From Bacteroidota bacterium (GTDB lineage: Bacteria > Bacteroidota > Bacteroidia > Flavobacteriales > Flavobacteriaceae): 64,000 bases of DNA. A model generated the notes under the pieces. That model saw only the letters and a program-made list of their open reading frames with translations. It made no database searches and was not told the DNA's origin. The stretch is taken from contig JAJRRO010000038.1 in NCBI GenBank assembly GCA_024279425.1, forward strand, positions 62,001 through 126,000, read 5' to 3'. Shown here piece after piece: positions 1 through 64,000 of the stretch. Position numbers and translations under genes: made by a program. Numbering within the stretch: position 1 is the stretch's first letter; each line of letters opens with the position of its first letter.

Positions 1-503
1 TTTTTGGAATGCAGCAAAAACTTTCGATTTTCATTGGTGCCCTGATGATAATCATTGTCTTTATACCCCACATGTCCTTTAGTAAATATAACTTTTCAAA
101 ACCAATATTTAGAATCATATCAAAGGTCAAAAGCCGATTGGGACAAGAACTTAAGAAGAAAACGCCCGATACGTTTCTGACCATAGGGTTTTTAAATGGA
201 TTTTTACCCTGTGGCCTAGTGTATATGGCTCTTTTTGGTGCCATTGCCATGGGTAGTTCTTGGGAAGGAAGCCTATATATGGTACTATTTGGCCTGGGCA
301 CCATTCCTTTGATGACAACGGCCATTTATATGAGTGGCCTGCTAAAGAGTTCGGCAAAGAAAAGAATTCAACAATTAATTCCAGTTTTTGTGGTGGTTAT
401 AGGAATACTATTCATTCTTCGAGGAATGGGACTCGGTATTCCATACATATCTCCAAAACCCATAATGGATATGGTATCGAGTACCATGGAGTGCCATCCT
501 TGA
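1..503 (+). CDS. Sulfite exporter TauE/SafE-like membrane protein, 5' truncated by window edge
   Basis: Only the last 165 or so residues are present; the frame is open to the first base of the window, so the ATG at position 9 is probably internal. The protein has hydrophobic segments near residues 5-20, 55-80, 85-110 and 120-140, and the motif GFLNGFLPCGLVYMAL, a proline-cysteine pair in a membrane helix typical of the DsbD/TauE-SafE/UreH-like group. It ends in ECHP. Family members are usually about 220-240 aa. In Flavobacteriaceae such a gene commonly ends the cbb3 oxidase (cco) cluster, which would lie just outside the window; that placement is inference. A role in copper or thiol handling for oxidase maturation is likely but not shown. 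Confidence 0.75.
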   Translation, partial: FGMQQKLSIFIGALMIIIVFIPHMSFSKYNFSKPIFRIISKVKSRLGQELKKKTPDTFLTIGFLNGFLPCGLVYMALFGAIAMGSSWEGSLYMVLFGLGTIPLMTTAIYMSGLLKSSAKKRIQQLIPVFVVVIGILFILRGMGLGIPYISPKPIMDMVSSTMECHP

Positions 504-654
504 AATTTTGTAATAGCTTTTTAGTGAATTACTGGGAATGTTTAATAAACGTTCTTAGTAGACCTTACCATAGAATCAAGGTTCAAAAGATGATGGTTTA
601 TTAAGTAGCTGGATACATAGTGCGCAATAAGGAATTTTATTTAAAAATAGTATT

Positions 655-958
655 ATGTACCATTCATTCAAAAAGGTTTCAATCTCAGAAGCCGTATCCA
701 TCGTAAAATCAGGTGACCATATTTTTGTTCGAGTGGCAGCCATGACCCCAAATACCTTGGTCAATGCGATGTGTGAAGAAAGGTATGAAGAACTTGAAAA
801 TAGTTGAGGTTATATCGATTCACACGGACGGGGAGGTGAAATATGCCTTACCCCCGTATAACAAAGCTTTTAAAATAAATAGCTGTTTTGTTGGTGGCAA
901 TGTAAGGAAAGCAGTGAACACCAATCAAGGGGATTATATTCCAATTTTTTGAGTAAAA
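655..958 (+). pseudogene. Decayed N-terminal fragment of an acetyl-CoA hydrolase / CoA-transferase
   Basis: An ATG at 655 opens a frame of 50 codons (ISEAVSIVKSGDHIFV, then AAMTPNTLVNAM) that stops at 807. The homologous continuation lies in another frame from about 785: KNLKIVEVISIHTDGE, then SCFVGGNVRKAV and DYIPIF, stopping at 950-952 in a T run where one more T would give the family sequence DYIPIFLS. This is the typical start of 4-hydroxybutyrate CoA-transferase/acetyl-CoA hydrolase proteins, which run to about 430 aa; only about 100 residues remain. The fragment runs straight into an ABC permease fragment at about 956-960, marking a deletion junction. It is non-functional. Confidence 0.8.
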
Positions 959-1919
959 ATCATCCAAAAAGAGTTCAGACAGATCTTTAGAAATAAAGCG
1001 ATGCTTCCTATTATTTTGCAGTACTGACTGATTTTCCTTCATCCAAAATTGCCACTTCGGCAATGTTGAACGGAAAAGTGGATGTGGTCTTGGAAATTCC
1101 TCACAATTTTGAACGTAACCTCCTTAAAGAGAAAAAACAGATGTATCACTTACGATAAGTGCCATAGACGGCGCAGCCGAAGGTGTTGAAAATGTGTATG
1201 TAAACCAGATTGTGCGGCGGTTTAACAAAAAAGCCCAAGTACGGTTAATGCAAGCCGGAAATAGGATGGAAAAGCTACAGGCTATAGAAACCATCCCATC
1301 ATTTTGGTATAATGAGACCTTAAAATTACAAAACCTTTATGGTCCTAGGAATCTTGGTATTGCTGGTCACAATGATCACACTTTTTTATCTGGAATGAAC
1401 GTGGTCCGCGAAAAGGAAATCGGAACCTTAGAGCAGATCAATGTAACACCAATAAAAAAGCACCAGTTCATCATTGGTACATTGTTCTCGTTTCTTGTTC
1501 TGGGATTAGTGCTGCTTACTGTGCGACTTATCATAGCAAAGCTTTTGTTCAATATCCTCATTGTTGGGAGTGTTGGTTTACTATATCTTTATACAATCGT
1601 TTATATCTTGGTGGTTCTGGGCATTGGGCTGTTCATTTCCAATTTTACGGACACCCAGCAACAAGCTATGTTCATTGCTTGGTTTTTTATGGTTATTTTC
1701 CTTTTAATGAGTGGCCTTTTTACCCCGATTGAAAGTATGCCGAAATGGGCACAGGTATTAACCGAATTCAACCCTATAAAATACGTTGTACAGGTAATGC
1801 GGATGGTTATGCTGAAGGGCGCAGGTTTTACCGATATTTATCCCCAATTAATCAAAACATTCGCTTATGCAGTGCTCATGAACGGTTTAGCTGTATTCAG
1901 CTATAAAAAGGTATCTTAG
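959..1919 (+). pseudogene. Decayed ABC-2 type transporter permease
   Basis: The sequence reads as an ABC-2 permease (YhhJ/YbhR type) only if the frame is changed repeatedly. IIQKEFRQIFRNKAMLPII lies at 959-1015, GKVDVVLEIPHNFERNLL at 1078-1131 in a second frame, AIDGAAEG to ETLKL at 1161-1328 in a third, KTFMVLGILVLLVTMI at 1330-1377 back in the second, and LSGMNVVREKEIGTLEQINV to the stop in the third. At least three shifts are one-base changes in A or T runs (near 1140, 1323 and 1382). About 30-40 residues are missing after MLPII. The 241-codon open frame from a GTG at 1194 looks intact but is scrambled over residues 46-62. The usual HlyD and ATPase partners are absent. Confidence 0.85.
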
Positions 1920-1947
1920 ACAAGACCAATAGAAGCAAGTTGATTGT

Positions 1948-2346
1948 ATGACAACCAAAACAGATATTAAAAATAGAGCAGACATTACAGCATTGGTCGA
2001 AACCTTTTACACAAAGATTAGGGCTGATGAAGTTTTAGGTCCAATCTTTAATGGCATCATCAAAGATTGGGAGAGTCATTTGGTCTTACTCACCGATTTT
2101 TGGGAAACACAGCTTTTATTGATTCGTAAATACCATGGAAACCCAATCACAGTACACCAAGATGTAGATGACAAAATGAATCATTCTATAAACCCAGAAC
2201 ATTTTGGGTTATGGCTAAATCTTTGGTTTGAAACGCTGGACGAACTTTTTGAGGGCGAAACCACTTGGGTTGCCAAAAATAGGGCACAAAAAATGTCGAC
2301 TATGTTATATATGGAGATGTACAAACATCGATCTGCCAATTCCTAA
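1948..2346 (+). CDS. Group III truncated haemoglobin
   Basis: A 132-aa cytosolic globin of the short 2-on-2 type. It has the group III pattern: VETFYTKIRADEVLGPIF near the N-terminus, then LTDFWETQLLL, YHGNPITVHQDVD with the likely proximal haem histidine, and FGLWLNLWFETLDELF. Proteins of this type bind O2 or NO and are often linked to nitrosative stress; the specific function here is inferred from position, next to the nitrate and nitrous oxide reductase genes. It follows the permease pseudogene by 28 bases and converges on the nap operon with only 3 bases between the two stop codons. The gene is intact. Confidence 0.9.
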   Translation: MTTKTDIKNRADITALVETFYTKIRADEVLGPIFNGIIKDWESHLVLLTDFWETQLLLIRKYHGNPITVHQDVDDKMNHSINPEHFGLWLNLWFETLDELFEGETTWVAKNRAQKMSTMLYMEMYKHRSANS

Positions 2347-2349
2347 AAG

Positions 2350-3576
2350 TCAAGATTCATTTTTATGATACCGAAGCGCACCTGTTTCAATCTTAATGGC
2401 AGTTTTGGCAAGCATTGTAAATACAAATGCCCCTAGTGCCCAAATACCAAGGGTTACCCCAATCTCAATTCCTGTTGGCGTATATTCAACGATTTTTCCA
2501 TAGGGGCCAGGAATGAACCCCGGAACGATCAAACCGAAACCTTTCTCAATCCAAATAGCCACAAATAGGATAAAGCAAGCGAAATAAAGCACTTTGGAAT
2601 TATTCCGTAGTTTATGAAATGTGAGAGTTACCGTTGCCAAAACATTTAAGGAAATTGACGTCCATATCCAAGGCAACAAGGCCGTTTTTCCGTCCAATCC
2701 GAAAAACAGATAATAAGCACTTTCACTATGATGGGTCGGGGCATAAAATTCCTTGAACAGCTCCGAAATCAACATAATCAAGTTTATTTGGGCCGCCACG
2801 GTTACGACCATCGCAATTTTCTTCAAGGTCTCGTTCCTGATTTTAAATGCCGTAAACGTTCTTATAATGGCCAATACCAAAATAATCAAAGCGGGTCCGG
2901 CAGCAAAAGCCGAAGCTAAAAAACGTGGACCCAGTAATGCATTGTTCCAAAAAGGGCGTGCTTGTAGACCCTGATATAAAAACGCCGTAACAAGATGTAT
3001 TCCTACCGCCCAAAAAACCGATAGTAACGCCCCAGGAATATATACTTTTGAATTCGATTCTTTTCCTTGATAGTGTCTGAACAAAATATAAAATGGAATA
3101 CTGATATTCAAAAACAAATACCCATTTAGAACCAATACGTCCCATGTAAGCATTGAATTAGGGAAATTGAATACCCCTATTCCAGGAATCATATGCCATA
3201 ATACCGAAGGCCCTCCCATATCAGCAATAACAAAGGCCAAACACATAATGAGAGCCGCAACGGCTATTCCCTCTCCTATCAATACAGCCTGTTTAAAATC
3301 AATGTCCTTTAATACATAGGTTGGCATGACCAACATAACGGCGGCGGCGGCAACACCTACCAAAAAAGTAAAATTGGAAATATACAATCCCCAACTTACC
3401 CTATCTGTCATTCCTGTTACACTTAGACCATGTTCCAATTGAACAGAATAGCAGTACATTCCGACCAACATTACAAAGGTCAAAAATGCCATCCAAATAT
3501 GGTATTTTTTTGAACCATGTGTAATAACGTCCAAACTGTCTTTAACTAAACTTCCAAAAACTTTAAGTCGTCTCAT
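2350..3576 (-). CDS. NrfD/PsrC-family polysulfide-reductase-type membrane subunit
   Basis: A 408-aa polytopic membrane protein with about ten hydrophobic helices. The stretches RVSWGLYISNFTFLVGVAAA, MGGPSVLWHMIPGIGVFNFP and LISELFKEFYAPTHHSESA are typical of NrfD/PsrC proteins, which oxidise or reduce quinol and pass electrons to a partner Fe-S protein. It is the last gene of the leftward nap operon, 37 bases after the Fe-S protein gene. Because the operon has no napC or napGH, this subunit with the preceding Fe-S protein is the likely quinol dehydrogenase for the periplasmic nitrate reductase. The family assignment is firm; the Nap role is inferred from gene order. Confidence 0.88.
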   Translation of the reverse strand: MRRLKVFGSLVKDSLDVITHGSKKYHIWMAFLTFVMLVGMYCYSVQLEHGLSVTGMTDRVSWGLYISNFTFLVGVAAAAVMLVMPTYVLKDIDFKQAVLIGEGIAVAALIMCLAFVIADMGGPSVLWHMIPGIGVFNFPNSMLTWDVLVLNGYLFLNISIPFYILFRHYQGKESNSKVYIPGALLSVFWAVGIHLVTAFLYQGLQARPFWNNALLGPRFLASAFAAGPALIILVLAIIRTFTAFKIRNETLKKIAMVVTVAAQINLIMLISELFKEFYAPTHHSESAYYLFFGLDGKTALLPWIWTSISLNVLATVTLTFHKLRNNSKVLYFACFILFVAIWIEKGFGLIVPGFIPGPYGKIVEYTPTGIEIGVTLGIWALGAFVFTMLAKTAIKIETGALRYHKNES

Positions 3577-3613
3577 TCTATACGTTGTTATCTCCCTTAC
3601 TGTTTTAACACCC

Positions 3614-4711
3614 TTAATCCATAAAATACCAAAACTTAGGCTCCGTTCCCAAATCTTCTTTTAGTCTAAAAACCTTTTTGTTTTCAAGCACCCATCGTAT
3701 GGTACTATCAGGGTCCAAAAGGTTGCCAAAAATACGTGCTCCTGTAGGGCATGCTTCCACGCAAGCAGGATTTTTACCGGCCCTGGAACGTTGTACACAA
3801 AAAGTACATTTTTCCACTACTCCCTTTTTGCGCATGCGATTCCCAAGGTAATGCTGGTTTTTGTTCACTTCTTCTTCCGGGACTTCTGGCGTACTCCAGT
3901 TAAAACGACGGCCATCATAAGGACAGGCTGCCATACAGTATCTACAGCCTACACACCAATCATAGTCTACGACCACCAGACCATCATCTTCCCGCCAAGT
4001 TGCCTGTACTGGACACACCTCTACACATGGGGGATTGTCACAATGAAAGCACTGTGTGCCCATATAGAAATGCCCTTCTGCAGGAACTTCATGATAATAA
4101 TTATCGTCGGCCTCATTAAAATTAAAGCCCTTGCCATCCTCCATTTCATGAATTCGGATATATTCCATCTGGGAGCTTCTGTCTTGATTATTTTCCTCAA
4201 CACAGGCCGTTACACAATCCATATATCCTTGGCACTTGGAAATGTTGAAGGCATAACCAAATAGCACATCTTCCTCGGCATTTTTAGAAGACATGCTTAT
4301 AGTTTTCCCCGTGCGTAATTGATAGGAGCGGACCAATCTATCTACTGTTCCTTTTTTCTCCTCATCGGACATTAATTTATAATTGCCCTTGAATTGCTCT
4401 TCCCAATCGATCTGTGCTTTTTCCTTGGTTTCATCCCCAACGATTACACTACAGGAGGTAGTAATCGCACCAGCTCCCACCATTAAACTGGCCGTAAGTT
4501 TTTTAAAGGCCGATCTTCTGTCCATCTTTACATCAAAGACCTGTTCAAAACCATCTTTATGTCTTTCCTCTCCAATGGCGTTCTCATCGGTATTTTCGCT
4601 ATTGTGGCTTCCACATCCTCCAGATGGGTTCCCACATCCACAAGAACCTGAAGGTTTGGTGTTCGAATTACCTAGATTTAGAGAAAACCATTTTTTAATA
4701 CTATCGCCCAT
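3614..4711 (-). CDS. Tat-type four-cluster [4Fe-4S] electron-transfer protein (NrfC/DmsB-like)
   Basis: A 365-aa protein. Its N-terminus is rich in Gly and Cys (residues 20-40) and a twin-arginine segment DRRSAFKK followed by a hydrophobic stretch lies unusually deep, at residues 64-85, as in ActB-like and related proteins. Cysteine groups are CQGYMDCVTAC (160-170), CFHCDNPPCVEVCP (221-234), CVGCRYCMAACP (253-264) and CTFC with CVEACP near 300-325, enough for about four clusters. It should carry electrons on the periplasmic side between the NrfD-type membrane subunit downstream and the haem proteins upstream in the same operon. The first group is C-x5-C-x3-C, so it departs from the classic C-x2-C spacing. 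Confidence 0.88.
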   Translation of the reverse strand: MGDSIKKWFSLNLGNSNTKPSGSCGCGNPSGGCGSHNSENTDENAIGEERHKDGFEQVFDVKMDRRSAFKKLTASLMVGAGAITTSCSVIVGDETKEKAQIDWEEQFKGNYKLMSDEEKKGTVDRLVRSYQLRTGKTISMSSKNAEEDVLFGYAFNISKCQGYMDCVTACVEENNQDRSSQMEYIRIHEMEDGKGFNFNEADDNYYHEVPAEGHFYMGTQCFHCDNPPCVEVCPVQATWREDDGLVVVDYDWCVGCRYCMAACPYDGRRFNWSTPEVPEEEVNKNQHYLGNRMRKKGVVEKCTFCVQRSRAGKNPACVEACPTGARIFGNLLDPDSTIRWVLENKKVFRLKEDLGTEPKFWYFMD

Positions 4712-4755
4712 ATCTTATTGTTATTAAAAATGATAACCGTCTGTAACGGTACACA

Positions 4756-5388
4756 TTATCTCCTTTCCTTTTCTGTTTGCGTATTAAATTTTGCCGGCCA
4801 TCGGGATTTAAAACCAGGGTCGTGCGGATTATGGCAATTCACACAGGTCATTGAAGCTCTCGGTGGTGCCCAACTTGCGATCTTTTTACCATGTGCCCCA
4901 CCTTTCCAATCGTCAAATTGGTTGGTATGACATTGTGCACATAATCGATAACTGTAGTTAAAATCCAAGGTGTTGCCGGTCAAACTTATCAAGTTGTCCA
5001 TATTTGAACCATCATGACAGGTTACACAGTTCATCGTGTTGGCATCAGCGTGATTCAGACCCAAATTCCAATGTGCCTTTTTTGCCTCATTCTCGTTTTG
5101 CATTTGGGCAAGTGATTTCGAATGGCACTCTGTACAGGTATATGATTTTATTTGGCTTTTGCGCTCAGGAATCAAGAAGGTATGCGCCCCCTCTGATATT
5201 TCAAGTGTTTTTATATCCCCAATAAAATCTTCGGAAGAAATTGATATTCCTTGATAGTCTTTGCTTTCAGCTTCAATTTTATCGGTTATATTATGATACT
5301 CATGTTCCTGGTGTTTGCAAGAAGAAAAAAAACTTGTCACCAGAAACAACCCACTTAAAGCATATAGAATGTGGTACTTGTCCTTCAT
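4756..5388 (-). CDS. Tetrahaem c-type cytochrome lipoprotein
   Basis: A 210-aa protein with a lipoprotein signal (hydrophobic residues 8-22, FSSC with the acylated Cys at 24) and four CxxCH haem motifs: CTECH at 85, CVTCH at 121, CAQCH at 150 and CVNCH at 182. It belongs broadly to the cytochrome c3/NapC-NrfH-like multihaem group but has no NapC-type transmembrane anchor; attachment would be by lipid. It lies between the napB-like gene (6-base gap) and the Fe-S protein gene. Its probable role is to pass electrons from the Fe-S/NrfD module to NapAB. That role is inferred from the operon. Confidence 0.85.
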   Translation of the reverse strand: MKDKYHILYALSGLFLVTSFFSSCKHQEHEYHNITDKIEAESKDYQGISISSEDFIGDIKTLEISEGAHTFLIPERKSQIKSYTCTECHSKSLAQMQNENEAKKAHWNLGLNHADANTMNCVTCHDGSNMDNLISLTGNTLDFNYSYRLCAQCHTNQFDDWKGGAHGKKIASWAPPRASMTCVNCHNPHDPGFKSRWPAKFNTQTEKERR

Positions 5389-5394
5389 TATTTA

Positions 5395-6066
5395 TTATCT
5401 CTTAAAAATACCTATTTCTGTTGTTTCACCATTTTTTGGAACATGACATTGCCTACAATTTATCCGTTCTGGGTGGGTTACCCTAATCTCCTTTGGAGCA
5501 CTTGGCCCCGCATGGCAGGCCAAGCAATTTTCCCGCATTTGAATCTGATGTGGAATCACTGGTGGGCTTCCCAATAAAGCATTATTCACGCCCGTCAAGG
5601 GTGCCTCAACATTCTCATATCGGGTCTGAACAAATAGGGTTTCGGTATTTTGAGCCACATGACATTGCCTACAATTCGTCATTTCTGGATGTGGGGTTAC
5701 CGGGGCATAAGCCTCATATTTTTCTGTATAACCTCCATTTTCATGACATTTCAAACATTTATTTCCTCCCAAATTAAGTTCATCTGTCGGGTGGGGAATA
5801 CTTGGTGGTGCCCCAGGGTACGCCCTGTTTTTGTAATACTCCTTCAAGGTTCTCGAATGGGTTTCGTCAATTGGCATATTTGAATAATCCAGTGCGTGCT
5901 CTGAACGTTTGAACACCCCCGTCTCGGAAGGTATAATACTACTGGGGTCATTCCTTTCAATCGGAATATAAGCCTCCTCCAAACCCGTTTGATAACTGTG
6001 ATTCCATACTACTATGAAAGAAATAAACAGGATGATGAATAATGATATGATAACCAATCTCTTCAT
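5395..6066 (-). CDS. napB: NapB-like nitrate reductase cytochrome subunit with four haem motifs
   Basis: A 223-aa protein with an N-terminal membrane/signal segment (residues 4-22). NapB is normally dihaem: a PPxIPH motif, then CxxCH, then a second CxxCH followed by xxQ. Here the block occurs twice: PPSIPH at 87-92 with CLKCH at 104 and CRQCH at 132, then PPVIPH at 168-173 with CLACH at 181 and CRQCH at 204. The two halves look like an internal duplication, giving a tetrahaem subunit. It starts 2 bases after the napA stop. The expected role is to donate electrons to NapA in the periplasm. Confidence 0.85.
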   Translation of the reverse strand: MKRLVIISLFIILFISFIVVWNHSYQTGLEEAYIPIERNDPSSIIPSETGVFKRSEHALDYSNMPIDETHSRTLKEYYKNRAYPGAPPSIPHPTDELNLGGNKCLKCHENGGYTEKYEAYAPVTPHPEMTNCRQCHVAQNTETLFVQTRYENVEAPLTGVNNALLGSPPVIPHQIQMRENCLACHAGPSAPKEIRVTHPERINCRQCHVPKNGETTEIGIFKR

Positions 6067-6068
6067 AA

Positions 6069-8396
6069 CTATGCTTTTTCTACCCTAACAGCACATTTTT
6101 TATAATCCGGCTCTTTGGAGATTGGACAAAAAGCATCTAAGGTAACGTCATTGATCATCATATTCTCATCAAAGAAAGGCACGAAGACCTGGCCTTGGGT
6201 GGGTAAGCCCCTCTCATTTATAGAAGCCGGCAATATACATGAACCACGACGTGATGTTACTTTTATCTTTTCCCCATTTCCAATGCTCAACATCTTTGCA
6301 TCCTCAGGATGAAACTCTACATATGCGCTCGGCATTGCCTTATGTAGCACGGGAATTCTGCGAGTCATAGAACCTGTATGCCAGTGTTCTATAACACGGC
6401 CCGTATTCAGCCAAAACGGATACTCATCGTCCGGAGCCTCTGGCGCAGGCTCAAAAGGTCGCTGCCAAATTACAGCCTTCCCATCGGGTTTGCCATAAAA
6501 ATGAAAGTCCTCACCATTACTACAAGCTGGGTCGTATTTGGCATTGAACCGCCATTGCGTAGATTTTCCATCAACATAGGGCCATATGACTCCTGATTGC
6601 TTTTTCAGCACATCCAATGGAGCCATACCATGTTTTGCCCCTTCATGAAATTGCCTGTACTCATTATATATCTCTTCAACATGATTCTCTTCACTATAAG
6701 GGAACAAATCTCCAAAGCCCATACGTTTTGCCACTTCTATGGTCATCCAAGCATCTGGAGTCGTCTCTCCAGGACCTTCAACCATTTTATCCCAATGCTG
6801 GGTTCGACGCTCTGAATTACCATATAAACCACTTTTCTCAATATGCCAAGAGGCGGGCAAAATAACATCGGCTACATCAGAAGTAGGGGTCGGGAAAACA
6901 TCAGATACCACAACAAAACAAGAATCTTTCTCCATTGCAGGACGATACCGACTTGTCTTGGGGAGCGATACCAAAGGATTGGTAACTTGGGTCCAAATAA
7001 ATTTAATGTCCCCACGATCAACAGCCCTGAACATTTCGGTAGCATGATATGTTGGCTTGGCCGGAATACGCCCATAAGGTACTTTCCAGATTTTGGCAGC
7101 CAAACGTCTGTGCTTTTCATTGGTGACCACCCCCTTGGGCAATTTATGTGTAAAGGTACCGACCTCTCTAGCGGTGCCACACGCAGATGGCTGGCCAGTC
7201 AATGAAAAAGGACCGTTTCCTGGCTGCGATATCTTACCGGTCAATAAATGTATATTGTACACAAGATTATTTATCCAGGTTCCCCTTGTATGCTGGTTCA
7301 TGCCCATACACCAATAAGAAACCACCTTTTTATTTGGATCTCCGTATATCGTGGCAAGGTATTTAATGTCTTTAACAGATACCCCAGAATATTTTGCCAC
7401 CTTTTCGGGTGTATAATCTTCCAAGAATTTTTTGTATGCCTCAAAATCTATCTTCTCAGGTTTGTCTGTAAACTTGAATTTATCTTCCAGACCATAACCT
7501 ATATTGGTCAACCCTTTACTAAAATTGCAATGCTTCTCAACAAACGATTTGTTGACCCAACCCTTATTGATTATTTCATGGCAAATAGCATTTGCTACTG
7601 CCAAATCAGTTTGGGGTTCAAATAAAATTGATTTATCCGAAGCTGAACTTGAGCGTGTTGTTCTTGTTGCAAAATCAATAATCTTGGCTCCCCTTCTATT
7701 TTTTTCTTCAAGCATTCTTGAGAACAACACAGGGTGCATTTCTGCCATATTGTTACCCCATGTAATGAAATAGTCTGCATAATCAATGTCCTCATAACAG
7801 CCCATAGGTTCATCAGCACCGAAAGTGGTTAAAAAACCTGTCACCGCACTGGCCATACAAAGGCGAGCGTTGCAATCCAGATTATTTGTACCAATGGCCC
7901 CTTTCATCAATTTAGAGGCCACATACCCTTCTGGAATGGTCGATTGGCCAGATGTGTACATCGCAACCGAGTCTTTACCATGCTTTTCAATGGTCTCCTT
8001 CATTTTATTCGCTACAATATCCAGTGCTTCATTGATAGGGGTTCTAACATAGCTGCCATTTTTCTTGACCAAAGCATGTGTTAATCTGTCTTTAGCCTGT
8101 ATGCACATGGTCTGGTGGTAGCCTTTTACACAAAGTAACCCCTTGTTAACAGAGCTATTCGGATCCCCTTTTACAGCTACCGCTTTTCCTTTATCAACAC
8201 CTACCAAAATTCCACACCCTACACCACAAAAACGGCATGGTCCTTTTTTCCAATCCAAATCATTCCCGCTTGGAAGATTTGCTTCTTGTTCTATAGCAAA
8301 TACAATTCCCGGGAACATTGTTGCCGCAGCAGTCATTGCAGCAGTTGCAGCCATTTTTTTGATGAAGCTTCGTCTATTTGTTGGAGTAATGCACAT
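6069..8396 (-). CDS. napA: Periplasmic nitrate reductase catalytic subunit NapA
   Basis: Molybdopterin oxidoreductase reducing nitrate to nitrite. From the ATG at 8396 it is 775 aa, close to other NapA proteins. A Tat signal begins MCITPTNRRSFIKK and is followed by an alanine-rich hydrophobic stretch. The [4Fe-4S] cysteines are C54, C57, C61 (CRFCGVGC) and C89 (LLCVKG). The motif CNARLCMASAV supplies the Mo-ligand Cys near residue 180. A TTG at 8405 in frame could extend the protein by three residues and overlap napD, but the ATG gives a better Tat signal. It lies 5 bases after the napD stop. Nothing indicates loss of function. Confidence 0.97.
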   Translation of the reverse strand: MCITPTNRRSFIKKMAATAAMTAAATMFPGIVFAIEQEANLPSGNDLDWKKGPCRFCGVGCGILVGVDKGKAVAVKGDPNSSVNKGLLCVKGYHQTMCIQAKDRLTHALVKKNGSYVRTPINEALDIVANKMKETIEKHGKDSVAMYTSGQSTIPEGYVASKLMKGAIGTNNLDCNARLCMASAVTGFLTTFGADEPMGCYEDIDYADYFITWGNNMAEMHPVLFSRMLEEKNRRGAKIIDFATRTTRSSSASDKSILFEPQTDLAVANAICHEIINKGWVNKSFVEKHCNFSKGLTNIGYGLEDKFKFTDKPEKIDFEAYKKFLEDYTPEKVAKYSGVSVKDIKYLATIYGDPNKKVVSYWCMGMNQHTRGTWINNLVYNIHLLTGKISQPGNGPFSLTGQPSACGTAREVGTFTHKLPKGVVTNEKHRRLAAKIWKVPYGRIPAKPTYHATEMFRAVDRGDIKFIWTQVTNPLVSLPKTSRYRPAMEKDSCFVVVSDVFPTPTSDVADVILPASWHIEKSGLYGNSERRTQHWDKMVEGPGETTPDAWMTIEVAKRMGFGDLFPYSEENHVEEIYNEYRQFHEGAKHGMAPLDVLKKQSGVIWPYVDGKSTQWRFNAKYDPACSNGEDFHFYGKPDGKAVIWQRPFEPAPEAPDDEYPFWLNTGRVIEHWHTGSMTRRIPVLHKAMPSAYVEFHPEDAKMLSIGNGEKIKVTSRRGSCILPASINERGLPTQGQVFVPFFDENMMINDVTLDAFCPISKEPDYKKCAVRVEKA

Positions 8397-8401
8397 ACTA
8401 A

Positions 8402-8635
8402 TCAATTTTGGGTGTCAAATCCGGAAACCATTGAAAATAACTTTAGACTTTCTATAGCTTCCAATTTCTCTTTTAAAATATTCTCTTCGATTTCACTTTC
8501 CGTATCAGTAACCAGAACAATAACGTCTTTATTTTGGGCCGGAATAACCTCGCAATGGTTTATCTTGGACAGAGCCATTAAAAGGTCTTCTTTTTTACCT
8601 TCTTGAGGGTGTGCTAAATAGCTTTTTATGGGCAT
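8402..8635 (-). CDS. napD: NapD-like chaperone for NapA maturation
   Basis: A 77-aa cytosolic protein. The pattern MPIKSYLAHPQEGKKEDLL, then a short beta strand DVIVLVTDTE and LEAIESLKLFSMVSGFD matches the ferredoxin-like fold of NapD, which binds the Tat signal of NapA and delays its export until the cofactor is in place. It is the first gene of the nap operon and precedes napA by 5 bases. NapD is small and weakly conserved, so the call leans on position as well as sequence. Confidence 0.85.
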   Translation of the reverse strand: MPIKSYLAHPQEGKKEDLLMALSKINHCEVIPAQNKDVIVLVTDTESEIEENILKEKLEAIESLKLFSMVSGFDTQN

Positions 8636-8702
8636 AGTTTACTAATATTATTCTGAATACAAAGCAAAGTACAAAAAACCGACATTTTAAGAATACCAAA
8701 AC

Positions 8703-8716
8703 ATGACAATTGTCAT
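8703..8716. promoter_or_regulatory. CRP/FNR-type operator between napD and moeA
   Basis: A perfect palindrome, ATGACAATTGTCAT, in the 162-base divergent gap. It has the form TGAC-N4-GTCA expected for CRP/FNR-family regulators of anaerobic or NO-responsive genes. Its centre (8709.5) lies 29.5 bases before the first base of a TAnnTTTG box that faces moeA, which would place it near -41.5, a class II activator position. The same core and spacing recur at hemN and at the nos operon. On the napD side no matching box is found at that distance. The regulator gene itself is not in the window. Confidence 0.75.
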
Positions 8717-8738
8717 AAAATGAATATTTTCAAGGCGT

Positions 8739-8746
8739 TATATTTG
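8739..8746 (+). promoter_or_regulatory. Bacteroidota -7 promoter box (TATATTTG) for moeA
   Basis: TATATTTG matches the Bacteroidota -7 consensus TAnnTTTG. It ends 51 bases before the moeA ATG and sits at a fixed distance from the palindrome at 8703-8716. No convincing -33 TTTG element is seen, which fits an activator-dependent promoter. Confidence 0.6.
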
Positions 8747-8797
8747 TTTGGAAATAGCGTTTTCAAAATAAAAAAATCATAACCAGTTAATTTAAAG

Positions 8798-9982
8798 ATG
8801 ATTAAAGTAGAAGGTGCCAGACAATTAATATTTGACCACACAGAATATTTAGAGAAATATAGAATCAATCTAAGTAAAGGGATAACCTATTGCTTAGCAG
8901 AAGATATCTTCTCCCCCATAAGCATGCCTCCTTTTAGACAATCGGCCATGGATGGTTATGCCTTAAACTTAACCAAAAGCAGCACTCGGTCCTATTCTCT
9001 TGTTGGTGAAATAAAAGCTGGAGACAATTACAACCCGGAATTAAAAAAAGGACAGGCAGTTCGCATTTTCACTGGTGCTCCCGTTCCTGATTCAGCACAT
9101 GCCGTTGTTATGCAGGAGAAGGTAAGCACTAATGGCGAGACGATTACTATTGATGGCCCTGTGGCAGAAAGGGATAATATTCGCCCAGTAGGTGAACAAA
9201 TACAAAAGGGTGGATTGGCTTTGGAAAAAGGAACTAAGTTAAACGCTGCCGCCATTGGATATTTAGCCTCATTGGGAATTTCAGAAATAGAGGTTTACAA
9301 AAAGCCGAGAATAGCAGTCGTGATTACAGGTGATGAACTTACCAAGGCAGGGGGAAACCTAGATTACGGGAAAATATATGAAAGCAATGGAATTATGTTG
9401 GCAAGTGCTTTAAATGGTATTCACTTTACGGATGTTTCAACATTCAGGGTCGCGGACGACTACCAGAGCACATATAAGGTACTGGACCAGGCAATATCGG
9501 AACACGATGTAGTCATAATTACAGGCGGCATTTCCGTGGGCGATTACGATTATGTTGGAAGCGTTCTTCAAGATTTATCTGTGGAGCAAATTTTTTATAA
9601 GGTTAGGCAGAAGCCCGGAAAGCCGCTTTTTTTTGGAAAAAAGGGGAATACCTACATTTTTGCATTGCCCGGAAACCCGGCGGCAGCCCTAAGCTGCTTT
9701 TATGTTTATGTTTGGCCAGCTCTGCAAAAAATGTCGGGAGACCCAGCAATTCCCCATCTGGCAAGTACCATGGTGAAATCTAATTCAAACTACATTAAAA
9801 AAGGTGATAGGGCACAGTTTTTAAAAGCAATCTTAAACGAAAACGGGGTTACTATTCTTAAAAGTCAAGGTTCGGCTATGCTACAAACTTTTGCTTTGGC
9901 GAATGTTCTGGTTTACTTGCCTGAAGAACATGGAGACATACATATTGGAGACACAGTCCAGATTATCCCCTTACCCAACTAA
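8798..9982 (+). CDS. moeA: Molybdopterin molybdenumtransferase MoeA
   Basis: A 394-aa enzyme that inserts molybdate into adenylylated molybdopterin, needed here for the NapA cofactor. Seen features are PPFRQSAMDGYAL near residues 45-57, GEIKAGD, RIFTGAPVPDSAHAVVMQE, ITGDEL and the MPT-binding TGGISVGDYDYV, then a PGNPAA motif. The length is standard for the family. It is divergent from napD across a CRP/FNR-type palindrome, so it is probably induced together with denitrification genes. The ModE-like gene follows by 7 bases. Confidence 0.95.
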   Translation: MIKVEGARQLIFDHTEYLEKYRINLSKGITYCLAEDIFSPISMPPFRQSAMDGYALNLTKSSTRSYSLVGEIKAGDNYNPELKKGQAVRIFTGAPVPDSAHAVVMQEKVSTNGETITIDGPVAERDNIRPVGEQIQKGGLALEKGTKLNAAAIGYLASLGISEIEVYKKPRIAVVITGDELTKAGGNLDYGKIYESNGIMLASALNGIHFTDVSTFRVADDYQSTYKVLDQAISEHDVVIITGGISVGDYDYVGSVLQDLSVEQIFYKVRQKPGKPLFFGKKGNTYIFALPGNPAAALSCFYVYVWPALQKMSGDPAIPHLASTMVKSNSNYIKKGDRAQFLKAILNENGVTILKSQGSAMLQTFALANVLVYLPEEHGDIHIGDTVQIIPLPN

Positions 9983-9989
9983 TACAGCC

Positions 9990-10343
9990 ATGACCTATAA
10001 GATAAAAAGTAGAGTTTGGATTGAAATTGATGATAAGGTCTTATTGGGAGAGGGCAGGGTACGACTATTAAATGCCATCGAGGAACAGGGATCTTTGTCA
10101 AAAGCTGCAAAAGTATTGGGGATGTCCTATAAAAAGGCTTGGACACTTATTGATGCCGTGAATAAATCAGCACATGAACCAGTTGTGATAAGTAGTATCG
10201 GTGGCAGGGATGGTGGAGGAGCAAAGCTTACGCCGTATGGTAGATCTTTGATTGTCGCCTTTGAGAAAATCAACAAAAATTGTTGGAACTATTTGAATGA
10301 ACAAGTAAAAAGTTTACCCATGATAAAATACCCGACGGAGTGA
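9990..10343 (+). CDS. ModE-like winged-helix regulator (N-terminal DNA-binding domain only)
   Basis: A 117-aa protein starting at ATG 9990, 7 bases after moeA. Residues 20-80 hold a LysR/ModE-type winged helix: LLNAIEEQGSLSKAAKVLGM, SYKKAWTLIDAVN, then GGRDGGGAKLTPYG. The C-terminal molybdate-binding (TOBE/MOP) domains of full ModE are absent, as in many short family members. It probably senses or regulates molybdate-related genes; how it would detect molybdate without the TOBE part is unclear. A longer in-frame start within moeA at 9891 is possible but adds sequence without homology. Confidence 0.85.
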   Translation: MTYKIKSRVWIEIDDKVLLGEGRVRLLNAIEEQGSLSKAAKVLGMSYKKAWTLIDAVNKSAHEPVVISSIGGRDGGGAKLTPYGRSLIVAFEKINKNCWNYLNEQVKSLPMIKYPTE

Positions 10344-10396
10344 TTTTTTTAACGTTCCGATAAGCGAAAACTCCATTATACTCACCGAATCACTCC
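10337..10396. terminator. Inverted repeat spanning the stop codons of two convergent genes
   Basis: GGAGTGATT (10337-10345) is complementary to AATCACTCC (10388-10396), and the left arm is followed by a T run (10344-10350). The arms contain the stop codons of the ModE-like gene and of the convergent membrane protein gene. The loop is long (42 bases), so a bidirectional terminator is plausible but not certain. Confidence 0.4.
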
Positions 10397-11595
10397 CTTA
10401 CTTTCAAGTTTCCCATTAATATAAAAAACAAGGCCAGGGAAACCCATATACTTGCCACCGCCAACGCCTCAAAATATCCTTCAAATAGTGGTAGCTTTTG
10501 CCAGACAACTATTCCTTTGCCAAAAATCAAGACTTCCGTTGTAAAAAAACCTATTAGATATAGATAAAAGAACCATTTATTAAGATGGAGCATCTTGTAG
10601 TACTCTACAAACAAAAAGAGGCCCAGGGTCACCACTCCTAGAAAAGTCCAATGCAAATATCCTATTGTAAAATCGGTTATGGTTGCGGCCAAATTTGAAA
10701 AATAGGGTAATGCGGTCAACAATTGGAGTGCGATTTTAATTCCAAATAAAATAGTTAGGGTGAGAAACAAATTCCTTTGGAACGGTGAAAATATTTGGGA
10801 TAGCCTATCTTTAAATTTTAAACTTGGCATCAAAAGAATACCAAATGCGATAATTTGAAATAACGCTCCCAGTCCACCCAATACAAAAAATGGCAAAGGT
10901 GGATTGGTCCACAACGTAGACAAGAAAAACGTAAACACTATTCCTAGGTTAATGTTATAAAAGAACTGCTTAAAATTTCTTACTGGAATTTCAATGTTGT
11001 TCTCCTCCATCACATAAAACAAAAGCCCAAGAAGTGCTAGGATCATCCAGCCGTTGTATTGAAAATGCAGGTAGAAATAAATGGCCAACCTGTACCAAAT
11101 AGACTCCGCACCCAAAGTGTTCATAATACCACCCAGCGTCCACGGTCCTAGACTTGACAATACCATATACCATAAAGCGAACTTTATACATTTAAAGGAA
11201 TAGGTTTTCTTCAATGAATCGGGAACGTTTTTGATAAAAAACCATGTGAACCAGTAGGAAGCAAACAAAAACAAGGTCGAAAAAATAATTGAAAACAAGG
11301 CGTACCCTTGAAATGGAAAGGACAGGAGCATTCCTATCAGGGTTGCTTGCGTAAACCAGAAAATACGACGGTACCCTTTACCAACAAACTGATTTTTCAA
11401 GTATAATTTGACCAATAGGGTTGTTATACCCACGTATACCCAACCCAATAAGGCAATATGCGAATGCGTATGTACTATGAATTTATAGGTAAAGGGAATT
11501 TCAATAGAATGAAAAGACCTCAGCACTACCCCAAGAACGGCAGCTAAAACAAAATAGCCCAAGGCCAGGTTAATGTGGTTCTTTAAATTAAACAT
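10390..11595 (-). CDS. Haem-copper-oxidase-like / NnrS-like polytopic membrane protein of the nos operon
   Basis: A 401-aa protein with about twelve hydrophobic helices. The second helix begins FIVHTHSHIALLGWVYVG; a histidine pair followed by GW is seen in haem-copper oxidase subunit I and in NnrS. A further HFQYNGW motif (residues 178-184) and a LHWTFLG segment add conserved histidines. It is too short for a full oxidase and lacks the usual copper-site HPEVY motif. It is the last gene of the leftward nos operon, 31 bases after nosY. Proteins like this may bind haem or copper and assist N2O respiration, but I cannot assign a reaction. Confidence 0.6.
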   Translation of the reverse strand: MFNLKNHINLALGYFVLAAVLGVVLRSFHSIEIPFTYKFIVHTHSHIALLGWVYVGITTLLVKLYLKNQFVGKGYRRIFWFTQATLIGMLLSFPFQGYALFSIIFSTLFLFASYWFTWFFIKNVPDSLKKTYSFKCIKFALWYMVLSSLGPWTLGGIMNTLGAESIWYRLAIYFYLHFQYNGWMILALLGLLFYVMEENNIEIPVRNFKQFFYNINLGIVFTFFLSTLWTNPPLPFFVLGGLGALFQIIAFGILLMPSLKFKDRLSQIFSPFQRNLFLTLTILFGIKIALQLLTALPYFSNLAATITDFTIGYLHWTFLGVVTLGLFLFVEYYKMLHLNKWFFYLYLIGFFTTEVLIFGKGIVVWQKLPLFEGYFEALAVASIWVSLALFFILMGNLKVRE

Positions 11596-11626
11596 TCTTA
11601 AAAGGATTTCAGAATGCGAATTTAAC

Positions 11627-12409
11627 CTAAAAATCCTTTCTTTTTGATTTATAGGCCAATCTCCAAATCGGGAGTATCGTCCATAGCAGCAACATAGAAA
11701 TTGAAATCATCAATCCTAAATTGGTACCAAAGAACGATTTAAAAACAGCCCCTGTATACCCTAATAGCGCAGAAATATCAAGTTTCAACAATATTAAGGT
11801 CCTTGATAGATCTATGGGATTAAGCATTGTTGCCACAAGGGAAAATGAATCCAAGGGGTACTCCTCAAGTAGTATCAGTGATAATAAAAACAAGCCATCA
11901 TAAATCACGGCCAAGAACAACCATAGCAATACGGCATATCCAAAGCCCTTTATTTTATTTTCGTTGGATATGGCAATGTTAAACGCCAAAGCCGTAAAAA
12001 TCAAGGTTAAAAATGCCCCCGTTATCAATAACAACGAAAAGTCCCAAATAGCGTCGCTTTTAAAAAGTCCGTATAAGACAAATGGCAATCCCAATCCCAG
12101 AACCAAACTCATGGTCAAAGACCCGGCGACTCCAAAATATTGTCCTAAAAAAATCGATGTTCGTTTTAATGGTTGCGCCAAAAGCAATTCTGTAAATTCC
12201 TTGGAGTTATAGAAATACATCACCCCGAAAATTGTACTTATTAGAGGAACCAGCACAATAATCACATTCATTAAGGTTATTACAGCTTTGGACAAGTCAT
12301 TGTTCAAAAACAACAATACAAAACCCAAAGCCAGATAAAAGAGAAAATACACATAGCTCCAGCGACTACGCATTAAATCGTAAAAACTATATTTTAGTAT
12401 CTTAAGCAT
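11627..12409 (-). CDS. nosY: NosY-type ABC transporter permease
   Basis: A 260-aa ABC-2 permease with six hydrophobic helices and the N-terminal pattern YSFYDLMRSRWSYVYFLFY, then FTELLLAQPLKRTSIFLGQY. It forms the membrane part of the NosFY transporter, which with NosD and NosL serves maturation of the copper-sulfur centre of NosZ. Its start overlaps the end of nosF by 8 bases, indicating translational coupling. Confidence 0.9.
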   Translation of the reverse strand: MLKILKYSFYDLMRSRWSYVYFLFYLALGFVLLFLNNDLSKAVITLMNVIIVLVPLISTIFGVMYFYNSKEFTELLLAQPLKRTSIFLGQYFGVAGSLTMSLVLGLGLPFVLYGLFKSDAIWDFSLLLITGAFLTLIFTALAFNIAISNENKIKGFGYAVLLWLFLAVIYDGLFLLSLILLEEYPLDSFSLVATMLNPIDLSRTLILLKLDISALLGYTGAVFKSFFGTNLGLMISISMLLLWTILPIWRLAYKSKRKDF

Positions 12410-13112
12410 CTGTCGTCTGGATTGATATAGCCGCTATGGCATGTTCAAAATCTGTTTGCTGGGTCTTGGCCATCAATTGTTGAATACTTCCCTTGAAATA
12501 AATATCTCCTTCCAAAAGGTATATTATTTCATCGGCCATTTCTTCAACAAATTGCATAATATGGGTGGTAATCAAAATAGTCTTGCCCTTACCCTTTTCT
12601 TGAAGAATCAATTCCTTTAATTTAATAAGTGATGCTGGATCCAATCCGGTGGTAGGTTCATCAAGAATAATCAAGGGACTATCGAACATAAAAGTCAAGA
12701 CTATATTTACTTTCTGTTTTGTACCCCCAGAGAGTGTTCCCAGTTTTTTATCTAAAAAAGTTTCAAGGCCAAACGTTTTGATCAATTCATCTTCCTTACT
12801 TTCTTTTTGACGAAGATCTTTTATCATACGGATAAGTTCTTTCACCTTAAGGTTACCTGGAAAGTTGGCAATCTGGGGCAGATAGTCTATTTCTTGACGG
12901 TATTTCCAGTTTTTTTTGATGGATTTGTCGAGTACGGAAATGCTTCCTTTGCTAGGTATGACCATCCCCAAGATACTTTTAATCAAAGTAGTTTTTCCTG
13001 AACCATTAGGGCCAAGAACGGCAAAGATTCCGCCTCCTTTGATGTCAAGATCCAAATTTGAAAGCACTTGATTCTTACCAAACTTTTTATGTAGATTCTC
13101 TATCCGTATCAT
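12402..13112 (-). CDS. nosF: NosF-type ABC transporter ATPase
   Basis: A 236-aa ATPase with Walker A GPNGSGKTT near residue 35, the signature LSGGTKQKV, Walker B PLIILDEPTTGLDP and a switch-region histidine in ITTHIMQ. It energises the NosFY exporter used in NosZ assembly. It overlaps nosD by 4 bases and nosY by 8. The assignment to Nos rather than another ABC system rests on operon context. Confidence 0.92.
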   Translation of the reverse strand: MIRIENLHKKFGKNQVLSNLDLDIKGGGIFAVLGPNGSGKTTLIKSILGMVIPSKGSISVLDKSIKKNWKYRQEIDYLPQIANFPGNLKVKELIRMIKDLRQKESKEDELIKTFGLETFLDKKLGTLSGGTKQKVNIVLTFMFDSPLIILDEPTTGLDPASLIKLKELILQEKGKGKTILITTHIMQFVEEMADEIIYLLEGDIYFKGSIQQLMAKTQQTDFEHAIAAISIQTTDA

Positions 13113-14347
13113 TCTGATTTTTTCATTAGCGGCATGGCATCCAAAAGATTATCAGGTGTAAAAACCGGTGAAACTTTTTCTGAAAAGTCAATAATATCCA
13201 TAAACAAACTCCGCAACAGCACTATAGTTTCAGGTGTGCGGTTTACAATGTATGAAAACAATTTTACTGGGCGATATGGCACATCGCCTATTCCGTCCTT
13301 ATCCAAATCATAACCGGTATAATCACTCCAATAATTTTTCTCGAATACATTATCGTTCAACTTGCTATTGTACGATATGTCAAAAGAATTATATAGAAAG
13401 TTGTTATTAACAAATGAATTGGTATAACAAGCTCCTCTTACCTTAATTGCCCAACCGTTCCTTATAAATTCGTTGTTGGCATAGGTAATGCGATTAGACC
13501 CTTCTATGTTCATGCCAATCGTATTTTCTTCAAAACTGTTTCCTGATATTTCGGCATCATTAATTTCTTTCAACAACAGTCCAAAAGAAGCCGTACCCCA
13601 ATTTTTCTTAAAGCTGTTATTGAGCATTTTTATCTTTTTCGAGAACATTACCGCAACACCAGCGCCATTGTTCTCAAAAGTATTGCCTTCATAAATATCA
13701 TTATTTGAAAACATAAAGTGCAACCCATACCGAACATTGTTCGAACTCGTATTGTTTTTTATAATAACATCATCCGAAAACTCCAAATAAATACCATCGC
13801 GCACATGTTGTACAATATTTTGTTCTATTTCAATATTTCGGCAATACCAAAGTTGAATTCCATTCCCGGAATTGAATTCCTCTACTGCATCCCCAATAAT
13901 ATTATTGTGAAAAACCCTTCCATCTTGTGATTTTTCCAGATAAATCCCAAAAAAAAGTTTCTCCAAAACCACATTTTGGATAAGGAAGTTTTTGCTTTTT
14001 ACAACCCGAATAGCAGCAAAATCTTTGGTGTAGCTAGTCCCTACATTTATAATAAACAAACCATCTACAGTAACATTGTCCGAGATTATGGTAATTATTT
14101 CACCTTTGTCTTCACCATCAATTACAGGAAATTCCTCGCCTAGTAATGTCAAGGGCTTATCAATTACAATATTGAATTCTTTGTAGGTGCCTCTTTTAAT
14201 CAAAAGGGTGTCATGGTCAGATGCCAATACAATCCCATCCTTAATGGACTTTACGTCGCAGGCGGCACAAACCTCAATGATTTCAGCCCATAAGGCAGTT
14301 CCCATTAGGAAAATCAAAACCGATAAAGACAACCGTAATTTATTCAT
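13109..14347 (-). CDS. nosD: NosD periplasmic copper-processing protein
   Basis: A 412-aa exported protein with a signal peptide (residues 1-22) and a right-handed beta-helix of the NosD/CASH type: repeats such as GIYLEKSQDGRVFHNNI, GIYLEFSDDVIIKNNT and GLHFMFSNNDIYEGNT. The C-terminal motif NYWSDYTGYDLDKDGIGDVP is typical of NosD. It helps build the CuZ site of nitrous oxide reductase. Its ATG shares one base with the preceding cupin stop codon. Confidence 0.95.
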   Translation of the reverse strand: MNKLRLSLSVLIFLMGTALWAEIIEVCAACDVKSIKDGIVLASDHDTLLIKRGTYKEFNIVIDKPLTLLGEEFPVIDGEDKGEIITIISDNVTVDGLFIINVGTSYTKDFAAIRVVKSKNFLIQNVVLEKLFFGIYLEKSQDGRVFHNNIIGDAVEEFNSGNGIQLWYCRNIEIEQNIVQHVRDGIYLEFSDDVIIKNNTSSNNVRYGLHFMFSNNDIYEGNTFENNGAGVAVMFSKKIKMLNNSFKKNWGTASFGLLLKEINDAEISGNSFEENTIGMNIEGSNRITYANNEFIRNGWAIKVRGACYTNSFVNNNFLYNSFDISYNSKLNDNVFEKNYWSDYTGYDLDKDGIGDVPYRPVKLFSYIVNRTPETIVLLRSLFMDIIDFSEKVSPVFTPDNLLDAMPLMKKSE

Positions 14348-14640
14348 TATCTGATTATCAAAAACTTCGAATTTGCATTTGCAACTACAAAATGGACGAC
14401 TTGCTTGGGGAAATTAAAATGTTGTTGTTTTTTTAACCGATAAGATTCTCCATTGATATGAAATTCAATATCCCCTTCCAAAACAATTAATTGCGCATTG
14501 GTTGGAGAGGAATGTTCAGGAAATGTGGTCCCTTTTTCAAGACAAATGCTAATAATCTCCAAAGTATCGGTCTTTACCAACTTACTGACTTGTAATTTAT
14601 CAAATTCTTGCTCCGCAATCTGATTGTTTGTATCGTACAT
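14347..14640 (-). CDS. Small cupin-domain protein in the nos operon
   Basis: A 97-aa cytosolic single-domain cupin. The pattern is ICLEKGTTFPEHSSPTNAQL, IVLEGDIEFHINGESYRL, then HFNFPKQVVHFVVA. The first cupin motif keeps one histidine (PEHSS) rather than the usual HxH, so metal binding may be altered. It lies between nosL and nosD in the same direction and shares one base with nosD. It may sense or buffer a metal or ligand; the function is unknown. Confidence 0.8.
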   Translation of the reverse strand: MYDTNNQIAEQEFDKLQVSKLVKTDTLEIISICLEKGTTFPEHSSPTNAQLIVLEGDIEFHINGESYRLKKQQHFNFPKQVVHFVVANANSKFLIIR

Positions 14641-14663
14641 ATTCTAACATTTATTTAAAAAAT

Positions 14664-14715
14664 AATGGTTAACAGAAATTACTGGACATCACATGTCCGC
14701 ATACCATTAACCATT
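14664..14715. repeat. Nested inverted repeats between nosL and the cupin gene
   Basis: In the 91-base gap, AATGGTTAA (14664-14672) pairs with TTAACCATT (14707-14715), and inside it GGACAT (14684-14689) pairs with ATGTCC (14693-14698) across a 3-base loop. The transcript could fold into a branched hairpin that protects or processes mRNA. No strong T run follows, so it is not an obvious terminator. Confidence 0.5.
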
Positions 14716-14731
14716 AAAAATTATTATTTGA

Positions 14732-15178
14732 TTACTGCACCTTAAATCTCGCCAGGAGCTCCTCCCAAGAATACAATTTCCCTTTATTTTCGGCTTCTAT
14801 TCCTTCTGCTTCATTTCTAGAGCTAAACGCAGACAAGTATTCACCCATGGGGCTTGGAATGTCCTTTGTTATTAAAAAAGTGGCCTTTTTGGCATCAATG
14901 AGCTCTCCAGGTGTTGGATAATCATTCACCAATAAAAATCCAATTGTAGTAACGTCCAAGTCCTTCAAATGATTCACCATACATTCCACAGCATCAAATT
15001 TGAATGCTTTCCCTTTTTTGGTCACTATTTGTGCGGCATGCTGCCTATCAACAATGGTCATTGAACAAAAATGACAACCATCCGTTCCATACGCTATTGG
15101 TACAGGATTCGCTGCACACCCACATAGTAGAAATCCCAATAAAAGGACTGCAAATACAGAAAATGGTTTAATTCCCAT
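14732..15178 (-). CDS. nosL: NosL copper chaperone lipoprotein
   Basis: A 148-aa lipoprotein with lipobox LCGC (acyl Cys about residue 21) and the NosL metal motif DGCHFCSMTI (Cys 35, Cys 38, Met 40), followed by HAAQIVTKKGKAFKFDAVECM. NosL delivers Cu(I) for NosZ assembly at the outer face of a membrane. The gene lies 9 bases after a membrane protein gene in the nos operon. Confidence 0.93.
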   Translation of the reverse strand: MGIKPFSVFAVLLLGFLLCGCAANPVPIAYGTDGCHFCSMTIVDRQHAAQIVTKKGKAFKFDAVECMVNHLKDLDVTTIGFLLVNDYPTPGELIDAKKATFLITKDIPSPMGEYLSAFSSRNEAEGIEAENKGKLYSWEELLARFKVQ

Positions 15179-15187
15179 CCGTTTTAA

Positions 15188-15769
15188 TTATTTTCCTTTT
15201 TTACCCACTAAAAATGCAAGAAATGACAATAACATACCTATTCCCATAAAAAATGCTCCCAATTGCGGGTAAGAATGCGCCCTGAAGTTAAGAATATCCT
15301 TTGAACCAAACAAAGGTGGTTGAAAACCCATTACCGAACCGTCAGGATTGGTAAACTTCATTATCGCTTTAGGATCGAGGTCATTCCCATAATCGTGTTC
15401 CCACAAATAAAAATCATATAAGCCGGCAGAACTCAAGACCACCATTAGAATAAACCAGTATAAATACCACTTGTAATTGGCTTTGAATGCAATCAACAAT
15501 CCAAGAATTGTAGTAATTATTATTCCTGCCGGAAATATCTTGAATTCAGGAATCGCATCAGGAATATATTTCATGCCCACATAATGGTTCATGAGATTTA
15601 TATTCTTAATGTCGTGGGGATTGGCGTCTGCAAAATCATTGATATAAATATCCATTCCTAAGGGTGTAGGATATTGTGGGGCTTCCAATGTAATATTCCA
15701 AAGTGGGAACACAAAAAGCATCAAGGGCAGCAAAACGCCCAACACCATTAAAATACGTGATTTTTTCAT
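15188..15769 (-). CDS. Conserved nos-operon membrane protein, unknown function
   Basis: A 193-aa protein with an N-terminal membrane segment (residues 6-24), a soluble stretch with NLMNHYVGMKYIPDAIPEFK (about residues 59-78), and further hydrophobic segments near 80-95, 100-120 and 168-188. I recognise it as the sort of protein that accompanies clade II nosZ in Bacteroidota but cannot name a domain. The conserved NHYVGMKYI region with a histidine could bind a metal. It sits between nosZ and nosL, behind a strong hairpin. Confidence 0.75.
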   Translation of the reverse strand: MKKSRILMVLGVLLPLMLFVFPLWNITLEAPQYPTPLGMDIYINDFADANPHDIKNINLMNHYVGMKYIPDAIPEFKIFPAGIIITTILGLLIAFKANYKWYLYWFILMVVLSSAGLYDFYLWEHDYGNDLDPKAIMKFTNPDGSVMGFQPPLFGSKDILNFRAHSYPQLGAFFMGIGMLLSFLAFLVGKKGK

Positions 15770-15792
15770 TTGAGATAAGGTTTAAGCTTGTA

Positions 15793-15826
15793 AAAAGCGG
15801 GTTGGTTTTAGGTGCAACCCGCTTTT
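15793..15826 (-). terminator. Hairpin directly after nosZ (attenuator or processing stem)
   Basis: AAAAGCGGGTTG (15793-15804) and CAACCCGCTTTT (15815-15826) form a perfect 12-bp stem with a 10-base loop. Read leftward it ends in a short T run, as in an intrinsic terminator. Because nosL, nosD, nosF and nosY follow in the same direction without another obvious promoter, partial termination or mRNA protection that favours nosZ over downstream genes is likely. Confidence 0.75.
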
Positions 15827-15860
15827 AAGTTTGAAATAAAACAATTAACCAAGGTGCCTT

Positions 15861-17819
15861 TTATTCACCCAAAGACCATGAAAGATCAATGTCTGAATCA
15901 GCAGGAGACACCCTAACATAACCCTGCATCTCTTGGTGTAAAGCGGAACAGAAATCTGTACAATAAAATGGCCATACCCCTACTTGTTTTGGCTCCCAAA
16001 CAAAGGATTCTGTTTGTCCGGGCATAATCAAGAGCTCAGAAGTGTTGGCGCCAATTACACTAACACCATGAGGAACATCATAATCCTGCTCCAAGTTAGT
16101 GACATGAAAATATACCTTATCCCCAACCTTAACACCTTCAATATTGTCAGGATTAAAGTGACTACGAATCATAGTCATATAAATATGTACCTCTTTGCCG
16201 TTACGTTCAACTCTTACATCAGCATCTGAAGTTGTGGCATATTTATGCTTGTTTTCTGTTAGACTATAAATCTTTTTAGAATTCGGTTTTATTAAATCAG
16301 CAGGTATGCCAGCGGCGTAGTGAGGTTCGCCAATTGTAGGGAAATCGAGTAATAATTCCATTTTTTCCCCAGAAATGTCAAATAACTGTGCAGATTGGGT
16401 TACTTCCGGCCCTGTTGGCAAGTACCTGTCTTTGGTAATCTTGTTCATAGCCAACGCATATTTTCCAAAAGGTTTTCTGGAATTTCCACCTGGAATCATT
16501 AAATGTCCAACAGAATAATAGGTAGATTGCCTATCAACTACCTCCCAAGTCTTAAGCTTCCATTTAACAACTTCTGAGGAAATAAAGAAAGTGGTATAGG
16601 CATTTCCTTGTCCGTCAAACTCCGTATGCAATGGCCCTAAACCTGCCTGATTTACAGTTCCTGCAAGAACATCTTCGAATTTCAAGATTGGAATACCATA
16701 GGCTTCACCGTCAAACTTCTTATTTTCAATGGCATCCAACATTTTTGTGAAAGAATGCACTGTTAGATTTGCTGATAATTTACCGTTGCCAACTATATAT
16801 TCACCTGATGGATCTACATCACATCCGTGAGGAGATTTAGGCGTAGGCAAGAAATATACCGCTCCTGGAACCTTTAAAGGATCTACTACTAAAACTTCTT
16901 TTTTCATAGTCGATGTAGCTGTATGAGTGTGCTCGTCATACACATTATGGGCATAATTTGTCGGCATTATTGTACCGCCCCCATTATTTACATATTCCTC
17001 GATTTTCTTCCAATTTACCGCGGCAATGAAATCCTTATCATTCTGAGAGGCATTAACCTCTAACAATGTACTTGCCTCCTCAGTATTATACGTAGTGAAG
17101 AAGAACCATCCGTGAGAAGCACCTCTGCCTGGGTGAGACAAGTCATAGTCAAAACCTGGCATTATAAGCTGAAATTTAATATCCATTCCACCATCTTCAG
17201 GATCCACACTAATAAAAGACAAGACTCCCTTGAAGTTCCCTTTGTATTCATTAATAGGCATATCTCTTTGAGGAACTGGCACCGAGAAACGGGTACCCGC
17301 AACCACATATTCTGTGTTTTCTGTCACAAAAGAAGAACTGTGGTTACCTGCACTGTTAGGCACCTCAATTATTTCGGTTGTTTCAAATGTGGTCAAATCA
17401 ATCTTGGCAATACGCGGTGTATTATTCCCATTGATGAATACAAAACGACCGTCTAACTCCCCATTGGTTTGGGATATATCTGGGTGGTGTGAATCATCCC
17501 AAGGAACAAAACCAAAAGAGGTGTTCAACATAGGTTTGGTTTCCTCATTATACCCATAGGCCTTTTCAGCATCCTGTGAAAAGACGGGGATAACCTTGAA
17601 TAACCGCCCTGAAGGAAGACCATAGACGGATAACTGTCCGCTAAATCCTCCCGAGATAAAGGCATAATAGTCATCATGCTCCCCTGGAGCAACATAAACT
17701 TTCTCAGCAGCACTAGAAGATAACGCTCCATTTGAAGAGCTCTTTCCTTGATCGCCACAACTTGTGAAGATTATAGCAAGCCCTAAAAGGCTAAGCATTG
17801 AATAACTAATTTTTTTCAT
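15861..17819 (-). CDS. nosZ: Nitrous oxide reductase NosZ (Sec/lipoprotein, clade II type)
   Basis: A 652-aa enzyme reducing N2O to N2. It has a Sec-type lipoprotein signal (FTSC, Cys 21), not a Tat signal, which marks the atypical clade II group. A beta-propeller carries the CuZ-type histidines in DDSHHPD, GASHGWFF, AHNVYDEHTH, SPHGCDVD and GPLHTEF. The C-terminal cupredoxin CuA motif is CTDFCSALHQEM (C620, C624, H628, M631). The gene is complete. It is preceded by fasciclin and cytochrome c genes and followed by a hairpin. Confidence 0.97.
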   Translation of the reverse strand: MKKISYSMLSLLGLAIIFTSCGDQGKSSSNGALSSSAAEKVYVAPGEHDDYYAFISGGFSGQLSVYGLPSGRLFKVIPVFSQDAEKAYGYNEETKPMLNTSFGFVPWDDSHHPDISQTNGELDGRFVFINGNNTPRIAKIDLTTFETTEIIEVPNSAGNHSSSFVTENTEYVVAGTRFSVPVPQRDMPINEYKGNFKGVLSFISVDPEDGGMDIKFQLIMPGFDYDLSHPGRGASHGWFFFTTYNTEEASTLLEVNASQNDKDFIAAVNWKKIEEYVNNGGGTIMPTNYAHNVYDEHTHTATSTMKKEVLVVDPLKVPGAVYFLPTPKSPHGCDVDPSGEYIVGNGKLSANLTVHSFTKMLDAIENKKFDGEAYGIPILKFEDVLAGTVNQAGLGPLHTEFDGQGNAYTTFFISSEVVKWKLKTWEVVDRQSTYYSVGHLMIPGGNSRKPFGKYALAMNKITKDRYLPTGPEVTQSAQLFDISGEKMELLLDFPTIGEPHYAAGIPADLIKPNSKKIYSLTENKHKYATTSDADVRVERNGKEVHIYMTMIRSHFNPDNIEGVKVGDKVYFHVTNLEQDYDVPHGVSVIGANTSELLIMPGQTESFVWEPKQVGVWPFYCTDFCSALHQEMQGYVRVSPADSDIDLSWSLGE

Positions 17820-17849
17820 TGTATTTGTTTTTGTAATTTATGTTTCGTT

Positions 17850-18428
17850 TTATTCAGTAGGAGGTAACATTACCTTGTCGATAACATGTACAATACCGTT
17901 GCCTGCTTTTACACTTCCAATGATTTTAGCACCGCCTACATACACTTCACCATCTTTTACCTCAATAGCAACGTCCTGATTATTGGCCTGTCCCAATTTT
18001 TTGAATTTCTTTAAAAACTCTTTGCTGTAATTGCCCGGGGTTACGTGGTATTTTAAAATATTGGCCAATGCATTTTTGTTTTCTGGCTTTAACAAATCAG
18101 AAACCGTTCCTTCTGGGAGGGCATCAAAGGCAGCATTTGTTGGTGCGAAAACCATTAAAGGACCCGCATTTACCAATGCATTTTCAAGTTCGGCCGCTTG
18201 TACGGCAACAACTAAAGTGGTATGATCCGGAGACCCAATGGCAATGTTCAAAATATTGGGTGTAGAACCATCATCAGCTATAAAGGCTTGGCCCGTTTTT
18301 TTTACTTCTTTCGTGCTTGTGCTTGAAGAAGTTGTTGTCTCAGTCTTGGTTTCATTCTTACAGCCGACAAATAAAACTAGCATAAAAAATGAACCAAATA
18401 ATACTCTTAATTTGGTTGTTGTTTTCAT
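17850..18428 (-). CDS. Fasciclin-domain lipoprotein in the nos operon
   Basis: A 192-aa lipoprotein (lipobox FVGC at about residue 23), then a Ser/Thr/Lys linker and one fasciclin (FAS1) domain: TTLVVAVQAAELENAL, FAPTNAAFDALPEGTV, ILKYHVTPGNY and VHVIDKVMLPP. FAS1 domains mediate adhesion or protein contact. The gene lies between cytochrome c and nosZ, with gaps of 11 and 30 bases. It may help dock the cytochrome donor with NosZ, but that is inference. Confidence 0.88.
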   Translation of the reverse strand: MKTTTKLRVLFGSFFMLVLFVGCKNETKTETTTSSSTSTKEVKKTGQAFIADDGSTPNILNIAIGSPDHTTLVVAVQAAELENALVNAGPLMVFAPTNAAFDALPEGTVSDLLKPENKNALANILKYHVTPGNYSKEFLKKFKKLGQANNQDVAIEVKDGEVYVGGAKIIGSVKAGNGIVHVIDKVMLPPTE

Positions 18429-18439
18429 ATGATTGTTAA

Positions 18440-18943
18440 TTATAATGTTCTAAAATATTCTAGGACAGCTCTAGCCTGTTCCTCGGTAAGCCCTTGATTT
18501 GCCATTGGCGAACCATTGAACTCCATTAATAAATCCTTGGCCAATGGATCTTCTTTTACCATTTGATCGGGATTAAGTATCATATTCATTGCCCATTCAG
18601 GGGTTCTTCTTTCTAAAATACCATTTGGAGCAGGACCAATGAATTTTTTACCAACTCTATGGCAGGCCATACACATTTGATCAAAGACCTCTTTTCCCTT
18701 TACGGCCATGGCTTCGTCGATAGCATTGCCTATTTCCAAAGAAGTAACAGGACCTATTCCTTTATTTGATAAATCAACTCGTTCCGATGCTTTTGTTTCA
18801 GGAACCGCAGGCGTTTCAACTACTTTTTCAATGGTCTTTTGTCTTTTTACGCTAAAGCCCTCTTTTTTCTTTTCTTCCTTACCACCACAACTCACCAGTA
18901 GCAACGAGAATAAGAGAACCATACTTTTAAATACTATTTTCAT
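18440..18943 (-). CDS. Monohaem cytochrome c lipoprotein, first gene of the nos operon
   Basis: A 167-aa lipoprotein (VSCGGKEEKK, acyl Cys about residue 20) with a charged linker and a class I cytochrome c domain: haem motif CMACH near residue 91 and an axial Met candidate in NGSPMANQGLTEEQ, ending VLEYFRTL. It is likely the direct electron donor to NosZ. Its promoter region holds a CRP/FNR-type dyad centred 62 bases before the ATG. Confidence 0.9.
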   Translation of the reverse strand: MKIVFKSMVLLFSLLLVSCGGKEEKKKEGFSVKRQKTIEKVVETPAVPETKASERVDLSNKGIGPVTSLEIGNAIDEAMAVKGKEVFDQMCMACHRVGKKFIGPAPNGILERRTPEWAMNMILNPDQMVKEDPLAKDLLMEFNGSPMANQGLTEEQARAVLEYFRTL

Positions 18944-18968
18944 TTTTAAATATTTATTGAATTATAGG

Positions 18969-18976
18969 CAAAAGTA
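18969..18976 (-). promoter_or_regulatory. -7 promoter box (TACTTTTG) of the nos operon
   Basis: Read leftward, TACTTTTG matches TAnnTTTG. It lies 29.5 bases from the centre of the dyad at 18996-19015 and about 26 bases before the cytochrome c start codon. The spacing equals that at moeA and hemN. Confidence 0.65.
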
Positions 18977-18995
18977 TGAGTGGCTCCCATATTAA

Positions 18996-19015
18996 AATAT
19001 GATAAAAGTCATATT
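18996..19015. promoter_or_regulatory. CRP/FNR-type dyad between the nos operon and the rrf2 gene
   Basis: AATATGAtaaaagTCATATT has perfect 7-base arms; its core TGATAAAAGTCA differs by one symmetric position from TGAC-N4-GTCA. It is centred at 19005.5. A TAnnTTTG box lies 29.5 bases away toward nos, and TATATTTA (19035-19042, seven of eight consensus bases allowing for the free positions) lies the same distance away toward rrf2, so the site may drive both directions. Confidence 0.7.
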
Positions 19016-19065
19016 TAGGACAATTTTATCTTTTTATATTTACTTCTTTAAAAATCAGAGATTTA

Positions 19066-19497
19066 ATGTTTTCTAACTCCTCTAAATATGCCATAAAGGC
19101 AGTTTTGTACTTAGCCATACATTCAAGTGAATCAAAAAAAATAAGGGTTAAGAACATTAGTGAACCCATTAATGTTCCACAGGCGTATATTGCCAAATTA
19201 TTACAAGAACTATCAAGACATCGTATTGTTTCTTCAACCCGAGGACCCAATGGTGGTTTTTTTCTCAGTGATGCAAATATGAAAACTCTTTTAATTGAAA
19301 TTGTCAATGTAATTGACGGTGAAGACAGATTAAATTCCTGTTTATTGAGCTTACATAACTGCAATAGTGAAAAACCCTGCCCACTTCACGATTTTGCTAG
19401 ACCTTTTAGGACCAATTTTATCGAGAGCCTTGAACAAAATACAATTGAGGATTTAGCACGTGATGTAAAAAGAGGAAAATCGTTCTTACCGTTATAA
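19066..19497 (+). CDS. Rrf2-family regulator, NsrR/IscR-like with three cysteines
   Basis: A 143-aa winged-helix regulator starting SSKYAIKAVLYLAIHS, with the recognition region VPQAYIAKLLQELSRHRIV and wing SSTRGPNGGFFL. Cysteines at about 92, 99 and 105 (SCLLSLHNCNSEKPCPLH) are placed as the Fe-S ligands of NsrR and IscR. It therefore probably binds an NO- or redox-sensitive cluster. The gene is divergent from the nos operon and shares its promoter gap, so control of nos or nap genes is likely. Whether it senses NO cannot be told from sequence alone. Confidence 0.88.
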   Translation: MFSNSSKYAIKAVLYLAIHSSESKKIRVKNISEPINVPQAYIAKLLQELSRHRIVSSTRGPNGGFFLSDANMKTLLIEIVNVIDGEDRLNSCLLSLHNCNSEKPCPLHDFARPFRTNFIESLEQNTIEDLARDVKRGKSFLPL

Positions 19498-19569
19498 AAT
19501 AATATTCTTGCCCTGCACAGGTAAAAAGTGTAACTTCCGACTGCATTTTTCAAACCAATAATTCTATTT

Positions 19570-20961
19570 ATGGACAAGGGCAGTACTAGAAGATCATTTT
19601 TAAAAAAAGCTACAATAGGTTCAGCCGCATTAACATCAGCACCTTATGTTTTTGCCTCTTCCTACGAGCAAAAATTGACTCTTAAAAGAAATTACCTTCA
19701 CGCAGATTATGCTGTCAATGACCAAATTAATCTTGGATTGATTGGATCTGGCATACAAGGAATTTATGACACCACCGCGGCTTTGAGGGTCAGTGGGGTA
19801 AAATTGGTGGCAGTATGTGATCTTTATACAGGCAGGCTAGATCGTGCCAAGGAGCTTTGGGGCAGTGATATTTCGGTCACACGTGATTATCGCGAATTAT
19901 TGAATCGGAAGGATATTGATGCCGTTATTGTTGCTACACCTGATCATTGGCACAAAAAAATCACTATTGAGGCAATGAAGGCTGGAAAAGCCGTTTACTG
20001 TGAAAAACCAATGGTGCAAAATTTCATTGAAGGCCATGAGATAATAAAAGTCCAAAAAGAGACAGGGGCTGTATGTCAAGTGGGTAGTCAGGGAATGTCA
20101 TCTTTGGGTAATGAAAAAGCAAAACAACTGTATGAAGATGGTGCGATTGGGGAAATAGTAATGTTAGACATGTATAATGATCGATATTCCTCGGAAGGAG
20201 CATGGCAATACCCTATCCCTCCCGATGCCAATTCCAAAACCGTCGATTATGATACTTTTTTAGGAAGAGCCCCTAAAACGCCCTTTGACACCACCCGTTT
20301 TTTCAGATGGAGGAATTACAAGGATTATGGTACCGGGGTTGCTGGCGATCTTTTCGTGCATGCGTTTTCATCCTTGAATTATATCCTTAGTTCAAACGGA
20401 CCCTCACGCGCGTTATCTACAGGAGGATTAAGATATTGGCAAGATGGTCGGGATGTACCCGATGTTACCTTGACATTTTATGACTACCCGCAAACCAATA
20501 CCCATGCAGCATTCAATGCATCGTTTAGAGTCAACTTTATAGCTGGTTCTGGAGGTGGTGGTGGCTTTAAGATAATTGGGACTGAAGGGGCTATGGAAGT
20601 TGATTCGAATTCAGTTAAACTTACCCGGGCCAAATTGGGTATGGTTCCTGGTGGCTATTCCATGATTTCCTATACCGAAGAAACCCAAAAGAAAATAAAA
20701 GAAGCATATGCACAGCAAAATCTTGAAACAAGAGCGTCGGCCTTAAATATTGGAGAAACGATCTATAAGGCTCCCGGAGATTATAAAGGATCACATTATG
20801 ATCACTTTTATAATTTTTTTCAAAGCATACGAACTAAAAAAACAGTGATTCAAAATCCTGAATTTGGACTTAGGGCTGCAGGAGCCGCGCTTTTGGCCAA
20901 TGAAAGTTATTACCAGCAAAAACCCGTGAACTGGAATCCCAAAACCATGAAGCTATCCTAA
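19570..20961 (+). CDS. Gfo/Idh/MocA-family oxidoreductase with Tat signal
   Basis: A 463-aa NAD(P)-dependent sugar oxidoreductase-type protein. A Tat signal STRRSFLKKATIGSAAL sits at residues 4-20. The nucleotide-binding glycine motif is LIGSGIQGIYD, followed by CDLYTGR, VATPDHWH and EKPMV, the conserved Lys-Pro of this family. Tat export of a cofactor-carrying family member points to a periplasmic role in sugar processing, as in glycoside-modifying members of Bacteroidota. It precedes a PIG-L deacetylase gene by 16 bases. The substrate is unknown. Confidence 0.9.
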   Translation: MDKGSTRRSFLKKATIGSAALTSAPYVFASSYEQKLTLKRNYLHADYAVNDQINLGLIGSGIQGIYDTTAALRVSGVKLVAVCDLYTGRLDRAKELWGSDISVTRDYRELLNRKDIDAVIVATPDHWHKKITIEAMKAGKAVYCEKPMVQNFIEGHEIIKVQKETGAVCQVGSQGMSSLGNEKAKQLYEDGAIGEIVMLDMYNDRYSSEGAWQYPIPPDANSKTVDYDTFLGRAPKTPFDTTRFFRWRNYKDYGTGVAGDLFVHAFSSLNYILSSNGPSRALSTGGLRYWQDGRDVPDVTLTFYDYPQTNTHAAFNASFRVNFIAGSGGGGGFKIIGTEGAMEVDSNSVKLTRAKLGMVPGGYSMISYTEETQKKIKEAYAQQNLETRASALNIGETIYKAPGDYKGSHYDHFYNFFQSIRTKKTVIQNPEFGLRAAGAALLANESYYQQKPVNWNPKTMKLS

Positions 20962-20977
20962 TATAAAATGTAAAACC

Positions 20978-21856
20978 ATGAAAAAAATAATCTTTCTTTT
21001 TTGTCTAATACTCTGTGTTTTTACCATAAACTCACAGACTGACCCTCTAAACATTATTGTTTTTGGCGCACATCCCGATGATTGTGATATCGATACCGGA
21101 GGAACTGCCATTTTGTTCTCGAAAATGGGGCATAATGTAAAATTCGTATCCTTGACCAATGGTGATGCAGGTCATTATGCCAAAGGCGGGGGTGAATTGG
21201 CCAAAATAAGGATTGCCGAAGCCAATGAGGCAGGAAAAAGATTCGGTGTTGAATATACGGTTTTGGATAATCACGATGGGGAATTAATGCCCACTTTGGC
21301 GAACCGCCTTAAGGTCATAAGGGAAATTAGAAAATGGAATGCTGATGTTGTTATCGCCCCTAGGCCCAACGATTACCATCCCGATCACAGATATACAGGC
21401 ATTTTGGTTCAAGATGCAGCTTATATGGTCATTGTGCCCAATGTGGCCCCAGAAGTAGCACCACTCCAAAAAAATCCCGTTTTCCTGTATTCAGAAGATC
21501 GTTTTCAAAAACCAAGTCCGTTTGATCCCGATATCGCCGTTATCATCGATGATGTATTTGATCAGAAAATTTATGCAATGGCCGCACATGAATCTCAATT
21601 TTTTGAGTGGTTGCCATGGACTTCTGGCAATCTTGAAAAAATCCCCAAAGATGAAAAGTCCAGACTGGAAATGCTGTCCAATTGGCGTTCATCGACCCCT
21701 TCTGAAAAAGCAATGGTATGCTCAAAAAAATGGTATGGCGATAGTGCCTTGAAAGCTAAAAAAATTGAACTGTTCGAAATCTGCGAATATGGAAAACAAC
21801 CATCCGATGATGAAATAAAAGCTTTATTTCCTATGCTTTCTGGCAATCCCAAATAA
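20978..21856 (+). CDS. PIG-L family deacetylase, exported
   Basis: A 292-aa protein with a signal peptide (residues 1-19, FTINSQ) and the LmbE/PIG-L zinc motif AHPDDCDIDTGG (about 29-40) with the second motif YHPDHRYTG near 131. These enzymes remove N-acetyl groups from GlcNAc-type sugars. It is probably cotranscribed with the Gfo/Idh gene, suggesting a periplasmic amino-sugar modification step. It converges on the usp gene. Confidence 0.9.
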   Translation: MKKIIFLFCLILCVFTINSQTDPLNIIVFGAHPDDCDIDTGGTAILFSKMGHNVKFVSLTNGDAGHYAKGGGELAKIRIAEANEAGKRFGVEYTVLDNHDGELMPTLANRLKVIREIRKWNADVVIAPRPNDYHPDHRYTGILVQDAAYMVIVPNVAPEVAPLQKNPVFLYSEDRFQKPSPFDPDIAVIIDDVFDQKIYAMAAHESQFFEWLPWTSGNLEKIPKDEKSRLEMLSNWRSSTPSEKAMVCSKKWYGDSALKAKKIELFEICEYGKQPSDDEIKALFPMLSGNPK

Positions 21857-21912
21857 TATATTGTCCATTGTGAAAAGATAAGATTACATCGTATCCCTTC
21901 ACCTATTGTTTC

Positions 21913-21944
21913 AAAAAAAAAGGGAAGCCAAAATCGGCTCCCCC
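21913..21944 (-). terminator. Intrinsic terminator of the hemN-usp operon
   Basis: Read leftward, GGGGAGCC (21943-21936), a 6-base loop and GGCTTCCC (21929-21922) form a stem with one G-U pair in RNA, followed directly by a run of nine T (21921-21913). It lies 32 bases after the usp stop codon. Confidence 0.85.
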
Positions 21945-21975
21945 TAAACATCAATTTAACATAAATAATTGACAA

Positions 21976-22797
21976 CTAAATCTTAAACGTAACCACTGGA
22001 ATTGTAGAGTGGTTTGCAATGTCTTCCCCTATACTTCCCATGAAGAAGTGGGATAGCCCTTTTCTACCATGGGTAGGGATTCCAATCATATCAGCGCCTA
22101 TATTCGCACTGTAATTAAGAATTCCTCTTTCAATATTATAGTCATTGTATACTTCAGCCTCCATTCCAACTCCTGCCTTGTTCAGAAACTGTGAAATTCT
22201 TTCATAGGCATCCTGAGTGCTTAGAAAATCATCTCCAGGTGTATTTATATATACAAGTTTGAATTCTGCGGAAAGCATATCGGCAAAATCTCTTGCCTTT
22301 TCAAAGACAGGGAGGCTCTCTTCCTTAAATCCACATGCAAAGAGGAGACGATCAATCTTAAAATCTTCATGGTCATTCTTGATTACAAGAACAGGAATGT
22401 CCGCATTGCGTACGACACGTTCGGTATTTGAACCCACAAATATTTCTTTTAGGCCATCAATACCATGGGATCCCATAACGATCATATCAGCGCCATTCTT
22501 TTTAGCTACTTCGTTGACCTCGCTAAACACCTTGAAGTGCTTTACAACCGACGTTACTTTTACACCCTTTAAATATGGCTTATTTAAAAAATCCTTAAAC
22601 CTTTTCTCTGCCAATTTTATGAGGAATACAGTTTGTTCGGGATGAAACCCTTCTGATGAGGATATCATTGCCTGATTGAGTTCAAGCATATGCAGTGCTA
22701 AAATTTCAGCATTATGTTTTTTTGCTAATGAAGCGGCGACTTTCAAAGCATAATCCGATTGTTCTGAAAAATCCGTGGGAACTACTATTTTTTTCAT
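21976..22797 (-). CDS. Universal stress protein, two UspA domains
   Basis: A 273-aa cytosolic protein with tandem Usp folds. Domain 1 starts KKIVVPTDFSEQSDYALKVA and ends MIVMGSHGIDGLKEIFVGSN-TERVV; domain 2 (about 145-273) ends IGIPTHGRKGLSHFFMGSIG. The G-x2-G-x9-GS/T ATP-binding pattern is visible in both. It follows hemN by 28 bases and is probably under the same CRP/FNR-type promoter, fitting a role in anaerobic or stress physiology. Confidence 0.92.
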   Translation of the reverse strand: MKKIVVPTDFSEQSDYALKVAASLAKKHNAEILALHMLELNQAMISSSEGFHPEQTVFLIKLAEKRFKDFLNKPYLKGVKVTSVVKHFKVFSEVNEVAKKNGADMIVMGSHGIDGLKEIFVGSNTERVVRNADIPVLVIKNDHEDFKIDRLLFACGFKEESLPVFEKARDFADMLSAEFKLVYINTPGDDFLSTQDAYERISQFLNKAGVGMEAEVYNDYNIERGILNYSANIGADMIGIPTHGRKGLSHFFMGSIGEDIANHSTIPVVTFKI

Positions 22798-22825
22798 GAT
22801 ATAAGATTTAAAGATTAGCCTAAAA

Positions 22826-24187
22826 TTAAATTGTCATTGAAAACAATCTGGTGCCAGGTTCTTTCCTATGTAATAAAAGATCAAATGCCATGCAAATATT
22901 CCGAATAAAGGGCTGACCTTTTTCAGTAACCTTTAGTTCGTCTTGCCCTATTTCAACAAGCTCATCCAATTCCATTTCGTGAAGTTTATCAATAACCATA
23001 GGCAACTCGGGAAAGAAAGCATCCCGTTGGGTCAATGATGTTCTAAACCTGCACATTAGATTCAGAATATGCCTCCTAATGGTCTCATCCTCATTCGATA
23101 AAATGTGACCTCGATAAATAGGAATGATGTTATTTTCAACCAAATGCTTGTACTCCTCCAAACTTTTTACATTTTGGGCAAAACTGTACCAACTATCGCT
23201 TATACTTGAAGCTCCCAAACCAATCATCAATCGTGTTTTCGATGCAGTATACCCCATAAAGTTTCGATGTAACTTTCCAGACATCATGGATGTATGCAAA
23301 CTATCACTTCTTAATGCAAAATGGTCCATTCCAATTTCTTCATACCCCACCTGCGTCAAAAGTTTTTTCCCCTTTTCATACTGGCTTCTCTTTTCCTTGG
23401 CCGATGGCAAATCTTCGTCTCTGAAACCTCTTTGCCCATTCCCCTTTAACCATGGCACATGTGCATAGCTGTAAAAGGCCAATCTATCGGGCATTAATTC
23501 TTTGGTCTTAAGAATGGTTTCTTCAACATGTTCCAAAGTTTGATGCGGTAATCCAAATATAATATCGTGACCAACAGAGGTGTATCCTATTGCTCGAGCT
23601 GCTTCTGTTACCTTTTTTACATTTTCAAAAGGTTGTACCCTATGTATTGACTTTTGAACTTTTTCATTGTAATCCTGCACCCCGTAACTAACCCTTCGAA
23701 AGCCAACATCATACAAGGCTTGCAAATGTTCTTTTGTCGTATTGTTTGGGTGACCCTCAAAACTAAATTCATAACCCTCGGCTTTTTCAGCAATTCTAAA
23801 GATTCCCGTTATAAGCATCTTCAGATTTTCCGGAGAGAAGAAGGTGGGCGTGCCACCTCCTAAATGTAATTCTTTGATTATTGGTCTTGAATCAAAAAGA
23901 TTACAGTATAATCTCCATTCCTTTAAAACCGAATTTATATAGGGTGTTTCAACCTTATGTTGTTTTGTAATGCGTTTATGGCAACCACAGAAAGTACACA
24001 TGCTTTCACAATAGGGCAAGTGTATGTACAAACTTATACCTTCTTTCTCATTGCTCTCCTCAAAACTCCTTTTAAGCGTTTTTTTCCATTTCTCACCAGA
24101 AAAAGTCTCAATATCCCAGTAGGGAACCGTAGGGTAACTTGTATATCTTGGTCCTGGGATATTATATTTCTGAACTATATTTTGCAT
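22826..24187 (-). CDS. hemN: Oxygen-independent coproporphyrinogen III dehydrogenase HemN
   Basis: A 453-aa radical-SAM enzyme for haem synthesis without oxygen. It has the HemN start YNIPGPRYTSYPTVPYWD, the cluster motif YCESMCTFCGC, HLGGGTPTFF, and the C-terminal HemN domain with MGYTASKT. I start it at ATG 24187 (MQNIVQKYN), which gives the family length. An open frame runs back to 24283, but that 32-residue extension covers a TAnnTTTG box and a CRP/FNR-type palindrome and has no family match. It leads a two-gene operon with usp and supplies haem for the cytochromes used in anaerobic respiration. Confidence 0.95.
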   Translation of the reverse strand: MQNIVQKYNIPGPRYTSYPTVPYWDIETFSGEKWKKTLKRSFEESNEKEGISLYIHLPYCESMCTFCGCHKRITKQHKVETPYINSVLKEWRLYCNLFDSRPIIKELHLGGGTPTFFSPENLKMLITGIFRIAEKAEGYEFSFEGHPNNTTKEHLQALYDVGFRRVSYGVQDYNEKVQKSIHRVQPFENVKKVTEAARAIGYTSVGHDIIFGLPHQTLEHVEETILKTKELMPDRLAFYSYAHVPWLKGNGQRGFRDEDLPSAKEKRSQYEKGKKLLTQVGYEEIGMDHFALRSDSLHTSMMSGKLHRNFMGYTASKTRLMIGLGASSISDSWYSFAQNVKSLEEYKHLVENNIIPIYRGHILSNEDETIRRHILNLMCRFRTSLTQRDAFFPELPMVIDKLHEMELDELVEIGQDELKVTEKGQPFIRNICMAFDLLLHRKEPGTRLFSMTI

Positions 24188-24206
24188 CGCATAATTTGTA
24201 TCGCTA

Positions 24207-24249
24207 CAAACATACGATGCCCATTCCTTAGAAAATATGACAATTGTCA
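24207..24249 (-). promoter_or_regulatory. hemN promoter: CRP/FNR-type palindrome plus -7 box
   Basis: TGACAATTGTCA at 24238-24249 is a perfect 12-base palindrome identical in core to the one at 8704-8715. Read leftward, TATGTTTG (24214-24207) matches TAnnTTTG and lies 29.5 bases from the palindrome centre. Transcription would begin near 24202, shortly before the hemN ATG at 24187. Confidence 0.78.
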
Positions 24250-24279
24250 GTTTAGGATAAAAGAGATTAAGTAACTGCC

Positions 24280-25908
24280 TCATTTATTGGGGATTGAGAC
24301 CTTTTTAATCGGAGTTCCATCGCCATCTAGAAAATAGGGTTCAAAGTCGGTTTCATTGACCCATCCGGCCTTGGGCTTTTTGCCAGCCATGAATTCAGAA
24401 TAGAAATTTCTACCATTGACCATAGGGGCATTCTCATATAAGTGCCCGTACCCTATCATTCTTAAATCGCCCTGCTCTCTAAGCTTCCTTTCCATTTCTA
24501 TTTTCAAACTGGTTTTAATGGGCTCATGGCTCAAATCATTGGCCAAATTATTCATGCAAAACGGATCTGTGGTAACATTGTAAAGTTCCTCGCTTTCCCT
24601 TTTACCAAAATTCAACTTCCAATAGGAAGTATTGGTGCCCTTTCTTCGTAGTTCCAAAACAGTGGTCTTTGTGGGGCTTCCGTCTGAATTGAGGTATCCT
24701 GTTTCTGGATTACCAGAGGGCCAACGGTTTACCTCATAATTCCTTATATATAACATACCATTCTTATGTATTCCTCGAATGGGGTAGCCAACATCACCCG
24801 GCCTACCTGTGTCATGGCGCTCTTTACCTATGAGCACGAAATCTCTTTGTTCTTCAATTTGACCGGATCTATCTGAAAAAATAATCTCGAGCAGACTTTT
24901 TCCTGTTGCCGGATACATTCCTGAAGACCTCCAATCAATTCCTGCGGCTTCTATGAATGTCGGGGCCAAATCTATAAAGCTAACGTAATCATCTACATGT
25001 CTACCCGCATTCTTCATCTTTTTCTTCCAAAGTATGGCCATAGGTATATGGTTGGCGTTTTCATATTGGTCGCCTTTCACCCGTGGGAATGGCATGCCAT
25101 GATCAGATGTTACAACCACTAGGGTATTGTCCAGTAGGTTCCTTTTTTTCAGGATTTTCATAATCCTTCCTATATGCTTGTCGGTATCCTCAATCTCAAA
25201 GGCATAATCAAGAAGGTCATTTCGAGTCACTTGATTATCGGGCCAATACGGTGGAAATTCCTTGATCTGATCCGGAGTCTTTTTGCCCAATTTCGATCCA
25301 CTTCCATATTCGTACCCCCTATGAGGCTCTGTACTGCCCACCCAAAAACTCCAAGGTTTATCTTTGGAAGCACCGTTCAAAAAATCCTCGAAATTACCGC
25401 TATAATCGTTGGTTGAAATATACTTGGTAGCAGGACTCAGTGTTTTTTTATTAAAAGCAGGACCCATTACGTTTCGCGAAGACCCATCCTCGGCAATGGT
25501 CTTACCCGGAGCATATCCTTTTCCTGTATGACCCGTTGTATACCCATTTTCCAGTAGTACTTCCTGATAGGTTTTGAATTTTGCCGGAAAGTAAATAACG
25601 TGATTGGCCGCGGCACCCAACTGCCATGAATTTCTACCTGTCATAATAGCTGCTCTTGACGGTGCACACTTGGCATTTGGTGTATAGGCCCTATTAAAAA
25701 GCATCCCCTCCTTGGCAATTTTATCAAATGCCGGGGTGTTGACATAGGTACTGCCATAGGCACTCATATCCAAGCCTGCATCATCAAACATTATCACCAA
25801 AATATTCGGTCTTTTATCAGAATTCTGTGGATATACTTTAGCACAAAAAATTGTGATTAAAAACAAGAACAATTTTGCAAAATTCCGGTAACAACACATA
25901 ATAAGCAT
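24280..25908 (-). CDS. S1-family sulfatase, exported
   Basis: A 542-aa sulfatase with a signal peptide (hydrophobic residues 12-26, KVYPQ) and the metal site PNILVIMFDDAGLDMSAYG. The formylglycine site is CAPSRAAIMTG near residue 82, a canonical C-x-P-S-R, and TSDHGMPFPRVKGD supplies further metal ligands. It resembles sulfatases acting on sulfated polysaccharides such as heparan N-sulfatase-type members; the exact substrate is unknown. Its stop codon lies only 31 bases before the hemN operator, so it is not part of the hemN operon. A second start (ATG, residue 4) is equally possible. Confidence 0.92.
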   Translation of the reverse strand: MLIMCCYRNFAKLFLFLITIFCAKVYPQNSDKRPNILVIMFDDAGLDMSAYGSTYVNTPAFDKIAKEGMLFNRAYTPNAKCAPSRAAIMTGRNSWQLGAAANHVIYFPAKFKTYQEVLLENGYTTGHTGKGYAPGKTIAEDGSSRNVMGPAFNKKTLSPATKYISTNDYSGNFEDFLNGASKDKPWSFWVGSTEPHRGYEYGSGSKLGKKTPDQIKEFPPYWPDNQVTRNDLLDYAFEIEDTDKHIGRIMKILKKRNLLDNTLVVVTSDHGMPFPRVKGDQYENANHIPMAILWKKKMKNAGRHVDDYVSFIDLAPTFIEAAGIDWRSSGMYPATGKSLLEIIFSDRSGQIEEQRDFVLIGKERHDTGRPGDVGYPIRGIHKNGMLYIRNYEVNRWPSGNPETGYLNSDGSPTKTTVLELRRKGTNTSYWKLNFGKRESEELYNVTTDPFCMNNLANDLSHEPIKTSLKIEMERKLREQGDLRMIGYGHLYENAPMVNGRNFYSEFMAGKKPKAGWVNETDFEPYFLDGDGTPIKKVSIPNK

Positions 25909-26017
25909 TTAGAGATATACGGGATTAAAGTATTAAAATCTGACTATACTATGACCTTTTAAATCTAATTTTTTAAGATGTATGTCGATAATAACGGTTT
26001 TTTGCAATCAAAAAAAC

Positions 26018-26025
26018 TATTTTTG
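26018..26025 (+). promoter_or_regulatory. -7 promoter box (TATTTTTG) for the nucleotidyltransferase operon
   Basis: TATTTTTG matches TAnnTTTG 23 bases before the ATG at 26049, in the divergent gap with the sulfatase gene. A TTTG at 26001-26004 is too close to be a standard -33 element. Confidence 0.5.
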
Positions 26026-26048
26026 CCACATCAAAAAAAATAAAACGC

Positions 26049-26933
26049 ATGACATTACTTTTAATGGCCGCTGGCCGAGGAAGCCGATATGGTAAACTAA
26101 AACAATTCGATGCCCTTGGACCCGATGACGAATTCTTGATGGAGTTTAGCATCTATGATGCGCTTGAAAGTGGTTTTGACCATATCGTTGTTGTTACTCA
26201 AGTCGATAATGTTGATTTTTTACATGATTATTTAGTTGAAAGGCTACCAAAGCAAATAAAACTGGAGGTAGTAGCTCAAAAATTGACAGACTTACCCGAG
26301 GGAAGTAACTTTATTGGCGAACGTGCTAAACCTTGGGGAACCGCACACGCTGTATGGGCCGCCCGCCATGTAATCAAGAATTCTTTTGTTGTCATAAATG
26401 CAGATGATTTTTATGGACAAGCAGCATACCAAAAAGCCGCTGACTTTATCCAGGAGAATAATGGTGATAACTATGCTCTAGTGGGTTACACCTTAAAAGA
26501 CACCCTCTCAGAACATGGTACTGTTTCTAGAGGTGTATGCAAAATAGATGATGAAAATAATCTATTATCGGTAAACGAAAGAACAAAGATCGAACAGCAG
26601 ACCAATATCATAAAAGATCTTGATTCAGGATTAGAATTTACTGGTGATGAACTTGCCAGTATGAATTTCTGGATTTGTAATCCCTCATTATTTGAGAGTA
26701 TAGAAGAAGATTTCAAGAACTTCTTAAAGGACGAAGCCAATATTGATGGCGGTGAAATATATTTACCTTTTGTAATCCAAGAAATGATGGAGAACAATAA
26801 AGTCGCGGTAAAGGTCATACCTTCAAAAGGAGAATGGTTTGGCATTACCTATGCCAGCGACAAGGAAAAAGCAATGGTCAAATTAAAGGGAATGGGAATA
26901 CAAGGCGACTACAAAGCGCCTCTCTGGAATTAG
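26049..26933 (+). CDS. Sugar-phosphate nucleotidyltransferase-like protein
   Basis: A 294-aa NTP-transferase fold. The N-terminal MTLLLMAAGRGSRYGKLKQF is the nucleotide-binding G-x-G-x-R motif, followed by ERAKPWGTAHAVWAARHVI and VINADDFYGQAAY (metal-binding Asp). It activates a sugar phosphate to a nucleotide sugar, or acts as a related transferase. It ends 7 bases before a kinase-like gene, and the pair resembles N-acetylhexosamine kinase plus nucleotidyltransferase couples used in sugar salvage. Confidence 0.88.
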   Translation: MTLLLMAAGRGSRYGKLKQFDALGPDDEFLMEFSIYDALESGFDHIVVVTQVDNVDFLHDYLVERLPKQIKLEVVAQKLTDLPEGSNFIGERAKPWGTAHAVWAARHVIKNSFVVINADDFYGQAAYQKAADFIQENNGDNYALVGYTLKDTLSEHGTVSRGVCKIDDENNLLSVNERTKIEQQTNIIKDLDSGLEFTGDELASMNFWICNPSLFESIEEDFKNFLKDEANIDGGEIYLPFVIQEMMENNKVAVKVIPSKGEWFGITYASDKEKAMVKLKGMGIQGDYKAPLWN

Positions 26934-26940
26934 AATTATC

Positions 26941-28002
26941 ATGGGGAAGTTTACAAATGATTATTTGAACACTATTTTGGAATGTTTTTCCACCCAGGGA
27001 AAGACCTTTCAATTTACCCCCATAAATAATGGATTTATCAATGACACCTATCTGGTCTTGGACCATAATGGGCCCAAGTATATTCTACAACGCGTAAACC
27101 AGGATGTTTTTAAGGACATTGATGGGTTAATGTCCAATATTCACTTCGCACTTCAAGGGTTGCAAAGCGATGATTACTGCAGCATACAATTGATTCCAAC
27201 TTTATTCGGAAAACAATATCACAATAGTGTAGAGGGTTATTGGAGATTAATGTCTTTCATTAATGACAGCACAACTTACAATACAACTACCAATCAAAAA
27301 ATCGCTTTTGAGGCAGGTAGGATTATTGGTAGGTTTCATCAACTTTTGCAGAACGCAGACAGTACTGATTATATTGATACCATTCCAGATTTCCATAATC
27401 TTACATTGCGAAAGAAGCAATTTAAAACTGCACTTTCAACGGCAGATGAACCCAAAATGAAAATTGCCGAAAAAACGATTGAATTTGCGGAGCGCATTTT
27501 AGTCAAATTGGAAGCATTGGACAATGCCGAGCTATCTATTCGTATATGCCATAACGACACTAAACTCAACAACATCCTATTCTCAAAAGAATTGGATGAG
27601 GCACTTTGTCTTATTGACCTTGATACTCTAATGAAAGGCTATTTTTATTACGATTTTGGGGATGCAGTACGCACTATAGTAAATACGGCTCCGGAAGACG
27701 AACAGGAATTGCACAAAATCACCTTTGAGAAAGACCTCTTCAATGCCTTTGTAGATGGTTTGGCATCTAATGGTCCCTTCCTTTCAAAAGAGGAAATAAA
27801 CACTTTACCGTTGGGTGCGGTTTTCATGCCCTTTATTCACGGTTTGAGAGCCTTGACTGATTATCTGAACAATAATATTTACTACAAAGTGGCCTACGAA
27901 AACCAAAACCTGGACAGGTGTTTAAGTCTATTTGACTTTACTCAAAAGGCATTGGACCAAGTAGAATATATGCAAAAGGTGATTGATGAAAAACTGGCTT
28001 AG
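26941..28002 (+). CDS. Phosphotransferase (APH/NahK-like sugar kinase)
   Basis: A 353-aa kinase of the aminoglycoside-phosphotransferase fold. The catalytic loop is ICHNDTKLNNILF (near residue 200) and the metal-binding segment is LIDLDTLMKGYFYYDFGDAVR. This form is close to N-acetylhexosamine 1-kinases, so an anomeric sugar kinase feeding the upstream nucleotidyltransferase is a reasonable guess. Its last 4 bases overlap the convergent LacI gene. Confidence 0.85.
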   Translation: MGKFTNDYLNTILECFSTQGKTFQFTPINNGFINDTYLVLDHNGPKYILQRVNQDVFKDIDGLMSNIHFALQGLQSDDYCSIQLIPTLFGKQYHNSVEGYWRLMSFINDSTTYNTTTNQKIAFEAGRIIGRFHQLLQNADSTDYIDTIPDFHNLTLRKKQFKTALSTADEPKMKIAEKTIEFAERILVKLEALDNAELSIRICHNDTKLNNILFSKELDEALCLIDLDTLMKGYFYYDFGDAVRTIVNTAPEDEQELHKITFEKDLFNAFVDGLASNGPFLSKEEINTLPLGAVFMPFIHGLRALTDYLNNNIYYKVAYENQNLDRCLSLFDFTQKALDQVEYMQKVIDEKLA

Positions 28003-29030
28003 TCCATTGGTATTTTTCTTGTTGAATCCCTAACGATTAAACTTGTTTTTACAATCCTGGTTTCAAAGGGTTCTGAAACTTCTTTATTTTCTAGCCTATT
28101 AATCAATAAACTGGCAACCGTTTCACCGATATAGGCCCCATGTTGACTTACCATAGTCAAAGAAGGGGTAACATATTTTGAGAGCTGACCATTAGTAAAT
28201 CCAATTATCGAAATATCATTCGGCACCTGATACCCCCTTGCCTTAACTATGGTCATTACTTTTACTGTGGTTATTTCGTCAAAAGCCAGAATACCGTCTA
28301 TCTGGTTATCATTAAGAATAAAGGATAACAAAAACTCAAGATCATCATCTATACCAACTGGTAATATCAGTTTTTCATCAAAGGGGATATTTCTTTCTTT
28401 CAATGCTTTTCTATAGCCTTCCGTTCTAAGCCTGCTTATTTCAGTATGATCGATTGGCGTAACAATGGCAATGGTTTGGCAACCTGTGTCCAAAAAATAT
28501 TTAGTGGCCTTATAACCTGCTTCGAAATCATCGACAATGACTTTGTCGCAGTCTATCAAATCAGTGACCCTATCAAACATGGCTATAGGGATTTGACTAT
28601 CAACCAACTCTTTCATACCTTCTGCATGATTCTTTATCTGTGATTCTGTTGCAACAGAGGATATAATCAAGCCATCCACGGAACCATAGCTCAAAAGTTC
28701 GAGTGTCTTTGCCTCTTTTTCAATAGACTGATTACTTGTACAACTTATAATATTGTAACCGCGATTATTAGCAACTTGCTCTATTCCGTAAAGTACCTGG
28801 ACAAAGAAATAGTTAAGTATATTAGGGATCACAACACCTATGTTCCTTGTACTTCTATTCCGTAGATTAATCGCAACCTTATTGGGTTTATAGTGGTTCT
28901 CCTGTGCGAATTTTTGAATTTTAGCCTTTAGTTTTTGACTAATCTCATGACTATCATTAATGGCCTTGGACACGGTAGATATCGAGACCTTAAAATGTGC
29001 TGCAATATCCTTGAGGGTCAATTTAGACAT
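27999..29030 (-). CDS. LacI-family transcriptional regulator
   Basis: A 343-aa regulator. The DNA-binding domain LTLKDIAAHFKVSISTVSKA with INDSHEISQKLKAKI and hinge NKVAINLRNRST is typical of LacI. The effector domain (about 60-340) includes NIGVVIPNILNYFF, SYGSVDGLIIS and IPNDISIIGF-type segments. It lies just downstream of the xylose genes, 47 bases after the symporter stop, so it may be cotranscribed and control them. A LacI-type operator is present upstream of xylB. No ligand can be stated from sequence. Confidence 0.93.
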   Translation of the reverse strand: MSKLTLKDIAAHFKVSISTVSKAINDSHEISQKLKAKIQKFAQENHYKPNKVAINLRNRSTRNIGVVIPNILNYFFVQVLYGIEQVANNRGYNIISCTSNQSIEKEAKTLELLSYGSVDGLIISSVATESQIKNHAEGMKELVDSQIPIAMFDRVTDLIDCDKVIVDDFEAGYKATKYFLDTGCQTIAIVTPIDHTEISRLRTEGYRKALKERNIPFDEKLILPVGIDDDLEFLLSFILNDNQIDGILAFDEITTVKVMTIVKARGYQVPNDISIIGFTNGQLSKYVTPSLTMVSQHGAYIGETVASLLINRLENKEVSEPFETRIVKTSLIVRDSTRKIPMD

Positions 29031-29055
29031 AACCTTTTATTCTTGTATAGTTTTT

Positions 29056-29076
29056 AAATGATATATATATTCATTT
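29056..29076. repeat. AT-rich inverted repeat between symporter and lacI-type gene
   Basis: AAATGA (29056-29061) and TCATTT (29071-29076) flank a TA-repeat core in the 46-base gap. It could be an operator or a weak terminator. Evidence is limited to symmetry. Confidence 0.3.
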
Positions 29077-30693
29077 TTAACCCGTGAAGTAGGACAAAAC
29101 AAATATTACGATGGCAACCAACAAAACCGATAGAACAATGTCTATAACCGCTATGCTTTCCTTGTTCAATTTTCTGTCCTCGTTAGATAAGGTGCCAAAC
29201 GAAAGACCTGCAATTGCCGCATAGTTGGGCGGATCAGTAGCGAGACTAACACCAATACAAATGACTACTGAAAGTATGAACATGAATATGGCCATGTGTG
29301 CGAAATTTATTGTGGCAAAATCCAATAGTATTCCCGATAAGCTCGATTGATATATTTCAGCCATTATCCGTAGTGCTGCAACTACCAATCCTGCAAAAAG
29401 AGTGGCTATGGCAGCTTTGGAGTTCACTCTTTTCCATAGAATTCCCAAAAGAAACACGGCTGTTATGGGAGGTGCAATATACGATTGTACGCTTTGAAGG
29501 TACTGATATAAGGTTCCTCCCCCAATTTTCTCCATTATGGGAATCCAAATAATCCCCAATATAACTACAATGGTGGTGGCAAATTTTCCGATATTCACCA
29601 AAAGACGTTCCGATGTTTTTGGTTTTAATTTTTTATAAATATCCATCGTAAAAATTGTCGAGCAGGAGTTAAAAACCGAGGCCAATGAGCTCATGAGCGC
29701 GGCCATTAATCCACCTGCAACCAACCCTTTTAGTCCTACGGGAAGTAATGTCTTGACCAAAACAGGGAAAACCTCATCTGCCTTGTCATAGGTCAAAACA
29801 CCTTGTTTTGCCAAGGCGAAGGCTATGATACCCGGAACAAGGAAAATAAAAATGGGCAATATCTTAAGGTAAGCCCCGAATATAGCCCCACGCCTACCTA
29901 TTTTAATGTTATTCGCCGCCAAGGTTCGTTGTACGATATATTGATCTGTACACCAATACCAAACACCTACGATTGTACCGCCAAAAAGCATTCCGGTCCA
30001 AGGAAAGTCTGGGTCTGTCATAGGTCGCCACATATTAAAATGATCAGAACCTACGGTTTCCTTAAGCGTTTCCCATCCACCTACTTCCTGCAATCCCAAA
30101 AAAGTGATGGTAACCGACCCCATTATCAAAACCACAGTCTGCAATGTCTCTGTATAAATAACAGCTTTCATTCCACCAACTACCGTATAGGCACCCGTAA
30201 ACAATACAATCCCTATTGCACCGTACCAAAAAGGAATCCCTAATAATTCAGAGACCACGATTCCACCGGCATATATGGTAACCGACACCTTGGTAATAAC
30301 ATACCCGGCCAAAGAGAAAACCGATAAGAACCATCTAGAACGGCTATCAAACCGTTTTTCCAAAAACTCTGGCATGGTAAAGGCATTACTCCTAAAATAA
30401 AATGGCAAAAAGAGCCAGCCCAAAAGCAATACAATCCATGCATGCAGTTCATAATGAGCCATGGGCATCCCTGATTCAGCACCCGTTCCTGCCAAGCCAA
30501 CCACATGTTCAGAGCCAATATTGGATGCAAAAATAGATGCCCCGATTACGAACCAACCTACATTTCGGCCCGCTAAAAAATAATCGGCCGTGTCTTTGTT
30601 TTTTTGAAGGATTACCCATATAGCCACTGCGATAAGGACAGCAAAATAAATCCCTAACACCCACCAATCCGCATTTTCTAATATTGACTCCAT
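29077..30693 (-). CDS. Sodium/solute symporter (SSS family), probable Na+/xylose transporter
   Basis: A 538-aa inner-membrane transporter with about 13-14 helices. It has the SSS pattern YFLAGRNVGWFVIGASIFASNIGSE near residues 38-62, GYVITKVSVTIYAGGIVVS, and a Na+-site segment GLMAALMSSLASVFNSCSTI. Its close relatives carry sugars. It follows xylA by 21 bases, making xylose or a xylose-containing sugar the likely substrate (inference from operon). Confidence 0.92.
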   Translation of the reverse strand: MESILENADWWVLGIYFAVLIAVAIWVILQKNKDTADYFLAGRNVGWFVIGASIFASNIGSEHVVGLAGTGAESGMPMAHYELHAWIVLLLGWLFLPFYFRSNAFTMPEFLEKRFDSRSRWFLSVFSLAGYVITKVSVTIYAGGIVVSELLGIPFWYGAIGIVLFTGAYTVVGGMKAVIYTETLQTVVLIMGSVTITFLGLQEVGGWETLKETVGSDHFNMWRPMTDPDFPWTGMLFGGTIVGVWYWCTDQYIVQRTLAANNIKIGRRGAIFGAYLKILPIFIFLVPGIIAFALAKQGVLTYDKADEVFPVLVKTLLPVGLKGLVAGGLMAALMSSLASVFNSCSTIFTMDIYKKLKPKTSERLLVNIGKFATTIVVILGIIWIPIMEKIGGGTLYQYLQSVQSYIAPPITAVFLLGILWKRVNSKAAIATLFAGLVVAALRIMAEIYQSSLSGILLDFATINFAHMAIFMFILSVVICIGVSLATDPPNYAAIAGLSFGTLSNEDRKLNKESIAVIDIVLSVLLVAIVIFVLSYFTG

Positions 30694-30714
30694 TAACTCT
30701 TGGTGTTTGAATTA

Positions 30715-32040
30715 TTATATGTTCTGATTGATGATATTCTCGAACAATTCTTGTTTACCACTTCTAAGTTGTAATTCACCATTCCCTTGGGCCAATTCAT
30801 ATAAATCATTTAGGCTTAATTCTCCATTCTCAAAATCCTTGCCTTTTCCCGAATCAAATGAGCTGTATCTTTTTTGGCGGAGTTTCTCATAATCCGAGGA
30901 TGAAATGATCTTATCAGCGGCTAACAAAGCTCTTGCAAAAATGTCGGCCCCTCCAATATGCGCATGAAAAACGTCTTCTAAATCGGTAGAGTTTCTCCTA
31001 ATTTTAGCATCAAAGTTAATTCCACCTCCTTGCAGTCCTCCTGCATTTAAAAACACTAACATGGCTTCAGTGGTCTCGAGAACATTATTAGGAAACTGAT
31101 CCGTATCCCAACCGTTTTGATAGTCACCACGATTGGCATCCAGACTACCCAGCAGACCCGCTTTGGCCGCTACGGCCAATTCATGTTGAAAAGTGTGTTG
31201 TGCCAAGGTGGCGTGGTTTACCTCAATATTGATTTTAAAGTCTTTTTCCAATCCATATTCCCGTAGGAATCCTATCGCCGTAGCCGTATCAAAATCGTAT
31301 TGATGCTTCATTGGCTCCATGGGTTTGGGCTCAATAAAGAATGTTCCTTTGAATCCTTGACTACGCGCATAGTCCCTGGCCATAGTCAGAAATTGGGCCA
31401 TATGATCCAGCTCACGACCCATATTCGTGTTCAGTAGGGACATATAGCCCTCACGACCTCCCCAAAAAACATAATTCTCACCGTCAAGAGCTATTGTGGC
31501 ATCCAACGCCAATTTTATTTGCGCCCCGGCCCTTGCAACAACATCAAAATCAGGGTTGGTGGCAGCACCATTCATATATCTGGGGTTCGAAAAACAGTTT
31601 GCAGTCCCCCAAAGCAACTTAACACCCGATGCTGCTTTCTTTTCTTTTAAGTACTCGGTAATCGTTGCCAATCTCGTTTCTGATTCGGCAAATGTGGGAG
31701 CTTCTTGAATTAAATCGAAATCATGACAACAAAAATAATCGAAGCCCATTTTTGTTATAAACTCAAAGGCTGCATCTGCCTTGTCTTTTGCGGCCTGCAC
31801 AGGGTCAGTAGATTGATCCCATGCAAAGTTTTGTGTTCCAGGGCCAAAGGGATCAGATCCTTGGCCACAGAACGTATGCCAATAGGCTATGGCGAACCTA
31901 AAATGGTCTCGCATTGTTTTCCCGGCCACAATTTGCTTAGGGTTATAATACTTGAATGCCAAGGGGTTATCAGATTCCTTTCCTTCGAATTTAATTTCCC
32001 CTATTCCCTTAAAATATTCTCTATCTCCTATGATTGCCAT
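30715..32040 (-). CDS. xylA: Xylose isomerase
   Basis: A 441-aa enzyme converting D-xylose to D-xylulose. It shows the family-2 features: [25 protein letters not shown] (catalytic His), [33 protein letters not shown] and [20 protein letters not shown] (metal ligands). It is 9 bases after xylB and 21 before the symporter gene. The length is normal. Confidence 0.97.
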
Positions 32041-32049
32041 GATTATAAT

Positions 32050-33534
32050 TTATTTGTTTATTATTAATTCCAATTCTTTTTTCCAGTTTTGATATGCCTT
32101 AGCATAGGGCTCTTTGTCTTTAAAAGGCATAAAGGTCATTACATGATCATTATCCATGATATATGTCCCAAATTTTTCAAAGTCTCCATCATGTAATCCA
32201 GCTGCCCTTGCCGCTCCTATAGCCCCAGTTGTATTGTATATTTCGATTTCGTGTTCTATCAAGGTCGCTATGGTATTGGCAAATATCTCTGATCTAAAGA
32301 GATTATCATTGCCCACACGCATTACATTGATTTTGATACCATCAGATTTTAGGATTTCCATTCCGTATACAAAGGAAAAAGCAATACCTTCAAGAGCGGC
32401 TCGACATATATGGGCCTTACCGTGATTGTTCAGATTTATATTCACAAGTCTGGAGCCGATATCCTTGTTGTTCAACATTCGTTCTGCTCCATTGCCAAAA
32501 GGTATCATACAAACTCCATCAGATCCAATGGGAATGTCCGATGCCAAATTGTTCATCTCTTCATAGGATGCAACTGACAAATTATTCAACAACCAACGAT
32601 ACTGGATTCCTGCGCCATTAATACATAGCAATTTTCCTATTCTTGGTGCGGCATCCTTTTGATAATTAACGTGTGCAAAATTATTGACCCGTGAACTTTC
32701 CTTGACCGATAAACTATCTGTCACCGCATAAACGACTCCCGATGTACCACCCGTACCAGCCACCTCACCTGGATTAAACACATTCAATGACAATGCATTG
32801 TTGGGTTGATCTCCGGCCCTATAAAAAATGGGGGTTCCGGCTGCAATACCACTTTCCGATTCCCCTTTGCCGTTGACCTTGGACTGTAATCCAAAAGTCT
32901 CAACAATGTCAGGGACCATTGATTTTTGGATTCCATAATGCCCTAAAAGAAAATCGGCGATATTATCAGTCTTGAAATCCCAAAATATTCCTTCTGAAAG
33001 ACCCGAAATGGTGGTATTTATAACCTCCGAAAATTTATAGGCTATGTAATCTCCAGGAAGCATAAACTTGTAGACCTTACTATAGATCTCTGGCTCATTA
33101 TCCTTGACCCATTTTAATTTGGAAGCTGTAAAATTTGCGGGGGAGTTCAGGAGATGGGTATTGCATTTATCCTCTCCTAATTCTGAAAAAGCTCCATTAC
33201 CAGTCTCCACGGCACGACTATCGCACCAAATAATGGATTTTCTCAGAGGTCTACCTTCATCATCTACCAGTACAAGTCCATGCATTTGATACGATATACC
33301 TATGCCCTTGATCTCTGCTCTTGAAACATTGAATTTAGATTTCAGTTTTGTTATGGCCGCACATGCATGCTCCCACCAATCATCAGGCTTTTGTTCGGCC
33401 CAGCCATTTTTTATGGCGAGCATATCCATCTCCGCTTCCGGCTCTTGAACTACGCCGATACTTTTCCCTGAAGCAATCTCAACCAAAGCTGCTTTTATTG
33501 ATGAACTTCCTATGTCTAATCCTAAATAGTACAT
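32050..33534 (-). CDS. xylB: Xylulokinase
   Basis: A 494-aa FGGY kinase phosphorylating D-xylulose. It has YYLGLDIGSSSIKAALVE at the N-terminus, GIGISYQMHGLVLVDDEGRP, IIWCDSRA, AGDQPNNA and a C-terminal nucleotide segment GIAFSFVYGMEIL. It is the first gene of the leftward xylB-xylA-symporter operon. A -7 box lies at 33597-33604. Confidence 0.95.
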   Translation of the reverse strand: MYYLGLDIGSSSIKAALVEIASGKSIGVVQEPEAEMDMLAIKNGWAEQKPDDWWEHACAAITKLKSKFNVSRAEIKGIGISYQMHGLVLVDDEGRPLRKSIIWCDSRAVETGNGAFSELGEDKCNTHLLNSPANFTASKLKWVKDNEPEIYSKVYKFMLPGDYIAYKFSEVINTTISGLSEGIFWDFKTDNIADFLLGHYGIQKSMVPDIVETFGLQSKVNGKGESESGIAAGTPIFYRAGDQPNNALSLNVFNPGEVAGTGGTSGVVYAVTDSLSVKESSRVNNFAHVNYQKDAAPRIGKLLCINGAGIQYRWLLNNLSVASYEEMNNLASDIPIGSDGVCMIPFGNGAERMLNNKDIGSRLVNINLNNHGKAHICRAALEGIAFSFVYGMEILKSDGIKINVMRVGNDNLFRSEIFANTIATLIEHEIEIYNTTGAIGAARAAGLHDGDFEKFGTYIMDNDHVMTFMPFKDKEPYAKAYQNWKKELELIINK

Positions 33535-33596
33535 AATTGACCTATGATATTGTAATGAATAAACCCGTTATCGTGATTATTGTATTTCACCACTCC

Positions 33597-33604
33597 CAAA
33601 TGTA
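33597..33604 (-). promoter_or_regulatory. -7 promoter box (TACATTTG) of the xyl operon
   Basis: Read leftward, TACATTTG matches TAnnTTTG and ends 62 bases before the xylB ATG. No clear -33 TTTG is seen upstream. Confidence 0.5.
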
Positions 33605-33748
33605 TTACAAAGTAGGCTCGGTTTTACGTTTTGTGGGTAATCCGTTTGAAGTGTATACTTTCCCAATATCAATTAAAACAACATGTATTCAACGTATAAT
33701 ATTGACATCCAATTTTTTATACCCACCATGGTGGTTTACTAAAATTTT

Positions 33749-33762
33749 CGAAAACGCTTTCG
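33749..33762. promoter_or_regulatory. LacI-family operator upstream of xylB
   Basis: CGAAAACGCTTTCG is a 14-base near-palindrome (12 of 14 symmetric) centred on CG, the standard LacI-family form. It lies in an AT-rich stretch with several TTTCGAAA-like repeats, 145 bases beyond the -7 box. The distance is long, so looping, another start site, or an activating role would be required. The LacI gene at 27999-29030 is the obvious candidate partner. Confidence 0.5.
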
Positions 33763-33815
33763 TAATTTTTCGAAATTTTCGTTGATACATTTCTTAAAAC
33801 CCTATTTTTGAACAA

Positions 33816-33936
33816 AGAAGAGGCTGTCTGTCGGTTCGAGCGGAGTCGAGAACTTGATCTATTTAAAAATCAATAGGTTTCGACTGCGCTCAACCTGACA
33901 ATACCATGATTCTCGTACTTTTTAGACACTCCCTTT
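33816..33936. repeat. REP-like imperfect inverted repeat of a dispersed family
   Basis: GGTTCGAGCGGAGTCGAGA (33832-33850) is closely complementary to TTTCGACTGCGCTCAACC (33878-33895), and an outer arm with AGGCTGTCT (33821-33829) matches AGACACTCCC (33924-33933) imperfectly. The transcript would form a long hairpin with an AT-rich loop. This GC-richer unit with TCGAGCGGAGTCGA is of a kind I recall as dispersed in Flavobacteriaceae genomes. It lies between the large UnbV gene and the xyl promoter and ends in a T run on the + strand. Confidence 0.7.
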
Positions 33937-33990
33937 TTTAGAAAATCTACTTTATCCGGGGCTATGTCAACGGAGAACTATCTAAGAATA

Positions 33991-36900
33991 TTACATATTT
34001 AATTGAATAAACTCCGAATAGTAATTGTTCTTGGCCACAAAGATCACTTTGCCATCTCCAATGACAATCTCGGCCATGTCTTTTACATCACCCAACGTAA
34101 AGAATCCACTTTCATAGGCTTGTAAAGGCGTAAAACCGCCCTGGCCATTACCCTTCAAAAACAAACCAGTACCGGCGTCGCTACGTGGGGTCTCTACTTC
34201 AGACCAGTACAAATTACCGGCAATCAAAGCATCTAAATGTCCATCCTTGTCATAATCATCGACCAATATTTGATTGATATTGGAAAGTTGTGCCTCCTTG
34301 GGTAGTTGATGCACTATAAATTGGCCATCTCGGTTTTCCAAATACACACTGGCAAACGATTGCACTTGATAATGTAGTGAGTTTTCCAACTCCTGCTTGG
34401 TATACACATCTTCCAAAGTAGCATTTGAGAATGAGGCATAATCAGGGAATTTTGTTTTTATTCCCGGAATTTGCTGGGAGGAGCACTCCCGGCCCCGAAC
34501 AGGAAATTTCTCGCCCTCATTATAATAGCTCAAGACAATATCGTTTTTTTGATTTTTGTCGAAATCATTGACATAAATGTCAAAGGTTTCATTTTCGTTG
34601 GCCTTATATTTATAGTTGAGTCCTAAATTACCAGCGATATAATCGGTATCGCCATCATTATCAAAATCCCCTCCTTTTATACTCCACCACCATCCGGTCA
34701 GATTATCTGAAAGTCCCATATCCTGAGACACTTCCTTAAACCCTGATTGTTGCATATTTTGAAAAAGGCGAATAGGCATCCACTCGCCAACAACGATTAT
34801 ATCTAACCAGCCATCTCCGTTGAAATCGGTGATTTCGGCACTTGTGGCCATTCCCAAAGATTCAAACTCCGGAATACTTTTAGCTGTAATATCTTCAAAT
34901 TTAACCACTCCATCAGCACTTGAGTTTTTGAGCAAATAACTCTTGGCCGGCATTGGGTAGTTACGTGGGACCAACCTTCCCAAAACCAATAGATCCTCTT
35001 TACCGTCTTTATCAAAATCGGCAGCATAGACCCTTGATCCACTGGTAATCATTTCGGGCAATGCCTTATCATCTTTTTTCAAATTACCACTACCATCATT
35101 TATATAGAGTCTGTCCTGCAACATTTTTGAATTTTTGGGAAACTCATTTCCACCACTGACCACATAAAGGTCATTGTCTCCGTCACCATCTGCATCAAAA
35201 AGTGTAGCCCCCAGATCTTCATGTGCCCTGTCTTTTCCCAAATCCTTAATCTTTTGAAGTTCAAAGCCATTTTGCGTTTGAAAATAAACCCCAGGGACAT
35301 GGGAAGCCGCTCCTCCGATAAATATATCTTCCTTTCCATCTCCGTTTATATCGCCAATGGCCAAACCTGGCCCAAAAGTAGACGTCCTATGGGGTAACAA
35401 GACCTCTTCGTTAAAATCATTATATGAATTTTCGCGATGCGCGAATACCGGAAAGGTGACCGTGTCTTTGATTGCTGTAAATAAAACTTTATTCTCAGTA
35501 CTGATCTCATTCGCTAAAATGGCATTGGTATAGGATATGGTTAGTGATTCATTGGCCTTAACATTAACCAAGGTCTGCGTTTTCTGATCTGGCCATACCA
35601 CTTTTAATTCATCTACAGACTGGTTTTTTCCAATTCCAAAATGAAGCTCTGGGGCTATTGAGGATTGAAAGCCCCGAGTTAGTGTCAGCTCTTGCATCTG
35701 CTCAGAACCAGCCGTTTTTACATAGGCCCTAACACCAAGACCATTCGTATTCTTGCCAAAATCAGAGAATTTTAATTTTAGGTAATTATTTATGGTCGAA
35801 GCCTTATTTTCAAAAATGATGGCTACATCGTCTAAATTATTCAGGACAATTTCCAAATCACCATCGTTATCCAAATCCCCATAGACCACACCATTTGAAA
35901 ACCCTTCAAACTTTATCCCCCAGCTTTCATTCACTTGTTTGAATTCAAAATCACCCATGTTTTTATAAACAAAGTTGTCTATTTTCTCTGATGGTATTTG
36001 TTTACTCAAGGTAAGAGGGTCAACATCTTTTTTCTCTTTTATGGCATTAAAAAAATCATTGTTATTGATTTCCCTGCGGGTGCCATTTGAAACAAATAGA
36101 TCTTTGAGTCCGTCATTATCCAAATCGGCAAACAAAGGTCCCCAGCTCCAATCCGTCGATGAGGTCCCCGTAATTCTGGAGACATTTATAAAATACGGAT
36201 TGCCATTGTTTGACACCCCTGTATTCAATTGCATTGTATTCTGCATGTTCTGATAGTGGAAACCCGCTTTAACAACGTCCCAATACAATTGTGGGTTCAT
36301 GCTGGCCATATTGGCTTTTTTTCTTCTATTATTAGCTGGATCCATGTCTACTTGAAAAATATCGAGCAGTCCGTCATTGTTATAATCCGCAATATCAACG
36401 CCCATTCCGTAGAAAGCGGTATTGGCAGTCGATTCCTTAAGAACTTCCCTAAAGGTATTGTCCTTGTTATTGATGAACATATAATCCGGGGAGTCAAAAT
36501 CGTTGGAAATATATAGATCGGGCCAGGAATCATTGTTTAGATCTGCCACGGCCAACCCTATAGAAAGCCCAAAATTTTCTATGCCCGAGGCTTTAGTAAC
36601 ATCAGTAAAAGTGCCACCGTCATTGCGGTATAAATGATCAGACTCATTTTCCGGGATATCCCTCATCTTAAAGGTATAGTAATAGGTCTGTGATTTAAAT
36701 GGCGTTGGGGCGTAATTAGCAACATACAGGTCAAGATCGCCATCCTTGTCATAGTCAAAAAAAGTACTTTGAATACTATTTCCTTGGTCATCAATCCCCA
36801 TTTGATCAGCGCTCTCTTCAAAAGTGCCATCTCCCTTGTTCAGGAACAATTGATTGTTTTTGGGGCCGAACAAACCACTTACGGAACAATAGATATCCAA

Positions 36901-37314
36901 ATGACCATCTCCATTAACATCGGCCATGGTCACCCCTGTATACCACCTGTCGTCTCCTGCAACCCCGGCCTTTTCGGTAATATCCTCAAATTGGAGCCCT
37001 CCTTTATTCAAATACAACTTATTGGACACTTGGTTTCCCGTAAAATAAAGATCCAAAAGGCCATCATTGTTAATGTCACCAGTTGCTATTCCACCTCCCA
37101 TATATAGATAGGAATAGGTAAAATAATTTAGGCTGTCATTTTCAACCAAAGTATTTTTGAAATCAATATGCGATATAGAGGCATCCAATTGTGAAAATAT
37201 TTTAATATCATCATCAATGGCCAGGGTAGCATTTTTGGAACAAGAAAAAAAAGATAGGCTCATAAGAGCAAGGAAAAATGCTTGGGGAAGCACTGGGGAC
37301 TTGGAAAAACTCAT
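33991..37314 (-). CDS. FG-GAP/VCBS repeat lipoprotein with ASPIC/UnbV domain
   Basis: A 1107-aa exported lipoprotein (from ATG 37314; lipobox SFFSC near residue 25). An in-frame ATG 33 bases upstream would spoil the signal. It holds two sets of calcium-binding FG-GAP repeats such as GDINNDGLLDLYF, DYDKDGDLDLYVANY and GDINGDGKEDIFIGG, separated by an ASPIC/UnbV segment near residues 525-600 (GLGVRAYVKTAG, ELTLTRGFQSS, LHFGIGKNQSVDELKVVWPD). Such proteins are common beside polysaccharide-use genes in Bacteroidota. The role is unknown, perhaps surface binding. Confidence 0.9.
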   Translation of the reverse strand: MSFSKSPVLPQAFFLALMSLSFFSCSKNATLAIDDDIKIFSQLDASISHIDFKNTLVENDSLNYFTYSYLYMGGGIATGDINNDGLLDLYFTGNQVSNKLYLNKGGLQFEDITEKAGVAGDDRWYTGVTMADVNGDGHLDIYCSVSGLFGPKNNQLFLNKGDGTFEESADQMGIDDQGNSIQSTFFDYDKDGDLDLYVANYAPTPFKSQTYYYTFKMRDIPENESDHLYRNDGGTFTDVTKASGIENFGLSIGLAVADLNNDSWPDLYISNDFDSPDYMFINNKDNTFREVLKESTANTAFYGMGVDIADYNNDGLLDIFQVDMDPANNRRKKANMASMNPQLYWDVVKAGFHYQNMQNTMQLNTGVSNNGNPYFINVSRITGTSSTDWSWGPLFADLDNDGLKDLFVSNGTRREINNNDFFNAIKEKKDVDPLTLSKQIPSEKIDNFVYKNMGDFEFKQVNESWGIKFEGFSNGVVYGDLDNDGDLEIVLNNLDDVAIIFENKASTINNYLKLKFSDFGKNTNGLGVRAYVKTAGSEQMQELTLTRGFQSSIAPELHFGIGKNQSVDELKVVWPDQKTQTLVNVKANESLTISYTNAILANEISTENKVLFTAIKDTVTFPVFAHRENSYNDFNEEVLLPHRTSTFGPGLAIGDINGDGKEDIFIGGAASHVPGVYFQTQNGFELQKIKDLGKDRAHEDLGATLFDADGDGDNDLYVVSGGNEFPKNSKMLQDRLYINDGSGNLKKDDKALPEMITSGSRVYAADFDKDGKEDLLVLGRLVPRNYPMPAKSYLLKNSSADGVVKFEDITAKSIPEFESLGMATSAEITDFNGDGWLDIIVVGEWMPIRLFQNMQQSGFKEVSQDMGLSDNLTGWWWSIKGGDFDNDGDTDYIAGNLGLNYKYKANENETFDIYVNDFDKNQKNDIVLSYYNEGEKFPVRGRECSSQQIPGIKTKFPDYASFSNATLEDVYTKQELENSLHYQVQSFASVYLENRDGQFIVHQLPKEAQLSNINQILVDDYDKDGHLDALIAGNLYWSEVETPRSDAGTGLFLKGNGQGGFTPLQAYESGFFTLGDVKDMAEIVIGDGKVIFVAKNNYYSEFIQLNM

Positions 37315-37646
37315 GTGTAAAGCAAATTTCAGTAAAGGTAATCGCAAAAAGTAATCTATTGAAAGATAATGTCCTAAAAGTTTTCCTTAAAGGAGATTAA
37401 CGGTTCCAAAACCCTACAAAATGTCCGATAATTCTGTAATTCCGGGGATGACCATCCTAAAGTTTAGGATATACTCCCGAAGTTCAATTTCTTTTTGAAT
37501 AGTTCATTCATCTGCAAAGACCCTAATTTTGTATCTTGAGAGCACTCGGGTTAGTATGCTAACTAAGATGACCATGAAAATAGTCTGGACTTTTGGTAAT
37601 TTCGAACAAGCGGGCCAACGCCACACAAATTTTCAAAATAAATTCA

Positions 37647-39092
37647 ATGAACAAAAACAGCTTACTACGTATAGGGTGCTTAATGGTATTTCTTTTTAGT
37701 TGCAATTCTAAAAAGAAATCGACCGACAAGATAGCAGAACAAGGCAAACCCAATGTATTAGTACTTTTAACAGATCAATGGCGGGCACAGGCCACTGGGT
37801 ATAGCGGAGACCCCAATGTAAGCACACCCCATTTAGACAGTTTGGCCGCTCAAAGTATAAACTTTAAAAATGCAGTATCGGGCATGCCTGTATGTTCCCC
37901 TTTCAGAGCATCTTTATTAACCGGGCAAAGACCATTGACCCATGGAATTTTTATGAACGATGTGCAATTGGATACCAATGCGGTGACCATGGGAAAGGTG
38001 TTCGCAAAAGCAGGTTACGATACTGGGTATATTGGCAAATGGCATTTGGATGGCCATGGAAGACTGCAATACATACCTCCAGGGCCTAGAAGACATGGCT
38101 TTCAATTTTGGAAGGGCAATGAGTGCACCCATAATTATAATACATCGGTCTATTACGACAACAACGATTCCATTCGTAAAATTTGGGACGGATATGATGC
38201 CTTTGAACAGACCAAGGAGGCAGTTCGCTTTATTAAAGATAGAAAAAAGACGGATAATCCATTTCTTATGGTGCTATCCTATGGCACACCACATGCCCCC
38301 TACCATACTGCTCCAGAGGTCTACAGAAAACGGTTTGACGCCAATACGATTGAACTCAGGGAGAACGTTCCTGAGCCTATCAAGGAAAAAGCAAAAAGGG
38401 ATTTGGCAGGGTATTACGCCCATATTGCCGCTTTGGATGATATGATCGGCTCTTTGGTGACCAATCTCAAAGAAACGGAACAATGGGAAAACACTATTAT
38501 TGTGTTCACGGCAGATCATGGAGACCTGCTTGGATCACATGGCGCTTACAAAAAACAACAGCCCTATGATGAATCTATTCGCGTACCCATGTTGTGCCGT
38601 TTACCCGAAAATTTGGGTATCCCCAGTGGAGAAAAGGACGCAATACTAAATTCCGAAGACATTTTTCCCACTATTTTGGGCCTTTGCAACATTCCAATTC
38701 CAGAAACCGTGGAAGGCATAAACTACAAAGGTTACCTAGAGGGTAAAGAAACCGTTATCGGGGATGTGGCCCTGATAACTTGCGTGCAACCTTTTGGGCA
38801 ATGGAACAGAGTACGGCATGGTGGTCGTGAATATAGGGGCCTAAGAACCTTAAAATACACGTATACCCGAGACTTAAAAGGGCCTTGGCTATTGTTCGAC
38901 AATGAAAAGGACCCTTATCAAAACAACAACTTGGTGGATAGCCCAGATTATATTGATATCCAATCTAAATTGGATCTTTTATTAAGTGAACGACTAAAAG
39001 TCAATGGAGACGAATTTCTACCTGGCATGACATATATCAAAAAATGGAATTACCCCGTGGACAAAACAGGAACGGTGCCATATACGCATTGA
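37647..39092 (+). CDS. S1-family sulfatase lipoprotein with C-S-P-F-R active site
   Basis: A 481-aa lipoprotein from ATG 37647 (MNKNSLLRIGC, lipobox FLFSC about residue 18); an earlier in-frame start at 37593 would place 18 polar residues before the signal. Metal motif is KPNVLVLLTDQWRAQATGYSG. The modified cysteine lies in VCSPFRASLLTG: this is C-x-P-x-R, with Phe instead of the common Ser, so the base pattern for formylglycine formation is kept. ADHGDLLGSHGAYKKQ gives further ligands. The substrate is unknown; sulfated algal sugar is likely. Confidence 0.92.
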   Translation: MNKNSLLRIGCLMVFLFSCNSKKKSTDKIAEQGKPNVLVLLTDQWRAQATGYSGDPNVSTPHLDSLAAQSINFKNAVSGMPVCSPFRASLLTGQRPLTHGIFMNDVQLDTNAVTMGKVFAKAGYDTGYIGKWHLDGHGRLQYIPPGPRRHGFQFWKGNECTHNYNTSVYYDNNDSIRKIWDGYDAFEQTKEAVRFIKDRKKTDNPFLMVLSYGTPHAPYHTAPEVYRKRFDANTIELRENVPEPIKEKAKRDLAGYYAHIAALDDMIGSLVTNLKETEQWENTIIVFTADHGDLLGSHGAYKKQQPYDESIRVPMLCRLPENLGIPSGEKDAILNSEDIFPTILGLCNIPIPETVEGINYKGYLEGKETVIGDVALITCVQPFGQWNRVRHGGREYRGLRTLKYTYTRDLKGPWLLFDNEKDPYQNNNLVDSPDYIDIQSKLDLLLSERLKVNGDEFLPGMTYIKKWNYPVDKTGTVPYTH

Positions 39093-39256
39093 TAGGGCGC
39101 TTCTGAAAGACATTAAAAAGGACATCCTGTCCTGTTAAAAACCCAATCTAAAAATAGCACACTACTAACATTATTCTTGATATTAATGCTATTTGTCACT
39201 GAATATAAATTCGAAGTATTATTTTAGTAGCTAATCAACCTTTTAAAACCAAACGT

Positions 39257-40540
39257 ATGAAGAATTGCTCTCCTCTTCGCATTGTATCATTATTGACAAT
39301 GACCGTATTCCTTGGATTATTAAATACGCAATGCAAGGATACTCCAAAACAAAGTACAGCACCCGAAAAGATAGAAACAGATATTGTAGTAAACGACGGG
39401 TTTTCGGTTGAAATTCTAGGAGAAGATCTTGGCGCGTTAAGGCATATGACCGTCTCAAAGAATGGGGACATCTACATAAATAGGTCAAAATTGAAAGATG
39501 AAAAAGGAATTCTTCTACTCAAGGACACCGATAAAGATGGTGTAATTGATGAAAAGCAATCATTCGGCGACCTACCCGGTACAGGAATATTAATCAAGAA
39601 CGGATATTTATATGCCTCCTCGAATACAGGAGTTTTTCGCTACAAGTTGGATGAAAATGAGGAAGTCATTGATATGGAGCATCCTGAAAAAATAGTGGAC
39701 GGACTTATTGACAAAGGCCGTGACAATGCAAAATCATTTGTAATGGATAACGAGGACAATATGTATGTGACCATTGGTTCTTGGAACGACCCCTGTCGTG
39801 AAGAAGGCTCCGGAAAAGGTATTATGCCTTGTGTTATTCTAGATTCTGCCGGGGGAATCTGGAAATTTAAAGCCGATAAATTGGATCAAACTTTCTCCAA
39901 TGGAACACGGTATGCCACTGGAGTCAAAAATGCCGTAGGAACAGCTTGGAATTTTAAAACAAACTCTTTATTCGCTGTCCTTCACGGGCGTGGAGCGTTT
40001 CACGATTTCTATCCAGAATCCTATACCGCCAAACACAGTGCCGAATTACCCGCCGAAACCTTGTATGAATTACACGAGGGAGACGATGCAGGTTGGCCCT
40101 ACATTTATTATGACCAATTTCAAAAAAAGAAAATGCTAGCTCCAGAATATGGTGGTGATGGGGGAAAAACCGGCGGTGAGGAGGCCATTGACCCTATTGC
40201 GGCTTTTCCTGCGCACCTTGGGCCGAATGATCTACTTTTCTATACTGGGGAAATGTTCCCTGAAAAATATAAGGATGGTGCTTTTATCGCTTTTCATGGA
40301 CAATCCCCTGAACTTAAAAAAGGATATCTAGTGGCATTTGTTCCTTTTAAAGATGGTAAACCTTCCGGAGAATGGGAAGTTTTTGCTGATAACTTCTCTG
40401 GAATTGATTTGGCAAACCCCGATGGTCCTGTACAACACAGACCTTGTGGTTTGGCCCAAGGCACCGATGGGGAACTCTATGTATGTGATGATTTAGGTGG
40501 CACGCTATATAAAATAAGCTACGAATCCCCCTCAAATTAG
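39257..40540 (+). CDS. Sorbosone/glucose-dehydrogenase-like lipoprotein (beta-propeller)
   Basis: A 427-aa lipoprotein (NTQCKDT, acyl Cys about 24). It has six-bladed propeller motifs typical of the L-sorbosone/PQQ glucose dehydrogenase group: FSVEILGEDLGALRHMTVS, DKDGVIDEKQSFGD, HGRGAFHDFYPE, AGWPYIYYDQF and HRPCGLAQGTDGELYVCDDL. It would oxidise a sugar or aldehyde in the periplasm. It lies between a sulfatase and the 2-keto-3-deoxy-galactonate genes, suggesting linked sugar oxidation. Confidence 0.82.
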   Translation: MKNCSPLRIVSLLTMTVFLGLLNTQCKDTPKQSTAPEKIETDIVVNDGFSVEILGEDLGALRHMTVSKNGDIYINRSKLKDEKGILLLKDTDKDGVIDEKQSFGDLPGTGILIKNGYLYASSNTGVFRYKLDENEEVIDMEHPEKIVDGLIDKGRDNAKSFVMDNEDNMYVTIGSWNDPCREEGSGKGIMPCVILDSAGGIWKFKADKLDQTFSNGTRYATGVKNAVGTAWNFKTNSLFAVLHGRGAFHDFYPESYTAKHSAELPAETLYELHEGDDAGWPYIYYDQFQKKKMLAPEYGGDGGKTGGEEAIDPIAAFPAHLGPNDLLFYTGEMFPEKYKDGAFIAFHGQSPELKKGYLVAFVPFKDGKPSGEWEVFADNFSGIDLANPDGPVQHRPCGLAQGTDGELYVCDDLGGTLYKISYESPSN

Positions 40541-40629
40541 CATTAAAAAAATGCGCCATCATGAGGTAACTTGAAAAGCTAAAGAGAAATTAGAACTTAG
40601 GGAAGTTACAGCCAACGAAATAAAGCGTA

Positions 40630-40651
40630 CTATTTGCTAATTGGCAAATAG
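40630..40651. promoter_or_regulatory. Palindrome upstream of the dgoK-aldolase operon
   Basis: CTATTTGC (40630-40637) and GCAAATAG (40644-40651) are perfect inverted arms around a 6-base spacer, 80 bases before the dgoK start. It is likely an operator; no T run follows, so a terminator for the upstream gene is less likely. Confidence 0.5.
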
Positions 40652-40730
40652 AAAAATAAGGGTATGGAAATATTCACATAGGCCTTTGATGACTCCCTGT
40701 AAAAGAAAAGAGAGGCATAGCAAATAGTAT

Positions 40731-41681
40731 ATGAGTCTTCCAAAATATTTCATCAGTTGCGATTGGGGTACCTCCAATTTTAGGTTGCGAATGGTCGACT
40801 CGGAATCCCTGAATGTTGTAACGGAACATAGAACCGATCAAGGCATAAAAGTACTTTATGAAAAATTTCTTGAGCAAAGGGAATACGACCAAACCTCTTT
40901 TTTCTCCAACTATCTTTACCGTCAAATCCAACAACTTAACATCTCGAAACAGTCCTATTTAGTTGTTATATCTGGAATGGCCACTTCTAATATCGGCCTT
41001 CAAGAATTGCCCTATGGGGACATGCCTTTTGATGCCCAAGGAAATGGGCTTAAATCGAAAAAAATGACCTTAAGTAATGGGCTGAACGTCATATTGATTT
41101 CCGGAGTAAAAAATAGAAGTGGTATGATGCGTGGTGAGGAAATACAGGCTGTTGGACTGTCCGAACATCTATTCCCCCATAAGAATGGAATACTTATTCT
41201 TCCAGGCACCCATAGTAAACATATAAGCTATGATAATGGCAAGTTTACGAATTTAAAGAGTTTTATGACCGGGGAATTGTTCGAATTATTGTCTCAAAAA
41301 AGTATCTTGGCCAATACTGTGGAACATAGCCTCTGGGGAGATGAAAGAGAAAGGGCCTTTCAAGAAGGTTTGCAGATAGGATTTGCCCAGGAATTAAGTT
41401 CCCATCTATTTTATGTCAGGGCCAAACATATTTTGGAAAACTCAGACAAAAAAGACAACTACTACATGCTCAGTGGTATGCTGATCGGCGATGAGCTCTC
41501 ATATTTGAAGACTTGGGACAACCCTATTTTTCTAGCCGCTTCAGAGCCCTTTATCAACATGTATAAACTTGCATTGCAACGATTTATTGACAAAAAGCAA
41601 TTGGTGCTTTTTGATAGCAGTACCTTAGAAAAATCTTTGCTTATCGGACAACTAAAAATTCTTTCGACTTATGGAAAGTGA
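40731..41681 (+). CDS. dgoK: 2-dehydro-3-deoxygalactonokinase
   Basis: A 316-aa kinase phosphorylating 2-keto-3-deoxy-galactonate. It has FISCDWGTSNFRLRMVDSE, ISGMATSNIGLQELPY, MRGEEIQAVGL and LPGTHSKHISYDNGK with FKTFMTGELF-like sequence, all typical of DgoK. Its last 11 bases overlap the aldolase gene. With that gene it completes the DeLey-Doudoroff route from galactonate or anhydrogalactose-derived keto-deoxy acids. Confidence 0.93.
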   Translation: MSLPKYFISCDWGTSNFRLRMVDSESLNVVTEHRTDQGIKVLYEKFLEQREYDQTSFFSNYLYRQIQQLNISKQSYLVVISGMATSNIGLQELPYGDMPFDAQGNGLKSKKMTLSNGLNVILISGVKNRSGMMRGEEIQAVGLSEHLFPHKNGILILPGTHSKHISYDNGKFTNLKSFMTGELFELLSQKSILANTVEHSLWGDERERAFQEGLQIGFAQELSSHLFYVRAKHILENSDKKDNYYMLSGMLIGDELSYLKTWDNPIFLAASEPFINMYKLALQRFIDKKQLVLFDSSTLEKSLLIGQLKILSTYGK

Positions 41682-42321
41682 TGTATCTCTTTTTTGGAAT
41701 TCATTCTATAAAGCCCCTATAATTGGTATTGTCAGGGGAATTGACCATGAAACTGTCAAAGAAATTGCCAAATCCTATATCGAAGCCGGTCTGACCACTC
41801 TTGAAATAACAATGAATACACCAAATGCCCCAGCTATAATCGCGATGCTTAGGCGTGAGTTTTCATCTTTGAATATTGGAGCGGGAACGGTATGTAATAC
41901 TGAGCAACTAGGTGCGGCCTTGGGTGCGGGTGCCCAATTTATTGTTACCCCCATTTTATCCGAAGTGGTTATATCACAGGCGGTATCACAAGGTATTCCA
42001 ATTTTTCCGGGGGCATATAGCCCGACCGAAATCCATAAGGCTTGGTCTTTGGGAGCTTCTGCTGTCAAAATTTTTCCGGCAACGCAATTGGGGCCACAGT
42101 TTATAAAAGATGTCAAAGCTCCTTTGAATGAAATCAAATTACTTCCTACCGGTGGTGTCTCTATGGAAAACATCAAGTCCTTTTTTCAAGCAGGGGCCAT
42201 TGGCGTAGGTATGGGCAGCTCTTTATTGGATAAAGAATTGATTTTGAAAAGAGATTTTGATGGACTAAAGAACCACTTTGTCAAGGTTAAGAACGAAATA
42301 TTGGAATTTGTCAAAATCTAA
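41671..42321 (+). CDS. KDPG/KDPGal aldolase
   Basis: A 216-aa class I aldolase: PIIGIVRGIDHETVKEIAKS, GLTTLEITMNTPNA, GAGTVCNTEQL, FIVTPI, IPIFPGAYSPTEI and the Schiff-base lysine in ASAVKIFPA. It cleaves the 6-phospho keto-deoxy sugar acid to pyruvate and glyceraldehyde 3-phosphate. It overlaps dgoK by 11 bases, which favours the galacto (DgoA) role over Eda. Confidence 0.92.
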   Translation: MESDVSLFWNSFYKAPIIGIVRGIDHETVKEIAKSYIEAGLTTLEITMNTPNAPAIIAMLRREFSSLNIGAGTVCNTEQLGAALGAGAQFIVTPILSEVVISQAVSQGIPIFPGAYSPTEIHKAWSLGASAVKIFPATQLGPQFIKDVKAPLNEIKLLPTGGVSMENIKSFFQAGAIGVGMGSSLLDKELILKRDFDGLKNHFVKVKNEILEFVKI

Positions 42322-42512
42322 GGGTTGTCTTCTTTCGAATACTTCGATACCCTCAGAAAGCCGATGAAAAACTTTTTCTGCCCCCTCTTTGAATTACCTC
42401 TATAAAAGAAGGCCAGCAAAACCCCCTTGAAGCCCTTAGCCTCGGCCACATATATACTGTCCGAAACCTACTGTTTGATATGTGAACCCGATGTACAGGG
42501 AGTATAATCCAT
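42322..42512 (-). pseudogene. Relic of a sugar phosphate isomerase/epimerase gene
   Basis: Bases 42400-42512 align almost without gaps to 46561-46676, inside the intact isomerase gene on the same strand; shared runs include AAAGAAGGCCA and ATACTGTCCGAAACC. Further left the minus strand reads KEGAEKVFHRLSEGIEVF, as expected for the next part of such a protein. There is no complete frame. It is therefore a decayed paralogue, and the gap 42513-42787 holds nothing else I can name. Confidence 0.7.
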
Positions 42513-42787
42513 TTCTTCAAGGGTGATTTCAACTATTCAACACGCTCAAGGGTCGAAGAACTTATGGGAGCCCTGGTTCAGAAAGAGTGGTCAAATAAAT
42601 TTGTATGTATTGGTTTGAGGCTGTAAAACCTTCATTTGATAACTCAATATGAATATTTTGACACTTAAAACTACCTCAGCAGTCAAGATTAGCACAGGTC
42701 TTGCGTACGGACCCTGCGCAATCATCAAAGAATTATTATCTTAGAACCATATAGTCGATATAGAGAACATTGTGTTCTTTACCCCTA

Positions 42788-42799
42788 TGTTATGTGCAG
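42788..42799 (+). repeat. Left member of an inverted pair flanking rlmF
   Basis: TGTTATGTGCAG matches, in reverse complement, CTGTACATAACA at 43825-43836 (11 of 12). The two face each other around the rlmF gene. Paired CATAACA/TGTTATG ends of this kind occur around gene cassettes in Bacteroidota as far as I recall; no integrase is in the window. Confidence 0.45.
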
Positions 42800-42853
42800 T
42801 TAATAAAGCAGGGAACGGAGTATTCGAAACCTATATAAGATATATCTTAAATC

Positions 42854-43819
42854 ATGTCATCAGAAATAAACAAACACGTAAAAACAAGACTACATTCTCG
42901 AAATAGAAACCGAGAAAGATATGATTTAAGTGCATTAACAACTTCTAATCCTGAATTGGCAAATTATATAAAACCCAATAAATATGGTGGTGATTCAGTT
43001 GATTTTTCAAATCCTGTTGCTGTAAAGGTTCTAAACAAAGCATTGTTAAACCATTATTATGGAATAAAGAATTGGGAGTTTCCAGATGAAAATTTATGTC
43101 CTCCAATACCTGGAAGAGCAGATTACATTCATCATATTGCTGATTTGTTAAGTGAAAATAATTTTGGTAAGATTCCAATTGGCAATCAAATTACTTGTTT
43201 TGACATTGGTATAGGGGCTAATTGTATTTACCCAATAATTGGTGTTATAGAATATGATTGGAAATTTATTGGGTCCGATATTGATCGGAAATCGATTGAA
43301 TCGGCCCAGAATATTGTCAATTCAAATCCATCACTTAAACAAAAGGTTGAATGCAGATTACAAAAAAGCCCTAAAGATGTTTTTTACGGAATAATAGGCA
43401 GAGAAGATAAAATTGATTTATCTATATGTAATCCTCCTTTTCATTCCTCTTTTGAGGATGCTCAAAAAGGAACTAGAAGAAAAGTTAAGAACCTATCAGG
43501 AAAAAGTGTGGAAACACCTCAGCTCAATTTTGCAGGAATTAGTAATGAACTTATATGTGATGGAGGAGAATATAAATTTATTCATACTATGATTAGGGAA
43601 AGTGAAAGATTCTCTAAAAACTGTTTTTGGTTTTCAACTTTAGTATCGAAACAATCCAATCTTAAGGGAATTTACAAATCACTCGAAAAATTTAAGGCGA
43701 ATCAGGTCAAAACCATTCCCTTAGGAACAGGTAATAAATCTAGTCGAATTGTGGCTTGGACCTTCCTTTCTAAAGAAGATCAAAAAGAGTGGAGAGAAAC
43801 GAGATGGAGAATACAATAA
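42854..43819 (+). CDS. rlmF: 23S rRNA (adenine-1618-N6)-methyltransferase RlmF
   Basis: A 321-aa methyltransferase. The N-terminus has KTRLHSRNRNRERYDLSAL and DSVDFSNPVAVKVLNKALL, then the SAM-binding FDIGIGANCIYPIIG and SDIDRKSIESAQNIV, and catalytic NPPFHSSFEDA. It methylates A1618 of 23S rRNA. The gene stands alone between a relic and a convergent gene, is AT-richer than its neighbours, and is flanked by an inverted 12-base pair, which suggests it arrived as a cassette. Confidence 0.93.
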   Translation: MSSEINKHVKTRLHSRNRNRERYDLSALTTSNPELANYIKPNKYGGDSVDFSNPVAVKVLNKALLNHYYGIKNWEFPDENLCPPIPGRADYIHHIADLLSENNFGKIPIGNQITCFDIGIGANCIYPIIGVIEYDWKFIGSDIDRKSIESAQNIVNSNPSLKQKVECRLQKSPKDVFYGIIGREDKIDLSICNPPFHSSFEDAQKGTRRKVKNLSGKSVETPQLNFAGISNELICDGGEYKFIHTMIRESERFSKNCFWFSTLVSKQSNLKGIYKSLEKFKANQVKTIPLGTGNKSSRIVAWTFLSKEDQKEWRETRWRIQ

Positions 43820-43824
43820 TTGTC

Positions 43825-43836
43825 CTGTACATAACA
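43825..43836 (-). repeat. Right member of the inverted pair flanking rlmF
   Basis: CTGTACATAACA begins 5 bases after the rlmF stop codon and is the near-exact reverse complement of the element at 42788-42799. Together they bracket about 1 kb holding only rlmF. Confidence 0.45.
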
Positions 43837-43921
43837 AAGAAAAACCAATGATGAAATTATTTCGAAAAATTAGACAACGACTGAGCCTTCCCCTTTTTGT
43901 TAGTTTAGTAGGATTAGCCTT

Positions 43922-45034
43922 TTAGGGCAATTTATACTTTCCGATTCGATTGTTATGTAAGCTACCCAGATAGAGATAACCACCATATTCCCGAGCTGAA
44001 GTTATTTCTTTCAGGTGTTTTCCAGTGGGGTCATGCAGACTTTGGGTGATTTTTCCTTTTTCATTCAGAGCCAAGACCAGGCCATAAGGTTTTGGCTTGG
44101 GCCATAAAGCCTTGGGCAGTTTGGATATTTGAGCTTTTAGAAAGGGAGAAGGATGGAGTTGGTCCATGGCTTCATTTCGAACCGTAAAGAGAGCCAGCCA
44201 AAATGTTCCCTTATCGTTACTGGAAATGTTATCTGGAAAACCTGGTAGATTATCAATGAATATTTCGTGAGTACCTTTTTTAGCTCCCTTCAACCAATAT
44301 CTGACAATCCTGTAACGATACGTTTCATTGATCAAAACGAAGTCTTCCTGCTGGGATAGGGCCACTCCGTTGGCAAAATAAAGATCCTCCAAAAGAACTT
44401 TTACTTCACCAGTAGTTGGATCATAGCTTAGAAATCTTCCATGTGGCTTTGATTCCAAAAGATCATAGAGATATTCACTTTGCCCATATTTGGAACTGGC
44501 ATCCGTAAAATAAATGGTCCCATCGCGAGAGATATCCAAGGCATCTGTGAACTTAAAGGGGATACCATATACCGAGGTCGCCAAAACCTTAATCCTCCCC
44601 TGCGGGTCAATGGAAAGTAGCCCTTTATAGGCATCGCAGACAATCAGGTTATTATTCGTATCAAATTGCATCCCCAAGGGGCGACCCTTTGTTTCGGCAA
44701 AAGTATCCACCTTGCCATCTCCCTTAAGACTCATGATCTTTCCATCCTGTGTGCCCCAATAGACATCACCATGACTATCCAGAGCAACCTCTTCCGGGCC
44801 ATTGACTTTTCCCAAGGCCAAAAGTTCGGCCTTCTGCAAAAGGTTGTTTGCTTTAAGCACACCCACTAACTCTGGTGAATTCAAAGGGGTGTAGGCTGCT
44901 GGGGCAATAGGAGCTGATTGGAGAAGGAAAACGATCATTAGAAGTATCAAAAAACCAATGGCACCAAGCATCATCTTTTTGATACCTAGACTCTTTTTTT
45001 TTAGATTGACTGTTTCTTTATTTTTTTGTTGCAT
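43922..45034 (-). CDS. SMP-30/strictosidine-synthase-like membrane-anchored hydrolase
   Basis: A 370-aa protein with a single N-terminal membrane anchor (residues 20-40, MMLGAIGFLILLMIVFLL) and a six-bladed propeller. Motifs are GPEEVALDSHGDVYWGTQDG, FTDALDISRDGTIYFTDASS, KYGQSEYLYDLLESKPHGRF and FANGVALSQQEDFVLINET, as in strictosidine-synthase-like (APMAP-type) lactonases. It probably hydrolyses a lactone or ester in the periplasm. It stands alone and converges on rlmF. Confidence 0.85.
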   Translation of the reverse strand: MQQKNKETVNLKKKSLGIKKMMLGAIGFLILLMIVFLLQSAPIAPAAYTPLNSPELVGVLKANNLLQKAELLALGKVNGPEEVALDSHGDVYWGTQDGKIMSLKGDGKVDTFAETKGRPLGMQFDTNNNLIVCDAYKGLLSIDPQGRIKVLATSVYGIPFKFTDALDISRDGTIYFTDASSKYGQSEYLYDLLESKPHGRFLSYDPTTGEVKVLLEDLYFANGVALSQQEDFVLINETYRYRIVRYWLKGAKKGTHEIFIDNLPGFPDNISSNDKGTFWLALFTVRNEAMDQLHPSPFLKAQISKLPKALWPKPKPYGLVLALNEKGKITQSLHDPTGKHLKEITSAREYGGYLYLGSLHNNRIGKYKLP

Positions 45035-45429
45035 ACGATAATTACTTAGTCAGGAAGACCCTATTACAATGAAAGTGGTAACCTCAACACAATGTGCTTT
45101 TTCTGTTTGCTATGAATTTACATTTCCTTTCCTAACATAAATTCCATTATAAAAAATAGCATAGGTATAAATATAGGACATGCGATATGCGATATGCGAT
45201 ATGGAAAATCAAAAAGATATGCCCGTATGCCATACAATATATGAAACATATGGGATGAATACTGTAAATTAGTATTCAAAGCAATATAAACACAAGAGTA
45301 TAAGAAATCAATACCCAGACAAAAAGTAGAAAAGGGTCGAATTACGGTTTAATTTACTTGTAGTTCACTAGGAATTAAACCTATGATCGGCTACTAGCTG
45401 TGGTCGTTATTCTTTAAATAAACATACGT
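45035..45429. other. Gene-free stretch with a 7-bp tandem repeat
   Basis: A 395-base AT-rich divergent gap between the SMP-30-like gene and the DUF1349 gene. It holds a short tandem array (45180-45203) and presumably promoters for both neighbours, but I see no convincing TAnnTTTG box with a partner element. Confidence 0.4.
45180..45203 (+). repeat. Tandem repeat, unit ATGCGAT, about 3.4 copies
   Basis: ATGCGAT occurs three times in a row (45180-45200) followed by ATG. Such short arrays can change copy number and may mark a phase-variable spacing between promoter elements, or may be neutral. Confidence 0.8.
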
Positions 45430-46023
45430 ATGAAAAAAATGCAATGGTATAATGAACCAGAGAAGTGGCAGATAATTGATGACTCATCCCTTTCAATGTA
45501 TGTAACCCCAAATACGGATTTCTGGAGAGAGACCCATTATGGATTTACAGTTGATGATGGCCCCTTTTACTATTATACTGTGGGTGGGGAGTTTGAATTG
45601 AATATTAAAATAACAGGAGAATATAAAAACCGATTTGACCAAATGGGCTTGATGATACGAAAAAATGAGAAAACCTGGATTAAAACCGGTGTTGAATATG
45701 TAAACGAGAAGATTAATCTGAGTGCTGTGGTTACCCATGAAAAAAGCGATTGGAGCATGGTCGAATTAAAGCAAAACCCTAAATCGATTTGGCTTAAGGT
45801 AATTCGAAAAATAGACGCTGTAGAAATAAAATACTCTTTGGACAATAAAGACTTTACTATGATGCGATTGGCCTATTTTCCCGATAATGTTCCTGTAATG
45901 GTCGGTCTAACCGCTGCCTCCCCAGATGGTAATGGTTTTAATGCCTTGTTTGAAGATTTCGACATCAAACATCTTCCTGATGTTCGACGTAAGAAATGGC
46001 TAGAGAAGAATACAATTGAATAA
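45430..46023 (+). CDS. DUF1349 protein (concanavalin-like fold)
   Basis: A 197-aa cytosolic protein starting MKKMQWYNEPEKWQIIDDSS, with NTDFWRETHYGFTVDDGPFYY, FDQMGLMIRKNEKTWIKTGVE and PVMVGLTAASPDGNGFNALF. These match DUF1349, a jelly-roll family related to concanavalin-type lectins and often linked to sugar metabolism. No catalytic role is known. It stands alone and converges on the sugar isomerase gene. Confidence 0.88.
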   Translation: MKKMQWYNEPEKWQIIDDSSLSMYVTPNTDFWRETHYGFTVDDGPFYYYTVGGEFELNIKITGEYKNRFDQMGLMIRKNEKTWIKTGVEYVNEKINLSAVVTHEKSDWSMVELKQNPKSIWLKVIRKIDAVEIKYSLDNKDFTMMRLAYFPDNVPVMVGLTAASPDGNGFNALFEDFDIKHLPDVRRKKWLEKNTIE

Positions 46024-46118
46024 AAATATTTTTGATACTATTTTTTAAGCAATAATTTCAAAAGCCAAGATTCATGATTGGCGTCTCTTACAAACAATAT
46101 GTCATACTTGCAGAGAAA

Positions 46119-46991
46119 CTATTCGGCAAGGACAGACCGGATATAGGTATTGTTCAGAACATAACTTTCGAACATGTCGGCATTTTTGGGAACGGCACCT
46201 TCAATTTGCACCCACCCCTCGTATTGAATATCATCCATAGCCTCACGCACTTTTTGAAAATCGACTTTGCCCTGACCTAGAAGGTAACCATTCTCCTTCG
46301 CATGGAATTCGCAAATGTTTTCCTTGCCCAAGCTACGTATTTCATCATAAATGTTATACCCCATTTTATTGGAGTTGGCAACATCGTAATACACCTTTAG
46401 GTTTGGTGAATTTACTGCGTTGATGATTTCCATATGCTCTTCGGAACTTAACCAGGATTCTACACCCAAGATGATACCCTTATCTTCTGCTTTGGGCATT
46501 ATCTTTTTAAGTCTACGTATAGTTTCTTGGGTACCTTCTAAATCGTTCTTTAAATCCCCTTTATGAAAGAAGGCCAATAGTACCACCTTACAGCCCATGG
46601 CCTTGGCTACATCTATACTGTCCGAAACCCACTGCTCGGCACGCGGATCTGATTTATAGGGTATATTGTTCATTTCCCCGATTGCGATTCCACCTATGGT
46701 CATCCCATACCTATCAAAGGCATCATTGTACTGCTGTTGTATTCTTCCTTGTCTAAGAAGCATGTCGTTATTCAAGGTACCTAAACTGATCTGAACACCA
46801 TCCAACCCTATTTTTTTGCCAACTTCTATGGCCTTTACACGTGCCATTTCATTGATAGACCAATCGCAGGCCCCAATTTTAAATCGCTGGGTCTTATCCT
46901 TGGCAAAGGCTTCATATGCTCCCAAATAGCCTAATCCCAATAATCCCACCGAAGATTTCAGTAGTTGTCTTCTGGTTATTTTTACGTTCAT
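46119..46991 (-). CDS. Sugar phosphate isomerase/epimerase (AP endonuclease 2 fold), Tat-exported
   Basis: A 290-aa TIM-barrel protein with a Tat signal ITRRQLLKSSVGLLGLGYLG (residues 4-23). It has IGLDGVQISLGTL, LGVESWLS (metal Glu), YDVANSNKMGY, ICEFHAKENGYLLGQG (His) and YEGWVQIEGAV (Glu), the metal site of xylose-isomerase-like TIM barrels. It is the last gene of a leftward operon with a metallo-hydrolase and a MetE-like gene. A decayed copy lies at 42322-42512. Confidence 0.9.
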   Translation of the reverse strand: MNVKITRRQLLKSSVGLLGLGYLGAYEAFAKDKTQRFKIGACDWSINEMARVKAIEVGKKIGLDGVQISLGTLNNDMLLRQGRIQQQYNDAFDRYGMTIGGIAIGEMNNIPYKSDPRAEQWVSDSIDVAKAMGCKVVLLAFFHKGDLKNDLEGTQETIRRLKKIMPKAEDKGIILGVESWLSSEEHMEIINAVNSPNLKVYYDVANSNKMGYNIYDEIRSLGKENICEFHAKENGYLLGQGKVDFQKVREAMDDIQYEGWVQIEGAVPKNADMFESYVLNNTYIRSVLAE

Positions 46992-47009
46992 TGCCTGTAA
47001 TTTTCGGTT

Positions 47010-47858
47010 TTACCTAATAGAAAACTGCCCACCACCCCTAAGCACCTTGTAACCCTGTCCCCTCCGCTCTGTTTCCGTAACAAAATCATTAACATCGGCC
47101 GTGTTAAAGGTGAACATATCATAATGGCACGGAATCACATAGTCGGCTCCTATGGCCTTACCCAATTCCACACTTTCCTCAGTGTTGAGATTACCCGCCA
47201 CCTTCCTGGATGGGTCGTTGCCATTTATAGGAAGAATGGCGACATCTACTTGATATGGTTTTAGCAATTCCACCATACCCTCAAACCAAAGGGTGTCCCC
47301 ACTGTGGTACACGGAATATTCGCCAAATTTGATGACAAACCCCATAAACTTACAATTCCCATTTTCATCCCTGGCTAGTTCATTGTGCTTCGCAGGAATT
47401 CCGATAAAGGTAAACTCGTTAACAGTGACCGAAAGACCATCGTTCATACCGATGGGAAAATCAAGGGCGCATTGTACTCTATTCGCAACAAAAGCCCGAT
47501 TTGCTTCTGGAATAATGAATTTGATGCTGGGGTTGTTCTTTAAAATGGGCATCAAACTCTCCGCATCCAAATGGTCGGTATGGTTATGGCTTGAAGTTAC
47601 TGCAGAAACATTTCTCAACAAATCCGGTTGCAACACCAGTTCGCTCATGCGGATATGAGGCTTTTCAGTCTCTGCATATTTTTTGGTCAACGAATCAGAA
47701 AGGTAAGGATCTATCAAGACCCGTTTTCCGTTCCATTGCAGCAAATAACCGCTCTGTCCCAACCACCATAACCGAAAGCCTTCTTTTTCCTCAAGAAAGG
47801 CATCCATTTCGGCGATAAGCGCCTTGTCTTTTTTTATAGCAAGAATCAACGGGTTCAT
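47010..47858 (-). CDS. Metallo-beta-lactamase-fold hydrolase (UlaG-like)
   Basis: A 282-aa cytosolic protein. Motifs are GQSGYLLQWNGKRVLIDPYL, SHNHTDHLDAESL (zinc HxHxDH), SVYHSGDTLWFEGM and VIPCHYDMFTFN. This matches UlaG-like lactonases acting on sugar lactone phosphates. Its start overlaps the end of the MetE-like gene by 4 bases, so the two are translationally coupled. The substrate is unknown. Confidence 0.88.
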   Translation of the reverse strand: MNPLILAIKKDKALIAEMDAFLEEKEGFRLWWLGQSGYLLQWNGKRVLIDPYLSDSLTKKYAETEKPHIRMSELVLQPDLLRNVSAVTSSHNHTDHLDAESLMPILKNNPSIKFIIPEANRAFVANRVQCALDFPIGMNDGLSVTVNEFTFIGIPAKHNELARDENGNCKFMGFVIKFGEYSVYHSGDTLWFEGMVELLKPYQVDVAILPINGNDPSRKVAGNLNTEESVELGKAIGADYVIPCHYDMFTFNTADVNDFVTETERRGQGYKVLRGGGQFSIR

Positions 47859-48883
47859 AAGGATTCCCTAACTTTTTTGGCTCCGGCGACCATATTAATT
47901 AGCTTCTGCCGAGAGGCCCAGCGCGCGGTCTGACTAAGTCCACAATCGGGAGCCACGGACAGTTTTTCGGCAGGCACATATTTCAAGCATCTGTTGATCC
48001 GTTCCACCACATCATCCACAGTTTCGATATAATAATTTTTGACATCAACGATACCAACGGCCACATTCATTTTTTCAGCGAATGGTGCCAGCAATTCGAT
48101 TTCGGAAAATTCACGGTTCGCCATTTCAACATGGATTTCATCCACATCCATATCCAAAAAGTCTGGTAACATCGGTTTGATGCTCCTATAGCCAACAGGG
48201 CGACCTTTAAAGTTGCCAAAACACAGATGAGTGCTGAGGTTACATTTGCCTTTAATGGTACTGACCGTACGATTGAAGATATCCACAAAGCGTTTCGTAT
48301 CTGCCTTATAGGCATAACAACTCATTGAAGGCTCGTCTACTGTAATTTCGGTACAGCCTGCAGCCACCAAAGCTTCCAGTTCATCACGGACGATAGGCAG
48401 TAGGGCTTCTGTAATTTCATAACGGTCCTTATAGGTGGCATTGGGAATTAATCTCCCCGATAGGGTATATGGGCCAGGGATACTGGCTTTAAGGGTTGGG
48501 CCTTTTGGCGCTAATTTTTTTAGTCGCTCAAACTCTTTTACTACCCCTAGACCACTAGGAGCTATTAAATCTCCGATAATATTGTTTTTTCCACGCTGGT
48601 CGTGCGCTGCAGGTCCAAATTTTCGAGTATCGGAGGTGTTGTTTTCAATACCGCTGATAAATCCGTAGAATGATAGATTAAAATCGAGTCGCGTTTGTTC
48701 ACCATCCGTTATGACATCCAGACCGGCAGTGGTCTGGTCATGAATAGCGGCGATAACGGCATCTTCAATGGCCTCATCGATATCAGCAGCCCCGAATTTA
48801 TCGAGGTTCTGGGAAACGAATTCAAGCCAGCCCGGAAACGGATAGCTGCCTATTACGGTAGTTCTAATGGGAAGTTTGCTCAT
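47855..48883 (-). CDS. Cobalamin-independent methionine-synthase-like protein (MetE C-terminal type)
   Basis: A 342-aa zinc methyltransferase-type TIM barrel. From ATG 48883 it starts MSKLPIRTTVIGSYPFPGWL; a TTG at 48904 is an inferior alternative. It has TDGEQTRLDF, CTEITVDEPSMSCY, STHLCFGNFKG (zinc His and Cys), DVDEIHVEMANREFSEIELL and the C-terminal zinc Cys in VAPDCGLSQTARW. Full MetE is about 750 aa; single-domain relatives transfer groups to or from thiols. Paired with a lactonase and a sugar isomerase, its substrate may be a small sulfur compound or sugar derivative. A GntR-type palindrome lies 98 bases upstream. Confidence 0.85.
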   Translation of the reverse strand: MSKLPIRTTVIGSYPFPGWLEFVSQNLDKFGAADIDEAIEDAVIAAIHDQTTAGLDVITDGEQTRLDFNLSFYGFISGIENNTSDTRKFGPAAHDQRGKNNIIGDLIAPSGLGVVKEFERLKKLAPKGPTLKASIPGPYTLSGRLIPNATYKDRYEITEALLPIVRDELEALVAAGCTEITVDEPSMSCYAYKADTKRFVDIFNRTVSTIKGKCNLSTHLCFGNFKGRPVGYRSIKPMLPDFLDMDVDEIHVEMANREFSEIELLAPFAEKMNVAVGIVDVKNYYIETVDDVVERINRCLKYVPAEKLSVAPDCGLSQTARWASRQKLINMVAGAKKVRESL

Positions 48884-48980
48884 TGTATGCTTTTTTGACG
48901 CCAATATGTCGGCGTGGTATGTGGTTTTTGATTAAGGGTAGTGTTGCCCACAATCTAGGCAAACCAATATAGATCAAACA

Positions 48981-48996
48981 ACTTGTATATACAAGT
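48981..48996. promoter_or_regulatory. GntR-type operator palindrome
   Basis: ACTTGTATATACAAGT is a perfect 16-base palindrome of the form bound by GntR-family repressors. It lies 98 bases upstream of the MetE-like gene, the only gene it could serve on that side. No GntR gene is in the window. The rest of 48905-49489 shows nothing I can support. Confidence 0.6.
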
Positions 48997-49489
48997 GTTG
49001 GTTCGTGTTTTTATTATAATAACGAAGGTATTGCAAACCTCTTTGCATACTAAGTCGGGCATAGTTCACCATCATAGATCTGCCTACAATGATTCTATAA
49101 AGCCAATTCCATTTTAGATATCTTTCAACCAAATTCTCAACTAGATAAAAGATTCAGAGCTGTTCTTTTTACAATTCTCGCGGTGTTATGAAAAGAACAC
49201 TCCAAAAGAAGTATTGAAAAGAGTATTGGATCGAAGAAGTAACTCATTTAAAATAAACTGTAATTTGAGGAATAAAAAACTCAATTTTTCTTAAGGTTTT
49301 TGCTGCCTGGATGGGATTTATTTCTTGGTTTCTAAACGAAAGTGACCCTGAAGGCGGCCCAACCAATTTTTGATGTTTAGCAAAAAAAGATTTAGTCTAA
49401 TGAAAAAATTATAATGATTGGTTTGTGCAGTCCGAAGTAACATGGACGTGGAATCTATTCACACAAAAAAGCTTCAATTTTCGTTGAGG

Positions 49490-49645
49490 TTCTAGCGGTC
49501 TAGCTTTTCGAAACCATCTCACACCATACGAATGAATTAGAATCAAACCTTCTTAGGTAAACTCGCTAAGCTTATTATGGCCATTTTCTTTTAACCTTTT
49601 CTCGGTTTTAGCCAGAATTTCATCACTATTTACTTATGTAAAATC
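49490..49645 (-). pseudogene. Relic of a ParD/ParE-type toxin-antitoxin pair
   Basis: The minus strand reads DEILAKTEKRLKENG, matching the antitoxin C-terminus EEILAKSKKELKENG of the intact pair at 59616-60141. The next bases also match the toxin start: GCTTAGCGAG then AAGAAG and TATGGTGTGAGATGGTTTC correspond to the intact gene over about 60 more bases. Stops and shifts break both frames (for instance TAAG near 49635). No complete gene remains. Confidence 0.75.
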
Positions 49646-49656
49646 ATCTATTTCAA

Positions 49657-49860
49657 CTACTCGGTTGGGATATGTAAAACCAAGGATTGCATCTCCTTTT
49701 GGACAGATTCCAATTTGATCTTGCCTTGTCCAAACTTACTTCCTTTAACATATATCCAATCTATTGTTGGTAGGTTGTCTTTCTTTTCTTTGCAGGAAAA
49801 CAACACTAAACCTCGTACAAAAGTTAGAACCAGATATTTTTTCTTCCCAATGGTCAACAC
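49657..49860 (-). CDS. Small putative lipoprotein, unknown function, possibly truncated
   Basis: A 67-aa frame with an N-terminal basic-hydrophobic segment and lipobox-like VLFSCKEKK (Cys about 23), then IDWIYVKGSKFGQGK. That last motif is reminiscent of the start of formylglycine-generating-enzyme-like domains, but the frame ends after 67 residues just before the TA relic. It begins 19 bases after the quinoprotein stop. It may be a broken gene; confidence is low. Confidence 0.4.
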   Translation of the reverse strand: MLTIGKKKYLVLTFVRGLVLFSCKEKKDNLPTIDWIYVKGSKFGQGKIKLESVQKEMQSLVLHIPTE

Positions 49861-49879
49861 TCTTTACCGTTCATTTAAA

Positions 49880-52045
49880 CTAAAGCGGTAAGGCAAAGCA
49901 ATAGTAACTATCTCCAGATTTTGTACCAGGCTTACCTCCACCACCTGCTGCAATCACAAGGTACTGCCGCCCATTTATTTCATAGGTCGATGGAGTGGCA
50001 TAACCGCCAGTATCCATTTGAAATTCCCACAATAATTCACCGGTATCCTTATCAAAGGCGTGCATACGTTCATCCCTTGCAGCACCAATAAATATCAATC
50101 CCCCGGCGGTCACCACCGGACCTCCAATATTAAAAGTGCCTGTTGGAGGCACCCCTTTGGCTTCAAGCTGGGGGTAGGTACCCAAAGGTACCTGCCATTT
50201 TATTTCCCCTTTATTTAAGTCAATTGCATTGAGGGTGCCCCAAGGTCTCTTATTCACAGGGAAACCCTCAGGATCTCTAAAATCCCAGTGACCCGTACTT
50301 ACATATGGGATTCGGTCCCTCCAGGTATTTTTTAAATCGTCCGTAGCTACTTTTTCTTCTTGCCCTTCCTTAAAAATATAGGATACAAGGGCCTTTCTTT
50401 CTGATTCGGTGAGTGATTTGAAGGAGGGCATTTGGCCTCTGCCCTCAATAAGCAATGATTGCATCTGGTCCTTCGACATTCGATCTTTCACTCCTTCTAA
50501 ATTGGGTACGACAGAAGTAGTTCCGAAGTTCTTATCGACCATTGAATGACAATGTGTACAGGTGGACTGAAAAATTTGTTTTCCCAATTCACCCATAGTG
50601 GTTTCTTTGGTTACCTTGGATTTTTTCATGGAAATCCATTCCGCTTCATTGCTTGCGTTTATTATTAAGGTATTGGTCTGTGGGTCAAATGCCGCTCCTG
50701 GCCACTCCGAGCCTCCGTTAAATTGTGGGAGTATGACCAATGGTTTTATGCCGGGTGGCGTAAAAACCCCTCCCATTGCCATGTTTTTAACCGTTTCTTT
50801 GACATAATCCCTGGCATGGGCATCCAAGTCTGTTATGTCATCCGTATTAAAACCTTGATCGGCATAAACCAGAGAGGGAATGGGAAAAGGCTGGGTCGGA
50901 GAACTTACTTCCCCGGGAATGTCCGATTGGGGAACTCTCTTTTCTTCAATAGGAAAAATGGGCTCTCCCGTATCTCGGTCTAAAACAAAAAGATGGCCCA
51001 TTTTTGTCGGTTGTGCGAGTGCGTCAATTTCTTGACCATCCTTAGTCAAAGTCACCAAGGTGGGCGCACAGGGAATGTCATAATCCCATAAGTCGTGGTG
51101 CACCACTTGAAAGTGCCATACGTGCTCTCCAGATTCGGCATTGAGGGCCATAATACAATTTCCAAACAGATTATCCCCGACCCTATTGCCCCCCCAATGG
51201 TCATACGAAGGAGATCCTGTACCGAAAAAAATAAGACCACGTTCGGAATCCAGCGTAAAATTGCTCCAATTATTAGCTCCACCATTGGTTTCCCATGAAT
51301 CGGAAGACCAAGTCTTATACCCATATTCACCCGGTTGGGGAATGGTGTGAAAAATCCACTTTCGCTGGCCGGTACGCACATCATAAGCCCTAATATGTCC
51401 TGGTGCCCCAGGATTTGGTCCTTCACCCACTGCAGATCCGATTATCAAAAGGTCTTTACAGATAATACCCGGTGTATTAGATGAGGCATACTGCAAGGTC
51501 TGTCGATCTAAGCCAGTTCGAAGGTCAAGTTTCCCTCCAGCTCCAAAATCGTCGGCAAGGGTGCCCGTTTTGGCATCTAGGGCGTGCAAATAATGACCCA
51601 CCCCATAAAACAATCGTTGATCCGTACCATCGCTCCAATAGGTAAGGCCTCTGCTCAACCCAGAACCTTCTTTTCCGTCCCAAGGATTATAGACCCAAAG
51701 CTCTTCACCTGTTTCGGCATCAAGGGCCACCGCTTTTAGACCAGGGGTAGTGATATACATAACCCCTTTCACAATTATGGGATTGCATTGCATCGTGGTT
51801 GGCGGATTGGTTTTCATATCCCCTGTGTGGTATTGCCAGGCCACTTCCAATTGGGTTACATTGTTCCGATTTATTTGATTGAGTTCCGAGTAATGGGTCC
51901 CTTTTAAATCACCACCATATACTTCCCAAGTTCTATAGCTGTTACGAGAATCCTTTGTATTCTTTTCTTGGATACGGTCACAACTTAAGTTCATTAGTAG
52001 GACTAGCCCTAAAATGTAGTACAATGAGGTAATGGAAAATCTCAA
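49880..52045 (-). CDS. PQQ-dependent quinohaemoprotein dehydrogenase lipoprotein
   Basis: A 721-aa periplasmic dehydrogenase with lipobox LSCDR (Cys about 22), an eight-bladed propeller starting RTWEVYGGDLKGTHYSELNQ and tryptophan-docking motifs. A cytochrome c domain with CTHCH at about residue 495 (and MPSFKSLTESE holding the axial Met) is inserted before the final blades, which end GGYATPSTYEINGRQYLVIA. It oxidises an alcohol, glucose or another sugar and passes electrons to its own haem. No ATG precedes the signal; the start is TTG at 52045. Confidence 0.92.
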   Translation of the reverse strand: MRFSITSLYYILGLVLLMNLSCDRIQEKNTKDSRNSYRTWEVYGGDLKGTHYSELNQINRNNVTQLEVAWQYHTGDMKTNPPTTMQCNPIIVKGVMYITTPGLKAVALDAETGEELWVYNPWDGKEGSGLSRGLTYWSDGTDQRLFYGVGHYLHALDAKTGTLADDFGAGGKLDLRTGLDRQTLQYASSNTPGIICKDLLIIGSAVGEGPNPGAPGHIRAYDVRTGQRKWIFHTIPQPGEYGYKTWSSDSWETNGGANNWSNFTLDSERGLIFFGTGSPSYDHWGGNRVGDNLFGNCIMALNAESGEHVWHFQVVHHDLWDYDIPCAPTLVTLTKDGQEIDALAQPTKMGHLFVLDRDTGEPIFPIEEKRVPQSDIPGEVSSPTQPFPIPSLVYADQGFNTDDITDLDAHARDYVKETVKNMAMGGVFTPPGIKPLVILPQFNGGSEWPGAAFDPQTNTLIINASNEAEWISMKKSKVTKETTMGELGKQIFQSTCTHCHSMVDKNFGTTSVVPNLEGVKDRMSKDQMQSLLIEGRGQMPSFKSLTESERKALVSYIFKEGQEEKVATDDLKNTWRDRIPYVSTGHWDFRDPEGFPVNKRPWGTLNAIDLNKGEIKWQVPLGTYPQLEAKGVPPTGTFNIGGPVVTAGGLIFIGAARDERMHAFDKDTGELLWEFQMDTGGYATPSTYEINGRQYLVIAAGGGGKPGTKSGDSYYCFALPL

Positions 52046-52455
52046 ACGCTTTGGACTTAAAAGTTATTCCCCTAAGTTAAAGGGATATTTTGAATATACA
52101 AGGTCATCTATTTGGAATTACAAACCTCTCTGGGTTTTTATATCTGCCAATATCTCACCGACTGGGGCAACCTAAATTTTGTGTTTGCCGGGTTGGTGAT
52201 ACAAGGCAGATTCTCAAGCAATAATTATCAGATTTCATTATCTTTCCATAGAAAACCTAATACAGGGACTGTTATTAAATGGTTAAATCAATCGAGGCAA
52301 AACATAGTCAATAAGTCATGCCCGCCCAATAGAAAGTCAAATAATCCATGGCCATTGAAAAAATGAAATTAATCACCATAAAAACCCCTCTAAATACTAC
52401 TAATTAAAAGATCAATGAGGAGATTCCGAATTAGAATTAATAAAAACCAGAAAAT
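52046..52455. other. Gene-free divergent gap
   Basis: A 410-base AT-rich gap between the quinoprotein gene and the alpha/beta hydrolase gene. An 84-codon frame at 52112-52366 shows no domain or composition expected of a gene. Promoters must be present, but I see none I can support. Confidence 0.4.
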
Positions 52456-53397
52456 ATGTACAGATTTTTAACCATGATGATATGCATCTGTATCCACCAA
52501 ATAGTTTCCGGAATGAGCTCAAACAATACGATTACACTTAAAGATGGCAGAACACTGGGATATGCTGAATATGGCAACAAAAAAAGATTTCCAATATTCT
52601 ATTTTCATGGAGGGCAGGAGAGCAGATTGTCATCTAAATTTATGGATAGTACGGCCAAATCTTTGAATATTAGGTTAATTTCCCCGGACAGACATGGAAT
52701 AGGTCTCTCAACATTTAAGGAAAACAGAAGGTTTTTAGATTGGGCCAATGATACAGAGGAATTAGCAAATTGTTTGGGCCTTAGCCGGTATTCCATTTTT
52801 GGATTATCGGGAGGAGCCCCCCATGTTTTAACATGCCTTCAGACCAATACTGAAAGGATAGTAAAAGCTTCTATCATTTCAGGTGCCACACCCTATAATT
52901 ATAAGAACAGTACAAAAGGTATGTGGTTCCCTGTAAAAATAATCCATTGGTTCGCAAGTATGAAAAATGACTGGATGATTCGTAAAATCATTCAGAAAGA
53001 TTATGAGGAATTGATTAAAAATCCTGAAAAAAGAATGAAGCAATTCCAAGAACATCTCCCCTCGCCAGATAAAGAATTGATGAGAAGAAATCCCGAATAT
53101 GGAAAGGATTTTATTACTGGAAGCTTAGAAAGCTATAATCAGGGTATCGACGGAGTGGTACAAGAGTGGAAGCTCTATGTTGATGCTTGGGATATAGATT
53201 TAACCACTATTCAATTCCCAGTGATGTTATGGTATGGTTCTGAAGATAATATGGCACCAATACAAAGGGGTTTCTATTATCGTAACCAATTGCTAAATTC
53301 AACACTTAAAATTGTTGAAAATGAAGGTCACTTCTCCCTAATCAGAAATCATCTGGAAGAAATATTGAATGAATTGAAACCTATATCCAAAAAATAA
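52456..53397 (+). CDS. Alpha/beta hydrolase
   Basis: A 313-aa serine hydrolase. A possible short signal (residues 1-18) is followed by TLKDGRTLGYAEYGNKKRFP, FYFHGGQESR (oxyanion region), ISPDRHGIGLST, nucleophile elbow FGLSGGAPH (Ser about 118), VMLWYGSEDNMAP (Asp) and ENEGHFSLI (His). All triad residues are seen. The substrate is unknown. It is the first of a series of unrelated short accessory genes. Confidence 0.88.
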   Translation: MYRFLTMMICICIHQIVSGMSSNNTITLKDGRTLGYAEYGNKKRFPIFYFHGGQESRLSSKFMDSTAKSLNIRLISPDRHGIGLSTFKENRRFLDWANDTEELANCLGLSRYSIFGLSGGAPHVLTCLQTNTERIVKASIISGATPYNYKNSTKGMWFPVKIIHWFASMKNDWMIRKIIQKDYEELIKNPEKRMKQFQEHLPSPDKELMRRNPEYGKDFITGSLESYNQGIDGVVQEWKLYVDAWDIDLTTIQFPVMLWYGSEDNMAPIQRGFYYRNQLLNSTLKIVENEGHFSLIRNHLEEILNELKPISKK

Positions 53398-53577
53398 ATA
53401 GATTCCATTTAGGAAATAAATTTAAAAAATGAAGACAGAGTGAGAAATCCATTTTAGCAAAAAAAGCCCTGACTATTAAATGAGATTTATTCTAGACTCT
53501 AAATTCGTATCAAAAGTCATTGCCGAGCTTATCCAGAAAGTGTCCCTTAGACAGACCTATTAAAACGGCTCAAATCA

Positions 53578-54071
53578 ATGGAGAACAATAAGTTGATTGA
53601 TGTAGTAAAAAATATAGGCAATATGTCTACAGTGATGAGCTTAGAAATGAAGCGTTGTTGATTCTGAAAAGCCGAGGAATTGACGAGCTCGAGCTTAAAC
53701 TTACTGGAAATTTTCAAAATTCGACCTATGATCATGCACTAAGCTTTTATGACGATTATAAACGGAATTCTAAAATTGCGTTTGGACTCTATACATACCT
53801 GTTGCTTGGAAATATCCTGATTACAATGTTGCTATTGGATTGGGAGTATGTAGACTTATTCACATCGACCATAAATCTTATAGTTCTAATAACATATCTG
53901 TTTTTCTTATTGCTTTCTTTTGTTAATCAGTCGAATTTTTACAAGAAAATTGGTAAAACATATAGCACGAAAGGAGCTTTAATATACTTTCTGCTTGGCA
54001 TGCCTTTATATATATTCACGTATTTCTATTTCAATAAACAAATGAGAGAACAATTGAAAACTGTTCAATAA
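53578..54071 (+). pseudogene. Frameshifted small membrane protein gene
   Basis: ATG 53578 opens MENNKLIDVVKNI, then the frame is lost at about 53617 and the gene continues in another frame as RQYVYSDELRNEALLILKSR, then LKLTGNFQNST and two or three membrane helices (about 53797-54050). The downstream open frame has only TTG starts. One missing base near ATAGG accounts for the shift. Product and function are unknown; it may be a recent mutation or a sequencing error. Confidence 0.55.
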
Positions 54072-54122
54072 GGCATATTTCATAAAGAATAGGTCCAGTG
54101 AAAAGCAATAGCTTATTTATTC

Positions 54123-54149
54123 AAAGTTTAAATAAACGATAGACATTGA
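54123..54149 (+). repeat. Intergenic repeat copy 1
   Basis: AAAGTTTAAATAAACGATAG begins here and is the first of three copies of a motif close to AAGTTCAAATAAACGATGA (others at 55114 and 55791), each between two unrelated accessory genes in the same orientation. Confidence 0.6.
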
Positions 54150-54173
54150 ATGAGTAAGCACGTTAATCGACAT

Positions 54174-55067
54174 ATGAAAAGAACATTTGCAATAGTATTA
54201 TTGGTCTTGTCGCTATCTTCAATAAATGGTCAAATCAATCGTATCGAAAACGAGATAATAGATTGCATCCATAGTTCCATGGGCGACAATGGCGAAATCC
54301 TCAAACAATTAATTAAAAGCCACCATAATCTGCTTATTTCTGAAGGAATAGTAAAAGATTCTACACCTGAATCGCTACAAAATTCCTTTAGGGAAATGGC
54401 AAAGGGAGAACTAATTAAAATGCCGTCAAAATTTTTCGTCCAGCAATGGAATGAGATTATGGGACCTGACAAAACAGAACTAAACGATTGTCAAAATGAG
54501 ATTCTAAAAAATTCTGGCAATTATGATTCCACAAAGCTGATAAACTTTTCAAAGGAACTGACTAAAATTCTAATTAGAAAGGGACTGGAAAGGAAAGAGG
54601 TGGCCAGCCTGTTAGGTGGAGTTTTGGGTGCTGAAGATTTCGCACTAGAGTATTATAAACTGTCAACATTTTTTGTTTTTGATATAATTCCAACATCGGC
54701 AGGGGTTGATTACAGTACAACCATTCTCAAAAATCCTACGCAAGATCAGAAAAGTAGGGCCTTGAACCTAGCAATAAACCATGAAAGCAAAATCATTTAT
54801 GACAATAAACCCGTTAATCTGGAAGAACTAGGTATTTTATTAAAGGAGTACTTTAAAAAGAATAAAACTGCTTCAATAATAGCACTAAATACCAGTAAAA
54901 AAGCAAAGTATACGATTTATTTAGATGTAAGCCGACTTATCACCCAGGAAATAAATGTTCTTCGACAGGAACTTGCGGAATTAGAATTCCAGAAACCTTT
55001 TGGGTTATTGAATCAAAAAGAAATGGATTTTGTCAACACAACCTATCCGTTAATTGTAATTGAATGA
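54174..55067 (+). CDS. Exported protein with ExbD/TolR-like C-terminal domain
   Basis: A 297-aa protein from ATG 54174 (signal MKRTFAIVLLVLSLSSINGQ); an ATG at 54150 would add eight residues before the signal. Residues 20-190 are a helical domain I do not recognise. The C-terminal part, NLEELGILLKEYFKKNKTAS, IIALNTSKKAKYTIYLDVSR and LITQEINVLRQELAEL, resembles the periplasmic domain of ExbD/TolR, but the membrane helix of those proteins is absent. Function unknown. Confidence 0.65.
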   Translation: MKRTFAIVLLVLSLSSINGQINRIENEIIDCIHSSMGDNGEILKQLIKSHHNLLISEGIVKDSTPESLQNSFREMAKGELIKMPSKFFVQQWNEIMGPDKTELNDCQNEILKNSGNYDSTKLINFSKELTKILIRKGLERKEVASLLGGVLGAEDFALEYYKLSTFFVFDIIPTSAGVDYSTTILKNPTQDQKSRALNLAINHESKIIYDNKPVNLEELGILLKEYFKKNKTASIIALNTSKKAKYTIYLDVSRLITQEINVLRQELAELEFQKPFGLLNQKEMDFVNTTYPLIVIE

Positions 55068-55113
55068 ATAATACGGCTAGACTGACAAAAAATCAATTTT
55101 ATACCAAAAAACC

Positions 55114-55135
55114 TAAGTTCAAATAAAGGATGAAA
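55114..55135 (+). repeat. Intergenic repeat copy 2
   Basis: AAGTTCAAATAAAGGATGA, one base different from copy 3, about 40 bases before the pRiA4b ORF-3-like gene. Confidence 0.6.
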
Positions 55136-55174
55136 GAGATCTTATTTCATGCATTAAAAAAGTAAAGTATATCT

Positions 55175-55777
55175 ATGAAAGATGTTTTACAATTGGAGAT
55201 TAGTCTCATAGATAGTAGTCCAAAAATATGGAGAAGAATCTTGGTTAAAAAGAACACCTCTTTTTATAAACTCCATCATATTATGCAAATCGCAATGGGC
55301 TGGCAAAACTATCATCTTTATGAGTTCAATGTTGATGGTTGTAGAATTGGTGAACCCGATCTAGAATTTGATGATTTCCAAGAAAATGATAAAATTATAG
55401 CTTCCTCTGAGTTAACTCTTGAACAGATTATTGATAGGACAAAGCAAAAATTTGATTACGAGTATGATTTTGGAGATGGTTGGCAGCACCAAATACTTAT
55501 TGAGAAATTTTTACCCATCGATAAGAATTTAAATTACCCTACGTGTACCGAGGGTAATTTAAATTGTCCGCCCGAGGATTGTGGTGGAATTTTAGGTTTC
55601 TATAATTTATTGGAAATTCTTGCTGATAAGGAACATCTGGAAAGAGAAGAAATGCTGGAATGGGTCGGAAAAAATTATGATTCCGAGTCAATTGATCTAA
55701 TTGGGATTAATTCTATACTTCACTTGTTGGATAAATATATTAATGATTGGGAAAAGCAAAGCGATGATGAACCTTAA
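55175..55777 (+). CDS. Plasmid pRiA4b ORF-3 family protein
   Basis: A 200-aa cytosolic protein. Features are SLIDSSPKIWRRILV, SFYKLHHIMQIAMGWQNYHL, YEYDFGDGWQHQILIEK and CPPEDCGGILGFYNLLE, the standard pattern of this family, which is spread on plasmids and other mobile DNA. No molecular role is known. Its presence supports an accessory origin for this stretch. Confidence 0.92.
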   Translation: MKDVLQLEISLIDSSPKIWRRILVKKNTSFYKLHHIMQIAMGWQNYHLYEFNVDGCRIGEPDLEFDDFQENDKIIASSELTLEQIIDRTKQKFDYEYDFGDGWQHQILIEKFLPIDKNLNYPTCTEGNLNCPPEDCGGILGFYNLLEILADKEHLEREEMLEWVGKNYDSESIDLIGINSILHLLDKYINDWEKQSDDEP

Positions 55778-55790
55778 CTAAGGTACATTG

Positions 55791-55814
55791 AAAGTTCAAA
55801 TAAACGATGACAAT
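55791..55814 (+). repeat. Intergenic repeat copy 3
   Basis: AAGTTCAAATAAACGATGA from 55792, 14 bases after the pRiA4b ORF-3-like gene stop and about 100 bases before the DUF1080 gene. Confidence 0.6.
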
Positions 55815-55912
55815 AGTTCTATTCAGCAAAAATGAGGGATGAAAAAAAATAAAGTACTTGTCTATCTTATTTCCTGAGTTTGGGTTAATTTTATTAAAAA
55901 ATATAATTGAAT

Positions 55913-56605
55913 ATGAACAAAATTTATATACTGTTTTTTTTCATTCTATTGGTTGGGTGTAGTCCATCCGAAGACAATTGGGTTGTATTATTTAATGGGG
56001 AAAATTTTGAGGGTTGGCATTCTTATAGATCGGGTAACAACTATGACGGGTGGTATATTGAAAATAAGGTATTAACATATGACTTTCAATTAAGTACTGA
56101 GTCGGGAAACTCATATTTGGTGACCGATAAAAAATATACAAATTTTGAACTTTCATTAGAGTGGATGATTTCTGAACATGGTAATTCTGGTGTTTTATGG
56201 GGTGTTGTTGAGGACGAGCGATTTGAGCATCCCTATCAAACAGGGCCTGAAATTCAAATTTTAGATGACGATTGGACAGAATATGTAGAAGGCCGTGGTG
56301 ATATAAATCGTGCAGGATCATTGTATAATTTGATGGCCCCTTCAGCTGTTGTGAGCAAACCTGCAGGAATTTGGAACCATTTCCTCATCCACATTGACCA
56401 TAATGAAAATATCGGTTTTATGATATTTAACGATCGTGAAGTATTGCGTTATCCAGTACACGGACCTGAGTGGGATGCATTGATTGCCAAATCTGGATTT
56501 GCTGAATTGCCTAGTTTCGGTAAGGCTCAATCAGGTCACATAAGTCTTCAGGAGTATGGTGGTAAAGTGGCTTTTAAGAATATTAAAATCAAAATCCTGC
56601 CCTGA
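55913..56605 (+). CDS. DUF1080 (3-keto-disaccharide hydrolase domain) lipoprotein
   Basis: A 230-aa lipoprotein from ATG 55913 (lipobox LVGC about residue 16). The laminin-G-like domain begins WVVLFNGENFEGWHSY and has FELSLEWMISEHGNSGVLWG, HPYQTGPEIQILDD and GHISLQEYGGKVAFKNIKI, typical of DUF1080. Family members act on keto-sugars or bind carbohydrate outside the cell. It stands alone. Confidence 0.92.
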   Translation: MNKIYILFFFILLVGCSPSEDNWVVLFNGENFEGWHSYRSGNNYDGWYIENKVLTYDFQLSTESGNSYLVTDKKYTNFELSLEWMISEHGNSGVLWGVVEDERFEHPYQTGPEIQILDDDWTEYVEGRGDINRAGSLYNLMAPSAVVSKPAGIWNHFLIHIDHNENIGFMIFNDREVLRYPVHGPEWDALIAKSGFAELPSFGKAQSGHISLQEYGGKVAFKNIKIKILP

Positions 56606-56732
56606 AGTTGGTAATCTTTGGTATAGTATTAGCCTGTGGTTCACTTTGACCGGCTCATCCACAAAGGGAACAAAAACCCAAATGGTGGTTTGGGGAAAGT
56701 AGCCAAAAAGTAACCGCAATACATCGAACGAG

Positions 56733-57131
56733 ATGAAAAAGGACAAAATTTTAAGATTCATTACCATATTTGTTTTAACGGCCTTTGCCCTGTTGACCTT
56801 ATTTTTGAGCAGTTCAGTAATTTTCGATTGGTTCGCCATACGGGCCATGGAAGGCAATTATGTGCCTTTGGTGGTTTGGGCGAATTTTATCAGTAGCGGG
56901 CTCTATCTTTTGTCTTCCATTGGTCTTCTAAAGCTAAAAAAAATGGACGGTCAGACCCTTATTGATTTCCGTTTTCATATTGACGGGAGCTTTGATCGGA
57001 CTCTATGTACATATTAATACAGGTGGATTGTACGAAACCAAAACCATTGGGGCGTTGTTCTTTAGGACCGGACTGCCCTAGTCTTCGTCGCAATGACCTA
57101 CCTAATTACCATAAAATGGAAAAAGCATTAA
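56733..57131 (+). pseudogene. Frameshifted four-helix membrane protein gene
   Basis: ATG 56733 opens KDKILRFITIFVLTAFALLT with two helices up to about 56940, where a run of seven A loses the frame. The next helix reads WTVRPLLISVFILTGALIGL in a second frame, and after another shift near 57075 the last helix reads LVFVAMTYLITIKWKKH with a stop at 57129. Corrected length is about 133 aa. I do not recognise the product. The gene end overlaps the DUF2141 start by 16 bases, as in an operon. Confidence 0.6.
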
Positions 57132-57568
57132 AAATATTCATGGCCTTGGCCGTATTGTTGACTTTCATATCATTGGACTATCCTGTTCAAAAAGAGAGGT
57201 ACACTTTAACGGTAAAGGTGGAAGAACTTCGTAATTCAAAGGGCGTAGTGCAGTTTACGTTGTACAATAAGGAAGGTTCCATTCCCGATACTAAATTCAA
57301 GGCCTTCTATAAAATGAAAAAGGCCAAAATAAGCAATGGCACATCTACCATAACGTTTAACGATATGCCGAAAGGAAGATATGCCATCAACGTGCTGCAC
57401 GATGAAAACGAAAATGGCAAAATAGACAAAGGTTTAATACTGCCGACTGAAGGTATCGGTTTTTCCAACTATACCAATATCGGGTTGTCGAACCGTCCCA
57501 ATTTCTCCAAGGCGAGTTTCGAGCTGGACTCCGATGCCACGGTGTCCGTAAAAATAATTTACAAATGA
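57116..57568 (+). CDS. DUF2141 exported protein
   Basis: A 150-aa protein from ATG 57116 with a signal segment (residues 5-20) and the beta-sandwich pattern YTLTVKVEELRNSKGVVQFT, DMPKGRYAINVLHDENENGK and EGIGFSNYTN of DUF2141. The acidic DENENGK loop may bind calcium. It overlaps the next gene by 4 bases, so the two are coupled. Function unknown. Confidence 0.88.
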   Translation: MEKALKIFMALAVLLTFISLDYPVQKERYTLTVKVEELRNSKGVVQFTLYNKEGSIPDTKFKAFYKMKKAKISNGTSTITFNDMPKGRYAINVLHDENENGKIDKGLILPTEGIGFSNYTNIGLSNRPNFSKASFELDSDATVSVKIIYK

Positions 57569-58461
57569 AAAGGTATGGCTATATACTGATCTTAATACAC
57601 TTTTTGGCGCAGGTAATCCATGCGCAAATAAACGACTCTCTGCCCAATCTTGACCTTGCAAAAATAGCGCAGGTCAATCAAAGTGACAGCTATATCACAT
57701 TTCCTACGGATCTAGGCAATCTGGAACCCTTGATGTTCGAGGCCAACGTTAATCCCAGTTTTGTCATTCGAGAACGGAAAGAATCGAATTTGATGGCGGT
57801 ACTTACGTCTCAGGTCACGATCAGAATGTACAATGAAGAATCGTATCCCGTAAAAACGCCGAGCTATATTCCGCAGATAACTTTTTATTATTTGACGGGG
57901 GACAAGAATCCTTCGGACCATTATACATTTTTCGGCAAATTTGCACACCATTCCAACGGACAGGATGGCAATTTTTATGATACCAACGGCAACATCAATT
58001 TACAGAACGGCAACTTTTCCACGAACTTCTTTGAACTGGGCCTGATAAAAACATCTTTCAGCAAAACGTTGAACGCCTCGAAATTTTTCAAAAGTTCCTT
58101 TGAAGTGCATCCCCGAAGTTGGATGTTGGACGAGCTGCATGGCAGGTATAGTGGCTTTCGTTGGCACAATGCCTTTTTTGCTTACAAACTCCCTGTAAAA
58201 ATGGGGCATCGAGGATCGGTAAAAGCCGATTTCTCATTAAAGGTCGAAACCACCTGGCTAATCGACAATATCAATGATTGGGACACCTTTAATTTTAAAA
58301 GGTTCAATATCGGATTGACGTTTTACTACCATCCCAAATTTTTGGAAGAAATCGGCTTTTTCGTGCAATTGTACCACGGAATGGATTATTATAACATCTA
58401 TTTCCAACATCGGTTGGATGTCATTCGGTTTGGGATAATGACCGAATTGTTGCGATTTTAA
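57565..58461 (+). CDS. Outer-membrane phospholipase-A-like beta-barrel protein
   Basis: A 298-aa protein with a signal peptide (residues 1-20, VIHAQ). The sequence alternates as amphipathic strands and ends in an aromatic residue (LLRF), as outer-membrane barrels do. FGKFAHHSNGQDGNF (about 123-137) holds H-x-S-N-G, the active-site form of OMPLA (His and Ser). I cannot confirm the third catalytic residue. Coupling to a DUF2141 gene is notable. Confidence 0.6.
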   Translation: MKRYGYILILIHFLAQVIHAQINDSLPNLDLAKIAQVNQSDSYITFPTDLGNLEPLMFEANVNPSFVIRERKESNLMAVLTSQVTIRMYNEESYPVKTPSYIPQITFYYLTGDKNPSDHYTFFGKFAHHSNGQDGNFYDTNGNINLQNGNFSTNFFELGLIKTSFSKTLNASKFFKSSFEVHPRSWMLDELHGRYSGFRWHNAFFAYKLPVKMGHRGSVKADFSLKVETTWLIDNINDWDTFNFKRFNIGLTFYYHPKFLEEIGFFVQLYHGMDYYNIYFQHRLDVIRFGIMTELLRF

Positions 58462-58479
58462 TCTAAAACGAATAAAGAT

Positions 58480-59322
58480 ATGGGCAAACATAGATTTACT
58501 GTAACAAAGAATTCGGGTGACCTTGAACCTTTTTCTATCGAAAAACTGAAAAATTCTTTAAGGGTATGTGGAGCTACAAAAGTAGAGATTGAAAAGGTTA
58601 TAAAAGAAGTAAAACCTGGATTGTACGATGGCATATCTTCTGGGGAAATCCATAAGAAAGTCTTCCCTTTGTTGAAAAAGACGGATCGGGTACAAGCCTC
58701 GAAATACAGTTTAAAACGGGCCATTTTTGATCTCGGCCCTACTGGATATCCTTTTGAAAGAATGGTAAGTGCATTGTTGCATCATAAAGGGTACAAAACC
58801 AAGGTAGGTGTAATTTTGAAAGGAGAATGCGTTACACATGAAATAGACGTTTTGGCGGAAAAGGACGGGGACGTATATGCCATCGAATGCAAGTTTCATT
58901 CAAAACCTCATTTTTCAAGCAACGTTAAAACGCCCTTGTACATCAATTCGAGATTCTTGGACATTCAAAAGCAATGGAACTCGGACGCAAAAAACAAAAC
59001 GCATTTAAAACAGGGTTGGCTGGTTACCAATACCCGCTTTACCGATGATGCTATCAATTATGCCAAATGCGTGGGATTAACGTTGTTAAGCTGGGATTAC
59101 CCAAAGAACAACGGGATGAACAAAAATATCGATAAACTCGGGTTATATCCTATTACAGCCTTGACCACATTGACCCAACGTGAAAAAGAACAACTGATCG
59201 CAAAAGATGTAATTCTAATCAAGGAACTAGGGGAAAAGCGCGATATTTTAGGACAACTCAAATTTTCCCCAATCAAAATAAGGCAGGTACTATCAGAAGT
59301 CCATCAGTTATGCCATATGTAA
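58480..59322 (+). CDS. ATP-cone plus Mrr-type nuclease domain protein
   Basis: A 280-aa cytosolic protein. Residues 5-90 are an ATP-cone: VTKNSGDLEPFSIEKLKNSL, ISSGEIHKKVFPLL and SKYSLKRAIFDLGPTGYPFE. Residues 95-215 are a PD-(D/E)xK restriction-endonuclease-like fold with HEIDVLAEKDGDVYAIECKF (Asp and E-x-K) and a later QGWLVTNTRFTDDA. It may be a nucleotide-gated nuclease for DNA repair or defence. The gene stands alone. Confidence 0.85.
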   Translation: MGKHRFTVTKNSGDLEPFSIEKLKNSLRVCGATKVEIEKVIKEVKPGLYDGISSGEIHKKVFPLLKKTDRVQASKYSLKRAIFDLGPTGYPFERMVSALLHHKGYKTKVGVILKGECVTHEIDVLAEKDGDVYAIECKFHSKPHFSSNVKTPLYINSRFLDIQKQWNSDAKNKTHLKQGWLVTNTRFTDDAINYAKCVGLTLLSWDYPKNNGMNKNIDKLGLYPITALTTLTQREKEQLIAKDVILIKELGEKRDILGQLKFSPIKIRQVLSEVHQLCHM

Positions 59323-59341
59323 TTGTTAATTATGAAAACAA

Positions 59342-59464
59342 ATGGAAAACGAACAAAATAAATCTCTTGATTCTGAAAGAATGAAGAATATACCCAAGAA
59401 GTATGATTCATGGGGCTACAAACAAAATTCCGTGCGCTTTCACTCAACCATTAAAACTTGGTAA
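59342..59464 (+). CDS. Possible 40-aa small protein
   Basis: An ATG frame of 40 codons, MENEQNKSLDSERMKNIPKK followed by an aromatic-rich tail ending KTW, directly after the nuclease gene (19-base gap). Composition is protein-like, but there is no family match I can name. Confidence 0.25.
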   Translation: MENEQNKSLDSERMKNIPKKYDSWGYKQNSVRFHSTIKTW

Positions 59465-59568
59465 ATTGTCGATTACAAGGCAGTAACATTCGTTCCGTTG
59501 GACGGTAAGCTAACCTTTAATACACAGTGATTTCCATAAAAATTCAAATAATCATTTCTATAGTTGTT

Positions 59569-59601
59569 ATTGGTGCGATATTGGTGTAAATTAGCACCAA
59601 T
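59569..59601. promoter_or_regulatory. Operator-like repeats upstream of parD
   Basis: ATTGGTG occurs at 59569-59575 and 59580-59586, spaced 11 bases, and its inverse GCACCAAT lies at 59594-59601, directly before the antitoxin start at 59616. This is a typical autoregulatory operator for a ribbon-helix-helix antitoxin. Confidence 0.65.
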
Positions 59602-59615
59602 TAAAAAATATAATT

Positions 59616-59867
59616 ATGGCCCGACAAAGTATATCATTTACAAAACCAAACGACGAATGGCTTAAAGCTCAGGTAGAAATTGAGGAATATACAAGCAAAA
59701 GTGAATTGGTCAACGATTTGATTAGACAAGCTCGTGAACAGCAAAAGGAAGTGGATTGGATTCGGACAAAACTTGTGAGGGCAGAGAAAAGTGGCTTTTC
59801 CAAAATGAATCGTGAAGAAATTCTGGCCAAATCCAAAAAGGAATTAAAAGAAAATGGGCAATTATAA
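59616..59867 (+). CDS. ParD-like antitoxin (ribbon-helix-helix)
   Basis: An 83-aa protein. The N-terminal RQSISFTKPNDEWLKAQVE, YTSKSELVNDLIRQAREQQ is the ribbon-helix-helix DNA-binding fold of CopG/ParD; the charged C-terminus binds the toxin. It overlaps the toxin gene by 14 bases. It is expected to repress its own promoter through the repeats at 59569-59601. A relic of a second copy lies at 49490-49645. Confidence 0.9.
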   Translation: MARQSISFTKPNDEWLKAQVEIEEYTSKSELVNDLIRQAREQQKEVDWIRTKLVRAEKSGFSKMNREEILAKSKKELKENGQL

Positions 59868-60141
59868 ACTTAGCAAGGTTGCCCAAGAAGATTTAATTCG
59901 AATTCATCAGTATGGAGTGAGAAGGTTTGGAGAAGCCCAGGCCGACACATATTATTTTGCACTATTCGAACAGTTTGAAACGATTGTCAGGGAGTCTTAT
60001 TTATTTCAAGAGGTCGATTACATACGAAAGGGATATCGGCGTTGTGTATGTGGGGTTGAAAGTATTTATTATCAAATTAATGATGATACAATTGAAATCA
60101 TGGCAATTATCGGCAGACAGAAAATCGAAGGAAGATTTTGA
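59854..60141 (+). CDS. ParE/RelE-superfamily toxin
   Basis: A 95-aa protein with YKLSKVAQEDLIRIHQYGVR, a mid helix QADTYYFALFEQFETIV and C-terminal strands RRCVCGVESIYYQI, IEIMAIIGRQKI. This is the ParE type of RelE/ParE toxin, a gyrase poison in studied cases. The start overlaps the antitoxin gene by 14 bases. Confidence 0.9.
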   Translation: MGNYKLSKVAQEDLIRIHQYGVRRFGEAQADTYYFALFEQFETIVRESYLFQEVDYIRKGYRRCVCGVESIYYQINDDTIEIMAIIGRQKIEGRF

Positions 60142-60292
60142 AATTTTAAATGAGTTATAGTTTTGAATGAATTAATGAGGATGATCTAATTAATTTGAGT
60201 AAAAGTTAAACTTATGTTAAAAGGTGAGCCTTGTGGTGCGCCTAAAAAATGACCCCTTGGCAGACCTTTGTTATAGGGTGTTTTCAAGAAAA

Positions 60293-60316
60293 GTTCGAGT
60301 CCCGTCCAGACCGCCA
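60293..60316 (+). other. tRNA 3'-end-like fragment, possible attachment-site remnant
   Basis: GTTCGAGTCCCG resembles the T-loop and 3' half of a T arm, and the following bases end CCGCCA like an acceptor end. The 5' half of a tRNA is absent: the sequence upstream does not pair. Integrase attachment sites often leave such a 3' end. No integrase is seen nearby. Confidence 0.4.
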
Positions 60317-60324
60317 ATAAACAA

Positions 60325-60351
60325 GGGCCTTAGAGAAATCGAAGGCTTTTT
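60325..60351 (+). terminator. Terminator-like hairpin after the tRNA-like fragment
   Basis: GCCTT (60327-60331) pairs with AAGGC (60342-60346) and is followed by five T. It stands where the terminator of a tRNA gene would be, just after the fragment at 60293-60316. Confidence 0.5.
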
Positions 60352-60690
60352 GCGTTTAAAAAAACGCACACTTTTTGAGTTTTAACAATTCTTTAACATA
60401 GCCATTCTTTTTTGATGGGATTTAAGTCCAAAATAAATTAAAATCCTTTTTAGCTTTCATGTAAGTAATTGCACTTTGCCAATTATTAAACGTAATATAT
60501 TGGAACTTCAACGCTAAGATATTCAAGGAGCTCGGAAACGATACATTAGTGGTCTTAAGAAAATCTCTGAGACTTGTGGGATTGAGAACACTTAACTTCT
60601 TGTGTTTTAAGACATGGTTTTGCTACACACGATGTTAGAGAATGTACCTTTACCCGCTATCTCAGCTATGCTCGGACATTTTACTTATTA

Positions 60691-63600
60691 TTATCTTATT
60701 TGACCTAAACCATCTGGAAGTGAAGAAAGATATGCCATCAGATTTGCCATTTCTTGAGTACTGATAATATTATTGAGACCCATGGGCATTAAAGAAATAT
60801 TATAAGGTTCTATACCTGTAATTTCGGTCCGTGAAATACGTACTTCAGTCTCTGGAGCAGTTTCAACAATAATAGTTTCTGTTAATTGTTCCTTAACAAT
60901 CCCTGTATAGATTTTTGCTTTAGTCAAAACCTTTGAGGTTTCATATTCTCTAGCAAAGCTTGTACTGGGGTAAACAATCGCTTCCAGTATATCGTGCTGT
61001 GAGCGGATTTCACCAATATTCGTCAAATCCGGACCAAAGTCTCCCCCTTTCCCCTCCACTGCATGGCAAGATGAACAAATAGCTTTTCCGAAGAAAAGGT
61101 TTCTTCCTTCTACAACATCACCATTTTTAAGCTCGGCTTCCAACTTTTCCAGTTGTGTCAATCTATTTGCATGCCGTTCGTGCAACGTCTTTAGGATAGG
61201 TTCCGCAGATATATGTACAGATATAGGAAAAGTTTCCAACAGGTTTTGAAAATCCTGCACCGATAAATTTCCTATTCGATTCGGCGAGCTTTGCAGTGCC
61301 GTCATGAGTGTTATACCTACCTCCTCACTAGTACTACCTTCAAAAGAATTCACAAGGTCTGGAAGAAGGAAAATATCTAATTGTGCAACTTGTTCTCGTG
61401 CTAGCATTAACAATTGATTTTCGTTAAGATCTGCCTGAGCCAAAAGTTGCACAGCTGACAGCCGGATTGTAGATTCATTACTCGATCCAATATAATCCAA
61501 CAGCATCTGGAACTCTCTCACTGAAAGTTGAGGGACAGCCATAATCCGCGCACTAAGTGCCTTGAACCTTAAGATAGCTTGCGTTTTTGGATTATCAATC
61601 ATCGTTTTCAGCTTATTGCCTAACGCCAGTATGTTCCGTGATTTGGCCAAATCAAGAACCTGTGAACGGATCTTCAAATTATCTCCTTCCAATAAGTTCC
61701 CCAAGGACGCTACCAATATATCTGGAAGTTCTTCAATTGAGCAGCCATTAATTACATCTAGAAGAACTAGCTTTCTTGTTATAAGTGTATTCACATCTTT
61801 CAGCTGAAAAGAGATGAAATTTTGAAGCTTGGGATCATGACAAAAATTAAGCATTAAATTTAATACTGCTACTCTCTCTGTTTCAGATAATTCGGCCGTT
61901 CCCAAACGTTTGGCAAGAAAATCGACTACTATATCAGTCCATTCCGGATGATGTGAAGCAACCCAAATACCTACTTCTTGTAACTGTGCGTCTGCACTTG
62001 CTAAAAAAGGCTTCAGATAATTTTTTCTGAGGGGTGAATCATTCATTTGATCAAGGGCGATTAATGAAGCTTTCCGTATATTTATTGAAGGGTTTTCTAG
62101 CGCCACGATGAGTGGTTCGGGATTCCCAAGAGTGATGAGGGAATAAATTATTGCATGCTCTACAAAACGATCCTCCGGATTTGCAGAAGCATTTACCAAG
62201 GCACTTATTGCCTGATCATCACCGATTTGACCAAGTGCCGTGGCAGCTTGTCGGCGGACAGGGGCCTTATCTTCCTGTACCAATTCCATTAGTTTGTCTA
62301 CTGCTTCGTTGTCTTCGGCCATCCCTAAAACCCTGGCCGCCGCCGTACGTACTATAGGACTTTCATCATCCAAAGCTTTACGTACTCCGTTTATAGCTGT
62401 CGACGTATTAATCCGGTAAAGTGTAAAGACTGCCGATGTACGGGTATCTTCTCTTTTAGATGAAAGTAATATCTTTATAAGTGGTTCAATAGCGTCTTTA
62501 CCTTTTGCAACAAGATGGTCGATAGCTTTGTTTCTGACAGCTGGGCGTGGATCCCCCATATAGGTGGCCACCTTATGGGGAGACAACAGATTGAAATCTA
62601 CGCGCCGTCCCCAAGGATCATCTACAACTGGCGCATCGATTTTACTAATGCGATAAATACCACCTTTCTGTTTTGCCTCTGCCACCACTGAAAGCGGGCA
62701 TCCGGCAATAAACCACCCCCCCGTGTCAACCACGAGCAGGCTACCATTAGCATCTTCCTCCAAATCAGTTGGATGTATATCCAATACTGTAGAGATCATA
62801 AAGGGTTCATCCTCTGTTCTAAAAGTAGCACCTACAGGGGTCATTATGTGTCGCATCATACGACCAGTATTGAACTGAACACTGAAGAAATTGCCTTGAA
62901 ATTCGTGACCAAACCCTGGCCCGATATAGCGGCTCAAACCAGAATGTGCTACACGGGGCAATGTGGTCATCACAGGCATCAAACCTCCTGTCAACTTCAA
63001 GCGGTCCTCTTCTATAACTGGATATGGCTTGGGATACACACCGCCTTCAACCCAGTGCATCAAAGCATCGCGAAAGCCATTTTTTGGTTCTGTGAAATAT
63101 GTCATTGTACCTATTGTTTCTCCTGAAGGCATAAAATCCAACTCAATAGCATTGTCAAAACCACCACCGGATAGCCATTCTAGCTCAGTCCCATCCGGTC
63201 GACATCGCCATATCCTTGCTCCCTTTCCCTCTAAAACCTCTCCTTCTTTGGTCTCTATTTTAAATCCGCGTCGTGCATCGGTAATATATAACCAACCATC
63301 AGGGCCAAAAAATGGCCCGCCCATTACGGCACCATTATTATTTAGTGTCCATCCTGTCAGTAATACTTCCCGTTTATCAGAAATCCCATCACCATTGGTA
63401 TCTGTGAAACGCAAAAGATCCGGTGCCGATGCAACATAAAGGCTGCCATTGTAAAAAGTCGCTCCCGTTGGATAAGTTAAGGAGTCTGCAAAGACCTTAC
63501 TTTCATCAAAGGTCCCATCTCCATCAAAATCCTCTAAAAGAAGGATGTGATAAGGCGGATTTTCCAACATTTCCTCCGTAGAAATCGTTTCGCCCGTAGA

Positions 63601-63837
63601 CTCAGTGACAAAAAGCCTTCCCTGATTATCAAAGGAAGCAAACATAGGATAAGATACTAAGTCAGAACCCGCCACCTTTTCAATCATAAATCCATCTGGA
63701 ACCTGTAGCCCATCTACCCCCACCACCAATTTTGTATGAGTTTCGTTTGTATTCCTATCCCTGCATGAGATAAATGCATTACTGGGTAACAAAAGGCCAG
63801 CATAAAGCACAAATAAACATACTTTTCCTTTGTACAT
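60691..63837 (-). CDS. PVC-type haem-binding dehydrogenase with HEAT repeats
   Basis: A 1048-aa exported protein from ATG 63837 (signal MYKGKVCLFVLYAGLLLPSN); an ATG at 63867 is also in frame. Order of parts: sugar-dehydrogenase-like propeller (about 40-380; LVSYPMFASFDNQGRLFVTE, GPDGWLYITDARRGF), HEAT-like repeats (about 390-850; RTAAARVLGMAEDNEAVDKL), and a C-terminal cytochrome c-type domain with CSSCHAVEGKGGDFGPDLTN. This layout is typical of PVC-type haem-binding proteins. The substrate is unknown; it probably oxidises a sugar or alcohol outside the inner membrane. Confidence 0.9.
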   Translation of the reverse strand: MYKGKVCLFVLYAGLLLPSNAFISCRDRNTNETHTKLVVGVDGLQVPDGFMIEKVAGSDLVSYPMFASFDNQGRLFVTESTGETISTEEMLENPPYHILLLEDFDGDGTFDESKVFADSLTYPTGATFYNGSLYVASAPDLLRFTDTNGDGISDKREVLLTGWTLNNNGAVMGGPFFGPDGWLYITDARRGFKIETKEGEVLEGKGARIWRCRPDGTELEWLSGGGFDNAIELDFMPSGETIGTMTYFTEPKNGFRDALMHWVEGGVYPKPYPVIEEDRLKLTGGLMPVMTTLPRVAHSGLSRYIGPGFGHEFQGNFFSVQFNTGRMMRHIMTPVGATFRTEDEPFMISTVLDIHPTDLEEDANGSLLVVDTGGWFIAGCPLSVVAEAKQKGGIYRISKIDAPVVDDPWGRRVDFNLLSPHKVATYMGDPRPAVRNKAIDHLVAKGKDAIEPLIKILLSSKREDTRTSAVFTLYRINTSTAINGVRKALDDESPIVRTAAARVLGMAEDNEAVDKLMELVQEDKAPVRRQAATALGQIGDDQAISALVNASANPEDRFVEHAIIYSLITLGNPEPLIVALENPSINIRKASLIALDQMNDSPLRKNYLKPFLASADAQLQEVGIWVASHHPEWTDIVVDFLAKRLGTAELSETERVAVLNLMLNFCHDPKLQNFISFQLKDVNTLITRKLVLLDVINGCSIEELPDILVASLGNLLEGDNLKIRSQVLDLAKSRNILALGNKLKTMIDNPKTQAILRFKALSARIMAVPQLSVREFQMLLDYIGSSNESTIRLSAVQLLAQADLNENQLLMLAREQVAQLDIFLLPDLVNSFEGSTSEEVGITLMTALQSSPNRIGNLSVQDFQNLLETFPISVHISAEPILKTLHERHANRLTQLEKLEAELKNGDVVEGRNLFFGKAICSSCHAVEGKGGDFGPDLTNIGEIRSQHDILEAIVYPSTSFAREYETSKVLTKAKIYTGIVKEQLTETIIVETAPETEVRISRTEITGIEPYNISLMPMGLNNIISTQEMANLMAYLSSLPDGLGQIR

Positions 63838-64000
63838 CTTTCCCCGTATTAAGGCAAAATAATTCATGTAGATAAAACTTTAAGTTATTAAACAAAATGT
63901 AACTAATCAGTCTTAATAAAAGTATCGAATAATTTGGATCGAGTCTAATAATGTCGGATCTTTCGGGAAATCGATTTTCTTGACCGACAGGGAACTCATA

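What the first reader, a model, noticed from the sequence alone, without database searches (positions are those of the whole stretch)
8703..24249. Three anaerobic promoters share a CRP/FNR-type dyad at exactly the same distance from a TAnnTTTG box
TGACAATTGTCA is identical at moeA (8704-8715) and hemN (24238-24249), and TGATAAAAGTCA lies at the nos operon (core of 18996-19015). In all three the dyad centre is 29.5 bases from the near end of a TAnnTTTG box, placing it near -41.5 of the predicted start, the class II activator position. Identical geometry in three places is unlikely by chance. It predicts one activator controlling Mo cofactor, haem, nitrate and N2O genes; the regulator is elsewhere in the genome.
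Basis: partly seen in the sequence, partly recalled or inferred. Interest (0 to 1): 0.8.

Follow-up and report, generated by a model that had tools for sequence, protein, structure and literature searches.

The report
Flavobacterial anaerobic (FNR-type) promoter rule
Three promoters for low-oxygen respiration genes carry nearly the same 12-letter palindrome at exactly the same distance from the promoter box, and this arrangement recurs in about 20 promoters of this genome and in many related flavobacteria, so it is very probably the landing site of the oxygen-response (FNR-like) activator of these bacteria.

Summary
The dyads at moeA, nos and hemN sit exactly 29.5 bases from TAnnTTTG. TGAYnnnnRTCA-N23-TAnnTTTG occurs 19 times in the genome, reversed 0 times. 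In 60 genomes it occurs 491 times against 7 reversed; ten neighbouring spacings together give 247. It precedes the nos operon in 72 of 76 loci and hemN in 25 of 30; moeA is weaker, 6 of 19, mostly one base longer. Start-site mapping in one flavobacterium puts TAnnTTTG at -12 to -5 (PMC9723704), so the dyad lies near -41.5, the class II activator position. A regulator candidate lies 8.4 kb outside the window: an FNR-like protein beside cbb3-type oxidase genes, with four invariant cysteines and the same dyad before its own gene in 27 of 30 relatives. A receiver-CRP fusion with a similar recognition helix may read the same sites. The box, ATGAYnnnnRTCAT, is neither the printed DNR/FNR nor the HcpR2 consensus. 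Ten library searches found no description. New variant of a known kind. Binding, oxygen sensing and activation are inferred.

The parts
8704..8715 (+). dyad TGACAATTGTCA of the moeA promoter, predicted -47 to -36
   Evidence: spacing 29.5
8739..8746 (+). -7 box TATATTTG of moeA
8798..9982 (+). moeA
   Evidence: PRK10680 E 4.6e-106, below that model's curated cut-off; TIGR00177 above its cut-off
8402..8635 (-). napD-like gene, divergent from moeA, just before napA; shares the intergenic dyad, no TAnnTTTG at 29.5 on this side
   Evidence: translation; name napD from position and recall; napA 6069-8399
19000..19011 (-). dyad TGACTTTTATCA of the nos operon promoter, lying also before the divergent Rrf2 gene
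   Evidence: correctly spaced site in 72 of 76 nos loci
18969..18976 (-). -7 box TACTTTTG of the nos operon
15861..18943 (-). start of the nos operon: cytochrome c 18440-18943, fasciclin-domain protein 17850-18428, Sec-dependent NosZ 15861-17819
19035..19042 (+). box-like TATATTTA at 29.5 on the other side of the nos dyad, toward Rrf2
   Evidence: in relatives the other-side box distance varies
19066..19497 (+). Rrf2-family regulator gene, divergent from nos
   Evidence: TIGR00738; divergent Rrf2 at 37 of 71 nos sites
24238..24249 (-). dyad TGACAATTGTCA of the hemN promoter
   Evidence: correctly spaced site in 25 of 30 genomes, own included
24207..24214 (-). -7 box TATGTTTG of hemN
22826..24187 (-). 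hemN, oxygen-independent coproporphyrinogen III oxidase; start near 24187, so the dyad is upstream of the gene
   Evidence: TIGR00538 above cut-off, matched from residue 3
8736..8759 (.). inverted repeat CGTTATATTTGTTTGGAAATAGCG over the moeA -7 box, ModE-operator-like (motif recalled)
   Evidence: a CGYTAT...ATARCG repeat is seen at all six moeA loci that have a dyad with a box, this one included (read)

Best explanation
The three sites are class II activator sites of a flavobacterial anaerobic regulon. A dimer of a CRP/FNR-family protein binds ATGAYnnnnRTCAT centred near -41.5 and helps sigma-A RNA polymerase start from a TAnnTTTG promoter that shows no TTTG at -33. The main regulator is most likely the FNR-like protein encoded 8.4 kb left of the window beside cbb3-type oxidase genes (here FNR-A). 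Its four invariant cysteines suggest an oxygen-labile Fe-S cluster, so it would be active when oxygen is low, and it would also act on its own promoter region. Shown here: sites, spacing, conservation, neighbouring genes, the regulator's domains, cysteines and own dyad. Inferred: binding, cluster, oxygen response, activation.
For: Spacing: 491 N23 hits in 60 genomes versus 7 reversed; the ten other spacings from 18 to 28 give 247 in all. Footprints: nos 72 of 76 loci, with 75 box pairs at 29.5 and 15 at all other spacings; hemN 25 of 30. Own genome: 18 of 19 N23 sites lie in no ORF of 100 aa or more on either strand (the hemN site lies in the overlong form of hemN's own ORF and in a 106-aa antisense ORF), and all 19 have an ORF start within 160 bases downstream of the box; targets include nos, norC-norB with a nirK-like gene behind, a pta-like gene, hemN, moeA and a 2-oxoacid:ferredoxin oxidoreductase (pta and nirK named by reading). 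The dyad before the ccoS-ccoN-like genes has TAGCTTTA at 29.5 (names by reading). Mapped starts in F. psychrophilum place TAnnTTTG at -12 to -5, and oxygen limitation there induces cbb3 and haem genes (PMC9723704, passages). FNR-A: CRP/FNR domains; C9, C12, C58, C111 in 30 of 30 and own dyad in 27 of 30. The 41 genomes with an FNR-A match better than 1e-40 have a median of 7 sites; of the other 19, 16 have 0 or 1 and no frame of about 350 aa was listed for these 16.
Against: G014, G032 and G036 have no FNR-A match better than 1e-40 but 10, 8-9 and 8 sites (10, 9, 8) and a hemN site, so another protein can use the box. G053 has an FNR-A match but no N23 site, G026 and G057 only one; G043 encodes a CRP/FNR protein with the helix ESAIR but has no site. 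The dyad before FNR-A is at 29.5 from a TAnnTTTG in only 5 of 27. Five of 30 hemN and 13 of 19 moeA loci lack a dyad with a box at or near the distance. Several own targets (glycosidase-like, FadL-type, weak PqqD-like, an unknown 474-aa protein) have no evident anaerobic role.
Confidence: 0.7

Rival explanations
1. The main activator is the receiver-CRP fusion (response regulator domain plus CRP/FNR effector part, contig C56 at 86.8 kb), driven by a histidine kinase rather than by direct oxygen sensing; FNR-A only fine-tunes.
For: The fusion has a receiver domain plus CRP/FNR domains and a recognition helix close to that of FNR-A (ATETLIR versus ATESAIR). Genomes G014, G032, G036, which have receiver-CRP-like proteins (judged by length and helix) but no FNR-A match better than 1e-40, keep 10, 9 and 8 sites and the hemN site. 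A PAS/kinase-like ORF lies just before the gene and Usp-like ORFs after it in the own genome (names from reading).
Against: G015, G019 and G029 had a single match each in the FNR-A search, no fusion listed, yet have 6, 3 and 3 sites. FNR-A carries the self-dyad in 27 of 30.
Confidence: 0.2
2. Another CRP/FNR paralogue (C32 protein with CMNCTKRC, or the C102/C85 proteins with ExISR or VxISR helices) is the regulator, or each subset of sites has its own regulator.
For: Seven proteins with an HTH_Crp_2 domain over cut-off lie in the genome, FNR-A and the fusion included. The C102 regulator is followed at once by TGACCTTGGTCAC with a box at N23, and a like pair exists in G047, so a second box class with the same geometry is likely.
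Against: The C32 helix lacks the glutamate (MTIANAIR). The C102-type box lacks the T after TCA that 184 of 201 pooled sites have.
Confidence: 0.09
3. Chance coincidence or composition artefact.
Against: Reversed-pattern control 7 versus 491; about 20-fold more hits at N23 than at an average neighbouring spacing; conservation at nos and hemN.
Confidence: 0.01

Closest known systems
FNR regulon and class II FNR/CRP-dependent promoters of Escherichia coli (recalled)
   Same: CRP/FNR-fold regulator, TGA-N6-TCA core, dyad near -41.5, targets in anaerobic respiration, haem and fermentation
   Different: Outer bases are ATGA..TCAT (T at -48 in 2%, T at -35 in 92% of 201 sites) where FNR has TTGAT..ATCAA; works with a TAnnTTTG box; recognition helix E-x-x-I-R, not E-x-x-S-R (recalled); third cysteine elsewhere (C58)
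FNR type regulator of PDB entries 5cvr, 5e44, 9qlt (Aliivibrio fischeri FNR, organism recalled)
   Same: Best-scoring entries named FNR in the PDB search, after 2gau; two N-terminal cysteines and a later one (LCFIP versus VCEIP) align with FNR-A
   Different: The FNR cysteine in QLCIP has no counterpart in FNR-A; FNR-A has an invariant C58 instead
DNR / HcpR regulons (Rodionov 2005, PMC1274295)
   Same: CRP/FNR proteins that control nir, nor, nos or hcp genes
   Different: Printed consensus DNR TTGATnnnnATCAA and HcpR2 (Bacteroides and others) GTAACnnnnGTTAC differ; a cyanobacterial HcpR box TTGACnnnnGTCAA shares the core but not the outer bases (passages)
CRP/FNR meta-regulon of an anammox reactor (PMC8510549)
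   Same: Looked for CRP/FNR targets in, among others, a Flavobacteriales genome

Membership tests
Class II CRP/FNR-dependent promoter | activator dyad centred near -41.5 of the start | tested here: met
   29.5 bases to a box that lies at -12 to -5 in mapped starts of a family member; the starts themselves were not mapped here
Class II CRP/FNR-dependent promoter | fixed spacing conserved at orthologous promoters | tested here: met
   nos 72 of 76, hemN 25 of 30; moeA only 1 of 19 at 29.5, 4 at 30.5, 1 at 31.5
Class II CRP/FNR-dependent promoter | activating contacts with RNA polymerase | not testable with these tools
   needs transcription assays
FNR (oxygen sensor) protein family | cyclic-nucleotide-binding fold plus Crp-type HTH | tested here: met
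   PF00027, PF13545, PF00325 over cut-off
FNR (oxygen sensor) protein family | four cluster cysteines with the FNR spacing (recalled C20, C23, C29, C122) | tested here: not met
   three align, the C29 equivalent is absent; C9, C12, C58, C111 present in 30 of 30
FNR (oxygen sensor) protein family | recognition helix E-x-x-S-R (recalled) | tested here: not met
   TATESAIR in 20 of 30, other E-x-x-I-R in 10 of 30
FNR (oxygen sensor) protein family | oxygen-labile [4Fe-4S] cluster | not testable with these tools
   needs purified protein
FNR box TTGATnnnnATCAA | outer T/A pair | tested here: not met
   A 66% and C 24% at -48, T 92% at -35 (sites collected with a fixed TGA/TCA core, outer bases free)
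HcpR2 | GTAACnnnnGTTAC box | tested here: not met
   core here TGAYnnnnRTCA; consensus from PMC1274295

The most novel reading that the evidence does not exclude
Flavobacteriales run anaerobic respiration with one box read by two unlike sensors: an FNR with a relocated cysteine (C9, C12, C58, C111) that senses oxygen directly, and a receiver-CRP fusion that brings a kinase signal, each able to replace the other in evolution; single dyads also serve two back-to-back promoters (nos and an Rrf2 regulator).
Probability: 0.3. Interest if true: 0.75.

Novelty: new variant of a known kind. Interest (0 to 1): 0.6.

Why it matters
Flavobacteria with clade II NosZ are counted among N2O consumers (recalled), yet how they switch nos on is not described in anything my ten searches found. 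The rule gives an exact, testable promoter (dyad near -41.5, ATGAYnnnnRTCAT), a candidate regulator and a list of targets, for many species at once. It also offers a way to predict operon starts and low-oxygen genes in bacteria with TAnnTTTG promoters. It qualifies the printed statement (PMC8510549, passage) that no evidence of denitrification control by CRP/FNR factors was seen in a Flavobacteriales genome and its companions; I did not examine those genomes.

Tried and rejected
Chance: rejected by controls. HcpR2, DNR or canonical FNR box: rejected on printed consensus and pooled flanks. A -33 TTTG element: not seen in the pooled sites, only a T-rich stretch at -33 to -30. Phylum-wide rule: of 148 genomes of the phylum, 34 of 37 in the same class or closer have a hit, and 26 of 111 elsewhere (39 hits there against 5 reversed), so a faint trace remains outside the class (counted from the table). 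Spacing absolutely fixed: rejected; with a T required after TCA, N24 gives 42 hits (6 reversed) and N22 gives 26 (2 reversed) in 60 genomes. One N22 sequence type recurs in the nine genomes of the genus examined and in the own genome precedes a malate-dehydrogenase-like gene (name from reading; the gene was looked at in the own genome only). AlphaFold model of FNR-A (mean pLDDT 79.3, residues 1-11 under 50): C9 is in the unreliable part and no coordinates were at hand, so I draw nothing from it. HemN in viral contigs: one match of 37% identity, not pursued. Papers: ten searches listed no paper on this box, judged from listings; passages of four papers were read and the outline and abstract of one; no paper was read whole. 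The library lacks most subscription journals.

Rows dropped or not seen: 4 of 80 nos loci with too little upstream sequence, the 80 being the best of 567 relatives; hemN loci were returned for 30 of 39 genomes with a match; FNR-A loci for 30 of the matches. Pooled base counts use 201 distinct sites from all loci held, many fetched by the same pattern and many related, so only the free positions are informative. Match lists were cut by the tool; counts come from their per-genome tables. ORFs were called mechanically.
Full report
The observation. The dyads at 8704-8715 (moeA), 19000-19011 (nos, read on the minus strand) and 24238-24249 (hemN, minus strand) each have their centre 29.5 bases from the near end of TAnnTTTG. 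No other dyad in the window, even with one mismatch in the TGA/TCA arms, sits at that distance. The hemN ORF of the mechanical list starts upstream of the dyad, but the TIGR00538 match covers the protein that starts at 24187 from its residue 3, so the dyad is upstream of the gene.

Is it chance? In the own genome (5.27 Mb, 140 contigs) TGAYnnnnRTCA followed by TAnnTTTG after 8 to 38 bases gives 41 hits and 7 reversed; 19 have exactly 23 bases between, against 0 reversed. In 60 genomes (own and 59 relatives) N23 gives 491 hits against 7 reversed, and 48 of 60 genomes have one. All eleven spacings from 18 to 28 give 738 against 97 reversed, so the ten others give 247, about 25 each. In 148 genomes of the phylum, 34 of 37 in the same class or closer have a hit; outside the class 26 of 111 have one to three (39 hits, 5 reversed). 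So the geometry is real, strong in the family and order and faint beyond the class.

Orthologous promoters. The best 80 of 567 NosZ relatives were fetched; most records are titled Flavobacteriaceae, Flavobacteriales or genera of that family, a few only Bacteroidia or Bacteroidetes. 76 have enough upstream sequence, and 72 of these have TGAYnnnnRTCA with TAnnTTT at 29.5 within 2.6 kb before nosZ. Among the box pairs in that region 75 lie at 29.5 and 15 at every other spacing. For hemN, 25 of 30 loci have it; of the five misses one has the dyad without the box and four have no dyad, among them G028, which also had no match to FNR-A. For moeA 6 of 19 loci have a dyad with a nearby box, at 29.5 (own), 30.5 (four) and 31.5 (one); 13 have none. 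'Identical distance' therefore holds strictly for nos and hemN and within one or two bases for moeA.

What the sites control. Of the 19 own sites 18 lie in no ORF of 100 aa or more on either strand; the hemN site is covered by the overlong form of hemN's own ORF and by a 106-aa antisense ORF. All 19 have an ORF start within 160 bases downstream of the box, by mechanical ORF calling. Targets: the nos operon, norC-norB (PF00034, PF00115) with a nirK-like gene behind, a pta-like gene with an ackA-like gene behind, a deoC-like gene, hemN, moeA, a pyruvate/2-oxoacid ferredoxin oxidoreductase (PF01855, PF01558), and several without a clear link: a glycosidase-like gene, a FadL-type protein (PF03349), a weak PqqD match under cut-off, a 474-aa protein without Pfam match (nirK, pta, ackA, deoC and glycosidase named by reading the sequence). 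With TAnnTTTA allowed, ccoS-ccoN-like genes (cbb3 oxidase) and a Usp-like gene next to the regulator join (names by reading). In the 80 nos loci, 137 sites (box TAnnTTTG or TAnnTTTA) stand before relatives of the nos cytochrome c gene (65), the fasciclin gene (9), hemN (11), Usp (8), Rrf2 (6), nirK (4), norC (3), moeA (1), ccoN (1) and 29 other genes.

Why -41.5. In Flavobacterium psychrophilum mapped starts place the sigma-A box TAnnTTTG at -12 to -5 (PMC9723704, passages read). A centre 29.5 bases upstream of -12 is -41.5. The predicted starts are 8751, 18964 and 24202. The same paper reports that oxygen limitation strongly induces cbb3 oxidase and that haem synthesis enzymes rise too; its main text does not contain words beginning with Fnr or Crp. 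The pooled sites show no TTTG at -33 but a T-rich stretch at -33 to -30 right after the dyad, as expected if the activator stands in for a -33 element; this is inference.

The regulator. Seven proteins with HTH_Crp_2 over cut-off are encoded. FNR-A (contig C57:52858-53556, minus) lies 8.4 kb left of the window, divergent from a ccoI-like gene and next to cbb3-type genes (names by reading). It has the CRP/FNR domains, cysteines 9, 12, 58 and 111 in 30 of 30 orthologues, a recognition helix E-x-x-I-R in 30 of 30 (TATESAIR in 20), and a TGAYnnnnRTCA dyad 42 to 68 bases before its start in 27 of 30. That own dyad is 29.5 from a TAnnTTTG in only 5 of 27, toward FNR-A in three and toward ccoI in two. 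Against the FNR of PDB 9qlt, C9, C12 and C111 align with cysteines, the FNR cysteine in QLCIP has no counterpart, and C58 aligns with no cysteine. Of the 60 genomes, the 41 with an FNR-A match better than 1e-40 have a median of 7 sites (G053 has 0, G026 and G057 have 1). Of the other 19, 16 have 0 or 1. The three exceptions G014, G032 and G036 (10, 9 and 8 sites) carry receiver-CRP-like proteins, judged by length and helix: ASETLIR and STESFIR in G014, ATESLIR in G032, ASETLIR in G036. G043 has a protein with ESAIR but no site. The own genome has both kinds. So both may read the same box. Genome size and kinship confound this comparison.

Not a member of the classic families in the strict sense. 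The outer base of the box (A or C before TGA in 90%, T after TCA in 184 of 201 sites) is unlike the DNR/FNR consensus TTGATnnnnATCAA, and the core is unlike HcpR2 GTAACnnnnGTTAC; the helix is E-x-x-I-R, not E-x-x-S-R; one cysteine differs. It works like an FNR class II system; it is not filed as canonical FNR.

Novelty. Ten library searches listed no description of this box or of an FNR regulon in Flavobacteriia (listings; calls in Tried and rejected). [quoted passage not shown] It searched that genome with a Bacteroides MalR matrix; I infer that this would not show the present box. Class II activation itself is textbook. Hence: new variant of a known kind, interest 0.6.

Noticed in passing
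window 8736-8759 and 9891-10343: An inverted repeat CGTTAT...ATAGCG covers the moeA -7 box; related repeats (CGYTATATTTG...ATAACG) stand at the five moeA promoters of relatives that have a spaced dyad. A gene with a LysR-type HTH follows moeA (PF00126). It looks like ModE control of moeA on top of the FNR-type site (ModE motif recalled).
   Followed up: partly
window 18969-19042: One dyad may serve two divergent promoters, nos and Rrf2. Of 71 nos sites 37 have a divergent Rrf2; of these 37, 5 have the other-side box at 29.5 and 14 at 30.5, but boxes at 21.5 and 35.5 are also common, and 5 sites without Rrf2 have one at 29.5, so this is only suggestive. Dyads with N23 boxes on both sides: G023 C2:256994-257067, G030 C1:1447049-1447122, G005 C1:3596686-3596759.
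   Followed up: partly
L063:7608-7619 (contig C57 about 53607): The dyad between FNR-A and the ccoI-like gene is conserved (27 of 30) but lies 29.5 from a TAnnTTTG in only 5 of 27; where a strict box is found it is often at 15.5 (6) or 10.5 (4), and 13 of 27 show no strict box on either side. This could mean repression there.
   Followed up: partly
G000:C102:25671-26289: A CRP/FNR paralogue with helix REVISR is followed at once by TGACCTTGGTCAC and a box at N23 before a small protein gene; G047 C34 has a like pair. Probably a second box class with the same geometry.
   Followed up: no
G000:C114:51801-51842: Dyad with box at 28.5 before a malate-dehydrogenase-like gene (name by reading); a like N22 sequence recurs in the nine genomes of the genus examined.
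   Followed up: no
L065:490-5068: The receiver-CRP gene lies between a PAS/kinase-like ORF and Usp-like ORFs (names from reading).
   Followed up: no
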